Of a DNA stretch of 64,000 nt, positions 1 through 64,000 are shown one piece after another (position 1 is the first letter of the stretch; every line of letters starts with the position of its first letter). The notes under the pieces were generated by a model. It made no database searches, was not told the origin of the DNA, and was given only the letters and a program-made list of their open reading frames with translations. Source of the DNA: Owenia fusiformis (Eukaryota; Annelida; Polychaeta; Sabellida; Oweniidae); NCBI GenBank assembly GCA_903813345.2, contig CAIIXF020000006.1, positions 25,303,936 through 25,367,935 of the forward strand, in the 5' to 3' direction. The position numbers and the translations under genes were made by a program.

Positions 1-1398
1 AGTAAATTAAAAAGTACAGATGATGGTTTATCTGAAAATAATACAAAACCAAATTATATGGAAAGATGTTTTATTTTTTTTCTCAAAAAGTGATGAAGCT
101 ATGAACATAGGGTTACTGCAGTCTCTCAACAGCATAATCATACATATTCAGGAATATTTTTAAGCCAGAATCCTGAATAACACAAAAGTTACGGAAGTTA
201 ACTTAAGTACCCCCTTTAAAATAGGGGCGTTCTAAGGGGTTAATCAACTATTTCTCCATAAATTATTATTTTCACACATTGAAAAAAATGTTAATGCATA
301 ATTTAATGTACCATTGATCAATTTAAGCTATTTGAGATGTCTTTATGTTTAAATTATGAAAATAATAATTAGTTTTAAGTTTTGGGGTGAATTGTAGGGG
401 GCGCCACCTATAGGACCAGTTTTCACATTCGTTGCCGGGGCTAGGACAGAGAACCCAAGCTCAAAATAAGCTCAAGACCTTGCTCTACATGAATCCAGTA
501 AGAAACTTAGGGGACAAACTTATTTTTTTAAATTTGCTCAGCTGCTGACCTAACTCGCAAGTTGGACAATATAAGCTGCCGCAGATGAACTCTCCAGTCT
601 AGGTTCATGCTTGTTTTGGTTTGTGGCTTAAGATAATATGAATTAAAATATTATGAAACACAAGATGAAATCCTGATCCTGTTTTTCCTTTACATCAAAT
701 CAAATATGGAGCATATTTTACCTGGGAAACTCAGTGTTTAACAATGCACAAACTGAGTAAATACATCCTTTCCACATCAAGTTTGTAATACAGATTCTGT
801 ATCACGGGGGGGGGGGGGGGGGTAAAATACAGGCTATATTTGTGTCATGTGGGTCAATCAGATCAATAGAAATTACACTCTCTTTGAATGAAGAGCTCTA
901 CTTACATTGCTAATATAGCTCTCCAGTCCAGGTCCAGATGTGTATTAGTACATGTAGCTTTTTTTACAGAGATATTCTTTGGCAGCAAAAATAAACCTGG
1001 AACAAGTTATAATTTCAAAAGCTTAAGTATACATAGTAATACATAGTAAGTAGAACTTGCCCTTTATGTATCGTTGCTTACAATGAAATAAACACACTGC
1101 TTAAAAATGAAAATACCTAGTCAAACTACCTAGTTTAAGAATATTCATTTCACATATTTTTCCTACGTTTTGTTGGTGATATTCAACTGTTTTTTTACTG
1201 TAATTTTATTGTAATTTTCAGTTTTAATGTCCACCTCTATCATGTTAACGGTAATTCCTCTTTGTTTGTGGAGCTCAAATGAAACAGGCTTTATTATGTA
1301 CTCTTACATGAGGTTTTGTACTTTCATAAGAAATTAAATCTACATTGGATTAAATAATACAATAAAATATAATTACAAAAAAAATTTTGTTGTCCTAC
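1..1398. other. Non-coding or intronic stretch at left edge
   Basis: AT-rich sequence that should be intron of the NRF-like gene. A G17 run lies at about 806-822. A possible short minus-strand exon (about 913-960, followed by a GTAAGT donor) could encode a C-containing loop expected after the NRF domain, but its acceptor lacks a pyrimidine tract, so it is not called. A similar string (CTGGAGAG context) recurs near 585-605. Confidence 0.3.
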
Positions 1399-4300
1399 CT
1401 GCATCGACAAGGCCTATAACATCTTCCTTGGAACATGTGCTAGGAACACATACACCGATATCTAGGATACTTGGATCTAACTAAAATATACAAACACTCT
1501 CTAGGTTGGTCTCTCACATATATAGCAAAAATTATGATTTCTTGATCAAAGTTTCATACACTGTTTCGCAAGAAACTTATTTCAAATCTAAACAAGAAAT
1601 CATAAATATTAATATTTTAATACACTTTTATCATACCTATAGTAGGGATCTCATGGTGTCAAATAATAGAATTGGAGTGTTCATTTCCATTTGGTCAATT
1701 CTTTTTAACCTTACACCAAACTATTGATTAATTGCATGGTTTCACATGTTTCAAGGATGAAAATTGCACAAATATAAAGTTTAAAAAATCCCTTTGGATA
1801 ATCCAAGAAAAAGTACAGTTGTATTACATAAAAGTGAGGGATAGAATTGAAATAACACTCATGAGCATGAGTTATATCAATACACCATATAAGGATTGCT
1901 CATAAATAATTAATAGTGGCAATTAAGGCAGTTCCCAATGATGAATATTTTCATGTAATTTTCATGATTACAATAACTAATATTTCATGAAATATGTGAT
2001 ATTTTTCAGAATTCTAGTTGAATATTATAAAATAATCCAAAATCAAACAATTTTTATCAAAGTTATGTTGAAATGGCATTTCAACTTATTTTTCTATTTT
2101 TCTGAAAGTGCCTAACTACCTTAATGACAACTCCTGTAAGAGCTTTTTAAGTTTGGGTGTCATACGGGCAAACTTACCCCTGCAGGGAGTTGTCCCAGTT
2201 GTGTCATATTTGGTTTTGGTAGGAGGCTGCCAAAGTTAGCCATGCAATGTTTACCCTTGAATGGCATCTTCACTGTTCCATTTTCCATTACCTACAATAC
2301 AAACAAGACACCCAGCGATAAATATCGCACTTGAAATTCAAAATGGCTGCCAGGCCCGTAGCCAGGATTTGCCAAGGGGGGTTCAGTTTTCAAAAATTTC
2401 CAGGGGGCTTCACATTTGACAATTTTGGCCCAAATATGGCTAAAATCACTTGAGAAGTGCTTGAAATGGTGAAAACCTGCATGATTTTGCAAGAATCTTT
2501 GGCAAGGGGGGGGGGGGGGTCGCCCGAACCCTGCAAACCCCCCCTGGATACGGGCCTGGCTGCCTAATAAATCACCCAGCATGTGATTAACAGGAACCTC
2601 ATAGCGGGTGTAGCTTCTCAAAATCGAGAAAAATATGCAGCATTAAATAAAGGGATGAAGAATATGATGTAGATTTTCTATATCGATTTTGTGAAGTTAC
2701 GACCGCCTGGAGGAAATGTGACTGAAGCTTTAATTTTGGAACTTGTCTGCTCTTGCATTTGTTAAAATTTCAAATTTAACCATCATGCTAAGCCACGCCT
2801 TCTCGATCTCAGCCCTTCTTCAATGCAAAAGAGAGATGCTATGAACATTGATTAGAATGAAGTTTTAATAATATCAAAGTAAGTTATATTTCAATCTTGA
2901 TAACAAGAATTCAACAACAAGATTTTTTGTGCAGCTTAGTCCAACACGCCCATCATCGCAAGGCAATAACAGTATAGCACTTTTCAACTTTCAAGTTTTA
3001 TGTAAAAAATTTATTTAGTCTAGCAATAATGCGGAAATACTTAAGAAACGTAATCAGATATTTCAACTGCTCTAAACAAGATAAATGTGATATTCTAAAG
3101 TCACGGTGAAGCATGTACAAGTACTTCAAATTTATCCATTGTATTTCTCAATGAATTGATTTACAATGTTTACAAAACAATCGAAACACAAAATAATCTA
3201 TGTGAAAGATTACGATCATTTTTCAAGTTCTTGTTTTTGAAAATATTTCCAGATAATATAAAAAACAAACACAAATGGATTCAAGGAGAGTAAACCTGTA
3301 TAAGTAGAACACCTTTGGTATATATGTACCTCAAAATAATGTTTCACTACTTGCACAAGTTTAATGATTTTAAGCTAGTAACAAACAATGGAACTAAAAT
3401 AATTCATAGGTGAAAGAAGAAGGAAAACCCCAGAGCTTGGATAATTACGTCTCTTGGTACCTTCGTTTGTCCAAATTCTCACTGGGAAGTTTCCAAATAC
3501 AACACTCGTTGTTATGCTTTAATCGATGATACTACATTAATTATATCTTTCGTCATCTTGATTTGAAATAACAAGCAATGATATTCATTAACACACTAGA
3601 AATCAACATAATATTATTCACAGTTTTCATAAAATTTTGGAACTACCATTGAATGATGTGATTTGTCTATAGATTTGATGTTGTCTTCTCAATACACATT
3701 TACATTATAGACATAGTTTTCTTTGAACCCTGGGGTTCCCCTCCTCTTGGTGAAAGTCTACTCACCTTAGCTGTTACGTTGTTACACTGACTAAATGACC
3801 CCCACCAGTGGAAGTTTCCCTCTAGTATGCCACTGGGAAGTTTTCCTGTTGCATCAATCACTGAAAAACAGGAAATATTCAAAATTTTTTAGATGCTTCA
3901 TTCAATCTTTGATTGACAAACAATACAGTCACTCCCCTCATTAGATATAACAAAACAAATATTTCATTCTATTTTCTGTGAATACATGTGGCGTTTCACA
4001 AGATGATATTCCACTCACCATATGTCAAAGATGCACAGGTATTCACCAAAACAGAATAAAATATTTGTATAATATTACATAAATGTTTACGTTGACTTGC
4101 GTCATGAGGCAGGCCCTAGTCTCATTGAAGCCCAAATTTTAGAGCAAAAAAATTCTGCTTCTCCCAACATGAATTGGGCAATTTAGGTTAACAAACTGGC
4201 ATTACTAAGCATTATTTTTTTTGACAATTTGGTAAAGATACCTTAAACTAGAAATCGGCAACTCCACGGAGTAGCAAATCCCAACGAACACTGTATTCAT

Positions 4301-7300
4301 GAATCTGTATAAGTCATATTTGTAATATTATTTACCATCTACATGCACTCTATCTTTGATTGGGTGACCACCATTTGGGAGTTTCAAAGGCACAAAATAA
4401 TTATAAAGAGTCAATACAATATTTGAGATCTAATAGTATAATGTAACCATACTTTGAAAGACAATAATGGACGATATTGTGATCTACTCTAAAATTCCTT
4501 CAATTGGAGTATAATATAGCCATTCTTTGAAGAGATCAGCAAATTATTATGAATTCCACTAATTAGGCAGGCATTTTGAATTTTACAAGATTCTTAACAG
4601 AAAAACGATACGATATGAGTACAATAAAGCTGTACTTCAGAGAGATCTCAAAAATTAATGCAAACCACAGAACTTCTTTTGTTGGGAATTCTGTTTGATT
4701 ATGATTTACATGAGTTGGCACTTAAGTATTAAAGTCATAAATGGTCTAACACTGAATACTACAATTAGCAGAAAGAGAACATTTTCCCTATCTAGTCTTG
4801 TTTCATGAAACAATGGATTATCATAAATTGGTGGGTATGTTGAAAAGATAACACAGAACGAACATCTGCAGCCAGTTTTGTAAAAGGTAGATACTCAAAT
4901 TACATGTTCCTTTTCAAATCTACTTGAAAGAAAGAATGTATGTAAACAAATATTTCTGTCTATCTGACCTCTTTAATGTTCTTTCATAACTATGTTTTGT
5001 AATATGGTCTACTTTTTACACTTGAGCTTCACGTGATTGTTTATTATTCATTGAGAATGTCATTGTGTCTAGAATTTAGTGAAATTTTGCACTCAGGGGT
5101 ATTGTAAAAAGTCTGTCTAGGTGGTATTTTAATAGTAATGTGTAGATACTATTCATTTTTTTCAATTGATCATGTTTTTTGTTTTGACCTTAGTTAGGTA
5201 ATTACAGATTGGGCCAAAAAATGTCTATACTTTTTATTTGGCGATAACTAATTTTACAATCATATGTTGTAAATATTCAAATTTGCAGTTGTTCCTCAAA
5301 TTGGAGACCAATAAGGAAGATTAGATTTAACCATTCCATCTAATCTTCCTTATTGGTCTCAATAACATCCCGATGTTTAATTTTTTATGAGAAATATAGA
5401 TTACAATAGTGTGAGCACCATTGTGGCTCCTTGATAGACTGTTTAAATGTCAAACTGGTATTTATTTATATATGCCATATAACTAAAGTATAGGTTGGCG
5501 ATAAGTAGATTTCAAATGAGTTCACATCGATTGGCAATTGAGACTGGAAGACATGCAAAGTCAAAACCAAAACCTAGAGAAGAAAGATTATGCAATACCT
5601 GTAAACATATAGAGGATGAGTGTCATTTCATTTTAACTTGTACAAAGAATGATGAGCATAGACATTATTGTACACAAAGGCTTGTGAAATTTTAAGTAAC
5701 TTTGACCTCAAAAGTGAAAATTTATTTGTCAATCTCATTTCTAGTAAAAATTTAACACTACAAAGACACATTGGAAAATTCATTTATCATTCATTTAAGA
5801 ATTTATAGTCAGAATGCAGGGTATGTGCACCACACTTAAAATGTAACCTTGTCTTTTCATCAAGATGTGTACGACCTTTTATTTCTGTTTTTTGTATATC
5901 TTGTATATATTTTTTGTACTTTTGCTCTAGTTAGTGTTTGTAGTTTAGATATTTAGTTTTTCATAGTTATGACTAATAGTGTAATCATGTTATAGAGAAA
6001 ATGCAAATCTTTATATTGGAATATAACATGCATAATTTATATACAGATTCATTACAAATTAGTGATCATTTACTTAACAATGTTATACATGAAAAAGAGG
6101 TTCTAAATGCCTTAAAGAAAATTAATGCTAATAAATCACCAGGTATTGATGGTTTACCATCTAATATTATTAAAAATTGTAAAGCTCTATCATTAGATTT
6201 TACTGCACTATTTAATTTTATTTTTGATAGAGGAGATACCCTGAAGAATGGAGTATCGGTATGCTCTCCACTCTTTACAAACAAGGATCACGTTTCAATC
6301 CAGATAATTACAGAGGAATCAATGTACTTGCTTGTCTAGGAAATGTTTTTGATACAATCATTCAAACAAGATTAGTGTTCAATGCAGAAATGCTCAATAT
6401 TCAAGACCCATTACAAGGTGCTTATAAATCTGGTCACCGTACAACAGATAATTTGTTCATTTTAAATACTATTATTTCACATTTTAAGAGGCAGAAAAAG
6501 CCTCTATATTGTATAATGGTAGATTTTAGGAAAGCGTTTGATTATGTCAACAGGACAGCACTTCTTTATAAATTATGTAAATCAGGGATACATCCAAGTT
6601 CAAAAATGTTTAAAATTATTGATAGCATGTATAAAAAATCGAAATCATGTCTCAAACTTAAAGATGGCATTACTCCAACGTACAATACTGGAATTGGCGT
6701 TATGCAGGGCTCTGTTCTCAGTACATATCTTTTCAACCATTTTTTGGATGACTTGAAAGATTTTCTTCCCTCAGAACATGGTATAGAGTTTGAAGGTGTT
6801 TCTTTAAACCATCTACTTTGGGCTGATGACTTAGTATTAATAGCTAGCTCTAAATCTGGGGCACAATCTATGCTAGACTCTCTCTTTGATTTTTGCAGAA
6901 ACTATCATCTTGTTGTCAACACTGTTAAAACAAAGGCTATTATTTTTAACTCTAAATCAGATGAAACTTTTAAATTCAATAATGAAGTGATTGCATGTGT
7001 AGAAGACTACAAATACCTAGGGTGTATCTTCAACAGTAAAAATAATTTTGATAAACAAATATGCTATCTTAAAGAACAATCTAGAAAAGCTTTATTCAAA
7101 ATAAAGCAACAATATCACAAGTTTAATGACATTCCCATATCAGTTGCCTTACATTTATTTGATTCACTTGTCCAACCAATTTTGATGTATGGTTCAGAAA
7201 TATGGTCAAGTAAAAAACATATTAAGTCACTTGAAACTATTCACCTGTCCTTTTTAAAAAGCATTCTTGGTGTGAAAACATCAACTGCAACCCTAGCAGT

Positions 7301-10300
7301 CTATGGAGAGCTGGGTCGTTTCCCCCTTAGTTTGTGCTTTGATATTAATCTTATTAAATATTGGATACGGCTTATACAACTTTGTCCAGATAACCTCCTT
7401 TATAAAGCATATCTATATGACTATGAAATGTACAGTTTAGGATTTAAAAATACTTGGTCAAGTAAGGTTCATAATATTTTAAAAGATTGTAATCTTGAAA
7501 GCACTTGGAATGAACAAGTTGTTGATGATGACTATGTATTCAAAAAGAATCTAACTGAAACATTGCACCAAAATTATAAGGAGAAATGGAAGTGTGATTT
7601 ACAGTTATACCCAGTTTTAAGAACATACATTAAATTCAAAACAATTTTCGAAAGAGAACAATATTTAAGCCTTCAAAACAAAAATCACAGGCAATCAATT
7701 TCACAACTGAGATTAAGTTCACATAAATTACAAATAGAACTGGGTAGACATGTAAAACCACGGCCAAAACCTGAGTATGAAAGATTGTGTAACTTTTGTG
7801 GGGAAATAGAAAATGAGGTTCATTTCATGATTAAATGCCAAGTACATAGAGAAAATAGAAGAATATTGTTTGACAACATCTCTAGCAAAATTAATGTTGA
7901 TCAACATGATCCTGAAAATACATTCATTATGTTAATTTCTTCAAAAGATAAATATGTGCAAAAGCAAGTTGGAAGTTTTATTACAAAATCATTCAAAAAC
8001 TTAAACTTGCCTGGGGATTAACATTTTGGATGCATCACACCAAAAGTATATTATAACATATGTAAATAACAAGTTTTTTTGTATAAATTGTATATATTAG
8101 TGTAGTGTAGTGTAGTTTTGTAAAATTTCATTTTGTAATGACTAATATGTCAGGTCATGACATCTAAAGAGTCAATAAAAGATATATATATATATATGAT
8201 ACAAGATGTCAATAAAAGTTATATATAACTAAAATCACAGAAAAATTATTACTTCAAATATCATATCAAAACAAAAAATGCATTAGTTTCACTTACATCC
8301 TTATTGACTATTGACCTGATTCATGCTACACACATTCATTATTCATTGCCATTTTGGGATCAATTGCATTATCAATTGCCGAATTTTCTATGAAGATTTT
8401 AATGAAATCAATGCTTTATGATAAAAAGTTGAAGCAAAATAAAAAAATATGGCAGTTTTTTGGGTTCACCCTTTGCTTCTTTTTTAATCTGAATAACTAG
8501 ATACAAGCCTCAAATGACATATGGCCTGGTACACTATAAGAGTCTAGACATAGATACAAGTAGAAATTATTTTCTGAAATATCGTTTCTTGCATTGAACA
8601 GATACTTTTTTTACTGGAAATATTTTCAATTAGATAATAGTCAAAGGGTTATATTCAATAAATCTAATGAATATTGAAGTTAAAAGGAACTTTTTTCAAT
8701 ATCAGCTGTGTCATTTGACCTGAATGAGCCACCTGGTAATAAAACTGATACAAACTGGCACATTGGTAATTCTAACTGTCATCTAACTAGTCACTTTCAA
8801 CTTACATGCACAGGCCCGTAGCCAGGATTTGCCAAGGGGGGTTCAGTTTTCAAAAATTTCCAGGGGGGGGGTTCACATTTGACAATTTTGGCCCAAATAT
8901 GGCTAAAATCTCGAAAAGTGCTCAAAATGGTGAAAAACTGCATGATTTTGAAAGAATTTTTTGCCAGGGGGGGGGGGGTTTGCCCGAACCCTGCGAACCC
9001 CCCCCCCCCTGGCTACGAGCCTGATGCATAACTGAAAATAATCTACAATCCAGGTACCCTGACACAAGAGCAAAAATCTTCATAAATCAGAAAAGACAGA
9101 AAGGTGTGATAGCAGGAAACATCTCAGTTATAGTTCCATTATGTACATGCAAAACATGCCTACAGTGCCTACATTTTTTCATATACAGGGTGACACAAAA
9201 ATATTTTAGATTTTATTTATGCTGATAGCAGGCCTGTCAACTTGGGAACACCTAACATGAGTGACTTGGAAATGTTGAACACCTCCCCTCAAAATGTGGA
9301 CACCTTGGTCCAAATCTGAACACCTTGATCCAAATTTTGAACACCTTGGTATTTTGAACACCTCAAATTTTTCGGTGTCGTATTTTTGCTGTGTAGACGT
9401 ACTTTTTTTAGAAATTTTTCTACAGAAATATTTTTGCTTGACAAATACCAGGTAAAATGCGTATTTGCGTGACATTTTCTGTCACGCAAAAATAACTGGC
9501 GTGACTTCAAATTCTTCAGCAAATGCGTGACAAATACGCAAATTGCGGGACAGTTGACAGGCCTGTGATAGAGTGTTCAATGTTGGAAAATAATGTGGTC
9601 TATGACTTTGATACTTAAATCATGGCAAAAGTCACCTGCATCATAAAAACAATTGTTTTTGTTACAAAAGGAGATTGCCTGGACTTGTAGCATTCCAGTT
9701 TCACAAGACATGAAGTCTCATTGCAGCACACTTATTTTTGTACTCTAGATTTATCCAAAATGAGCTAATATAATCATAATTCATAATTGACCCACATTTT
9801 CCAAGTTTGACCCACTTTTTTGATTGAACTGGGTCACGTGACACACAAAATATTGATATTTAGAAAACAGTACCATTTCATCAATTGTGTGACATTTGTT
9901 CAATGGTGTTTAATATGTTTTGCACTGTAAAATGGAATATTTGATAAATACAGAATATCACACCCTTTTAAATGATAAAATTATCGCCGTGTTTATGTCA
10001 AACAGCAACATGAGTGAGCGAAGTGAATGAGCATTGATATTTGATATCTACAAGGCAATAAAATGATATCATGAGAAATGATATTGACAATAAAATGATA
10101 TCATGAGAAATTATATTGACAATTCTGCCATTGCACAGTAATTTGCAAGTACTTTCTCTACATGATATACATGTAGTTTGTCATGAATACATTTTATAAT
10201 TGCTATTTAGCAGCATCCTAATCAAACTACATATACATCAATGTAACTTCAACAGAATAAATTATCTGACCTATTTTCCAACAATATTGTAACGAAAAAT

Positions 10301-11267
10301 TCAAATTTGTTTATCACACAGATCCATGTGATAAACAATAGCAACGGCATATGAGTTTGATAAACGATTTCCTTGAAAATATCACACAGAATTCAATAAT
10401 ATCACAAGCTGTTATTATACATGGCATTTTCGTGGATCACCATGTTTGTGATCAAAGGAGGATTGACTCCCAGAATGCAACATCAGTTAACCTTATGGTG
10501 AAACGGCATTTTGAAAGCTGTCGTGTCATGTTGCTTTCTGGGAGCCAATCCTCCTTGCATCTTTTTCATAGTGTTAGGGCAAAGGGGTGTAACATCGACA
10601 CCATTTTGGGGTAACTTCGACATGTGGGGTAACTTCGACATCTTGTTGTTTATTTGCTCTAATTTCCAATCTAGGGGGAAGCAATTTTTTTTCTCGCATG
10701 GATCGAGATCTCGCGAGATTTGAATTTTTTCAGAAATCAAACATGGCGGAAACGGAAATTCTACTTCTAATAAGTAAGTGTCAAAGTTACCCCCTCATTT
10801 ATGTTTACATTACCCCACACATTGACGTTTCACCCCTTTGCCCTAGTCATTATGTACATTAGGTGCATTCATTCACCCTCTGGGTCTCTGAGGATCGTGT
10901 TCTTACGACAATCCAACGCATTAGAGGCGGTGTTCACCGTCTATATGTACATGTACTTACTTTGCATTGCCCAATTTTCGGGGTTTTTCTTCAGCTCTGT
11001 GACAGCAGTGGCCAACATCAACATCGTATGGTTGTGACACTGGACAGATACATTGACGTTCCTTTCAGAAAGGAGTAACTGGCCATTCAGTATATTGAAT
11101 AAATTGCTTGATAATAAATCATCGGCAACTTGAGAGAGAATTTGTTTTTTTAGAAACACGGAATTTCGATCGAAGATATCACGCTTTCGTACTGGAGCAA
11201 CGCCTTGTTCATGTGAAATCGGTACGAAACACATAATTCCTAACATGGTACGCATTAATAGATCCAT
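1399..11267 (-). CDS. Nose-resistant-to-fluoxetine (NRF) domain protein, 5' exons
   Basis: Hand-built model, minus-strand exons 11267..10961, 3860..3766, 2291..2178, 1480..1399. All junctions are GT-AG and in phase (1, 0, 0, then 1). Exon 1 starts at an ATG at 11267 and encodes a hydrophobic leader that looks like a signal peptide, followed by a cysteine stretch (VSVQCHNHT). Joining exons 1 and 2 restores a Met-Ile-Asp codon run, giving NWAMQMIDATGKLPSGILEG, the hallmark of the NRF N-terminal domain. Later exons give FKGKHC and GVCVPSTCSKEDV, the conserved cysteine motifs of the same domain. In this family the domain precedes a multi-pass acyltransferase-3 membrane region involved in lipid or drug handling. 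That part should lie beyond the left edge and was not found. The first intron is 7.1 kb and holds an antisense LINE. Very likely an NRF-6-like gene; the 3' end is missing. Confidence 0.85.
2351..2558. mobile_element. hAT-like MITE, family A copy 1
   Basis: A 208-bp element with terminal inverted repeats (CAGGCCCGTAGCC at the left, ATACGGGCCTG at the right), flanked by a 5-bp duplication GCTGC at 2346-2350 and 2559-2563. Internal poly-G tracts and the string CAATTTTGGCCCAAATATGG are shared with the copies at 8811 and 49756. It has no coding capacity. A CAGG terminus with a short duplication suggests the hAT superfamily. Confidence 0.8.
4248..4700. repeat. Dispersed repeat shared with 47.8-48.2 kb
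   Basis: The string AGAAATCGGCAACTCCACGG and the following ~400 bp (including ATATAGCCAT and repeated GGCATTTTGAATTTTA strings) recur at about 47788-48190 with divergence. Ends were not resolved. It lies in the first intron of the NRF-like gene. Confidence 0.6.
5301..5362. repeat. Near-perfect short hairpin
   Basis: Left arm 5301-5326 and right arm 5338-5362 are reverse complements over 23 consecutive bases, with one extra base in the left arm, around an 11-base loop. The size suits a small-RNA hairpin, but nothing shows transcription. Confidence 0.7.
5490..5815 (+). pseudogene. 3' fragment of a non-LTR retrotransposon
   Basis: This encodes the C-terminal zinc-binding tail of the same family as the element at 6.0 kb: a GRHAKSKPKP stretch, then C-x2-C and H-x4-C spacing, then after a stop LVNLISS..SFKNL as in the longer copy. 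The reading frame is broken near 5693. It has diverged well beyond the neighbouring copy, so it is an older insertion. It is followed by AT-rich 3' sequence. Confidence 0.7.
6001..8230 (+). mobile_element. Non-LTR (LINE) retrotransposon, 5'-truncated, reverse transcriptase frameshifted
   Basis: Reverse transcriptase coding runs from about 6001 to 8021, with one frameshift near 6238: NANKSPGIDGLP lies in the first frame and PEEW..NPDNYRGI onward in the second. Visible motifs are the catalytic CIMVDFRKAFD, the QGSVLS palm motif, LLWADDLVLI (the ADD core) and a C-terminal C-x2-C...H-x4-C tail. There is no endonuclease domain, so the 5' end is lost. The 3' end carries two copies of TCAATAAAAG followed by TA repeats (about 8171-8230), which gives the polyadenylation signal and tail. 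It sits antisense in the first intron of the NRF-like gene. Clade was not assigned. Confidence 0.9.
8811..9023. mobile_element. hAT-like MITE, family A copy 2
   Basis: A 213-bp relative of the copy at 2351, with CAGGCCCGTAGCCAGG at the left end and CCTGGCTACGAGCCTG at the right. It is flanked by the 5-bp duplication ATGCA at 8806-8810 and 9024-9028. Contains several poly-G and poly-C tracts. Confidence 0.8.
9229..9565. mobile_element. hAT-like MITE, family B, 6-bp duplication
   Basis: A 337-bp element bounded by CAGGCCTGTCAACT and its inverted copy AGTTGACAGGCCTG. It is flanked by the exact 6-bp duplication TGATAG at 9223-9228 and 9566-9571. The left half contains four degenerate copies of a GAACACCTTG motif (about 9268-9365). 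No protein is recognisable. Confidence 0.75.
10449..10562. repeat. Inverted repeat (~45-bp arms)
   Basis: Arms containing GGAGGATTGACTCCCAGAATGC (left) and its diverged inverse (right, ending GGGAGCCAATCCTCC) flank a spacer of about 30 bases. It directly abuts the MITE at 10575. Confidence 0.6.
10575..10844. mobile_element. MITE with AGGGCAAAGGGGTG ends
   Basis: A 270-bp element whose ends are exact inverted copies (AGGGCAAAGGGGTG and CACCCCTTTGCCCT). GGGGTAACTTCGACAT-type strings recur near the left end. No clear target-site duplication was found. It lies 116 bp downstream of NRF exon 1, in the intron. Confidence 0.65.
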
Positions 11268-12174
11268 CGTAGCCAAGTATTAAAGTCTAAAACAGATAAA
11301 CTATGATCACTTTTTAAATTTCAGCATTTTCTGATCTAGAGTTGTTCCGGGCTTGTATGGAATATACGAACGACAAATATTTCAGAACTAGTCTAGTCGA
11401 AGTGTTCGGTGTTTTGAAAATTCTGTTATCAAATAAGGGATACATCGACCATCCGCCGTCATGTTACAACCATATGGTAGAGTAAAATAAATTAACTATT
11501 CCGAGGAATGTATGTCATTAGTCTAGGGCTCTGTAATACTAGTTGATTTAAAAAAAACTATACGAAAAAATTGAAGTCACGTGTTAGTCACATGACAAAA
11601 ACATGGAGGCTACATTCGGAATTCAAAAGTTGTTGTCTTCCAATATTTCAGTTTATACCGAGCAATATTTTATATTTATATATATATATAACCATTCCAA
11701 ACATTTTTAGATCTTTACATGATTGCACGTAGCATATGATATGCTCTTCAAAGCTGGAACTCAGTAAGCAGAAACACCATTTGTGACTTGATGTCTTCAT
11801 TGATTTTTTGGAGATTGACAATTGCAATAACTACAATTGACATTGGATGATGGGGCCTGTGAGTCTACAGGGACGTGATTCCTTCTTATTTTGAGTTCAG
11901 CATTTGTAGTAAGTAAAAGGACAAGGTGCTGTATATGCATGTACATGTAGGTCACTTGTTAGCGTAGCCAGGATGAGGCAGACGAGGCGCTCGCCGGGGC
12001 GCTTGCCTCATCACTTTTTTGTCATCCTTTGAGAAATATTCCTCTCTCAATAAGTAGTCTATCAATGATGAGTTTTAAATTCATTGTTAATATATCGAAT
12101 TTTAATCTTTCAAAAGCAAGCAGGTGAACCTGAAAAATAAGAAATCTAAACTTACTCACTTCGAGAGCCATGTT

Positions 12175-12730
12175 AGATTTTGAAACTTATGGCTCTCAAA
12201 CGCAAAAGTGGATAGCTCATCGATTGTGACCTTTGAAATCGAATTAAGTCGATCAGCGGCCTACTTTTGTTCTCTAACTATGCTATACATCATTATCATC
12301 CTTCTGTGCAAGTATTGGAGTGCTGAGGTACTTCCTTTTCGATCAAGACTTGTAATTGTTAGTCGAGTGAATGTTTTTACTGCCGAATTCCAATATGGCG
12401 TTTTCTGCCCGGACATTTTCGTACATTTCCGGAGGTTGTCCGAACCTAACTAATTCTCAAAATTCATTTCGTTCGTTGCGTATCTCGCTCCTAGCAAACC
12501 GCCATATTGGAAATAGGTCTAAAAAACATTCACTCGATGGACAATTTACAAGTCTTGATCGAAAAAGAAGTATTTCATCGCTCTTATACTTACACGGATT
12601 GATGATACTGATGTAAGACACAGTTAGAGACCAAAAGTAAGCCGCTGATCGACTTAATTCGATTTCAAAGGTCACAATCATTGAGCTGTCCAAATGCTCC
12701 GTGGGAAAGCTACTATATCAAAATCCAAAT
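12175..12730. mobile_element. Foldback element with ~230-bp arms
   Basis: Left arm (about 12175-12405) and right arm (about 12495-12730) are diverged reverse complements. Both contain TTGTGACCTTTGAAATCG, TTCGATCAAGACTTGTAA-like and CCAATATGGCG-like strings in inverted order. Short open frames on each strand read alike (EIELSRSAAYF) because of this inversion and are not genes. Confidence 0.75.
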
Positions 12731-13144
12731 AGCTTTCGCAGGAAGTAAATCTAAACACTATTGTGCAATAATATATAGAAAAATATATTCATATTGCACA
12801 AGAATGACATAAATGTATGGGATTGCTTGTGAATTGGCTTATAAAGTCTGTAACCTCTTATATTTTGGTGCTTCTCTGCCATGTTAATTTTGAAAAATAA
12901 CATGGTGGATTAGTGCTCAATTTATAAGAGGGCACAGGCTTATTGCACTAAACACTAAATAATCTGAAATATACAAATGTCATATGACATCAGTCACATA
13001 GTATTATCCCATCAGCAACTAAACAAACATATAATTTTAATGTTACACATCTCTGTTGATTCTACAGTAATATGTGACGTCATTAACATGTTACCTAACC
13101 CACAACAAAACAAGCATTTATTTTTGTTCATTGTTGTTTTCTGT

Positions 13145-13425
13145 GGTGTTTTATGAACACCATCCTCCGATCACAGGGCTTCAAAATCCAGAATATCTTC
13201 TTTCTTCTTACACCCTGCTATAAGCAGTTAGCATTTCCCCGATTAAGAACTCGCAATCTGATTGGCTGTCGCAACACTGCGACAGAAATCATGTATAAGT
13301 CATTGCGCATTATTACATCACGTGGTTCAGTTTAATCGGGCGCTTCCAAATTGGTTATAGCAGGGGGAAGAAGGAGGTACGGATTCTGGATACCTGCTTA
13401 GGAGGATGTATGAACACTGAATCAG
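13145..13425. repeat. Palindromic repeat, possible MITE
   Basis: The left part reads CATCCTCC, CCAGAAT, CCCTGCTATAA and CCGATTAA in order. The right part carries the reverse complements in reverse order (TTAATCGGG, TTATAGCAGGG, ATTCTGGAT, GGAGGATG). Arms are about 100 bp with considerable divergence. Confidence 0.6.
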
Positions 13426-14039
13426 TTTTTTCCACATATTATATGGGATTCATATTTTTTTAGTGAAATTTCCACTGGATTATCTTGTTTAAGCATGACT
13501 TACATTATTATTTCAGACAAATGATTTACATTCATATTTTTGTCTGAGTAACATAGCCGCAATTTGGAATCTAAATATTAATCGCTTACCTCAATGCTTT
13601 TTTGAACAGGTTTGAAAATATTTTTTGCCTTGTCGCCTTTTTCTTGCTGGCTATGCCACTGTAGGTTGAACATCATTTAAAGCCCTCAACAGAGTGAAAA
13701 TTGTAATCTAGCCATTCTTTTAGCCAGTCTTCATGGTTTACTTGATTCGGGTATAGGTAATCCTTTCTACTTGAAGGCATGGATTCTTGTTTTACTTTTT
13801 GTTCCTGTATCTGTCCATGTACATGTACTTCTACAGACTCAGACAACAAGAAACTGAGATTGATAATCTTAGATAGAAATACACTATTGCATTTATTTAT
13901 AGGATTGGTTTGTTTATGATGAATACAGTGTTCCCAACTTAGAACAAGAGAAAGAACTAAATGTATGTCAGATATACTGAACTACTTGTCCATGGAACTT
14001 ACACTAACAGCTTGAAAGCAGGGGCTCTAAAACAAGAAA

Positions 14040-17000
14040 ATGGAAGAAGGAGACCTCCCATTGATGTCAAATATAGCAGACATCTTCGTTAATCATTTTA
14101 CATTGCAGCTTATGTGTGATTTGAATGGAAAATCATTTTCAGGAAATATGACAATATTTGCAAATATAAGAAACAAAAGTCCCGATAATGAGACACAGCT
14201 CTTGGCTGGAAAAGAGAAAATCATCAATCAAGCTGGACCTGATCATGATAACAAACAAAATATAAAACTAATATTAGATTCATATGATATCAACATAAAA
14301 TCTGTTGAGGAATTAACACTGAAGGATAAAGATTGTGTCAAGCTTTTAGAGGATAAGGACTTTTTCAAGTTAGAGAAAAAACTCTCCAACCATCACCCGA
14401 CTTCTTGCTACAGTACGACTCTTCTGAAGTTTGACGTTGAAAAGTGGTGCATTAAGATTTACAAAGAAAAACGTAAACCAATAGAAAACAAGCCTCTTAA
14501 CTTGGATGTAAAGGAGACCAATTCACCCAATGTTTTGATAGTAAGAATAAGTTATTGCACTGACCCCAATGGAGCATCACTCAAGTGGTTAATGGATCAG
14601 AGCAACAGGTATGTATTTTTTACAATCCATAATCTAATCATAATTAAAGGTATGAATATTGGTACTTTTTGACATGGTTTGCCATTTTGGCGGACAAGAT
14701 TGGGAAGTTCATGATTGCCTGACGCAATTTGCCTCTTCTTATTTTTGTTATCATTCATTTCAATAATGGTGCATGTGTGTCTATAATAACAAAATCAATA
14801 ACATTTCCTAAAGGCATTACATAAGAATGAGATTTCAACTTTGATTGAACTTCTTTATTTCAGGTACCAAGTAAGCCAGACTTTGTTTTGTTTATTAGTT
14901 TGTTTACATGCTTGGTTGCTTGAGTCTTCATTCTGGTGACAGGTCATCTCAACCCAGTCCAACTCAACCCCAAGTCAAGTCAACCCCAGTAAAACTCAAC
15001 CCCAAGTCAACTCAACCCTGTAAAACTCAACCCCAGTAAAACTCAACCCTATTCATTTGTCCCTGTTTTAATTTTTTATGATGAATAATTTAAGTAATTC
15101 ATTTCTGAAAATCTAGCATTTTGCATGATACTTTGAATAGAAAGTTGTAAAAGTATTCCAAAAAATGATTAAGCTCAAGGATAATTCATCAAATTGTCAC
15201 AGGAGGGGTGCGCACACACTCTCCCCCCAATTTTGAAGGAAGTTGCATCATTTTTTGTCAAAACATATCTTTTTTGGCTCGCTTATGCCACGATCTGCAC
15301 CCCCTGACTGAAAGCTGGCTATGCCCCTGGAAAGCAATGGTCATGTTCCAGTTTCCCAAATAATCACGAGTGCCAACCTCATAGGGATTACAACAAAACA
15401 AACGTATTAGCAAGATTAATAAAATGACCCATATTTTAATCCTATTAGTACCATGCTGAGATTTTGGAGATAAACTCATTATTAACTATAATCGAAAAAG
15501 GCAGTGGTCTAAGAATGAAAACCACAAACTGAATAATCAGAATTATTTTTATGAAATAAACTTTCTTATAAGTTTATCAATATATGGAAATATAGGGTTG
15601 AGTTTTACTGGGGTTGAGTTTTACAGGGTTGATATGACTTGGGGTTGAGCTTTACTGAGGTCGACTTGACTTGGGGTTGAGTTGACTTGGGGTTGAGTTT
15701 TACTGGGTTGAGTTGACTTGGGGTTGAGATGACCAGGAAGCTTCATTCTCCCACTGCTACAAAAACAACACTTGCATTGCAGGCCTTGTGTAATAACGCC
15801 AGCATCCTGGATCAACAATCGCTCATTCTTCCCCGCCCAAGATGTCCCTTTAGCTAGTGCCACCTGGGGAGCAGTTATTGAAGTAGAATCTCCACTTACT
15901 GTGTTAATGGCAGCTGATTTATCTTGGACAGAGGAATTCAATGGTTAGTTAAAAAAACACCATAGGAACTTTTACTTGAAAAAAATTATCTTGAGATTAG
16001 ATTATGAAGGAATGAAGGGTAATAAGTCAGACATCTTATAATTTCCTTTACTTAATGTGAATGAAATTTTAGATTCGTAATCGTAGAGAGCAAGAGGAGA
16101 AAGAATACTGTAAAACCGGTTAAGAGAAATGCCTTGAAAATGCAACATTTTTTAGTCTTACATGGCCTATTGACTCTTTGTAAAGGGGGACCCATGTGAG
16201 TTGAACACCTCATTGTTATTACAACTTTATATGGTCCCAAGGGTGTACCATTTAGTACACTCTTTACTACATGCCAAAATGTTGTTCTTAGTGTAGTCCT
16301 TGTGCGCTACTGCTCTTTATAACATGATATAAATCTATTTACAGGAAGAAAGCTGTTTCACTTTCAGTCCACCAATGCTCTACCACCCTCCACTGTAGCA
16401 ATTGCAGTTGGCCACTGGGAGAAAACTGTTGTTGACTACCCAGTTGAACACAGGTACAGGTATATATCAATATATCTCATAAAATTATATTTGATACCTG
16501 CATATTGGTCACTATGACAACCAGTGTAGTAGTTGATTTATAATAGTCTCTCCCATCCACAAGATCAATTGTACGTATATAATAATCAATTCATCAACAT
16601 GCTCAGAATTTCATGTTTTGACCTCAAAGCCATATCTGTACATGTAACAAATATAATATAAGTTATGTTTATTTAATCTGCACAATTTCTTTACATGCAT
16701 GTGTAATCTACATGAATGCATATTCATTCATCTCTCTTCAATCACAGAACGACTACATATGATGACAAGATTTCCTGTAATATCTATGCCACATCAGATC
16801 TGGTACCACTTGCCTCTCAACAGCTGGATGACTATTTACCTGTATGTGTTAGGGCAATGGGGGAGATGCTAGGCCCATTGCCATATCCTAGAATTGATCT
16901 CCTTGTTGTGCCTAAAGCTTTCGCCAGTCTAGGACTTACAAGGTACATGTGTGTGCTTTCTTCATAGGGTGTAAGAGAAGGGGAGGAGCCAGGGGGGTTG

Positions 17001-20000
17001 TCAGAGTTTGCTAGATTTCTTTCCTTATTTTGTACCATAGTACCATATACCATAGTTTATGCTCTTGACAGACCCCCCCCACAAACCACATACTGTATAG
17101 TATAGGTTCTCTGAAGAAGCTATCAAATGGTAAATTTTTAGAAGATGATGTATATTCGTCCCAGCTATTTCAGCAAAAAAACAATTTATAAACTAATGCG
17201 TATGAAATAAATTCCAATTTCATATATCTACATGCATGTGCAAGTATATTATTAATAGAATTTTGTATCTTATCTGTTTTAGTCCAAACCTTATTTTCAT
17301 TTCACAAACTCTATTGTGCAAAGATGGCAGCACGAATGTCCGTATTGCGCATGAACTCTCCCACTATTGGTTTGGCTTATGTATTGGAGCAAGCAACTGG
17401 TCAGAAGAATGGCTGAGTGAAGGGTTTGCCACTTTCATAGAGGACCAGTTGCATGGAGTTGCTTTAAATGTAAGTACTAGCCCACCCTGTAATGCTTCCT
17501 TATTCTGTACTGAGTTTACTGACCATCATGTTTTATTATGGAGTTGCTTTAAATGTTAGTACTAGCCCACCCTGTAATGCTTCCTCACTCTGTACTGAGT
17601 TTACTGACCATCATGTTTTATTATGTCACCACCAGAAGTGGTGACATATTGTCATAGTCCCCATCCTTTTTATGGGTGGAGTTTGTGGTTGGTGTTCTGT
17701 GGATGGCATCTGTAACAAATGGCAGATGGTGACATTTTTTGTGTTAATGCCTTGTATAATGCCTTGTATATTGCTTGTCCAGTACAGATTAGGTTTCCTC
17801 ATCATCATACTCTATAAGATGTTGTTTTGTGTAATAGGTTTCATACTAAAGCTAAATATAATCACTTTTTCTGTAAAAACAACTCATCCGATCAACCCCC
17901 CCCCCCAACACACAACTACAATTCACCTCATCTGCATGTTGTTTTTTCAAGATGGAGGAAAAGAAGTTAGAAGAATACTGCCAATTGAGGGCTTTGAGTC
18001 GATATCACACTTTGAAATCTGAGCTTGAAAACACCAATACTGATATCCAAGTTTTAAGGTTAGAATCCAATTTTATAATTTTTTGCTTAACAGCTTAATA
18101 GATTTTGGTTAGCTATTATTGTAAGTAACATATTAGTGTCACTTACATGTAAGGGGTACTATAGCGAAGAATTGAATATGGAACATGACAGTGGGTAAAA
18201 AATAAACATGGAATCTGAAGATAAGTAAAAAATAAAAGGAAAATATGGAATCTTGTGCATTTTTATGTCATTTTTGTCTCCAACTATTTTGAGGTTGATG
18301 TTCAGCAGTCAGTGTCTGTATTAAATGGCAGGTAGTGACATTTTGCAAGTTAATGCTTTGTTAAGTTTTTATCACATTATTAGGAGTAATATTGTTCATT
18401 TTTACCTTATATCTAGTACAGCAGCTGGCAAGATGACCGAAGGGACAGAACAGATCAGTTATGTTAAGAATGGTCTTAATCCAGAGAAAACATTTACTCA
18501 GGTTCATTACCTCAAGGTAGGACCCTATCAGCAAAATCATTCACAGTAAAATCTACCTTAGTGGAATACCATTAAACCTCTAAAAAAGTGTTCCACTTTG
18601 GATTTGTTCCATTTATAGAGGTTCATTTAACATTAAGTTGTTTGGTTGTGTTCCACTTAGAGAGGTGTTCCACTTCTGTAGGTGTTCCACTTTACAGGTT
18701 TCACTATACATGTTACTGCAAAACAGTTCAACAGGTAAACTTTATCTGTTATTTGTAACTAAACTAAAGCACAAGAGTAACTGATCCTTTTTGGATGCTA
18801 TCATTTTTTATTGCTGGGTTATCAGATATTGTGTTTAAAGGTACAAAATATATTTATACCTATTCCGTGAATTGTATGAATCAGTAAAAGAATATATATA
18901 TCAAGAAATGATCAGATATTAGATTTATCCCATGATACCATAAACAATATTATCTACTGTACATGAGTTTTACTTTTGCAGGGATATTTTCTGCTCAAAC
19001 ATTTGGCTTGCATTATTGGGAAGAACAAGTTTCTCAGTTTTCTTAAGATCTATACAAAGACTTTCAGTGGACAGCAAGTTTCATCACAGGTGAGAGAAAC
19101 ATTCAACAATTTTGTTAAAATAGAGACATTCGAAATAAATTGAAGCATTTTTGTCCAGCAAATTTTGAAAAAATATCCAACAGACCTGTGTTAAATTCAA
19201 TTTGTTTGTGAACATTCTGTTGAATGATTGCACACAGTATGTTATATCACTGTTTTGGTTTGTTTCTAGGATTTTTTTAATTTGCTGTTTCTACATCATG
19301 GAGATGAATTAAGGTACATTTACTTATACGGTACTATTCATTGAATTGAATTATTGTAAATGTTAAATGAATAATTGTTAATATCCCAAATCATCAGATT
19401 TTTACCAGATTTTCACACAAAACTCTTTGATCCTCGATTTAAAGGCCTTAGCTATTCTTCCAAAAATTAAATGCATTTTGTTTTGCAGAGATGCTGGTTT
19501 GTCTCCAGACACTTTGTTCCAAACATGGTTAGAATCAAGTGGCATGCCTCAGGTAAATCATTTGAATAGGCCCTTTAGGTTAAATGGCTCTGTTTAAAAG
19601 TGCCCTGTTTAACCTCTTGACTACCTTGGGTGACAAGATTTCTTGTCACCTCAGAAATGACCTTGAAACCCAGAGTGATGAGAAAATCTGTCACAAAAAT
19701 TTTCACTAAAATTGCTCTTATTTCAAGTTGTATTTGTATTTAGTAAATGGTCAAAAGGTGGCAAAAATGAAAAACTCTCTGGTTTCAACCGATTTTAGAG
19801 CCTGGGATTCAAGAGGTTAAAGTAGCCTGTCTGTTCATCCATCAACAATTTTAAAACTGCCCATTGCCTGAACTAATGTTCATATTCATTTTATGTAGAT
19901 GCATACTCAGCCTGGTAATTTTGCATTATTGGTCCATAGCTTTCACTTAGAAAAACTGGCATGTAAGCCCACCAAATGGTGCCATTTTTACATAAACAAT

Positions 20001-23000
20001 ATAGTAGACAGTACGATAATAAGGCAGTTCAATAGATAAGATTGACGCTCAATTTTCAGTTTGAATTGTATTTGTATACAGGTACTGGTATACATCATGT
20101 AGTAGATCTGTTCATAGCATTTACTGTTTGTTTTTGTTCATATGTATTTTGTATTCTTGTTTCTTGAATATAGGAAATAGATGAAATGTTTAATGAAGAA
20201 TGCCTCAGAGGAAACAGCCTGTACAATGAAGCAGTGAAGCAGGTATCTTGTTTATGATTGATTAGAATTATAAAGGTGTAATGAATACCAACCAGCTTTC
20301 AAAGAATGCAGACTGATTTAATCATTTCATTTTCCAAGCATGCGATAAAAATTATGTGTGGAAATTTCTAATATTTGTCATAAATTCTTATCTTATGCAA
20401 GATTGCTCTCACATATATTCCCATATTTAATAAAAAATATAATTTTTGCACATTTTATTATACTTTCAGTCTGAGAGGTGGATGAAATTTGACAATAATA
20501 TCCTGAAGCAGAAGAGGAAACGAAAAAGATCTCAAAATGATGACTATGATGCAATCCTCCCAGAGTGTGTGGAAGTAAGATTATGAAATAATTGGTAGAA
20601 CAAAGTGAATCCCTTTGTGTTTATAGAAAAACAATTTTCAATTTATACATTTGGATTTTCAGTCATTAATGTTAAGGTGAAAGACATGCCCCGCCATCTT
20701 TATATTGTCCTAAAACCCAGGATTATAAGTTAGGTACGAGCAAAAGTATATATTTTAGTTCCAGTTTGCTGATCAGTTAGTGTTGATGTTGCAAAGATTA
20801 GTTGAGTGTGCTAGACTGCAGTACCGGACACTGGACAGTCTGCAGCAGGTCTATGACATGTCACAGCAGAACCCTGATGTAAGCCTTTCCTGATGATTTT
20901 ATACTTTATTGTTCTTGCTTGAATTTAAGTATCCAGGCCTGTAGCCAGGGGTGGTGGGGATCGGGGGGCTTGGCAAAATTTCTTTCAAAATCATCCACTT
21001 TCAAGTGATTGGTCCACAATTATCCAATTGGAACAACCCTGGAATTTAAAAAAACTGAACTCCTCGGCAAAAGCTGGCTACGGGCCCAGTATCTGGTATA
21101 ATCACATTCTAATGTGTGTGTACCAGATACTGTATGTCTGTTGATAAAGGCTGTAAACACTCTATCAGTTGTGCAATTTTGGGAGTTTCTACTGTTATCG
21201 ATGAGGTATTTTGAGATTATTGAAACAATACTGATTTGGGTTTGTATAAAAGTTTCCACCTCATTCAAAAGTGTTCATCTATTGAGGCATGAAGACCATT
21301 TTAATACTTATTTTATTTTTCCTTGAATTTTTGTGGCATGCTCTATGGACAAAACTGATAAAGAATGCAAGTTGCATGTTGTAAATGACCAAGCAGTGTG
21401 ATAAGAAAGTCAGTCAAAAGAACCATAAGGAGGCATAGGCCCTAGTGACATCTGATCTACTGCTATACATGACATCTACCTTGTAAACCTTCATGTCGTG
21501 TTCTTCCCAGTCCACCTCAAAATTTGTTATGAATATTCAATTTTTTTACAGGTGAGACATCTATGGTGTGAACTGGTAGTGAAACACAAGTACAGTAAAG
21601 CTTACCAGGATGTCAGGTTATTGCTGATTAATGACCAGGTAATCACTTAAATACAAGTTGTGTTCTATTTTGCTATATTTCCAAGACAACGTGTGCAGTG
21701 CTCACACTATATCAAAATCGAAAATATCTGGCAAGAATGTGGCAAGAGAAATGATCAAAATAATTTTTAGAAGAAGTCACAGTTGTTATTTGTGTCAGAC
21801 TGAACCGTTATATGATAGGGCGAAATGTGAAAATATTTGATTTTACTTAATATGCGCAATTAATTTTTCTGTTATTTTAGGAAAGAGTCAATAATACACG
21901 TATATCTGTAATTAAAATCTTGTTCTACAGTAGAAAAACATGAAAAACTGACATGAATAAATAATTTTGATAGGTACAATAGTGATTGTTTCTCTGTAAA
22001 ACATGTACATGTTATGTACAGGGTGGTCAATAAAAACGGCAACCCTAGTTTTGTCATTCTAAGAAATAACTCCCTGATATTTTACACATTTGTACATCAT
22101 TCAATTTCCTACCAAACTACCATGTTTCATGACCATGAGACTGATAGTCACAATATTACTTCATTTTAAGCAACATGCCCCATATGGCCACTTTTGGGCT
22201 GTCTGAGCTGGTCTCGTATTACCCTGCGTGCAGAGTCTAGTTAAACTACACTCTGCCTAGTAGAGACCATATTGCAGTTTAGTAGCCCCGCCCCCACGAC
22301 GGGTTCTGGTGACAGTTTGGGTAATAAATCACTTCTGACCTACGCACTGACATTTCTTCCACTAATCAGCGAGCTTGAAGAAACATACGCCAAATGCGTT
22401 CTAATTAAATATGCACATGTCATTGGTCAATTCCGGGCTCAACGATGACGTCAGAAGGAATGACCATATATAGAACGTCGGTCAAATTTGGCTGACGAAC
22501 ACTGATTGGCGCGGTGATTTCACAGGTTTATTTTAGTTTGAAAGAGTGAAGACGAAGCTCTCTTTTAAGAAGTGAAGTCAAACGAATGCAAAGGGTAGTC
22601 TCGTATTCAAATGAAGCACTGGTAAACTCTAACAATTATGTATTCTTGGGGAGCCAAGCACTTGATGAAGTAGTGGAGAGGCACCTTCACACAGACAGAT
22701 GCACAGTTTAGTGTTCTCAGAAAACAGGGCTCTTTACCTTTGATGATACCAACGGATATGCAATAACTGTCAACATCAAACTCTATTTTGTGATTCCCAT
22801 GGAGTTCTTGGGGACTTTAGTTGAACCCAGGGGGGTTGATAGGCAGCAACAGTGGTTCCAACAAGACAGAACCATACCCCATACACCCAATGATGCACTA
22901 TAATGGCTTTGGGACCACTTCAATGACCACATTATCAGCAGTACAACAGACAATGAATGGCCACCCCATAGCCATGATATGGCCCCATTTAATCTTTACC

Positions 23001-23567
23001 AGTGGGGATACCCCAAAGATAGAGTGTAGGGTAATAACAACAGAAAGACATTTGACCTCAATATAAAGATCACATGTGTGGTTCAGGCCATACTTGCTGA
23101 GGAATGCAGTTAGGTCATTAACAGGTTTGGAAAATGTGTGCAGGTTTGCCTACAGCACGATATTGGAAAACTGGGGCACCTTTTTTAAAGTGCTGTAACA
23201 TCGCAACTATCAGTCCAATGTTCATGAAATAACGCAGTCTAGTATGAAATTGAATGATGTACATGTGTGCCAAATATCAGGGCAAAATTTCTAAAAATGA
23301 CAAAGATATGAGGAAAAATTAGGGTTGCCGTTTTTTTGACCACCCTGTACTTAAATTGTACTTAATTATGTACTTGAATTTGCCTGTATTCTGAATTATA
23401 TGTTGTTTCAGTCTATGGGGGTATATTTGTATGGTGAAATGATGCTATCAGGATGTAGAGTACAACAGGGACTTGCAAGAGACTGTTTTAAAGAAATATC
23501 ACATGACATGGAACCAGCCACATATACAACAGTACACAGTATGTTATACGGTACCCCAGGGACTTGA
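14040..23567 (+). CDS. AOPEP: Aminopeptidase O (M1 family metallopeptidase), complete 15-exon gene
   Basis: Hand-built exons: 14040-14608, 15783-15943, 16345-16453, 16748-16942, 17283-17469, 17952-18058, 18417-18516, 18982-19089, 19270-19313, 19489-19552, 20174-20242, 20470-20574, 20759-20878, 21552-21638, 23412-23567. All are GT-AG and in phase, giving 726 residues plus stop, somewhat shorter than the vertebrate protein. Exon 5 holds the zinc site HELSH, then 18 residues to the next glutamate ligand (HExxH-x18-E), followed by WLSEGFATFIED. Exon 2 carries the family's substrate-domain motif (SWINNRSFFPAQD). Exon 12 has a basic KQKRKRKRS run, like the nucleolar signal of the mammalian enzyme. 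Exons 13-15 match the helical C-terminal domain. The enzyme should remove N-terminal residues from peptides. The stop codon (23565-23567) lies inside the first unit of a minisatellite, so the last few residues probably derive from the repeat. Confidence 0.93.
14935..15740. mobile_element. Foldback transposon with tandem-repeat arms in aminopeptidase O intron 1
   Basis: Left arm (to about 15055) is a tandem run of CAACCCCAAGTCAACT/CAACCCCAGTAAAACT. The right arm (from about 15596) is the same in inverted order (ACTTGGGGTTGAGTTTTACT). The outer ends carry CAGGTCATCTCAACCC and its inverse. A 9-bp duplication CTTCATTCT flanks it at 14926-14934 and 15741-15749. Arms built of short tandem repeats plus a 9-bp duplication are the classic foldback arrangement. 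The right end lies 42 bp from the exon 2 start. Confidence 0.75.
17455..17624 (+). repeat. 85-bp tandem duplication covering an exon donor
   Basis: Units 17455-17539 and 17540-17624 differ at only a few bases. The first 15 bases of each are the end of aminopeptidase O exon 5. The first junction reads AAAT|GTAAGT and the second AAAT|GTTAGT, so the second donor is a weakened copy. Confidence 0.85.
17625..17800. repeat. Dispersed GTGACAT repeat family
   Basis: GTCACCACCAGAAGTGGTGACATA and the following text (including GGCATCTGTAACAAATGGCA) recur inverted at about 53085-53215. A third, shorter relative lies near 18290-18380. Function unknown. Confidence 0.6.
18545..18710. repeat. Dispersed 'TGTTCCACTT' repeat
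   Basis: Starts ACAGTAAAATCTACC and ends TTCCACTTTACAGGTTT, with inner GGAACAC/GTGTTCC strings. Relatives lie near 24975-25075, 30120-30320, 30380-30700, 39103-39260 and 41610-41650. The ends are imperfect inverted repeats, so this is probably a MITE family. Confidence 0.55.
19613..19816. mobile_element. piggyBac-like MITE (TTAA target)
   Basis: A 204-bp element beginning CCTCTTGA and ending TCAAGAGG, flanked by TTAA at 19609-19612 and 19817-19820. The CCY-start plus TTAA duplication is typical of piggyBac relatives. Lies in intron 10 of the aminopeptidase O gene. Confidence 0.7.
20934..21088. mobile_element. hAT-like MITE, family A copy 3
   Basis: A 155-bp shortened copy (left end CAGGCCTGTAGCCAGG, right end GGCTACGGGCCCA), flanked by the 5-bp duplication GTATC at 20929-20933 and 21089-21093. 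Lies in intron 13 of the aminopeptidase O gene. More diverged internally than the other copies. Confidence 0.7.
22019..23347 (+). mobile_element. mariner/Tc1-type transposon with decayed transposase
   Basis: A 1329-bp element in the last intron of the aminopeptidase O gene. Inverted ends CAGGGTGGTCAAtaAAAACGGCAACCC (left) and its inverse (right) are flanked by TA at 22017-22018 and 23348-23349. About 22850-23035 encodes, with stops, WFQQD...PHTPND...EWPPHSHD...WGYPKDRV, the DDE catalytic region of IS630/mariner transposases, with the two visible aspartates about 36 residues apart. Stops and shifts show it is inactive. Confidence 0.85.
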
Positions 23568-24775
23568 ACAGCAATATGAGACTACAAGCTACCTCATATG
23601 GCATAAAATATACTATGTACATAGACAGTACACAGTATGTTATACGGTACCCCAGGGACTTGAACAGCAATATGAGACTACAAGCTACCTCATATGGCAT
23701 AAAATATACTATGTACATAGACAGTACGCAGTATGTTATATGGTTCCCCAGGGACTTGAACAGCAATACGAGACTACGAGCTACCTCATATGGCATAAAA
23801 TATACTATGTACATAGACAGTACGCAGTATGTTATATGGTTCCCCAGGGACTTGAACAGCAATACGAGACTACGAGCTACCTCATATGGCATAAAATATA
23901 CTACTGTACAGTACGCAGTATGTTAGATGGTACCCCAGGGACTTGAACAGCAATATGAGACTACGAGCTACCTCATATGGCATAAAATATACTACTGTAC
24001 AGTACGCAGTATGTTAGATGGTACCCCAGGGACTTGAACAGCAATACGAGACTACAAGCTACCTCATATGGCATAAAATATACTTCTGTACATAGACAGT
24101 ATGCAGTATGTTAGATGGTACCCCAGGGACTTGAACAGCAATATGAGACTACAAGCTACCTCATATGGCATAAAATATACTATGTACATAGACAGTACGC
24201 AGTATGTTATATGGTTCCCCAGGGACTTGAACAGCAATACGAGACTACAGCTACCTCATATGGCATAAAATATACTATGTACATAGACAGTACGCAGTAT
24301 GTTATATGGTACCCCAGGGACTTGAACAGCAATATGAGACTACAAGCTACCTCATATGGCATAAAATATACTATGTACATAGACAGTACGCAGTATGTTA
24401 TATGGTTCCCCAGGGACTTGAACAGCAATACGAGACTACAGCTACCTCATATGGCATAAAATATACTATGTACATAGACAGTACGCAGTATGTTATATGG
24501 TTCCCCAGGGACTTGAACAGCAAAATGAGACTACGAGCTACCTCATATGGCATAAAATATACTATGTACATAGACAGTACGCAGTATGTTATATGGTTCC
24601 CCAGGGACTTGAACAGCAATACGAGACTACAGCTGCCTCATATGGCATAAAATATACTACTCTACATTGACAGTACGCAGTATGTTAGATGGTACCCTAG
24701 GGACTTGATTTATGCTAAAGATACAACAGTACGCAGTATGTTATTTGGTACCCCAGGGATTTAATCAACAGGCTT
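23525..24775 (+). repeat. ~95-bp minisatellite containing the aminopeptidase O stop codon
   Basis: About 12 full units of 90-96 bp plus degenerate ends. Each contains GGTACCCCAGGGACTTGAAC and CTCATATGGCATAAAATATA. The first unit overlaps the last ~13 codons of aminopeptidase O, including its TGA. Long open frames on both strands across the array follow from the 96-bp (3 x 32) unit and are not taken as genes. Confidence 0.9.
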
Positions 24776-26951
24776 TTAAAAATTTGGACTAGTCTTTACG
24801 ATTGATCTTGCCATAGAAATTGGTCTAGATGTTACAATAGATTCTTATAGCTGCCTTATGGGGCAATTGAATTAACCAGAATGTGTGCCTAAGTCTGCTT
24901 AGTAGAGTATGTAAATGGACATGAAATTTTACCAGTTCCTTATTTATTTTTAGATCTACCTTTCATTCATTCAGTTAAACCTGTGCAAGTGGAAAGCTTA
25001 CGAAACCTCAAAATAGTGTTCCACTTTGGGGGTGTTCCCCTTACAGAGGTATTACATTTAACAAAAGGTTAAGGTGGCTTAAAGTGCTGCTTATTTTTTC
25101 GTGAAGTCACTCAGTAAAATTACGATTTCTCTGCACCCTGATGTCCAATCAACATCATTCGAGTATGTATGTGTTCCTGACAGTTTGGGCATCCGGTAAT
25201 GACAACGTCTACCCAATGTTTGCACGCAAAATTGAAATCGTAATTTTACTGAGTGGCTTTACAAAAAAATAAAAAGGCTATACGCCTCGTTAAACCGTAT
25301 CTTACACTGTGAATTGTATACAAGGTGAGCCAAAAAACATAATCTTTGTTTGAGTTAAGTTTTTTGGCTCAGCCTGTATCTGCTACATAGTGAATTGAAT
25401 ATGATCTGTCACCAAGTAGAATATGATATACAAAAAATCAATATATTTAATGAAATAAATCTTATTTATTTAAATCAATACTCAGTTTTATATACAAATA
25501 GGCATTATGTTTCTAATGTCTCCACTTTTATGTCCCAATATTTATGATCCACATTGTGAAGACATTAAAACCCTATTAACCACCATTGCACAAGTGAATT
25601 TTACATTTGTGAATTTTAAAAAAGCTAAATTAATTTTACAATGTGTAAAACAAAATTTAATTTATTAATCTCACTAACTGTGAAGATTTGCCAAAAGTAA
25701 TGTAAAAGGGCTGTTTTTTCACAGAACATATTTATGAAAACCTACATTGATTTTTTGGAAGCACCTTTGAAGCAGAAGGGATAGAGAGTGAATTGAAATA
25801 AATCAATGATGTTTCTTCAAATTGAATCTTCACCTTTCCTTGTTTTAGTTACTTAAAATGATTTTGTGTACATGAAACCAGAAACGGCAATATCACAAAT
25901 GCACTTTAATAAGTAAACCAAACACACATCATTTCATCAGATTTCTCTATTCTTTTCTTTCAGAAAATAAAATCTGAATGAGAGAAACACTAGCAATTAT
26001 GCCTTTTGTTAAAATGAACGCTTCCAACATTTTAATTTGACTCCTTATCACTTCTACTTCTTTTAACTTCAAATGCATATAATTAATCAATTGTGTACTA
26101 CTGATCTCTTGTGTTTATTTTGACCATGTCTTTATTAGTTTGTGTATTAAAAACGAGCCCTTTTAAATAACTATTTGGCAAACAAAATTATATAAAATGC
26201 ACCTAATACTGTATGAGGTATAATAAAAAGAACTTGACAGGGTGTTCATGTGTAAATATTTTCATAAAGCATTCTTATTTTTGAATATACATGTGTATTA
26301 AACATTAATCATTATAGTATATTCATTCTACTGTTACATTTGCTAGAATTCTCTGACCCAATTCAAAATGTTTTCCATTGGTGGTCTAAAGTAAAAGATT
26401 CTTCAAAATGTGAAGAAATCAAAAATTATGCATAAAAATATTTTTTAGTTGTGAATATTTGATTGGCATAATAATACTGTTTTTGTCCATCCCTCTGTTG
26501 TACAGTTGTACTAGCGTTTGCAATATGTACACTCCTCTTAAAAGTTTAGAAACAATTCCCTACAAGAGTAAACCAAACATTCTTTGAACTTGTAATCGAG
26601 AAAAAGTTCAAATTCAAACATAAATGTTCATTTTAAGTGTAACATACTATCCAATTGTGACTCAAGGTTTCTTAACTTTTTGAGTGTGTAAGCTAACAAA
26701 CTATTTCTTAAATCTTACAACTTGAGATGCCCGCTCCAATCCTCCGATACGTTCCAGTTTTGTAATTGGTCATTTAGGGGGCAATACGCTTTAATATTAT
26801 TGTGTGAGTTTTATATTATTTTACTCCTCAGAATACAAAAATATACTACCCTAGTACACTGCAAGAAGTACACTACCCCAGACTCCTAGTACTCTGTCCT
26901 AGGACTGAACCCTGTTCCTAATACACTTTTCCAGTACACTCTTCTAGATTC
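24776..26951. other. Intergenic stretch downstream of aminopeptidase O
   Basis: AT-rich. It holds a TGTTCCACTT-family repeat near 24975-25075, a foldback near 25105-25258 (arms around CACTCAGTAAAATTACGATTTC), and a ~60-bp palindrome at 25320-25378 (arms GTGAGCCAAAAAAC / GTTTTTTGGCTCAGC-like). CCTAGTACACT-like strings recur at 26845-26965. No exon was recognised. Confidence 0.5.
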
Positions 26952-29900
26952 CTAGTACACTTGCCCCAGTTTGTATGCTCTTGCTGTGATATTATAGTTA
27001 ATAGGTTTATTACATTCTATAATTGAGGGAAACTTAACCCCGCTAACATCTGGGTCTTTGGTGGTAGCGGGCCATTGGAACTTCTCGTATTGTTTCCTAG
27101 GGGGCACTGGTCTTCCTACATTTTCTGAGTTCCACTGGGGATTGATCAAGAAGTAGCTCTGGTCTTTGGGCTTTTGGCGGTTTGCCTGGAATATGATGAG
27201 GTATTTTGGTAACTAACTATTGATTAAAGGCCCCATGTAAAATTTGAAAATATGTTTTTATCATTCATTTACGATATATATTTTTCATCACATATTTAAA
27301 CAAGTTCTGTGAAATGATATGTAGAATAAATAAACATAGAAACAGTAACAAAAATATTTGATAAATGATGAATCTGAAATCATGAAATTCACCAAAATTG
27401 ACTTCTGTCTTCAAGATATATACATGACACATGTCCAGTAGATACTTACAAGGTGTCTAGTGTTTCTGTGTTCCCAGGGCCAGTAAGTTTTAAAGTTCTT
27501 GATTTCTGTCTTGCTGTTGTGCATTCTTTCAGACATCCAATCAGGGTGGATATCAAAGCTCATATACTGTTTGCCATTACATGGCTGGAAGAGAATTGTA
27601 TTGATTGAATTGCAGATTGATTGGGTGATTGATTGCTTGATATTGACTGAATTGTACAGTGTACTGCATAAGTAATCATATTCTATGTCTCTTAATTAAC
27701 AGACCAACTTTTGACTGATAGATATATGATATATTATTCTGAAAGGACAATTCTCGGTTTGGAGAACGAAGTTCATCAGTCTAAATGAGCATTATCCCTG
27801 CTTCGGACAAACTTGATTTTTTTACATAATATAGATTTGAATGTCCTCTTTTGAATAGTCATAATTTAATTTGGGTAATATTTCTAGATTTTTCTCAAAA
27901 AAATATTACCGCAGTACACTGATGAACTTCTTTCCCCACATCGAGACTTGTATTTTATTGAATCGGTCTAATTGAGCGTTATCCCTGCTTCAGACCAATT
28001 TGTTATTTTTACATCTTGTAGATTTAAATGTCCTTTTGAATATTCATAGTTTAATTAGGGTAATATTTCTATATTTTTCATGAAAAAAATTATTAGCCCA
28101 AGAGACTGTTCTCCAAACCGAGAATCGACCTTTATGTTTCTAAGAAAAATTAAAGTGAATCTTTTTCTTGTGTATGCAACTGGATGTTAAATAAAATCAG
28201 AGGAATATATACCTGAAAGCTAGCTGATCTGTGGACATAGGTGTCATTTTGAGGTCCTCTGTCTGCCCTAAAGATAAACATGACATGTAAAAGGATACAT
28301 TTAGAAAGAATATACACTTTATGTATAAAATATTATTTCCTTAGTGTGTGCTTTCTAAAACTAATAATATATTTCTGAAATTTATCTTTTGTTAAATGGC
28401 TACATCAGCACAACCATCTAGTCAAAATTCTGAGTGACTATTTGTAATATCAAAGAGTAACTCATTCTTTAATTTTTTACCATAATAAAGTTATTCATTT
28501 ATTTATTTTATTAATTTGAATTTAGACTTTTATCTTATAATTTCATAAAGTATTATATTTTATGAAAGGGCAACCAGTGTGTTTAACATTCTGTGTACTT
28601 GTTTCTATAGCGATTGTCTGAACCAATAAAAGCATGAAACTTTGACAATTTTTAACTTACAAGATAAATTGGATCTCTCCTGAACATTGACAAAATCAAA
28701 TGAACAATCATGAAAGTGACATCTTTACCTGAATGTGTTCATCATTTTATATTCACTTATCATTATACTGTAGTTATTATTGCAAAATATCTCACTGAGA
28801 ACCTATGAAACAACTCAAGATTCCATTTAGTTGAGATGGCCCACTTTAAGACTGTAGAATATGTCGACAAAAAAGAAGACAAATAAAATCAACTAATCAA
28901 AACCATATTTTACATGTAAAGTGGTATACATATTTTTATCCGTTTTACCTTTCAATAACATCCTGAAAAGTTATCTCCAACATAGAATTGTTAAATCCAT
29001 TGTTCATCTTATTTGGCCATGTCAGATTTCTTGAACGTTTTAGCATCATGAAAAAATTAATGTTTTATTTATTTTTATTTGACAACAATTTTTTCCCTTG
29101 TTTCTTGAATTAATACATGTGGTAATTAATTGTCTTTTCTAATGAGAAAGAAATGGGCTTTCAAAAGTCCTGTGATTAATATATTTTCCTTGTTTTAATT
29201 ACTTTATCTTATTTTGACACCTCAGATATCGATATTCTTATTAGATATTCAAGTCATTTGATACTGCTTCATTTATAATTAATCTATTTTGATTTCATTT
29301 GATCCACATTTTAAATTTGTTTCCAGTTGTCATGAACATTTAGCTTTGTGAATATGTGATTTCTGTTTGGTATCCAACACCGCATTCAGCCTCAACATCA
29401 ATAATTTCTTAATTTAACTCGGCGAATCAGCCAACCAAAATACTAATTTCAATGACTTATTGACACTGGAATGATCGGGTTCCTTGGATAAACCCCTTAA
29501 TGTTTTCATTACCTATTCATATTTTACACGGAATAGATTTCTTATATGGTCACCTGGTATAGCTCGGACACAAACAGTATAAGAGTTTGAACAAACAAAA
29601 TACAATACCTGTCAAATTGAGTCTGATGACAGGAGGTTACATTTTTGAAAGATCCGGTCAATATGGCTGAGACGCAAAGTGCAATGTAAATATTAAATAC
29701 AAGTGACAAGGATCAATTGGAAATTAGAATAATTGAAAAAGGACCAATAACCCTAGGCACTCGGAGTGTCACTGATAATTTGAGCGATATTTTGCTTATT
29801 ATCCACTATTTATACAGTCTAGGCTACCTTGTCACCATGGGGCTAACATTTTAATTTTGATAATGTTGAAATGGAAAAAATTTTCTGAATTATTCAATTC

Positions 29901-31182
29901 GCTATTTTTGATATCAGGACATTCAACTATTCATAAGATTCTAATTTGAACACATGATTCTTAGGAATTCTTTTTTGGAACTCAGAATGTACACTTATTT
30001 ACATTAAATTCTGCCTTCATAAAAATATATTTAAATTGTAAATTGTCGATCTTTTAATTTTTAACTCAGAATTCCCCTCCATCCATCAACAAACGCTTAT
30101 TGTTTAAAGTAAAACAAACAAACAGTGGAACGCCTTGTAAGGCGGAACAGTTTTAAAATACTTCATGTTCATCTGTATGTGAAACACTGCCACGAGTGAA
30201 ACATAGAAAAGTTGTATGACCCATTAACTTCCTAACTGGTGAACCTCTAAAGTGGAACACCTTATAAGTGGAACACTTTTTGCAATCTCAAGACAGGTGT
30301 TCCACTTACATAGACTTTACTGTACTTATTCTGACATATCATTTAAAATATATGTAACTTAATGGTAAAGTAAAAACTGTCAAGTGGTACTCCTCAGTGA
30401 GTGGAACATTTTTGTAAGTGGAACACATTTATTGTTGTCATGGAGTTCTGCTTACATAATTTTAAGTGGAACACTTTTTGCAATCTCAAGACAGGTGTTC
30501 CACTTACATAGACTTTACTGTAATTATTCTGACATATCATTTTAAAATATATGATGCTAAGTGATAAAGTAAAAACGTCAAGTGAAACTCCTCAGTAAGA
30601 GGAACAATTTTTTTTAATTCATGTTATTGAACGAAGTGGAACATATTTATTGTTGTCATGGAGTTCCGCTTACATAGGTTTTACTGTACTTATTCTGACT
30701 GATCATTTTAAATTAGAATACAATGTAACACTTTCCATTTAAAAATGTTAAATGAATTACTTATTAAGACAGGTAGGAATAATATATGTCAACTTTATCA
30801 ATCTCCTCAGTTGTCAGTTATATTTGGCCAAGTTTGGTAATTTAAATGAGAACATCATATTTTATTTATCAGGTTCCACTGCTAAACTCTACTATGGTAG
30901 TTAAAACCATATTTCCAGTTAGCTTTGTAGTGCCCATGTAGCGCCATCATTTTTATTTTTCCAAATTAAAAATTAAACATGTTTTTCTTGAACTGTTTAT
31001 AAATGTTTCCAAGTTATTTCTCAATTGTTTTAATGATTGTAAATGTATGTGTTTGAACAAAACCGTAAATGTCTATATGGTTGGAGAAACAAGATTTTCT
31101 ATACATACCATGGTTTTCTCTCATTTGATGGTTTCCCAGATGGCAAAATCGGGACACTGACATATTGGTATGCTAACGGCAT
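26952..31182 (-). CDS. Small four-exon gene, unknown function (165 aa)
   Basis: Hand-built minus-strand exons 31182..31109, 28267..28213, 27584..27450, 27185..26952. All junctions are GT-AG and the phases (2, 0, 0) agree, giving 165 residues from ATG to stop. The protein starts MPLAYQYVSVPILPSGKP and is rich in aromatic, Pro and Asn residues (HPDWMSERM, YWPWEHRNTR, GRPVPPRKQYEKFQWP). It has no signal peptide, membrane segment or known catalytic motif. Small extended proteins of this composition are often axonemal microtubule-inner proteins, but that is only a guess. Intron 2 holds a transposon at 27742-28133 and intron 3 part of a TTAA element. Confidence 0.7.
27228..27430. repeat. TTAA-element fragment (relative of 58878-59710)
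   Basis: It starts AGGCCCCAT after TTAA (27224-27227) and continues with TTTGAAAATATG and TTTTATCATTCATTTAC, as at the left end of the element at 58.9 kb. No right end was found. Confidence 0.55.
27742..28133. mobile_element. MITE with TTCTCGGTTTGGAGAAC ends and internal direct repeats
   Basis: About 25-bp inverted ends built around ATTCTCGGTTTGGAGAAC. Inside are two direct copies of a ~190-bp block, each containing a TTATCCCTGCTTC string and a GGGTAATATTTCTA string. Located in an intron of the small 165-residue gene. Confidence 0.65.
30120..30700. repeat. Tandemly duplicated TGTTCCACTT-family repeat
   Basis: A ~210-bp block containing CAATCTCAAGACAGGTGTTC and TTATTGTTGTCATGGAGTTC occurs twice in a row (about 30275-30470 and 30478-30695), preceded by a partial copy. 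Intronic to the small gene at 27-31 kb. Confidence 0.65.
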
Positions 31183-34069
31183 CTTTGGCACTTTTGATTG
31201 GCACTTCTGAATGGTACTTTTGAAAAATTTGGTACACTTCTGATTTGTACCTTTGAACAATTTAAAATTGTTAATATAATTCAGATTTCGTATCAACTAT
31301 GTGTGATCACATCCCCTGAAGTAACAATATCAATGGGGCACTGTCCTAAATGATCCTAATCCAGTTGTACAGTCCTTAAAGATTCAGGGGTCAATGTAGC
31401 TCCAAATCGCCCGAGCATGATCCTATTTAAACTTCTCCAATGGTACAGGGGATGATAAAAAATTAGGAACACAGCCTTCCGTAGAACTGCTGATATTTCT
31501 CTAGCGTGTCTGGATGGGGTTGATCTATAATCTACATGTGTACCTTGGTGATAGAGATTAGGGACTTTACTAAACAAGAGACCCCTTCAAAACATTGCAA
31601 CAATGGATTACGGGATCAAATGCTTCCTCTTCTCGTAGATATAGCATAATCCTAGAATCCAAGTTTTCAAACATTCTGGAGTATTTTCTCATATAAGTTT
31701 AAAAAATTCAAATAATAGACACAGTGTGAATAATTTTAAATTCACATTAATCAATTTTGCATAGATTGTTTTCCAAAACAAGCAAAAATTTCAAGTTCAA
31801 GGTTTCAAGGCAAACACTATGGCCAATCATCCTGTAGAGAGTTTGATCAATATACTTTGAACGATTCCCTTGACATTAGTTTGTCTGAAGAGTTTTTCAA
31901 TACCACGACAGGAAGAATACCTTTGTTGAATATCCAATCATATTTTATAAGCGGGGAAAGTAAACAAAGACTATGAATATAATCGAAGCAACAGCAAGAC
32001 TGTATTGTCTCAGGGCCCTTGACTACTGTCTCTATCTGATAGCTTAAAATCCATATCTTTATCCAGCTAATTATACCTTTGTGTAATACAAAAACTGCAA
32101 TGGACCAGAGACATATGATAACACTCATCTCTGTTTTATATGTCTCTGAATAGACCAATAGGCTATTGGTAGTGCAACATATATAAAATCATTGGTATAT
32201 AAGTCTATGAACTACAATTTATTTTTTTGATAACATGTTAAAACTTTATTTTATTTCAACCTGATATAGATAATATCCTAATATTTTATGATTAGTCTGA
32301 CATTCAGGTAAACCCCCCCCCCTTTCTATCTAATTCCCCACCAAGAGCTAAATCAAGATGGGGGAGGGGGGGGGGGGGGCGAGCAATACAGGATCTTGAT
32401 GCAAGCCTAAAGTTAACTGAAAGTAGGTTATAGTAACCTTATTTTTAACATAGCCATTTTTTCATTTTCTGTTCTTTACATTTATTAACCTGTTGGTATT
32501 TGACATATATAAAAATGATGAGAATTTACATCAGATACAAACTAAGGCAAATATGTTTCTTAAGGTAGAAACTGATGAAGCTATATGTATATTGTATATT
32601 GTTACTATTAGATAGATGTATATTGTATATTGTTACTATTAGATAGATGTATATTGTTACTATTAGTTGCAGTTCTTATAGTGTTGTCAACATTTTCACA
32701 CAAACGTTTACCCCGAAGAGAAGGGGTCTAAAAGACTAAGTCGGGATTAAAAATGATTAGCTGATTATTGCCATTGTCTAGATTTTCAATAGGCAAGAAA
32801 ATATAACACAATATCGAACCACAATCCTCTTAAACAGAAAACGTTCAAAGAATACAGAATTTCAAGTTGTGTATTTCTCAATGAAACCATGTTGTTTGGT
32901 TCTGTTTTGTTGTTCATAATCCTATTGCTCTGATATTATTTATTCACTTATACATAAGAGTCCTCAGACTGAAATGGATTATCCACTTAATCTTAAAATC
33001 TTGTAAAATATGTTTGTTAGGTCCATGATGTTTCTTTTACATAGAATAGCTATGAATGATATCCTTGTTCTGGTGCCAGAGAGATTGAACTTATAGGGTC
33101 TTTGTATTTTCATTTCATTTTCTATTCAAACAAAAACTTAGTTCAATGAATGTCAAAAGGTATGAAAAGTATAACAGAATCACTTTTGTCTTGAGGTGGA
33201 TTTGGAGGAATATTTGTTTCAGCATTTATAGATGTCATAACAGTAACCTGTATTAAGAATTTGTAATATGACTATTGCAGATTTGTGAGTGGCAAGGGCC
33301 AGAGTTTACCCCCTAAATGTGTATTTTGGGACCATTTCGTTAATTCATTAAGAACCTGGAATTTAGAACTTTTAAGCTACATTGTTTCACATTTTGGAAT
33401 AATAAGCTTCACTTTTTCGAAAAATGGAGACAAATTTGCAACAGCTTGTCAATTTTCAGACCCACCAATGGGACCATTACATGGGCATTTATTCATTTTA
33501 TGTGGAATATCATCAATTTAAAACATTGACTATGGCATACATTCTAAAAATTTATTGGCTACAACTGCTACATATCAACATAATTTGGCACATCTATCTA
33601 TGGTTAATAACAATTTATCATAACTGCCCCAAGGTACAATAAATCTACTTTTGAAGGGCCTTATTAAGGCTAAAAAACAAAATCAATTTATCTTATTTCT
33701 GTTTTGACCTGCATTCATGTTCATGCTCCTTTCAAATATTCTCAAGAATATATTCTTTAGTTCTGTATATTCATTCCATAGTTTTTCGAAATATTATTTC
33801 ATATTTTCTCAATATCAGCAAATGGATAGTCAAAATTGGCAAAATATGAGGAAATTTGGCATTTTTCCAAGAATATGAGACAATAGTTGGCAATCAAAAC
33901 TGAAAAATAAACTGCAAAACTTAAGGATTTTTTCGTTTTTAAAGAAGGCAAAATTGGCAATATTAATATTTTACATTTTCTCAAAATTGGCATTTGCATA
34001 AAGTTCCTTCCAGTAAATTCGAGAAATTCTAGCGAACTCCCATTGACGCTAAACTACATTCACAAATAA
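31183..34069. other. Intergenic, no gene recognised
   Basis: AT-rich sequence. A minus-strand frame of 73 codons at 31356-31577 reads protein-like (YRSTPSRHAREISAVLRKA) and follows an AG acceptor, so it could be an unassigned exon, but no family was recognised. Short TATATTG-type tandem repeats lie at 32580-32660. Confidence 0.4.
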
Positions 34070-37000
34070 TTAAACTTTTTTTGAGTATTTTTTCCAGGCT
34101 TTTTGTATGACTTCAGCAGCCAAACGAGCCTGTCGTATCTTCTTCACTCGTTCCTTCTGAGACGTCACTTTCTCCATAAATGTTGTCTCCCGTTTGTCAT
34201 CCGATAAAGCTTTTACTTTAGAAGGTCCTTCCTCAAATGTCAATGACGTCATTGTGGACTCATTATTGGCTTGTGGTGCTTCGAATGTAAAATGGCGTCT
34301 CCAGTCTTGATTTGTATGCGTATGGCTGGTATGTTGTTTTAGTGGCGTACTTGTAGAGTGGGTGTGGACTGTACTGTCGTCATAGCTACCAGCTTCTGAA
34401 ATGACATAGCCATAGATACTAACCTTTGAACAAAATTAGCACCGACCAATCACAAATAGTGATTTATTCAGAAGGAATGTGAATTTGTTTAGCACTTTCA
34501 AAGAATCATTGCATGTGGCTCTGGAGGATCATGTGAGCCTCCCCCACAAATTTCATTCAGGAAAATTTTGACATTGTTCTCTTGAAAAATAAGCTTTTTG
34601 GTCAAAATTGGCACATTTTGTATCAAAATTTGCATCTTTTACAGCAAAACTGTCATTTTTTGATAAAACAAAATTTTGATTGATTGACTGGAAAGTTAGA
34701 TTACATCATTTTACCAAATCAAATCATTTGGGACTGCAATAAATTTCTAAAATACTGGAATACTATTTGTGAGCGGATTTGAAAAATGTAGAAAAATTTA
34801 AAACTGAAAACCTAAACAAATTTGCATGTTTAAGCTAACAGTATTGCAAAAAAACTATGCATGTAACTAACTGCATGTATAGTAGCAGAGCTACATGCCA
34901 GTTTTTCGTATCAGCTGCTGGTACATGTTTAATTCATGTCTTACTATGAGAGATTGGAGAATCATCTGAGTATGATTCATGACATCTATAAATAATGTGA
35001 GAAACTAAATTGTAACTACATGTACATTTTATGGGACAACATGACCTCCAAGCCGATCATAGATATTCTTCCATCAGCCATACTCTATAAATACATCTAT
35101 GACTTCTATAACTAAAAGTTTTATAATGATATAAACTTTAAATGTACATGATATTAACACTGTTGAGATACAATGCGTTGTTGGTAAATTGGTGGTGATA
35201 TAAAACTATAACTTTTGACTGTTAATATACAATGTATTGTTGTTGTGTTGGTAATTTGTGGTGATATTAAGTATAAGACTGATAAAAATAGAACACTGCA
35301 GTTTGTTGATGTGGCCAATATAGTCAGCTTAACTTTTTGCACTTGTAGATAGCAAATTGCATCAGCCTATCTAGAACATTCTACCTTTAAACAAAATTAA
35401 CATTAACCAATCCAATACTGCAAAGTATCTAAAAAGTCCAGAATGTTCCACAGAAATGTATATAAAAGCAGAGAGCCCCTAGATCTGTTGTCCTCCACTT
35501 AAACTACTGAAAGTTCTCATCGCTCACATTGTTTCACAAATTACGTGCTGAGTTTTCATACTCTGGCACACTCCGACATGACACAACACGGATAACAACC
35601 ACCATGATTCAAGACCAACGATTTTGTGATGAAAAACGAAACGTGTAATACCAAACGATGGACCCCCGGGTCTTTCTAGGCCCGGGGGATTCGAAGCAAA
35701 CTGCAGATGTCTGTAGAGGTTGGACCAGGCCTGGAGGGGTGAGAGGGCTCCATAAACAGCTGCGCAGTCATATTACCATATGCTAGTGGCGGATACCTCT
35801 CACACACGCCCTTCAGGCCACCAATGGCACTAACTTGGAGGCTTCTAATATATCAACTTGAAGTCTCACTTTGGTGACAATGGAAAGCTTTTACTCAACA
35901 TTTATGATCTTTAACAGGTACAGGTAAATGTCAGATATTTTTGTTGACTTATTTTTGCAAACTGGCCTTGCATCATGGGTTACCCCCCCCCCCCCATTAT
36001 ATCAATACTTTCATTCAGACATTGCTTTACAAATAAGGAGATGATGGGGGGGGGGTAAAACTTGATGCAAGCTGTATTTACATTTTTTGCTTTTGAAATG
36101 CTGGTATATATACATACATCTGTAATTACATGTAAATTTTATGAGCATAATATTTTTATATTGCTATTCTGAGTGTATCAGATTGTGTTATCTTTTCAAG
36201 TAACATTGAGTGGAAAACTATAAAAACAACAAAAATAATCTCTGCCTTTACAGAAATTTTCACCGCGATCTCCATCCAATAGTTTCTTTCTTTTCTCTAT
36301 GTTCTATTATTGTGTATAACATAAAAATTGAAATGAATTATTAAACCTCATATCCATGTTTGTTTATACTGTATATGGTTGAACCACGTGGTCTGTATGG
36401 TGCAATTCACAATATGCTTAAAATAGGCAGGAAAAATATCAAGTGGAGTGCTGATTCATCCTTTATTGGAACAATATCAACACTGCAATATCGTATTGAC
36501 CTTACCAACTAAACCTACACAGTATGCTCAAAGTGCAATTGTAAGCACAATCTATTGATAAAACTGCAAATGTAAGCACAGCTAACCAATCAATCCCAGC
36601 ATAATTCTTTCATCATATACTAAATTTCATGAACTCTATTGGTTGATTATATCACATGATCTATACTTTGCCTCATGGGAAATTACCTCATTCTGTATTC
36701 CAAGTGTTCAGCGCCAGTATATAATCTGGATAAACCCTGTATATTTCAGTCTACTACTCCAAACTCTAAAGACCAGAGACGCCATTTTCAGGCAAATCTG
36801 GAACTCTAGGGGGTAGGCTCAATCGAAACATGCTTACTTCGAATCAAAAGATGACTGACAAAGAGATATACAAATAACGCTTACTTCGTCTTGACTGCAC
36901 TTTTTAGTGCGTCAAAACACGGTGACACTCAGCAATGAGCTAGCCACTGGTTATACTCAGCAATGGGTTAGCCAACAACTTTTTTCAATTTTTTTTTTGG

Positions 37001-40000
37001 TCCAACGGGTGACGGGTCCCATAGCGACTACGCAATCAAGAGGGCTGCCTCTTGCCAAGTGGAGGGACCCTATCCCAGAGGACCCCCAGGCATTGAGGGT
37101 AGGGGATGATGTTAGCTTAACCATCACCTCAATTCTCAGCTATGCATGGGGAACAACAAAACATCAGACTAATAGGAACTAACAGGAACAAGACACAAGA
37201 AACTCAGGAACTGGAAGGACCAGCACAACTAACTGAGATATGCACGGAACTGTTATCAACATAATGGCTTCTTTCTGGAAAGTGAGTCTAATATCACTCT
37301 ACTATATAAATTGCATTTGGTGTTCATAAGCAACCATTTTGGCTTATTAGTAATGATAATGTTTTTACATTCAATGAAATTCATGCAGCACAACTAAATC
37401 TAATGGTGTTCTGTTATATTGTGCCCAACTTCATAGAAAATCTATCAATTTTAACTAACTTCATTGAAAATCTATCAATTAAATTGTTAAAGCTTGTTGC
37501 TATGTACAAATATAGTGCTTTAGTGAACAATGCCTGTGCTATGTGTATACAATTACATGATGTACAAGTACTGTATCGTGCATGCTTTTGCATGTGGGTA
37601 CTTTTTTTGCAAAAACAAGAATTGTCCATAATTGACTAAAATTATGACTGCATCAAAATGGAGGGGGGGGGGCGTATATCTTAAAATTATGCTTTTGGGA
37701 ATTTTGTAACCATTCTCATGTTATCTAATGAAACCTAATTCATTGATCATACATTCATTGAAAAGTTTATTTTTTTATTGGATTGTCCCTCACTTCAAAA
37801 ATACTGGATATTCTGAATGTGTGTAGTAACAATCATATATGAAAAGCAAAATAAATCTTTTATTCTTAATCCTGTGTCGTTTGACCACACATCCCCCTCA
37901 AAGCTCGTTCGCTTCACTCATGGCGTATACTCACAAAATACCCATGCTACACCACTGTGTTGAATGTCTTGATTCCCCAATATGTGACTCTGACAATCTC
38001 TATTTCATGGTATTTCTTAATAAATCTACTATACACAATATACACAATATACACATATTATTTTTACTCCCTTACATTATCATGTAATGAATAGTACCGG
38101 GTACTTGGAATGTGGTCTTAATTAACCAGCTGATAATCTGATAGTGTCTACATTCCCTCAACAGATATAACCCTTTGCAAATATTTGATTTTGAATCTCA
38201 AAGTGAGGAGTTCATAGGTGCCCATATGCCTTGGAGCTTCTGACTTTCAGTGTACTCAGCACAGTATATATTTTGATACAATGGGAATGTTGGAATTTTG
38301 CCCGGGGTTTCACTCCAATATACCTCTTAATACCTATGTACCCTTTTTGAGCATTTTTTCCATGTCAATTTCCTCTCAAGATTGAAAGTTTCCATGTATA
38401 CTTCCTCTCGAACTTATAAAAGGGAGTAAAGTTCCTGAAATATTGGTGTATAACTATGAAATCCACTTTTTAGGTGATCCCAGACCTCGCCAACTGATAT
38501 TACCGATTTATTACCATGTTTTTGTAGAAAAACTGATTTTTGACTTAAAAAAGGCTCTCTCTTCAACAAATTTTCCATGTTTATTTCCTATCAGATTGGC
38601 CAGCTTTCATGGTTTTTGCCCTTAGCCAAAATTGCTCCTGCTGCACATGACTACCTAAATTACTTAGAGTGAGCCCCCGGGGTATTTTGTCTGCAGTGTA
38701 CATTTACCCAGTTAAAAAGCTGAAAATTGGATGCCACCATGTTGACTATTCTGTTTGCACCATACTTTAAGAATGGAATTGGAATATTTTGAGGGACAGA
38801 AAATCCTGGGGAGACCATGCTAGGCAATGGGTGATACAAAGTGTTTAAAAAATGGCAGCGCAATCTAACCTCTTAGAGAATGAGAGGTGCTGCCATCTTT
38901 TTATCAAACGAGAACCTAACCAAACCCGTCTGGCCCAGTTATCCACTCCTGACGGAATCGGGGAGTAGATAACTGGGCCAGACGAGTTTGGTTACCTAGA
39001 ACCTATTCACCAATATCATGAATACATTCCAACATGAGAAATTAAATGGAGCTAGGGTGTCATAATTTGCAAGTAGTTATTTATCCCTATCCCATTTCCA
39101 TATACAGTAAAACCTGTTTCAGTGGAACACCTTTTTTAGTACCTTTAAAAAGTGTTTCACTTGGGAGGTGTTCCACTTATAGAGGTTCATTTAACATTTT
39201 GGTCTTGGAAACTCAGAAGAGTTCAACTAACAGAGGTGTTCCACTTTACAGGTTTCTATTATGACTTTTTCAAATAAAATAGTCATCATTCATGGTGTGA
39301 GATAGTCTTACATCCAGTACCACCCCTCAGGCCTCACTACTTCAACATATTAATTTCAAATCTTGCCCCTATATACTTCTTTTGCTAAGGTACACTCCCC
39401 TCTATAAGTTTGATTTGATCTTTTGGATCACTTATTGAAGCCTGTTTACGTATGTTTGGCGATTTAAATTAATCAAAGTCGCAATATTCTGAACTAGTGA
39501 ATGAAAACTTCCAATTGCCAAACAAATTGAGGGGAGTGTTGGGTGTACAGAGGGAGGGCTGCAAATGCTTAATGCAAGACCATATGGAAAACATGACTTA
39601 CTGGGTTTTGAGTATGTTTCTCCACTTATTGAGGGGAGTGTTGGGTGTACAGAGGGAGGGCTGCAAATGCTTAATGCAAGACCATATGGAAAACATGACT
39701 TACTGGGTTTTGAGTATGTTTCTCCACTTATTGAGGGGAGTGTTGGGTGTACAGAGAGAGGGCTGCAAATGCTAAATGCAAGACCATATGGAAAACATGA
39801 CTTACTGGGTTTTGAGTATGTTTCTCCACTTATTGAGGGGAGTGTTGGGTGTACAGAGGGAGGGCTGCAAATGCTCAATACAAGACCATATGGAAAACAT
39901 GACTTACTGGGTTTTGAGTATGTTTCTCCACTTATTGAGGGGAGTGTTGGGTGTACAGAGGGAGGGCTGCAAATGCTCAATACAAGACCATATGGAAAAC

Positions 40001-43000
40001 ATGACTTACTGGGTTTTGAGTATGTTTCTCCACTTATTGAGGGGAGTGTTGGGTGTACAGAGGGAGGGCTGCAAATGCTAAATGCAAGACCATATGGAAA
40101 ACATGACTTACTGGGTTTTGAGTATGTTTCTCCACTTATTGAGGGGAGTGTTGGGTGTACAGAGGGAGGGCTGCAAATGCTTAATGCAAGACCATATGGA
40201 AAACATGACTTACTGGGTTTTGAGTATGTTTCTCCACTTATTGAGGGGAGTGTTGGGTGTACAGAGGGAGGGCTGCAAATGCTAAATGCAAGACCATATG
40301 GAAAACATGACTTACTGGGTTTTGAGTATGTTTCTCCACTTATTGAGGGGAGTCTTGGGTGTACAGAGGGAGGGCTGCAAATGCTTAATACAAGACCATA
40401 TGGAAAACATGACTTACTGGGTTTTGAGTATGTTTCTCCACTTATTGAGGGGGGTGTTGGGTGTACAGAGGGAGGGCTGCAAATGCTTAATACAAGACCA
40501 TATGGAAAACATGACTTACTGGGTTTTGAGTATGTTTCTCCACTTATTGAGGGGAGTGTTGGGTGTACAGAGGGAGGGCTGCAAATGCTTAATGCAAGAC
40601 CATATGGAAAACATGACTTACTGGGTTTTGAGTATGTTTCTCCACTTATTGAGGGGAGTGTTGGGTGTACAGAGGGAGGGCTGCAAATGCTAAATGCAAG
40701 ACCATATGGAAAACATGACTTACTGGGTTTTGAGTATGTTTCTCCACTTATTGAGGGGAGTCTTGGGTGTACAGAGGGAGGGCTGCAAATGCTTAATACA
40801 AGACCATATGGAAAACATGACTTACTGGGTTTTGAGTATGTTTCTCCACTTATTGAGGGGGGTGTTGGGTGTACAGAGGGAGGGCTGCAAATGCTTAATA
40901 CAAGACCATATGGAAAACATGACTTACTGGGTTTTGAGTATGTTTCTCCACTTATTGAGGGGAGTCTTGGGTGTACAGAGGGAGGGCTGCAAATGCTTAA
41001 TACAAGACCATATGGAAAACATGACTTACTGGGTTTTGAGTATGTTTCTCCACTTATTGAGGGGGGTGTTGGGTGTACAGAGGGAGGGCTGCAAATGCTT
41101 AATACAAGACCATATGGAAAACATGACTTACTGGGTTTTGAGTATGTTTCTCCACTTATTGAGGGGGGTGTTGGGTGTACAGAGGGAGGGCTGCAAATGC
41201 TAAATGCAAGACCATATTGAAAACATGACTTACTGGGTTTTGAGTATCCACTTATTGAGGGGGGTGTTGGGTGTACAGAGGGAGGGCTGCAAATGCTTAA
41301 TACAAGACCATATGGAAAACATGACTTACTGGGTTTTGAGTATGTTTCTCCAGTAATAGGGGATGTTTCAAGATACTTGGCCAGTTTGCTACTCTGAGGA
41401 GAGGATCCATTGCTTGTTACCTGAAACATTAATAAATGTTGGAAAATATGAAAATTTATGTATACAGGGACATACCTTAAGTACATCATGGACAAATGAG
41501 TACTTAGTACTGGAGTGAATAGTTTTACAGTATTTACATTGCAATGAACATGGCAAAAAGGTCTTTTACAAACCAAAATATATACTGAAAAAAATGTACT
41601 ACTATTTACAGTAAAATCTATGTAAATGGAATGCCACTGGGACCCTAATTCAAAAGCATTTTCCTTAATAAATAATTATAATAAAAATGTACATGTGATT
41701 GTGGAAGAATGCTTCAACTGGAAATAGAGAGACAATTGATTCTTCAACATTTCCCAAATAATGTACAATGAAATCCTGAACTTTAATTTACCTTTGAACT
41801 GCTTGTCGGTGTTGCGCTTTGTTCGATTTTCCCAAGTCTATCACCCCATATTGACTCGACACTGTAATCTTTTCCATTGTAATCTTTGCTCTGCATATAG
41901 GTGGCATTGCTGGTAGTATTATCCAGGTAGCCATTTTGAATTTCTGGTGATTTCTGATGCATATCTCGCTCTTTACCAGAAGGTGGCTTTTTATAACTCG
42001 AATGTGGCTTTTTAGTGTTATTTCTGGCAAACTGATCATAGTGTTCGGCTTTGACAGTTAAAGATTCGTTATTTGTAAGCATTTTATTCAAAGCTGAGTC
42101 AAAATCTCCCGGAGCCTCCATCTGATTATTCCAGTCATATGTATTATTGTTTACAGTGCTGCCATCTTTATAATGTGGCGATAATTCTTTTTCGCGAGGG
42201 TTTCCATGATTATTCAAACTTGAGCTTGATGAGTATTTATCGGGAATTTCCTCAGAATAAAGAATTTCAGTTTGACTAGGTTCCAGATTTGATTTTTCCA
42301 ATGATCGTGACAATGTTTCAAAATGTTCAATTGATTGCGAAGTTGATTCATAATCTACTACAGAGTCAAATGGATCTGTTCGATGTTTTTCTGGGGCAGT
42401 TTTTGGTCGCCCCATGACACTAGGGTCTGTGTCGTTCATACTTAACAACTGGTTAAAGTAAGTGTCATTCTTAGTACTGCTTTTAGTAAAAGGATCTGTG
42501 GTGATTGATTTTGCACTAAAAGGGTCAATATTATGGCTCCGATCACCAAATGGGTCATCATAACCAGGACTTTTACTTGATGAGGTATTTGTATTATTTC
42601 CAGTTTGAGATCTATGAAGAATTTCTTCCCTACTGTCATAATTTTCATGGGTTGGTATGTTACGTTTTAAAATTCCAAATGAGACATTTTCGGCAGATTC
42701 TGGCCTCACTTGTTTCCCTGAGTATGCATTATCCCATCTATTAGAAGAGGTCTTAATAGACTTTTGAGAGGACCCCTGAGTAGCACCATTATGTAATTGG
42801 TTGTTATAGGCCTGAGCACCAACGGTTTTAGCTAACAAAGCTTGGACATCAATAGCAAAGGCATTAGCCCTTGGTTTCTTTTTAGCCTCAGTGTTTCTTG
42901 AAATCAGTGTATTCTCATCAACAGCACCAGATTCAATCTCCTCGACATTCAGATCATCGGTTGATTTAACAGCACCATCTGAGTTTACATAACTTGGTGA

Positions 43001-46000
43001 TTTGGAACTATATTCATAAGCAGATTTAGATCGTTGTGGTTTGGCAGAAGAACTGATAACGGGACTATTTCCTGAATATGACTCATTGTCAGTCTCAACT
43101 GTTAAGTTCAAAGTTTCGCTGCTTTTGGAGGTAGTTAGTCGTCGTTTGAAATCAGCTAACTTTTGACGAGTGGCAGCTTCTTTTACTTCGATCTGCTTGC
43201 TAATGGTCATCACTCGTTGTTTGTCTATCTTAGACTGCAACTGAAATAATTAATGCACTTAAGTAAGATTTTAAAAAAAATTGGTATACGTGGATAGAAT
43301 ACGGTATATAAGACAAGATATAAATATATTCAAAGCAAAGCAAATTCAAAATCAAAATCATAAAATGTCAATAATACAAAACTACGAAATCAAAAGTAAG
43401 AAATTAAAACTATGAGCAAATATAGGAAGAACTTGATAGAAATCATTGAGTTAACAGTATTGTCTGTCAGAAATAGTGATAATCATAATGTAAAGCCATA
43501 CCTTTTCAGTCATCTTTTCCTCAGATGCGAGATATTCTTTGACTTGACGAGCATTCAATTTTCCATCTCGTTTGTATGTATGTGGTCCAAACTTCTGTTC
43601 TAAAGACATTGGTTGACTTTGGTTCATGATATCATCAATTTCTTGTTTTTTCATCGTCATTTTGTTTCTATAGTTACCAAGTGTTTCCAGCATGATATAG
43701 AGACGCTTTTCCATTTTAGCCTGAAATCATTTATACAAATATTACATATTTCATAAGCAAATATTTTATCTCATCAGATTATGTCACTCTTTCTATAAAT
43801 AAATAGAAATGCAGGATAAACAAGGCAAAATATGTGAACATTCCTTCAAACTAAACAGATCTCTAAAGTGAACAATTTTCCAAAGTGAACACTAATATAA
43901 ACATCTCTGTTAAGTCAATTCCTCCAAAAGTGAATGGGTGAATTTATAAGTTGCATCCACATCATCCAAACCTAACATACACACGGGAGTATCATACTCT
44001 ATCCTTATGAAATCTTGTTGCTGTTCAAAGAATGAAAATTCCATTTCAAGAAATGTATAGTACAGGGGTATAGCACTACATGTACATATATTATGAAGAT
44101 TTGTGGATAACATGTGGTCTCATGTAAATTCTAAATGTGTTAATGTCTTATAAATGAAGGTGAAACAAACTTTTAGAAAACTAAAACATGAATTCATGGC
44201 ATGGCATCTCAAGGCTGGAGAGAAAAATGATGTCATGGTTTTCATCATATCACAATGATCACGAACAGGAATTGTTGACAATAATAATCGATTCACAATA
44301 GGGAATCGATTTTCCAAATTTTTGACTAAAGCTATATGTGCATGAACCGTAGAAAGCACACAACACAGAGTGTAATCTTTAACATTTCGTATGACTATGT
44401 TATGTTAAAGAGGGTTTGTGTAAAAAACTGGGTGACCGGGTAACCGTGTACCTAACGTTCCTACCAGGGTTATGAATTTGATTTTTTGATTAATTAATTG
44501 ACAGTTTGAAACGGCAAATAATGTTTCAATGTACATGTCCGTAATATATATTAAACAAATCTTCTAGTAGAAATCACCATTATAGAAAACAATCATCGAT
44601 ATCCTGTCAATCACTCAGACAATAAATCAAGCAACTTATGTCATCATACATGTACGTAAACTGTGTAAAATGTAAATTACTTAGGACTGCTTGTTCATGT
44701 TAATTCAGTGGATATCTTGAGTAACCAGTTAACAATTTAGTTTTTTTCTGATATTGATAAAGTAGTAGATTATTTTAAAAGTGCTCTATATCTTACAAGT
44801 TCTTGGTAAAAATGAAGTATGAATATCGAATAGTAGTCTACATTAGGGAGGCTATGTCTATTCAGTGCTCGACAGATCAATTGGCTTCAATTGGAAAAAC
44901 GTGCAACTTGAAACTTGAACTTGAAAGTTGGTAACTCTGCTAGGAATGTTAGGTACCCGGTCACCCAGCCACCCTGTTACCTGTTTTTTTACACAAACCC
45001 TGTTAAAGAACTTATTATGTTCAAACATATTTGAACATAATGTTACTCTTGATTGGAGAAAAATATACTTTAGTTCATCAATTGACTCCATATGTAATGA
45101 ACTTGAAAATGGCCAAATGATAGATATGTTTACCTATTTAAATGTTCTTAAAACAGAAGTGTTGACTTAGTTTGGCTTAACTGGACTGTACATTGCCAAG
45201 AGTGGACATTTAATATTGACATTATCATTTTGCACTGTAAAATCCATTTCTTGAAAGTATCATATCAATATAAAGAAAGAGAACTTTGCAGATAAAGCAT
45301 GGCTAAAATATACAACAAAACTGACCGTTTGGTCAAAACATGGACATTACCTTTAACATTTCTAAGCTTGCTTTCCGTTTATCTTTGTTTATACAACAAA
45401 TCACACTCATCAACAAAATTGATTGACCAGAATAACGTAGTGACAGAAAACAATATCTTACTCAAAGAAGATGACCTTAAGATGAAACCAATGACATATC
45501 AGGTTGATACTGCCAAAGATTCTGAAAAGCAAAACATCTCAGAAAAATTTGGCAACTCTATAAGTTCTCCAGAGTTTACCATATGCAAGAAAGAAAATGA
45601 AAACTTTGTCTTCTTGAAGAAATCTAATGAGGCAGGAAAACTTCAAACTTTCATAAAATCTGTAAACCTGGAACATGGAATAATGGATAACAAAGTCATC
45701 ATAAGGAGAAAAATGCAACCAATCAACTTTCAGGACAACACAAATATTTTTCCAAATAAGGATGAAATTAAAAAGAAATTCGGACTGAAATGGAAATCAG
45801 CTGGCGAGGTCTGGGAAATGCAAACATCAAATGGAAAGCAACATTTGCCAATATGACATCTGATTTGATGAAAAATCTTTTAGACTTTGACTACACTAAC
45901 TGGAATAACTTTTATCCATGGAACTGTGATTTAATTTCCAATCTAACAAATTCAAAGCAGGAGATTGCACAGTCGACTAATAAAAAAGTGTATATAGTCA

Positions 46001-49000
46001 ACTATAATGGTCCAAATATATATCATATAAATGGCAATATATCCTATAATGACAGCCTTGTGATTAAGAAACTCAATGATAGAAGATCAAACAGTTTTAT
46101 GTTTAAACAACGACAGAAAATATTAGCGATGAAAGAAATCTTATTATATGCCCGACTTAGATCAAATGATTTAGCCACACTATATGGTTTTTGTATAATT
46201 ACAAAATTAGGCTGATTTCACAGCCTGGAGACTGTCAAAAATCTCCTATATGGCTTAATTACAAAGCCCTATAGGAAGGATGTGATTGAAATACATACAG
46301 GGTGTTCCAAAAGTAACAGGACTGGTGCTGGCATTTTGTAAAATATGCACCAATCCTATTCAAAATTTTATATAATGTACTTTTATGTATCGTTACTAAG
46401 ACTGCAAAGTTTCGCATAAATATTAGAAACTTGGGTAGAGTTATGGTTGCTATAGTAACATGACATCGGGATACCCGGGGCAACATACCACGCAAAAATT
46501 TACAGAGACATTAAGCATTTTGTACATCCCATATCATTTTGTACATGCCATATCAAAGTTGAAATGCAACAAATGGGGTACGTGGAAATTACATTTGTTT
46601 TACATCATTTGATATTCCTATGTATCCTCTACTTTGAAAAATAAGCTCCTCTTTGGTCAGTGCAAGAGTAGTACTCTGTATCCATGACCCAAATACATGA
46701 GTGAACCCATTTGAGAACATGTCACGCAGGGTCGATTGGACAATTTGGAGGTCATTCTCATCTTTAAAGGTCTTACAGCACTGATTAGCATTCCGTTCTC
46801 AATATAAGTAAAAATTAGATATTGCATGATCAGAAGAGTATGGTGCATGGTTTTAGACCTCAAGACCTAGCTCCTCTATAGCTGCATGGTCTTTAATGGA
46901 GACTGGTATACATAGTGATATTCCAGGAATTTGAATAAATATTATTATCATTATGAGATTATACTTGAATCTGAGTTGTATAGCAACATCTTTACAACAA
47001 AACAACTAATAAAATAAACAAGAAATGTTGTATTATAATAGGTGAATTAGATACTTTCTTCAGTAATACAAAAATGTTAGATATCACGTTTTCAGGAAAA
47101 AAGTTGCCCCGGGTATTGGGATGCCATGTTACTATAGTAACCATAACTCTATCTGCATTTCATCATCTTTTCTGAAACTTTGCAATTTTAGTTGCAATAC
47201 TTCAAGGTACAATTTGTGAAAATTTGAAGACACTCAGTGCAAAATTGATAAAATGACAGCACCAGTCCTGTTACTTTTGGAACACCCTGTACAGTTAGTG
47301 AATATTTAGATTATGACTTGGAATATAGCATGAAGACCAAAATAAACCAGATGAATGGATCAAAGCTATTTTTCAACATGGTGGACATGTATAACAGATT
47401 ACTACATTCGAAACTTGGAGTAATCAAAGACTATGATAAAAAATTAGCGAATTATAGATTCAAATCTTTGAAGAGAAAACAAGAAGAAGTACTCACAAAA
47501 TTTTAGACCTCCCTCTAAAACATGTGAGAATATTAGCCCATGAATGCCGGTAGTAGCTGAGATATAGCTTGTTGCAAGGGTTCACTTTTTTGTACCACCC
47601 TGTATACAAGACCTAGGAAACATAGCTGAGATCTCATAATAGAAATACATAATTCAGACAACATACACAGATTTATGTTAATTCATCACATATACATGAA
47701 TCATAATGGACATCTTGTGCGATTACTTTTCAGTTGAAAACAATTACATCATACAAAAGCGACAGCTTATATTAACTGCAGTTGAACTAGAAATCGGCAA
47801 CTCCACGGAATATCAAATCACAATGAACACTATATTCATGAATCTGTATATGTCACAATGAAATATTTACCATTTACTCTACCCTTGATTGACCCTAATG
47901 GCTGTGGGGGAGGGGGTCAATCAAACCCTACCCCCTCTCGCTTTTTTCGAGAGTGCTTTTTTGCATTTCTTCATTATTTTTTTAGCTTGAGCCACAGATA
48001 TAAGACAGTGTAATATAGCCATACTTTGAAGTTATTTTGAAATCCAATGTTAGGTGGGCATTTTGAATTTTAAGAAGCCCAAATCAGAAAAATGACACAA
48101 TATTTGCAATCTACTCTAACATGCCTTTTATTTGAGTATAATAAAGCTATACTTCAGATGCCAATTCCTGTTTTCCCGATCTCCCATACACAGCCCCTGG
48201 GATTTTCTTTCAACTAAATATGAAGAAAATCTGTTTACTAGTATTCAAGTTATCTTCCAGACAGACGGATAGATGGATGGATGGACTAACTGACAGACAG
48301 GCTGACTGACAGACAGAGGGCTTTACTATATTCCTACCAAACTTTGTTCGTTGGGATAATTACTAAGAGTCGAGTAAGGATTTAATATTAACTTCATCCT
48401 TTTGTAATGTAAAAATGCATACAGGCATATGCTTCATTATGACACATCACAACCTTCTATCAGTTACATTCTTTGCAAGGAAGTGATTGGCTGAGTGCAA
48501 ATGCTTGTATTGTCAAATAAATACAAAGAGAATCTTGCAGATATAGCATGGCTAAAATATACAACAAAACTGATTGTTTCGTTAAATTTTGGATATTTTC
48601 AACAATTTTAACTTTAGTTTGTTTATACATCAAGTTGTACTCATCAACAAAATTGATAAACCAGAATGTGGTGACAGGAAACAAGAAATTTGGAACGGAA
48701 TGGAAATCAGCTGGGAAGGTCTGGGAAAATACCAACATCAAATGGAAAGCAACATTTAGCAATATGACATCTGATTTGATGAAAGATCTTCTAGATTTTG
48801 ACTACACAAACTGGTATCATTTTTATCCATTGAACTGTGATTTCATTTACAATTTAACAAGCTCAAAGCAGGAGATTGCACGATCGACTAATAAAAAGGT
48901 GTATATAGTCAACTATAATGGTCCAAATATATATCATATAAATGGCAACATATCCTATAATGACAGCCTCGTGATAAAGAAACTCAATGATAGAAGATCA

Positions 49001-52000
49001 AACAGTTATATGTTTAAACAACGACAGAAAATATTAGCGATGAAAGAAATCTTATTATATGCCCGACTTAGATCAAATGATTTAGCAAGATTATATGGTT
49101 TTTGCATACTTACAAAATCAGGCCGATTTCACAGCCTAGAGACTGTCAAAAATCTCCTGTATAATTTAATCATAAAACCTGACATGAATGATGTGATTGA
49201 AATACATACAGTTAGTGAATATTTAGAATATGACTTGGAATATAGCATGAAGACCAAAATAAACCAGATGAATGGACCAAAGCTATTTTTCAACATGGTG
49301 GACATGTATAACAGATTACTACATTCGAAACTTGGAGTAATCAAAAACTATGATAAAAAATTAGCGAATTATAGATTCAAATCTTTGAGGGGAAACCAAG
49401 AAGTTAAGATCATTGATTTTGAAGCGTTGAAATACAGTAAATACAGAAGAAAATTGCAAATATAATCATCACTGTGAAATCGAACCACTGAAGCAAATTG
49501 CAAAACACCTCCTTCCCCATACACCAAATTGTCAACGTTTTATTGCAGACATATCTAAAAGGTTCAACAAAAGTATGGAGATTAGGTATATAATCCAAGA
49601 TCAAGATTTCACAAGGATGACATGGACTTTGAAACCTGTTGGTAGTCAAGAAGAACCATAGTCAATGGTAACTCTATAAAGAGACATATGTTGCCATATC
49701 TTACCATTCTGATATGATACTCATCGCATCTGTTTCATTAAACCATGACATTATGCAGGCCCGTAGCCAGAATTTTCCAAGGGGGGGTTCGTTTTTCTAA
49801 AAAATTCTAGGGGGGGTTCACTTTGGCAAATATGGTCAAAAATCACTCAAAAATTAGTCAGAATGGTTAAAAACTGCATGATTTTGAAAGAAATTTTGGT
49901 TTGCCCGAACCCCCCCTGGCTACGGGCCTGTTATGGCATGGCATATCAAGGATCGGGAGAAATGAGGTGTCATGGTTTATCATGATGATCATGAACTGGA
50001 TTTTGTTAACAACAATAATCTACTTACAATGGGGACTCAGTTTTCCAAATTTTGGGATAAATGCATAAACTGTAGCGAGTACATCAAAAAGAGTATAACC
50101 TTTTATATTTCTTATACTGTATATGACTATGTTAAGGAACTTAAGGTTTTCACAAATTAACAATCACAATAAGGTATTGTAGATGTATGCCCTTCAAAAG
50201 CATCTTGACTTGGAATAAATAATGTTACTAATGTTTTGGAGAAAATATACATTAGTTCATCAACCGACTCCATATGTAATGAACTTGGAAATGGTCAAAT
50301 GAAAGTGTATTTACTTATTTAAATATTCTTAAGGCAGAAGTGTTGACATAGTTTGGCTAAGCTGCAGTATAAATCACCATCAGTGGACATTTAATATTAA
50401 CTTTATCATTTTGCACAGTAAAATGCACATGCTTGTATTTAGCAACTTATATTAAAGAGAACATTGCAGATAAAGCATGGCTAAAATATACAACAAAATT
50501 GGCCATTTGATTAAATCATGGATAGTAACTTTAACATTTCTAAGCTTAGTTTCAGTATATTTAAGTTTATACAACAAGTTGCACCTATCAACAAAATTGA
50601 TGTGTCAGAGTGACATAGTGACAGAAAACAATATTACACTCAAAGAAGATGACCTTAAAATGAAAGTAAAGACATATCAGGCTGATACTGCCAAAGTTAC
50701 TGAAAAGCAAAACATCTCAGAAAACTTTGGCAACTCTATTAAGCCTGTACCTCTGGAGTTTACCACAAGCAAGATAGACAAGACAGAAATCCTTAACTTT
50801 GTCTCCACAAACAATTATACTGAGACAGAAAAACTTCAACCTTCCATGAAATCTGTAAACCTGAAATATGGAATAATGGATAACAAAGGGAGCATAAGGA
50901 GAAATCATTCTAAAATGAAACTATTCAACTTTCAGGACAATACAAACGTGTTTCCAAATAAGGATAAAATTATAGAGAAGTTTGGACCGGAATGGAGATC
51001 AGCTGGGAAAGTCTGGGAAAATGCCAACATCAAATGGAAAGCAACATTTAGCAATATGACATCTGATTTGATGAAAGATCTTCTAGATTTTGACTACACA
51101 AACTGGTATCATTTTTATCCATTGAACTGTGATTTCATTTACAATTTAACAAGCTCAAAGCGGGAGATTGCACGATCGACTAATAAAAAGGTGTATATAG
51201 TCAACTATAATGGTCCAAATATACGTGTATATCATATAAATAGTCTCTTTGGCAATATATCCTATAATGACAGCCTTGTAATAAAGAAACTCAACAATAA
51301 AAGATCTCGGCATTTTATGTATAAACAACGACAGAAAATATTAGCGATGAAAGAAATCTTATTGTATGCTCGATTGAGATCAAATGATTTAGCAAGATTA
51401 TATGGTTTTTGCATAGTTACAAAATCTGGCCGATTTCACAGCCTAGAGACTGTCAAAAATCTCCTATATAAACTAATAACAAAACCCTATAGGAAAGATG
51501 TGATTGAAATACATACAGTTAGTGAATATTTAGAACACAACTTGGAATATAACATTAAGACTAGAAGAGACCAGCTAAATGGGCCAAAGCTATTTTTCAA
51601 CATGGTCGACATGCATAACAGATTTTTACATTCGAAACTTGGAGTAATCAAAAATTATGATGAAAAGTTAGCAAATTATAGACTCAAATCTTTAAAGGGA
51701 AAACAAGAAGTTAAGATCATTGATTTTGAAGCATTGAATACAGGAGGAAATTGTAAATATAAGTATCATTGTTCAATCCAACCCCTCAGTCGAATTGCGC
51801 CAGACCTACTTCCCAATACGCCAAATTGTAAACGTTTTATTGCGGATATATCTAAACAGTTCTACACAAGTATGGAAATCAAGTACACAATCCCAGATCA
51901 AGATGTGAGGAGGATGATATGGAGTTTGAAACCTGTGGTTCGTCAAGAAGAGCCATAGTCCATGACAACTCCATAGAGACAGATCTTGTACATGTATCTC

Positions 52001-52595
52001 TGGTGAACAAAACATGATATTTACAAAGGCCAGCCTACATTGTAAGATCAAACCACTTTTTAAGGTGACAATATTTTATTACCAAGTATCAAGCCATATT
52101 TGACAATTGGAAACATTTTTTTGTATAAATATACTTATTAGGACTTAACAGTATGAAAATTGTTCCCATCCAAAACTGAAGTAATCAAATTATACAATAT
52201 TAATATGAGGCTGAGTAGAAAATAGATTCAATGTTCTAATTAATGAATTGGGTACCCTTTTTAAAATTTGACCTTTCTGACCTCTCATTTGTGTTACAAA
52301 ATAAAAACCACGTTCTGGCAATTCAAATGGCACAGAGCTGAACTGTGCCTTGATTGGTCATAAAGCTGCATACTTAGATATGTTTAAATAAAAACTACTG
52401 TTATTAAAACATATCACAAGTACCAAAAGATGTATCGAATTGTGCCTTAAGTTTGTGTTTACCTCTCGTTTCTTGAGTTGTCTAAGGACTAGTTTCTCTT
52501 GCTCAATCAGCTCTGGTTCACAGCCACTTTTCCTTTGTCTCTGCAAATATGCATGTTGGTCCGCAATCTGGTTCTGTGTCACTTCTAACTTGTTC
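34070..52595 (-). CDS. Coiled-coil protein with C-terminal IQ motif, 5' end missing
   Basis: Hand-built minus-strand exons 52595..52463, 43720..43502, 43240..41792, 41420..41330, 34395..34070. Junctions are GT-AG and phases agree throughout. About 738 residues are visible. The first two exons form a charged coiled coil (PELIEQEKLVLRQLKKRE, then KMEKRLYIMLETLGNYRNK). The 1449-bp exon starts with another coiled coil (KEAATRQKLADFKRRL) and continues as a Ser/Asn/Asp-rich disordered region with repeated DPF-type motifs (DDPFGD, IDPFSAK, TDPFTK). The last exon ends in an IQ-like calmodulin-binding helix (AAEVIQKAWKKY). This layout suits a cytoskeletal or centrosomal scaffold, but the family was not recognised. 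The 41330 donor lies in the first unit of a 102-bp array, and the first intron seen contains three other genes. An upstream start exon was not found. Confidence 0.75.
35661..35690. repeat. GC-rich hairpin
   Basis: CCCCCGGG and CCCGGGGG arms around a short T-rich loop, in an otherwise AT-rich intron. It is preceded by GATGAAAAACGAAACGTGTA, the kind of string seen near ends of some retroelements. Identity not resolved. Confidence 0.45.
38916..38994 (-). repeat. 33-bp-arm palindrome
   Basis: Arms containing GGCCCAGTTATC and GATAACTGGGCC match over about 33 bp with two differences, around an 11-base loop. On the minus strand both differences become G-U wobbles, so a minus-strand RNA, the direction of the host gene, would fold fully. 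Confidence 0.65.
39527..41352 (-). repeat. 102-bp minisatellite, 18 units, each with a 5' splice site
   Basis: Eighteen units of 102 bp (one with a 6-bp in-frame deletion near 41250) share the core GACTTACTGGG on the plus strand, that is CCCA|GTAAGT on the minus strand. Units are nearly identical, differing at a few positions (for example GAGTGTTGGG, GGGTGTTGGG, GAGTCTTGGG). The right end begins inside the exon 41330-41420. The minus-strand exon frame stays open across the array to a stop at 39432, adding about 660 residues of a 34-residue repeat (SGETYSKPSKSCFPYG...) if the donors are skipped. Plus-strand open frames here include one of 551 codons but have no exon context. Confidence 0.95.
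44412..45001. mobile_element. Merlin-like MITE, 8-bp duplication
   Basis: A 590-bp element with ends GGGTTTGTGTAAAAAA (left) and TTTTTTTACACAAACCCT (right) and further inverted homology inward (GGGTGACCGGGTA, CCTAACGTTCCTA). It is flanked by GTTAAAGA at 44404-44411 and 45002-45009. The matching upstream region of copy 3 (near 50130) reads TGACTATGTTAAGGAACTTA without the insert, which gives an empty site. A GGG end plus 8-bp duplication suggests Merlin. Confidence 0.7.
46298..47289 (-). mobile_element. mariner element with transposase relic, splitting copy 1
   Basis: A 992-bp element with inverted ends CAGGGTGTTCCAAAAGTAAC and GTTACTTTTGGAACACCCTG and TA duplications at 46296-46297 and 47290-47291. 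The paralogous empty site at about 49199 reads ATACATACAGTTAGTG. On its minus strand, about 46610-46900 shows a broken mariner transposase C-terminus (EELGLEV, then HAPYSSDHAISNFYLY, close to the usual HPPYSPDLAPSDxHLF). Confidence 0.85.
47516..48547. other. Spacer between copies 1 and 2
   Basis: Contains one mariner-type end (TTGTACCACCCTGTATA, near 47597) without a clear partner, and the second copy of the dispersed repeat shared with 4248-4700 (about 47788-48190). A short GACA/GATG-rich simple repeat lies at 48255-48320. The last ~150 bp resemble the promoter-proximal regions of copies 1 and 3. Confidence 0.5.
48548..49680 (+). pseudogene. Divergent-kinase-like membrane protein, copy 2 (frameshifted, shortened stem)
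   Basis: ATG at 48548; open for 305 codons to 49465. Compared with copy 3 it lacks about 120 residues of the stem between the membrane segment and FGTEWKSAGKVWE. The kinase-like core is intact through VKIIDFEAL (about residue 286). A net 10-bp insertion that partly repeats AAATACAGT at about 49430 then shifts the frame and ends the protein. The lost cysteine-rich C-terminal tail is still readable in another frame to a TAG near 49660. It may be a truncated secreted-pathway protein or a recent pseudogene. Confidence 0.75.
49756..49930. mobile_element. hAT-like MITE, family A copy 4
   Basis: A 175-bp element with CAGGCCCGTAGCCAG and CTGGCTACGGGCCTG ends and a TTATG 5-bp duplication at 49751-49755 and 49931-49935. 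It sits just upstream of the duplicated block that precedes copy 3. Confidence 0.8.
50477..51958 (+). CDS. Type II membrane protein with divergent kinase-like lumenal domain (copy 3, intact)
   Basis: Single-exon, 493 codons. A short N-terminal cytoplasmic part is followed by a membrane segment at about residues 15-34, a ~130-residue Lys/Asn/Thr-rich stem, then a folded domain. That domain has a kinase-like order of motifs: KVYIVNYNG strand, LVIKKLN (possible ATP-lysine, about 268-271), a helix with AMKEILLYARL, LARLYGFCI, then HSKLGVIKNYDEKLANYRLK and VKIIDFEAL (about 412-420) where HRD and DFG would lie, and a Cys-containing tail (CKYKYHC). This resembles the DIPK/FAM69 family of Golgi/ER lumenal divergent kinases. 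I infer that family; the canonical HRD is absent, so activity is uncertain. It lies in an intron of the antisense coiled-coil gene. Confidence 0.7.
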   Translation: MAKIYNKIGHLIKSWIVTLTFLSLVSVYLSLYNKLHLSTKLMCQSDIVTENNITLKEDDLKMKVKTYQADTAKVTEKQNISENFGNSIKPVPLEFTTSKIDKTEILNFVSTNNYTETEKLQPSMKSVNLKYGIMDNKGSIRRNHSKMKLFNFQDNTNVFPNKDKIIEKFGPEWRSAGKVWENANIKWKATFSNMTSDLMKDLLDFDYTNWYHFYPLNCDFIYNLTSSKREIARSTNKKVYIVNYNGPNIRVYHINSLFGNISYNDSLVIKKLNNKRSRHFMYKQRQKILAMKEILLYARLRSNDLARLYGFCIVTKSGRFHSLETVKNLLYKLITKPYRKDVIEIHTVSEYLEHNLEYNIKTRRDQLNGPKLFFNMVDMHNRFLHSKLGVIKNYDEKLANYRLKSLKGKQEVKIIDFEALNTGGNCKYKYHCSIQPLSRIAPDLLPNTPNCKRFIADISKQFYTSMEIKYTIPDQDVRRMIWSLKPVVRQEEP

Positions 52596-54632
52596 CTACA
52601 ATTACACATTATTGTTCATTTTAATATGATACGTGATGACATAATAGCTAGAACAATAGATTTACTGGTCTATAATGGAATAAGTATTATACATGATTGT
52701 TCATCTGGAAATGTAAGAATTATTTATTCAAAGTGCCTTTATAGTGCCATATTAATTGCATTGTAATAAAGTTGTATCATTCAAATTATTGTTGGTAGAT
52801 AATTTTACTGTGCCATCATGTAAAAAATGTACAGTAGATGTAAATAATAAATAAACAGGAATTCAAAACAAGATTTAGTAAGTTGCATTCGCGAATACAA
52901 GATTACTGTATGTTACCTGTATATGCCAAGTATTATTTTGAAATGAGATACGAGTGGGAGAGTGCATTAGGGATTCAGAAGCAAAATAAAACAATGGGTA
53001 AATAGCAAAACATTTTCCAAAATGTGTCACTATTAACCATAGGCATAGTAGTATCTAAAGTGAGAAGTAAATTAACAACAAGGCATTAACATGCAAAAAG
53101 TCACCACCTGCCATTTGTTACAGATACTGACCACCAAATACCAACTGCCAAACCCTGTCAACAAAAAAAGTGGTGACATAACAATATGTCACCACTTGTG
53201 GTAGTGACATAAAAAAATTGATATTGACTCATTTTTCTAGAAAATCTTCTGACTTAATAGTATCACCCTACACATAGAGCGCGAGCAAATTACTACGCTG
53301 GCTGGATTTGAAGAGACTATCTGGCTATTTCTCAACTTCTTTCTCATGGTTTACTTTTTGGAAGCACCTACTGACTTATTTAAGATATTAATGTATCTTA
53401 TATGGGTGGCAAACCATATAGTATACACTTTATTGAAGAAATATGACAAAAATATAGGAAAGTATGCCTACATAATGAATAAAATACGATGTAAAGTTGA
53501 TAATTCAGAAAGTTACCGCGAAGTTTCCACTAATTTATAAAGAATCTCAATATCCTCATATTATCACGTTAACTGAAGTATTATGAGAGTAGTATATACA
53601 TTCCTAACACATTTTGCATCATTGATGTTATTTTGATGAATTTTACCATTATTTTTCCTGAGGAAACTTCATTTGAAATCCCGAGATTAAATTTTTGGAT
53701 GAGAGGACTACGCGTGTCAATAACAAGCTCTTGGGATTAACACTACAACTTGAAAGATGCGATAGACTGCTCAAATATCGACCACAGATCCAGTGCTCAT
53801 GTGTATCAAAAGCACATAGACTGTGGAATAACTCACTATAATATCAAATTGTTATAAAATTTCGAACTTTTATACAAGGGTAGACCTGGGAGGGTAGCAT
53901 TTGATCTTGAGCAGTGTTTGATATGTCATGCAATTTTACCAATAAATATTTGGTTGCAATGTAGGTCTATCCAAAGAAAGTTACTTATGTGCATAAAATA
54001 TATATATACAAGTGTCGAACTCTGTAAACAATTTTTGCACAGGTAATTAACATTTTAAACAATAATGACCTGTACCATACATGATATTAAGTGACTTATT
54101 TCCAAAGAGATATCCTGGATATACATACATGTACAGTATAGGGTATGTCACTTGTGTGCATAACAAAATATGAATAGATATTACATTTGTCTCTTAGTGA
54201 CACAACTGATGACGATGGAAGGATGGACGGACAGACGGATGTCACTTAATAATCTGCTGCTTCTTTCCAGCTGGACGGACGGACTGATGGAGAATTCAAT
54301 AGGTTCACACAGCTAAAAATGATGTAAACTGACATGCTTTATATCCCAAACTTTTCCAGGGGGACTCTAACACTTAAAAAATTAAAGTTCCTAAAAATCC
54401 TCAAATACTGAGTAAGCTTGCAATAATCATTGGTCAAAGGGACTTCTATCAAGTCCCTTCATATGGGCCTGACAATAGTCGGATGACCAGTTAAGGAAAG
54501 CACTAGCATAGTACTGTACCCCCACTGAAGACACAAATCCATATATTGTTTCTCAACCAGTATGTAGGTAGAGTTGTGGAGGTCCTTGGTGAGTTCCAGT
54601 ATGACTGTACATGGAAGCTCATAGCTGTGTAT
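52596..54632. other. Intergenic or intronic stretch with repeats
   Basis: Contains the inverted copy of the GTGACAT repeat (about 53085-53215) and an inverted copy of the promoter of the zinc-finger gene (53261-53335). The rest is AT-rich with short GACGGATGG-like repeats near 54220-54295. Missing 5' exons of the coiled-coil gene may lie here or further right; none could be proven. Confidence 0.4.
53261..53335 (+). promoter_or_regulatory. Inverted duplicate of the zinc-finger gene promoter/5' leader
   Basis: The block CCCTACACATAGAGCGC...TACGCTGGCTG...GAAGAGACTATCTGGCTATT matches the reverse complement of 55505-55580 with few changes. The homology stops at the gene's start codon region, so only promoter or leader sequence was copied. 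Confidence 0.65.
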
Positions 54633-55504
54633 TCAAGAGTATTTAGAAAGATCAAAATACTTTGAACACCAAAACAGATGTACATCTTGAATCTGGACAG
54701 TGTCCATTTCATTGGAGGATTTGCTGCATTCAATTTCAGTTGTCATTTCATTGTATTGAATTTCATGTGTTATTAAATCAGATTGACATTTCATTGGGGT
54801 TGAATTTTGAATTTTTGAACACTTCATTCTATTTTCATTAATTACACTTATTGTCATATATTCATCGCTATCAATAATTTTTCTTTTATTTGCGTTTGTC
54901 ACTGCACTTGGTATAATTCTGGAGAAATTTCTTGTTGTTATTCTTATATTGGTATTGATCCTGCTAATTTTTCTGAGCTTTAATTCATCATCTGGGTGTA
55001 TTTCAAGTAGGTGATGAATCATATCTGTAAATTTCTTACACCTCCTGTTTGTGTTGCAATAGTAACATTCGAATCCTAGTCTGAAATAAAATGAAAACAT
55101 TTTAGTATGCATTAGAATTATAAAATACTCACCTGCCGTAGTCCTCTCCTAAATTTTCGGCAGAGTTCTACTAAGGACTTGTACTGTAACAAATTCGGGC
55201 TGTTTAAAGGATCTAATTACATGCATAGATGGTGGATGGGGTCATCATCGTTCAATTATAAGCTTACCTGGATAATTGGTAGCTTAGCAGTTGATCGAGA
55301 GGAAGAAATAAATGGAAATAATTTGGCGGTTTTTGGAATTTGTTTTTATCTCAGCAGCACATGCCAATAGGTCGGCGTTTTTATAGTAAGCTGTCAAACA
55401 TAGGTACTTTGAGTATCATTCTTTTAGGAAATTCAATAATCGCTGGTATACAGCTTGAAAAACAATCAAAATGTTGGAAAGAAAACTTACCTCTCTTCAG
55501 CCAT
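54633..55504 (-). CDS. Small two-exon zinc-finger protein, unknown function (153 aa)
   Basis: Exon 1 is only 14 coding bases (55504..55491, MAEE plus part of Arg) with donor GTAAGT. Exon 2 is 55080..54633, with acceptor TTTCAG and a TAA stop. The joined frame gives 153 residues. Residues ~10-35 form a C2H2-like finger (FECYYCNTNRRCKKF.., then HHLLEIH), followed by a basic region and a Ser/Asn/Glu-rich tail ending in DLSKYS. There is no repeat array of fingers. Role unknown; it may bind nucleic acid. The promoter region has an inverted duplicate at 53.3 kb. Confidence 0.65.
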
Positions 55505-55577
55505 GTTTGAAATAGCCAGATAGTCTCTTCAAATGCAGCCAGCGTAGTAATATTGCGTGCGCTCTATGTGTAGGGTG

Positions 55578-55680
55578 AGTATCAAGATAACCCTATGAAT
55601 TTTAGTATCAAGATAACCTTTAGTATCAAGATAACCCTATGAATTTTAGTATCAATATAACCCTATGAATTCTAGTATAT
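55578..55680. repeat. Short tandem repeat upstream of the zinc-finger gene
   Basis: Three to four units of ~26 bp built on AGTATCAAGATAACCCTATG, one of them shortened. Lies just upstream of the duplicated promoter block. Confidence 0.7.
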
Positions 55681-55961
55681 CTGGCAATAGTTTTGAACAA
55701 AGGAACACCTTCCTTTTTTCAGAGAAAAAATAAGGATTATAATAGAAACATCTATTAAATTTTGAAAAGATAAACCGAGACATGGGAATAATTTAAATAA
55801 TATCAAACTATATATACAGACTAGAGACAACAAATTGTTCAACTTCACTCTTCTCTAATTGGCAACTACATAATTCAAAGGTGAAAGCCACTTCATACAA
55901 AATCAAACAAAACTTCTACGTTTTTCATCTCAAACAATAAATGCTAATATTATATTTGTAA

Positions 55962-56758
55962 CCCTACTATCACACCGAACTAGTTCTCACTGCGTTCTCG
56001 AAAACGGGCTTCAACTGTATACGAACGGACTGGACCTACTAAGAACCGTTTGGGATCTATTTACAAACTTCATCGAACGTACTCGAACGGGTTGGTCCTC
56101 TAGAACTTAGACAATGCTCAAAATGTTCTCGTGGTCGTCACGTTCTACAATTAGAACGAGTGACAACGTACTAACGCCGAGCTGGACGTACTACGAACGG
56201 AACCGTCGTACTTCAATCCTCCTAGGGACGTTTTAACAACGAGATGAACTGTCTGCGGACGTGTTGAGAACGAGGTAGAACTAATTACAAACGGGTTTAA
56301 ACTGATTAAGAACGTATTTAACACTTCTTATGAACGAGTTAGCAAAAATAAAGCTATCACACCAAACAAGTTGCCACTGCGTTCTTCAAAACTGTGTGCG
56401 AACGGAATGATCGTAGCTGCAACTTTCTAATGTCTATTTGCGAACTTTATGAACGTTCTCAGACGGGAATGTGATTTTAGAATTTTGAATCGATTCAAAA
56501 TTTGATGACGACCATACCGTTCTGTAGTCAGGTCATGTTGACCTTCTAGACTAAGGGACGCGTTCTACGACGTTGCACTCCGACGTGGTGCGACCTGAAC
56601 GAACTGCGAACGAGATGGACGTATTGAAGACTGTTTAAGAACGAAGAAGCTAATTATTTCAGACATATTTCCCGACCACAGCCAGATTGAGCCCGTTTGA
56701 CGACGTTTTCGTAGGAGTGACAAGAACGGGTAAGAACTAGTTTGGTGTGATAGGGGGG
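55962..56758. mobile_element. PIF/Harbinger-like non-autonomous element with internal GAACG motifs
   Basis: A 797-bp element with inverted ends CCCTACTATCACACCGAACTAGTTCT and AGAACTAGTTTGGTGTGATAGGGGGG, flanked by TAA at 55959-55961 and 56759-56761. The interior is far richer in GC than its surroundings and carries about twenty degenerate GAACG/CGTTC motifs. A second internal copy of the end (CTATCACACCAAACAAGTT) lies near 56355. No transposase was seen. Confidence 0.7.
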
Positions 56759-57123
56759 TAATATACTTCGACTTCAATAAACTACAAGAAATAGATATTA
56801 TCTTAATTTTGGGTTTTCCAATACAATTCTTATTAGCAATCAGTTCATGTTGTTAGTCCATCCTGAAGTCTTTTATACAGATACTGTTACATATTGGTTC
56901 ATCGCATACATACTGGCAAGGTTTGATCTGAATATTGACAATATCTATTTCCAGACTTTGGCATATTTTGTCCACAAAATTTGCATGAGTTATTAATGCT
57001 AACAGTATTTGATATGGAAGGAACTGTAATTGCTGATCCAAATGTGATACTTTTATCATTTACTTGACTTAGTTCAACCTTAACTCTGTTCTGGTGGTTT
57101 ATGTTGACCTGAGGTGCAGTTGA

Positions 57124-57952
57124 CTATGCCTCTTTCTTGCTGTTGATCTCTGGCACCATGTAGACAATATCAGCAGCATGACCATGTTGCTTCAGTGTCT
57201 CTAGCTGTAGAATAGTACCATCAAGTCTCTTTTTCTCAATTTCAAGTTCAGTGATACAGGCTATGATATTGTTCATTGCTTCACCACCAATGTCATTTAC
57301 TCTGGCCTTCATTGCACTGATATGTGCACCAACTTTAGCATGTAACTCTTTTTCCTCTTTAGCCAACTTGGCCATCAATGTTTTTCTGAATGTTGTCCCT
57401 TTCTCTATGCCCAGCATTGATGCACTCAATGTATTGTTCACACCTCTGTTCTCCTAGATCAATGACAGAGATTAGCTTTTGCTTAGTAGCTTTGGCTGTT
57501 CGATCAATGTTCTCTAAACGGTGGCCTTGATGGTTGCAAGCAAAACACTCTTCACAGATAAGATGCTGGTCATCCTTACAGAAATATTTTAATGGCTCAT
57601 GAATATGTTCATGACAGTAGAGGGTATGTTGAGATATCATTTTGATGGTGTCTGTTTTTGGTGCAGTTTCTGTTGTTGCAATGTTTAACCCCTTCATTGC
57701 ATCCAAAATGGAATTGGCAAAAAAGTTCACCTTTAAGCCAGCAGCCCCTTGATGTGGTTTTGGGCAGTTGTCTCTACAGATAGGACAAGGACAGTTTGTC
57801 CCACCACAATATCTGTCCATAACATCCTGGATACACTTTTTGCAAAAGATATGCATACAAGGCAGAGATCTGGGATCATCTAAAGTCTCCATACAGATTG
57901 AACAATTCACTGAGTCCATCAAAGGACCAATATCCACTTTAGACATCGCCAT
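57124..57952 (-). pseudogene. RING/B-box (TRIM-like) gene copy 1, frameshifted and lacking B-box 1
   Basis: ATG at 57952. The RING finger (CSICMETLDDP..CMHIFCKKC..CPICRDNC) and second B-box (CHEHIHEPLKYFC..HLICEEC) are intact, but the first B-box present in the 60-kb paralogue (about 60 residues) is missing, replaced by a short TTETAPKTD linker. Near 57370 the frame shifts: homology leaves the first frame at NIQKNID and resumes in another with AKLAKEEKELH. That second frame then runs through the coiled coil and HAADIVYMVPEINSKKEA to a stop at 57124. A sequencing error at one base could also explain the shift. In this family such proteins act as ubiquitin ligases. Confidence 0.75.
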
Positions 57953-58877
57953 TTATCACACTTTACTCCAAACTTTTCTGTTTATTGTCAGCATATGCGT
58001 CCGACTATGATATATACATGCATTTCGATTCATTTTAGACATATTCACCATTCTTCCATCTTCACCATGTTATATTTTTTCTTTCCTTTTGTTGGAGCTG
58101 CACCTACTTGAGGTAGGGAAAGGGAATTGCACCTACTTGGATATCCATTTGCACCCACTTGAAAATGAGAACGTTAACATATTTTGACCAATTTTGGGCA
58201 GAAAACTGGAAATGAGAATTTTACACCTACAAAAGACGAAATCAGTATTACAAGTAATTATAAAAAACATTTTTTATATTTTTAAATGGAATTTCAGAAG
58301 TTATTTAAGTAGTCCTGCTTATAAGACCCTGGACCCTTTCATACATATTGACATAGGGGGGGGGGAGTACTCAGTTTTGAAGCAAGACTATTAAAGGATA
58401 ATCGCCTAATCTCAGTCAGATGGAGGGTTGTTTTGGATGTAGGTTTTCTCTCAACTGCACTTATACTTTAGTTTCTCTATCTTTAATATCTCTTAAAGCT
58501 ATTTGCCCTTTATCCTGCCAGAGCATCAATATTTACTTACAGATCAGCCAAACAGCTGTAGCTCTCATCCCAAATAACACCAAATATTTTCATACAGATA
58601 TTTAACTTATACCATCAATAAGTCTCCTGAATGAAATATTGAAGCATGTTCAATGTAGAAAAGGAATTAATTCATTTCCTTTTAAAAACTGAAAATGGTG
58701 TTAAAAATACATACTAAAAATATAATTTGAGTTTACTAAGAATCAGAAGTAAAGACATTGCCTAATGTTACCCTGTAGTAATATTTTATGCATTGATTAA
58801 AAATATCAGTCAAAGAAAAAACTGGTGTTTTATGAGGTTATGTAATGGTTGATTCCGTATATCGTGTTTATACTTAA

Positions 58878-59710
58878 AGTCCCCGTCTAAAGTTTGAAAA
58901 TATTTTTTTATCATTCATTTACTATTTGTCAGGACATAAAAAGTGATTTTAGAGATTTTTGAACAAAAAAATTTTTTTGAAAAAAAAGTTGTGAGCATTT
59001 CATTTCTAAAATATTCAAATTTCCCGCCATTTTTTTAAAAAAGTTGAAATTTCTTAATCATCGAATATTTCTTAATGCATTTCAAAAAAGATTATCTTTT
59101 TAACATCAATGCAAAGGTTGAACAAAGGACACACTATTTCAATAATAAAATGCCATATTTAATGGGCCACTTCAATGTTTTAGCATATCAAAAATATTTT
59201 GAAACATTAGTGATGTCACTAAGGTACCAAAAACTTTTTGAAAAAAATTGAAATTATTTTTTCGATGTCAATCTTTTCTAAATATGTTAGACTTTCATAA
59301 AAAAACAATGTTGATTGTCTAACCAGGTTAAAAGGAAGAATAAATTATGTTTTAGATATCATTGTACCATTGGTTTCTATGAGAACTAAAATTTTGAAAT
59401 GCATTTTTCTCAGAACCATTTTCATGCACTGATAAGTTCATTTCTCGCTTATTTGTGAACCGATTTTCTTAATTTTTTCAGCAAAAAACATGGGAGGATA
59501 AATGCTATGCATTGGTATGAATTGTGGCAAATTAGAAGATATGAGTGACCTCTAAAAGTTGGTTTAAAATACATTCACAAATTTTGGAACAAAAAGTCTA
59601 TCGAAAACCACTTTTTGAAATTAAAAAAAAAAGTTTCACATATCACACTTTGATAACATTGGGTAAGACTACAATATAAGCCAAAGTGGTTTAAACTTTA
59701 TATGGGGCCT
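58878..59710. mobile_element. TTAA-target element (piggyBac- or Kolobok-like), non-coding
   Basis: An 833-bp element with inverted ends AGTCCCCGTCTAAAGTTTGAAA and TTTAAACTTTATATGGGGCCT. TTAA lies at 58874-58877 and 59711-59714. No open frame of note. A relative lies at 27228. Confidence 0.7.
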
Positions 59711-59756
59711 TTAAGTGAGTATAACAATATACAGAATCAACCATTATATGATCTTA

Positions 59757-59952
59757 TTATCCCACCCTAATCTTTAATCAATAAAAGGTTAATCTAAATT
59801 CAACAGTTGTACATCAAGTTGAAGATTTGTAAACGCTGCCCAGGAGTTGCATATCGTTCTCAAGAGTTGTATACGATGAGTGTTGGTTTTATATTGCAGT
59901 TATACAATGCTATTATACAATCATATAAAGCACTTATATAGGGTGGGATAAT
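59757..59952. mobile_element. Short MITE with ATTATCCCACCCTA ends
   Basis: Ends ATTATCCCACCCTA and TAGGGTGGGATAAT are exact inverses about 165 bp apart. The interior has no coding capacity, and the duplication was not resolved. Confidence 0.6.
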
Positions 59953-60451
59953 GTGCACATATCAAGAGAGTACAAAAATAACAATGCCATCACTATCTCA
60001 ACCTAACCATTGTTAATAATATTTATCTAACATGAAGTGTTCTTTAGAATTATCACAACTCCCATTTTTAGATAAACAAGTAAGAGATAAAGATAAAGTT
60101 CATCATCATCTTGATATTTTTTCAGTAGAATAATATAGTACCACAATTACAATAACTTTTTAATTTATTCAGAGTTTACACGTTGTGCATTAGGTTCAAG
60201 TAACAACTTGGTACCAATCGAGATAAAAAAAACACATTGGTTTCCAATTGGTTTACAATATGGATGTATAGTTCAAGTAGATGGTGTAATAAAAGAACCG
60301 ATTAGCTCTTTTTAAAGATGTACATGATGACCTTGAAACACTTATGATATCACATGACATACAAGGTATACACTATTCGCAGCGCCGTCTTCTGCAAAGT
60401 AAGTAGGTAGACAACAAGTAGTGAACAAGACGTGAAAATTAAAAAATAAAT

Positions 60452-61549
60452 ATGGCGATGTCAAAAATGGACATAGGTCCTCTGAAGGACACAATGAACT
60501 GTTCAATCTGCATGGAGACTTTAGATGATCCCAGATCTCTGCCGTGTATGCATATCTTTTGCAAAAAATGTATTCAGGGTATAATTGATAGACATAAAGG
60601 TGGGAGAAACTTTCCTTGTCCTATCTGCCGAGATGACTGCCCAATACCACACCAAGGGGCTGCTGGCTTGAAGGTGAACTTTTTTGCAAATTCTGTTTTG
60701 GAAGCAATGAAAGGACTTGAGGAAACAATATGGAACTGTGAATTATGCGTACAAGGTGGGAAAATTATCCCTGCTGTGTTACAATGTATGGAATGTAATG
60801 AGAAGTTGTGCCAATCTTGCGGACAATCACATAAACGCTCTCGTTTATCAAAGTCTCACCTGATACTTGACCTTACAGGTGACAGGTCCCTCAATGCAAA
60901 AGCTACTATAAATATGTTGTCACAGCGCACTCTATACTGTCAAGAACATATCAATGAACCATTGAAATATTTCTGTAAGAATGACCAGCATCTTATCTGT
61001 CAAGATTGCTTCGCTTTTAGCCACCAAGGCCATAAATTAGAAAACATAGAGCAAAGAGCCAAAGTCAGTAAAGAGAATCTGAGCTCTATCGTCGACTTAG
61101 GAAAACAAAGGCTAGACAAGTACACAGAGGGCATCAAAACTGGTTATAGAAAAAGGGACAACATTCAGAAAAACATTGATGACTCTATGGCCACGTTGGA
61201 TGGTGAGCAAAGAGAGATGCATGCTGCAGTAGATGCCCATATCAATGCAATGAAGGCCAGAATAAATAACATTGGTGGCAAAACTATTAACAATATTAAC
61301 GCTCGTATCACTGAACTGGAGACAGAGAAAAAAGCACTCGATGACACTGTACTGCAGCTAGAGACATTGAGACAGCATGGTCATGCTGCTGATATTGTCT
61401 ACATGGTGCCTGAGATAAACAGCAAGAAAGAGGCATGGTCATCTACTGCACCAGAAATCGACATAAACATTCAGGGTAGAATTTACGTCGATCCAAGTAG
61501 AGTTAATAGAGGAGGTTTCACTTTTGGTTCAGTTTGGGGAGAGAGGTGA
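60452..61549 (+). CDS. RING/B-box/coiled-coil (TRIM-like) E3 ligase, intact copy
   Basis: Single exon, 365 codons. RING finger at about residues 17-62 (CSICMETLDDP..CMHIFCKKC..CPICRDDC), first B-box at about 92-133 (CELC..CMECNEKLCQSC..H), second B-box at about 157-195 (CQEH..FC..HLICQDC..H). A long coiled coil follows (about 200-320), ending in HGHAADIVYMVPEINSKKEA, which all three copies share. There is no SPRY, NHL or filamin C-terminal domain. In this family the RING recruits an E2 to ubiquitinate targets and the coiled coil dimerises. It lies next to truncated copy 3 and opposite frameshifted copy 1, so the locus arose by local duplication. Confidence 0.88.
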   Translation: MAMSKMDIGPLKDTMNCSICMETLDDPRSLPCMHIFCKKCIQGIIDRHKGGRNFPCPICRDDCPIPHQGAAGLKVNFFANSVLEAMKGLEETIWNCELCVQGGKIIPAVLQCMECNEKLCQSCGQSHKRSRLSKSHLILDLTGDRSLNAKATINMLSQRTLYCQEHINEPLKYFCKNDQHLICQDCFAFSHQGHKLENIEQRAKVSKENLSSIVDLGKQRLDKYTEGIKTGYRKRDNIQKNIDDSMATLDGEQREMHAAVDAHINAMKARINNIGGKTINNINARITELETEKKALDDTVLQLETLRQHGHAADIVYMVPEINSKKEAWSSTAPEIDINIQGRIYVDPSRVNRGGFTFGSVWGER

Positions 61550-61714
61550 TTTATCCTTCAAATGTTCTTGATATAAACCATTGGAAAGTACAATACTTGC
61601 ATGCTGCTGTTTATTGTTTGGTGAAGCCATCTGATACTACATTGTACATAATTATGAATATGTTGCTATAGCAATGACATACCACAAATTCAGCAGTACA
61701 ACATAGGTAAATTA

Positions 61715-62792
61715 CTAGAAATCTCATCGTGGTGGGAGGAACTTTCAATGTCCTATCTGCCGAGACAATTGTCCCATACCCAATCAAGGGGCTGCTGGTC
61801 TAAAGGTGAACTTTTTTGCTAACAGTGTTTTGGATGCAATGAAAGGCCTTGAAGTTGCGGAAACAGAAACAATATGGAACTGTGCTTTATGCTTTCAAGG
61901 GGGGAAAACCATCCCTGCTGTGTCGCAATGTATGGAATGTAATGAGAAGTTGTGCCAATCGTGCAGACAAGCACATAAAAGGTCTCGTTTATCAAAGTCT
62001 CACCTGATACTTGACCTTACAGGTGACAGGTCCCTCGATGCAAAAGCTGCTATCAGTATGCTATCGCAACACACTCTATACTGCCAAGAGCACACAAATG
62101 AGCCACTGAAATACTTCTGTAAGAATGACCAGCATCTTATTTGCCAAGATTGTTTTGCCTTCAAACATCAAGGCCATGAATTAGAAAACATTGAGAATAC
62201 AGCCAAAGTAAGTAAAGAGAATCTGAGTTCTGTCATTGAATTAGGAAAACAGAGGTCAGGCAAGTACATGGAGATCATCAAAACTGGTAATACAGAAAAG
62301 GATAGCATTCAGGAAAACATTGATGCTTATATGGCCAAGTTGGCTAAAGAGGAAAAAGAATTACATGACGAAGTTGCCTCATATATCAATGGAAAGAAGG
62401 CCAGAGTAAATAACATTGGTGGTAGAGCAATTAACAATATCAAGGCTCAAATCACTGAGCTTGAAACTGAGAAAAAAGCAATTGATGACACTGTACTGCA
62501 GCTAGAGACACTGAGTCAGCATGGTCATGCTGCTGATATAGTATACATGGTGCCAGAGATCAATAGCAAGAAAAGGGCATGGTCTACTGTACCTCAGGTC
62601 AACATAAACCATCAGAAAAGGGTAGGTGTTAGGCCAAGTCAAGTTAATGATAAATATCAAATATTATTTGGATCAGTGAATTTCATCTCTCGTGAAGAGG
62701 CAAGGAGGAGGATTGAAGAGACAAGGAGGAGGAACAGGGGTTTCAGAGGTATTTTCAAATTTCTGATGGGCACTCAATTAAATTTTCCATGA
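61715..62792 (+). pseudogene. RING/B-box gene copy 3, 5'-truncated
   Basis: Homology to the 60-kb copy starts abruptly at about 61720 with HRGGRNF, in the middle of the RING finger. The first four zinc ligands and the start codon are missing. From there the frame is open to the stop at 62792: second half of RING (CPICRDNC), both B-boxes, coiled coil and HAADIVYMVPEINSKK, then a longer basic tail (EEARRRIEETRRRNRG). An AG acceptor just upstream (TTACTAG) makes an upstream exon possible, but none was found in the 170 bp after copy 2. A GTG at about 61806 could not restore the RING. Confidence 0.75.
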
Positions 62793-64000
62793 TAAGCACA
62801 AGCAAAGTGATGCTACCAAATTCATAGCCTAAGTATAAGCAGTTATTCATATAATTACTGACCACTTATAATTGTTTATCTCCAATTAAATAGTAGAAAA
62901 AGTAAATATTTAAAATGTAATCTATAACTTCAAAGAGAAATCAGTTAATTACAAGGATTTCATTAATATTTACATATGTACATATCACTTCATAATGTAT
63001 TAATAGATGTCTCTGATAAATGTATAAATTCTATGAAATCAATAACATAAATGTTAATTCTCCATTTCGCTGTTCGCTCTTTGAATCAGAACGTTCGCAT
63101 ATATGGTGCATATATGTACTCAAAAAGGACAAAATTTGATTGGTCAATATTTTTCAACGATGCATTTCGTGTAGCTATTTGTGAGACCCGAAAGTTCTAA
63201 ATCAAATTAATTACGCAATTTTGTTTTTACACCCGCAAGCTAAATAAAAAAATGACACCATCGGAATTCTTCTTCTTTGTCATTGAATTAATAGTCAGTA
63301 TACCAGATTTAATCAATAAAAGATTATACAATTAACAACAAAATTCGGAAACGAGTATGTAAGATTTGCTTTCGAACCACTAAACTTGACCTAGATAATA
63401 GCGACGTGTCTTCTTTGGTCAAATGCTCAGTTGTTTGTGGGTTTTCAACGTAACTCTATAATGTAATATGAAGATGAGTACTTTTATTCAGTTGTTGCAT
63501 CGATGTTACAGTTTGTAGTGCGGTAATATTGGCATGAACGTGTTGAAAGTCGAATGGAATTGCTTTTTCCAATATGGCGACTAGTCACGTGACTTCTTCT
63601 CTTCCGGAATATACTCCCATTTTCAATCATTGTTTTCACCCCGTTAGGAGCCAATAAAATGAAAAAAAATATATGTTATATAAAGATTATTAAAAGACTA
63701 ATTGTTTCTGATAGTTTGTTTTCTCCGATCGCATGGAGATTCGATCGAAAATATCGCTTGAAAAATGGGTATGAAAATCCCCATGTTAAACCAACGGGGA
63801 AAAACAAGGTAGAAAAATTTTGTTCCCCCGCGAACTGCATCATGGGAAATATTTTGACCTTATAAGGAAAAACTTTCGCGCCATCTTTATTAGAGATTCA
63901 ATACTACCGAATCCGCGATTTTAAGAATTGGTTGACTTGTTTGGCTTGTTTATTTCCTTTTTAAATACACACAAATATAAAATGCATCAGTGGGTGACAC
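62793..64000. other. Right edge, no gene recognised, possible promoter
   Basis: AT-rich, with a promoter-like cluster at 63570-63612. No open frame here has recognisable homology. Confidence 0.4.
63570..63612 (+). promoter_or_regulatory. Candidate TATA-less promoter cluster
   Basis: Within 45 bp lie CCAATATGGCG (YY1-like), GTCACGTGAC (E-box palindrome) and CTTCCGGAA (ETS-like). Such clusters mark housekeeping promoters in many animals. A gene starting beyond the right edge is possible. Confidence 0.4.

Follow-up and report, generated by a model that had tools for sequence, protein, structure and literature searches.

Long-unit tandem arrays at exon ends of an annelid genome resemble the mirage minisatellites of lancelets

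Why should tandem arrays in one stretch of DNA so repeatedly include the end of an exon? The window considered here, the whole 64-kb stretch of Owenia fusiformis DNA that was analysed, contains only three arrays with a unit longer than 48 bp as detected by TRF. An earlier note had placed three such arrays at exon boundaries of two genes and named, as possible causes of the coincidence, duplication linked to splicing or RNA processing, or selection favouring arrays that keep or mask a functional end. The arrays do exist near the coordinates given there, with units of 85, 96, and 102 bp; the observation stands with corrections and is thus partly confirmed, and its interpretation is partly supported.

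Both host genes could be modelled, their splice sites being inferred from the sequence. The 15 exons of the plus-strand gene (14040..23567), separated by GT-AG introns and closed by a single terminal stop, encode an M1/LTA4H-type protein of 726 aa, which matches the Pfam families PF01433 (Peptidase_M1), PF09127 (Leuk-A4-hydro_C), and PF17900. The minus-strand gene (55504..34068) comprises a 743-aa open frame in six exons. Its former designation as an IQ-motif gene goes back to a motif and is not borne out by Pfam, which gave no IQ family match for the 743-aa protein at E ≤ 1. The exons concerned are:

17283..17469, plus strand: exon 5 of the aminopeptidase O-like (M1/LTA4H-type) gene, donor TTAAAT/gtaagt (15-exon model and Pfam)
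23412..23567, plus strand: final coding exon of the aminopeptidase O-like gene, ending in TGA (gene model and Pfam)
55491..55504, minus strand: coding exon 1 (MAEE..) of the minus-strand gene (gene model)
52463..52595, minus strand: exon 2 of the same gene (gene model)
43502..43720, minus strand: exon 3 (gene model)
41792..43240, minus strand: exon 4 (gene model)
41330..41420, minus strand: exon 5, acceptor tttcag/GTAACA, donor AACCCA/gtaagt (phase 1)
34068..34395, minus strand: last exon with stop, phase-compatible with the array-3 donor

The arrays and the repeats beside them lie as follows:

17453..17625, plus strand: array 1 (TRF: 85 bp x 2.0, 96% match)
17618..17696, plus strand: dispersed repeat adjoining the right edge of array 1
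23529..24708, plus strand: array 2 (TRF: 96 bp x 12.4, 95% match)
24727..24770, plus strand: detached and diverged partial copy of the array-2 unit (89% over 44 nt)
39526..41352, minus strand: array 3 (TRF: 102 bp x 18.0, 97% match)

The 85-bp unit of array 1 joins the final 17 nt of exon 5 to 68 nt of intron; its two copies agree at all but 3 of the 85 positions, and the decoy donor reads gttagt. An ATG is common to the unit start and the downstream flank. Array 3 is built alike, its 102-bp unit consisting of the final 23 nt of exon 5 of the minus-strand gene and 79 nt of intron, with a gene-side copy whose donor (CCCA/GTAAGT) is phase-matched to the exon at 34395 and with GT in all 17 of its 17 decoys. 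Hence an exon boundary is included, with donor and exon sequence, in arrays 1 and 3, as had been claimed for all three, whereas array 2 carries a stop codon instead: its unit spans the final 36 coding nt, the stop, and 3' flank, and the Leuk-A4-hydro_C match ends at residue 720, within its first copy. TRF returned array 2 at period 191 as well. In the collapsed window, with units placed at random, 3 of 3 arrays hit such an end versus 0.30 expected (p=0.001), a figure that includes the coding end of array 2 and comes from the same window in which the pattern was first noticed.

A fresh sample from the same genome consisted of 29 gene-centred pieces holding 35 arrays with a period of at least 40. 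The pieces cover 10 of 14 M1 loci (that of the window excluded), 9 of 13 TCP1 loci, and 10 of several dozen kinesin loci, and one (L017) includes 2,972 N. Loci were chosen from match lists before any repeat scan; these lists had already revealed one tandem exon (C2), which enters none of the rates, and a repeated fragment in L002. Exon ends were taken from an exon finder trained on its own check genes, which recovered 85/85 training anchors, a set omitting some weaker or stop-bearing matches, and in the window 18/21 left and 17/21 right ends of exons that were also in training. Predicted exons lying at least 90% within an array were removed before counting. Inside L019, dozens of exons were called.

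Long-unit arrays straddle exon ends about twofold above chance, a modest excess that bears out in fresh DNA what the earlier note had asserted for the window. Altogether, 17 of the 35 arrays straddled a predicted exon end versus 8.45 expected (p=0.0007), a count in which L002 and L019 4946 enter through ends shifted by in-frame read-through of the array, an L028 array (period 678, P=0.78) enters through a predicted end likely to be a decoy, L028 1-737 is booked as a non-straddler, and two arrays are missing, namely a 39-bp array of L028 starting at a donor and an array of L008 ending at most 2 bp from a predicted exon end. Judged by its motif, L028 1-737 reads as an acceptor followed by a kinesin-like exon start. 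At an exon score cut-off of 8, the figures were 16/35 versus 7.04 (p=0.00025), and with protein-profile exons only, without the gene finder, 8/35 versus 3.5-3.7 (p=0.011-0.018). Holding the host intron fixed, 13 of 21 testable arrays straddled versus 7.74 expected (p=0.007), with neighbouring exons assigned by hand and with L030 2711 kept even though it sits between exons called on opposite strands; the 14 arrays outside this test were 4 straddlers and 10 non-straddlers. An earlier version of that count, with a false exon interrupting one intron (L023), gave 10/16 versus 5.5 (p=0.009).

The period cut-off was first at least 50 and later at least 40; over the first 25 pieces, the former yielded 10/25 versus 5.54 (p=0.03) and the latter 13/28 versus 5.82 (p=0.0015), and the four added pieces by themselves gave 4/7 versus 2.6 (p=0.21), the L028 array of period 678 being one of these four hits. 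Arrays of short period (8-40) gave no clear excess: they straddled in 3 of 66 cases versus 2.7 expected, and with profile-only exons in 2 of 63 versus 0.6 (p=0.12), which is not perfectly flat. None of the 35 long-unit arrays lay wholly within a predicted exon. With each array collapsed to roughly a single unit, 13/13 straddlers from the first 25 pieces had their exon end called anew under at least one of two variants, and 11/13 under both. Arrays 1 and 3 of the window regained theirs too; collapsing did not recover the coding end of array 2.

How much of this is mere geometry? Units of about 100 bp among short introns could make straddling common with zero excess, and indeed, with introns as short as they are here (a median of 381 bp over 216 introns), chance straddling reaches about 24% under the piece null and 37% under the host-intron null, so that the former assertion that random placement would rarely hit exon ends was too strong. 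Chance alone accounts for the 8.45 of 35 and 7.7 of 21 expected above, duplications with fewer than 2.5 copies lie close to the null (4/12 versus 3.85), and ancestral introns may have been even shorter, in which case the expected rate would be higher at the time of duplication. Much of the recurrence of arrays at exon ends thus follows from short introns, yet the roughly twofold extra remains under both nulls, and multi-copy arrays of at least 88% identity in testable host introns straddled in 10/10 cases versus 4.7 (p=6e-5, post hoc). Geometry without any excess is therefore unlikely. The copy-number and identity splits were all made post hoc: arrays with at least 2.5 copies straddled in 13/23 cases versus 4.61 (p=8e-5), and genic ones lay on an exon end in 13/18, although the copy-number split as such falls short of significance (Fisher p=0.29). 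The excess shows in multi-copy arrays and not in two-copy duplications, which suggests that exon ends are favoured during amplification or persistence rather than at the initial duplication. A bolder proposal, which we take seriously while leaning somewhat against it, would make exon ends preferred sites of amplification in this genome: duplication would be blind and amplification or homogenisation would not, nearly every young multi-copy long-unit genic array would lie on an exon end, and mirages would be a general feature of animal genomes, not of lancelets alone, driven by a mechanism linked to transcription, chromatin, or base-composition steps at exon edges.

Our preferred reading, to which we assign a probability of roughly three in four, is that the arrays are locus-private minisatellites of the mirage type, produced by ordinary local duplication and tolerated. 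A tandem duplication of about 40-160 bp would by chance span an exon end or, for array 2, a stop codon, and unequal exchange or slippage may later have increased and homogenised the copy number. We infer that the outermost copy, still joined to the exon body, would provide the working splice site or stop codon, being the first copy at a donor and the last at an acceptor, and the array would be tolerated because this exon-side copy can still splice. The remaining copies would be decoys in the intron or 3' flank, evolving neutrally in the sense of showing no detectable constraint. Concerted evolution that spares the edge copies, as in the mirage type, may apply here too: 15 of 17 straddlers are 88-99% identical, and decoys diverged from the edge copy more in the exon part (0.079) than in the intron part (0.038), values that include array 2 and to which misalignment at the edges contributes.

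Could the decoys instead be maintained by selection, as used splice sites or coding segments, for instance as alternative donors of array 3 adding 34 aa each, or through buffering, masking, or U1 recruitment? GT or AG is intact in 106/109 decoys of 15 arrays, and array 3, with a unit of 102 bp (3 x 34), is open in the frame of exon 5 across 1802 of 1804 bp. Against this, splice-core columns of the decoys (10/116 variable) were as variable as other intron (36/360) or exon-derived columns (75/814), in a comparison where the L026 boundary was placed one base off, which gives no support to the earlier suggestion of selection for a kept or masked functional end. Furthermore, in 4/15 (L002, L019 4946, L023 4684, and array 3) most of the array can be read through in the exon frame, and kinesin decoys, read by eye, reach an in-frame stop. 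As for a coding VNTR, whose repeat would be translated under constraint, array 3 is open in frame, but exon-derived decoy columns were no less variable across the arrays. A bias towards in-frame units was considered and dropped, periods divisible by 3 in 8/15 splice straddlers versus 5 expected being too weak. We regard such maintenance as improbable, and a Rogers/Hellsten-type intron gain, said to proceed by tandem genomic duplication, as more improbable still: here the array would be the new intron, with both flanking exon ends derived from the unit. In L028, an array fills 97% of one intron and leaves 24 bp unique; this intron is the sole positive, trivially so, as the array comes within 24 bp of the far exon; in 15/16 arrays tested, window arrays 1 and 3 included, the far exon end is unlike the unit (4 of 20 arrays had no far exon in their piece). 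Least credible of all is that the arrays are parts of mobile elements, or of a dispersed satellite, that insert at exon ends. The dispersed repeat beside array 1, with at least 40 other genome matches, might invite that idea, and it starts with a palindrome of 10-nt arms (ATGTCACCAC..GTGGTGACAT) read from the letters themselves, below the 14-nt cut-off of our palindrome search; unit 1, however, is host exon plus intron, and the genome-wide matches come from the adjoining repeat. Units 2 and 3 were found at their own loci only (14/14 and 18/18 genome matches, in a search that ignores very common words), which argues against a mobile element.

Tolerated local duplication, which is what the arrays look like rather than a working device, has a close counterpart in amphioxus. 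Mirage minisatellites are known there in Adh3, globins, troponin C, and PGBD5 (PMC3087553, PMC3902484), the Adh study being that of Canestro et al. 2002 as cited in both; their units of 10-160 bp lie over an exon-intron boundary, 5' or 3', with many AG/GT decoys and reportedly undisturbed splicing (PMC3087553, PMC3902484). The globin genes are described with equal architecture, and RT-PCR is said to suggest regular splicing. Likewise, arrays 1 and 3 of the window have units lying across an exon-intron boundary (that of array 2 spans a stop codon instead), AG/GT is kept in nearly all decoys, and both boundary types are involved about alike, with 9 donors and 11 acceptors among 20 straddlers, both window cases being donors. 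Unlike in the amphioxus reports, 35 arrays were counted here in 29 pieces, with up to 34 copies and one stop-codon case. Human genes in segmental duplications also carry internal tandem repeats where exon and intron meet, and splicing can remove them; these repeats differ in their 30-bp mean units and in having been found by paralogue comparison, and they are interpreted there as a source of new introns and alternative transcripts (PMC2812944). Intron gain by tandem genomic duplication (PMC4974935; Rogers model via PMC3087553) shares the tandem duplication with splice signals, whereas there both exon ends would have to come from the unit, unlike in 15 of the 16 arrays tested here. Among annelids, earthworm metallothionein genes harbour minisatellites in intron 1, similarly large arrays in gene introns, for which the available text describes no exon-boundary unit (PMC12783039), and that of a Daphnia tandem-repeat paper holds nothing on exon ends (PMC3152781).

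In lancelets, mirages were reported one gene at a time. With a second genome, where about half of the arrays with long units near sampled genes lie on exon ends, counting can test whether exon ends are prone to amplification or such arrays are merely tolerated. Arrays of this kind also confuse gene prediction and greatly lengthen introns. In the kinesin loci, one exon start carries an 18-copy array of 159-bp units, and one intron consists of apparently two arrays back to back.

Tandem arrays whose unit spans an exon end, here termed straddlers, are a known kind of feature that is unusually common in the present genome. The known kind, according to the accessible text of the respective papers, is represented by the lancelet "mirage" minisatellites, whose unit spans an exon-intron boundary (PMC3087553), with PGBD5 and troponin C added as further cases (PMC3902484), and repeats at exon-intron boundaries also occur in human segmental duplications (PMC2812944). 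In the text available to our literature search, which covered few subscription journals, we found neither a test of array placement against exon ends nor the name mirage for such arrays beyond lancelets.

TRF returned 27 rows for the window, with a period above 48 in three arrays:

17453-17625, array 1, 85 bp x 2.0
23529-24708, array 2, 96 bp x 12.4
39526-41352, array 3, 102 bp x 18.0

The earlier note had placed arrays 1 and 3 correctly within a few bases; array 2 is real as well, but ends at 24708 and is followed by a diverged partial unit copy at 24727-24770. Its statement that all three include an exon boundary holds for arrays 1 and 3, which copy donors, whereas array 2 repeats a coding end instead. 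The observation is real, with corrections.

Arrays 1 and 2 belong to a plus-strand gene of 15 exons (14040-23567) with GT-AG introns, encoding 726 aa with a single terminal stop. Pfam matched this protein to Peptidase_M1 (2.4e-24), Peptidase_M1_N (2.8e-6) and Leuk-A4-hydro_C (1.2e-14, residues 611-720, reaching the profile's final position), and its top-scoring solved relatives are leukotriene A4 hydrolases; the candidate name aminopeptidase O, proposed previously, fits this domain architecture. Array 1 has a unit of 85 bp, 17 from the very end of exon 5 (17283-17469) and 68 from the adjoining intron. Between its first and second copy 3 of the 85 positions differ, the decoy (the copy not joined to the exon body) carrying the donor gttagt. 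A 3-base microhomology, ATG, opens the unit and recurs directly after the second copy. Furthermore, a palindrome with 10-nt arms adjoins the right edge, opening a dispersed repeat (17618-17696, GTCAC..GTGAC palindrome at its start) with at least 40 further genome matches; stalling at this palindrome possibly triggered the duplication. By eye, a second likely member of this repeat lies at ~53140-53220. Array 2 repeats the final 36 nt of coding sequence together with its stop codon and flanking DNA; since the end of the Leuk-A4-hydro_C profile falls inside the first copy, this copy holds the C-terminus. The host of array 3 is a minus-strand gene of six exons (55504-34068; 743 aa), which had been called an IQ-motif gene, a name that found no backing as no IQ family was matched in the Pfam search. 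Here, the unit consists of 23 nt of exon 5 and 79 nt of intron, the latter including the GTAAGT donor. Units 2 and 3 had no match beyond their own locus in the genome searched and are therefore local.

To assess placement, our null positioned one ancestral unit rather than the entire array, because additional copies contribute no exon ends. With arrays collapsed, 3/3 straddled in the window against 0.30 expected (p=0.001), counting the coding end of array 2. As the pattern had been noticed in the window itself, fresh DNA was fetched, namely 25 gene-centred 10-kb pieces, later extended by four to 29, from M1, TCP1 and kinesin family matches. Exons were called by a small gene finder trained on the same genome, which recovers 85/85 protein-profile anchors and, in the window, 18/21 left and 17/21 right exon ends, anchors and window exons both being part of its training set. 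At periods of at least 40, 17 of 35 arrays straddled a predicted exon end against 8.45 expected (p=0.0007); at periods 8-40, 3/66 did so against 2.7 expected. The four later pieces on their own yielded 4/7 against 2.6 (p=0.21). Restricting exons to protein-profile ones gave 8/35 against 3.5-3.7 (p=0.011-0.018), with 2/63 against 0.6 in the short-period control (p=0.12). The strictest null, in which the host intron is fixed, covers 21 of the 35 arrays, leaving out 14 including four straddlers, and gave 13/21 against 7.7 (p=0.007). When arrays were collapsed before exon calling in the first 25 pieces, both variants of this procedure re-found the exon end for 11 of the 13 straddlers, and one or the other variant did so for the remaining two. 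Straddling is thus about twice the geometric expectation. Random placement had been supposed to hit exon ends only rarely; given the short introns of this genome (a median of 381 bp over 216 introns in the first 25 pieces), however, geometry alone makes straddling frequent, and the roughly two-fold excess comes on top of this.

The excess was seen in multi-copy arrays, by a post hoc split that is itself not significant (Fisher p=0.29): 13/23 arrays with at least 2.5 copies straddled against 4.6 expected (p=8e-5), and 4/12 with fewer copies against 3.85. Under the host-intron null, all 10 testable multi-copy arrays of at least 88% identity straddled against 4.7 expected (post hoc). None of the 35 arrays lies entirely within a predicted exon, as expected if such arrays are purged.

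Likeliest, in our opinion, is a course beginning with a local duplication blind to exon ends, which would survive because the copy attached to the exon body continues to provide the site; the array would then grow via unequal exchange, its decoys being neutral. Base composition, transcription and chromatin steps at exon edges are conceivable factors favouring growth there. The interpretation in the earlier note is half right. Selection keeping or masking a functional end, as suggested there, found no support: among 20 straddlers (four with a single decoy, hence no columns), variable decoy columns numbered 10/116 in the splice core, 36/360 in the remaining intron part and 75/814 in the exon part, so that tests of function on decoy sequences were negative. 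GT/AG is present in 106 of 109 decoys across 15 arrays (GT in 17/17 in array 3), a retention for which homogenisation alone could suffice. Array 3 is open in frame across 1802 of 1804 bp, and its decoys could in principle provide 34-aa insertions; no coding constraint on decoys appeared across the arrays examined. Creation of introns by array duplication was rejected: the far exon end is dissimilar to the repeat unit in 15/16 arrays, and hence new introns do not arise by this route.

Kinesin genes supplied further arrays. The family search listed one 38-residue motor fragment 18 times on one contig (C2), at a spacing of 159 bp. The piece containing it (L026), fetched because of its array and counted in no rate, holds 17.9 copies (TRF) of a unit made up of ~38 nt from the end of the intron, acceptor included, and ~120 nt from the start of the exon. 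Only the final copy leads into the complete exon, and decoys meet an in-frame stop. In another piece (L028), a kinesin intron (1-2058) reads as two abutting arrays, 39 bp x 34 starting at the donor, then 145 bp x 5 carrying an acceptor, extending past the piece end and, from its appearance, also carrying the start of the next exon. A second kinesin intron there (3048-3966) is 97% repeat array, with 24 bp left outside before the next exon; the ancestral intron was apparently very short.

Several other features were observed. Within the aminopeptidase O-like gene, intron 14 harbours a ~1.36-kb element with inverted ends (22005-23361; arms of 48 nt outer at 75%, 21-nt core at 95%, 153 nt inner at 75%), perhaps a degenerate DNA transposon. 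Short-unit arrays of GTCAACTCAACCC and GGGTTGAGTTGAC at 14940-15052 and 15592-15737 are mutual reverse complements, forming an inverted minisatellite pair (100-nt arms, 92% identity, 539 nt apart). By eye, a 596-aa open frame (6231-8021, plus strand) is reverse-transcriptase-like and LINE-like in appearance, and several RING/B-box (TRIM-like) frames form a small local family on both strands (57124-62792). Related frames opening MAKIYNK.., one long and the rest shortened or broken, span 45296-51958 and by eye suggest local gene duplication with decay:

45296-45856, plus strand, continuing in another frame at 45772-46215
48521-49465, plus strand
50474-51958, plus strand

Elsewhere in the genome, hemerythrin gave no match and innexin gave 34, which fits a protostome rather than a lancelet. 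The innexin matches include eight near-full-length single-exon frames (six on contigs C12/C263, one on C2, one on C6), which points to an expanded family.
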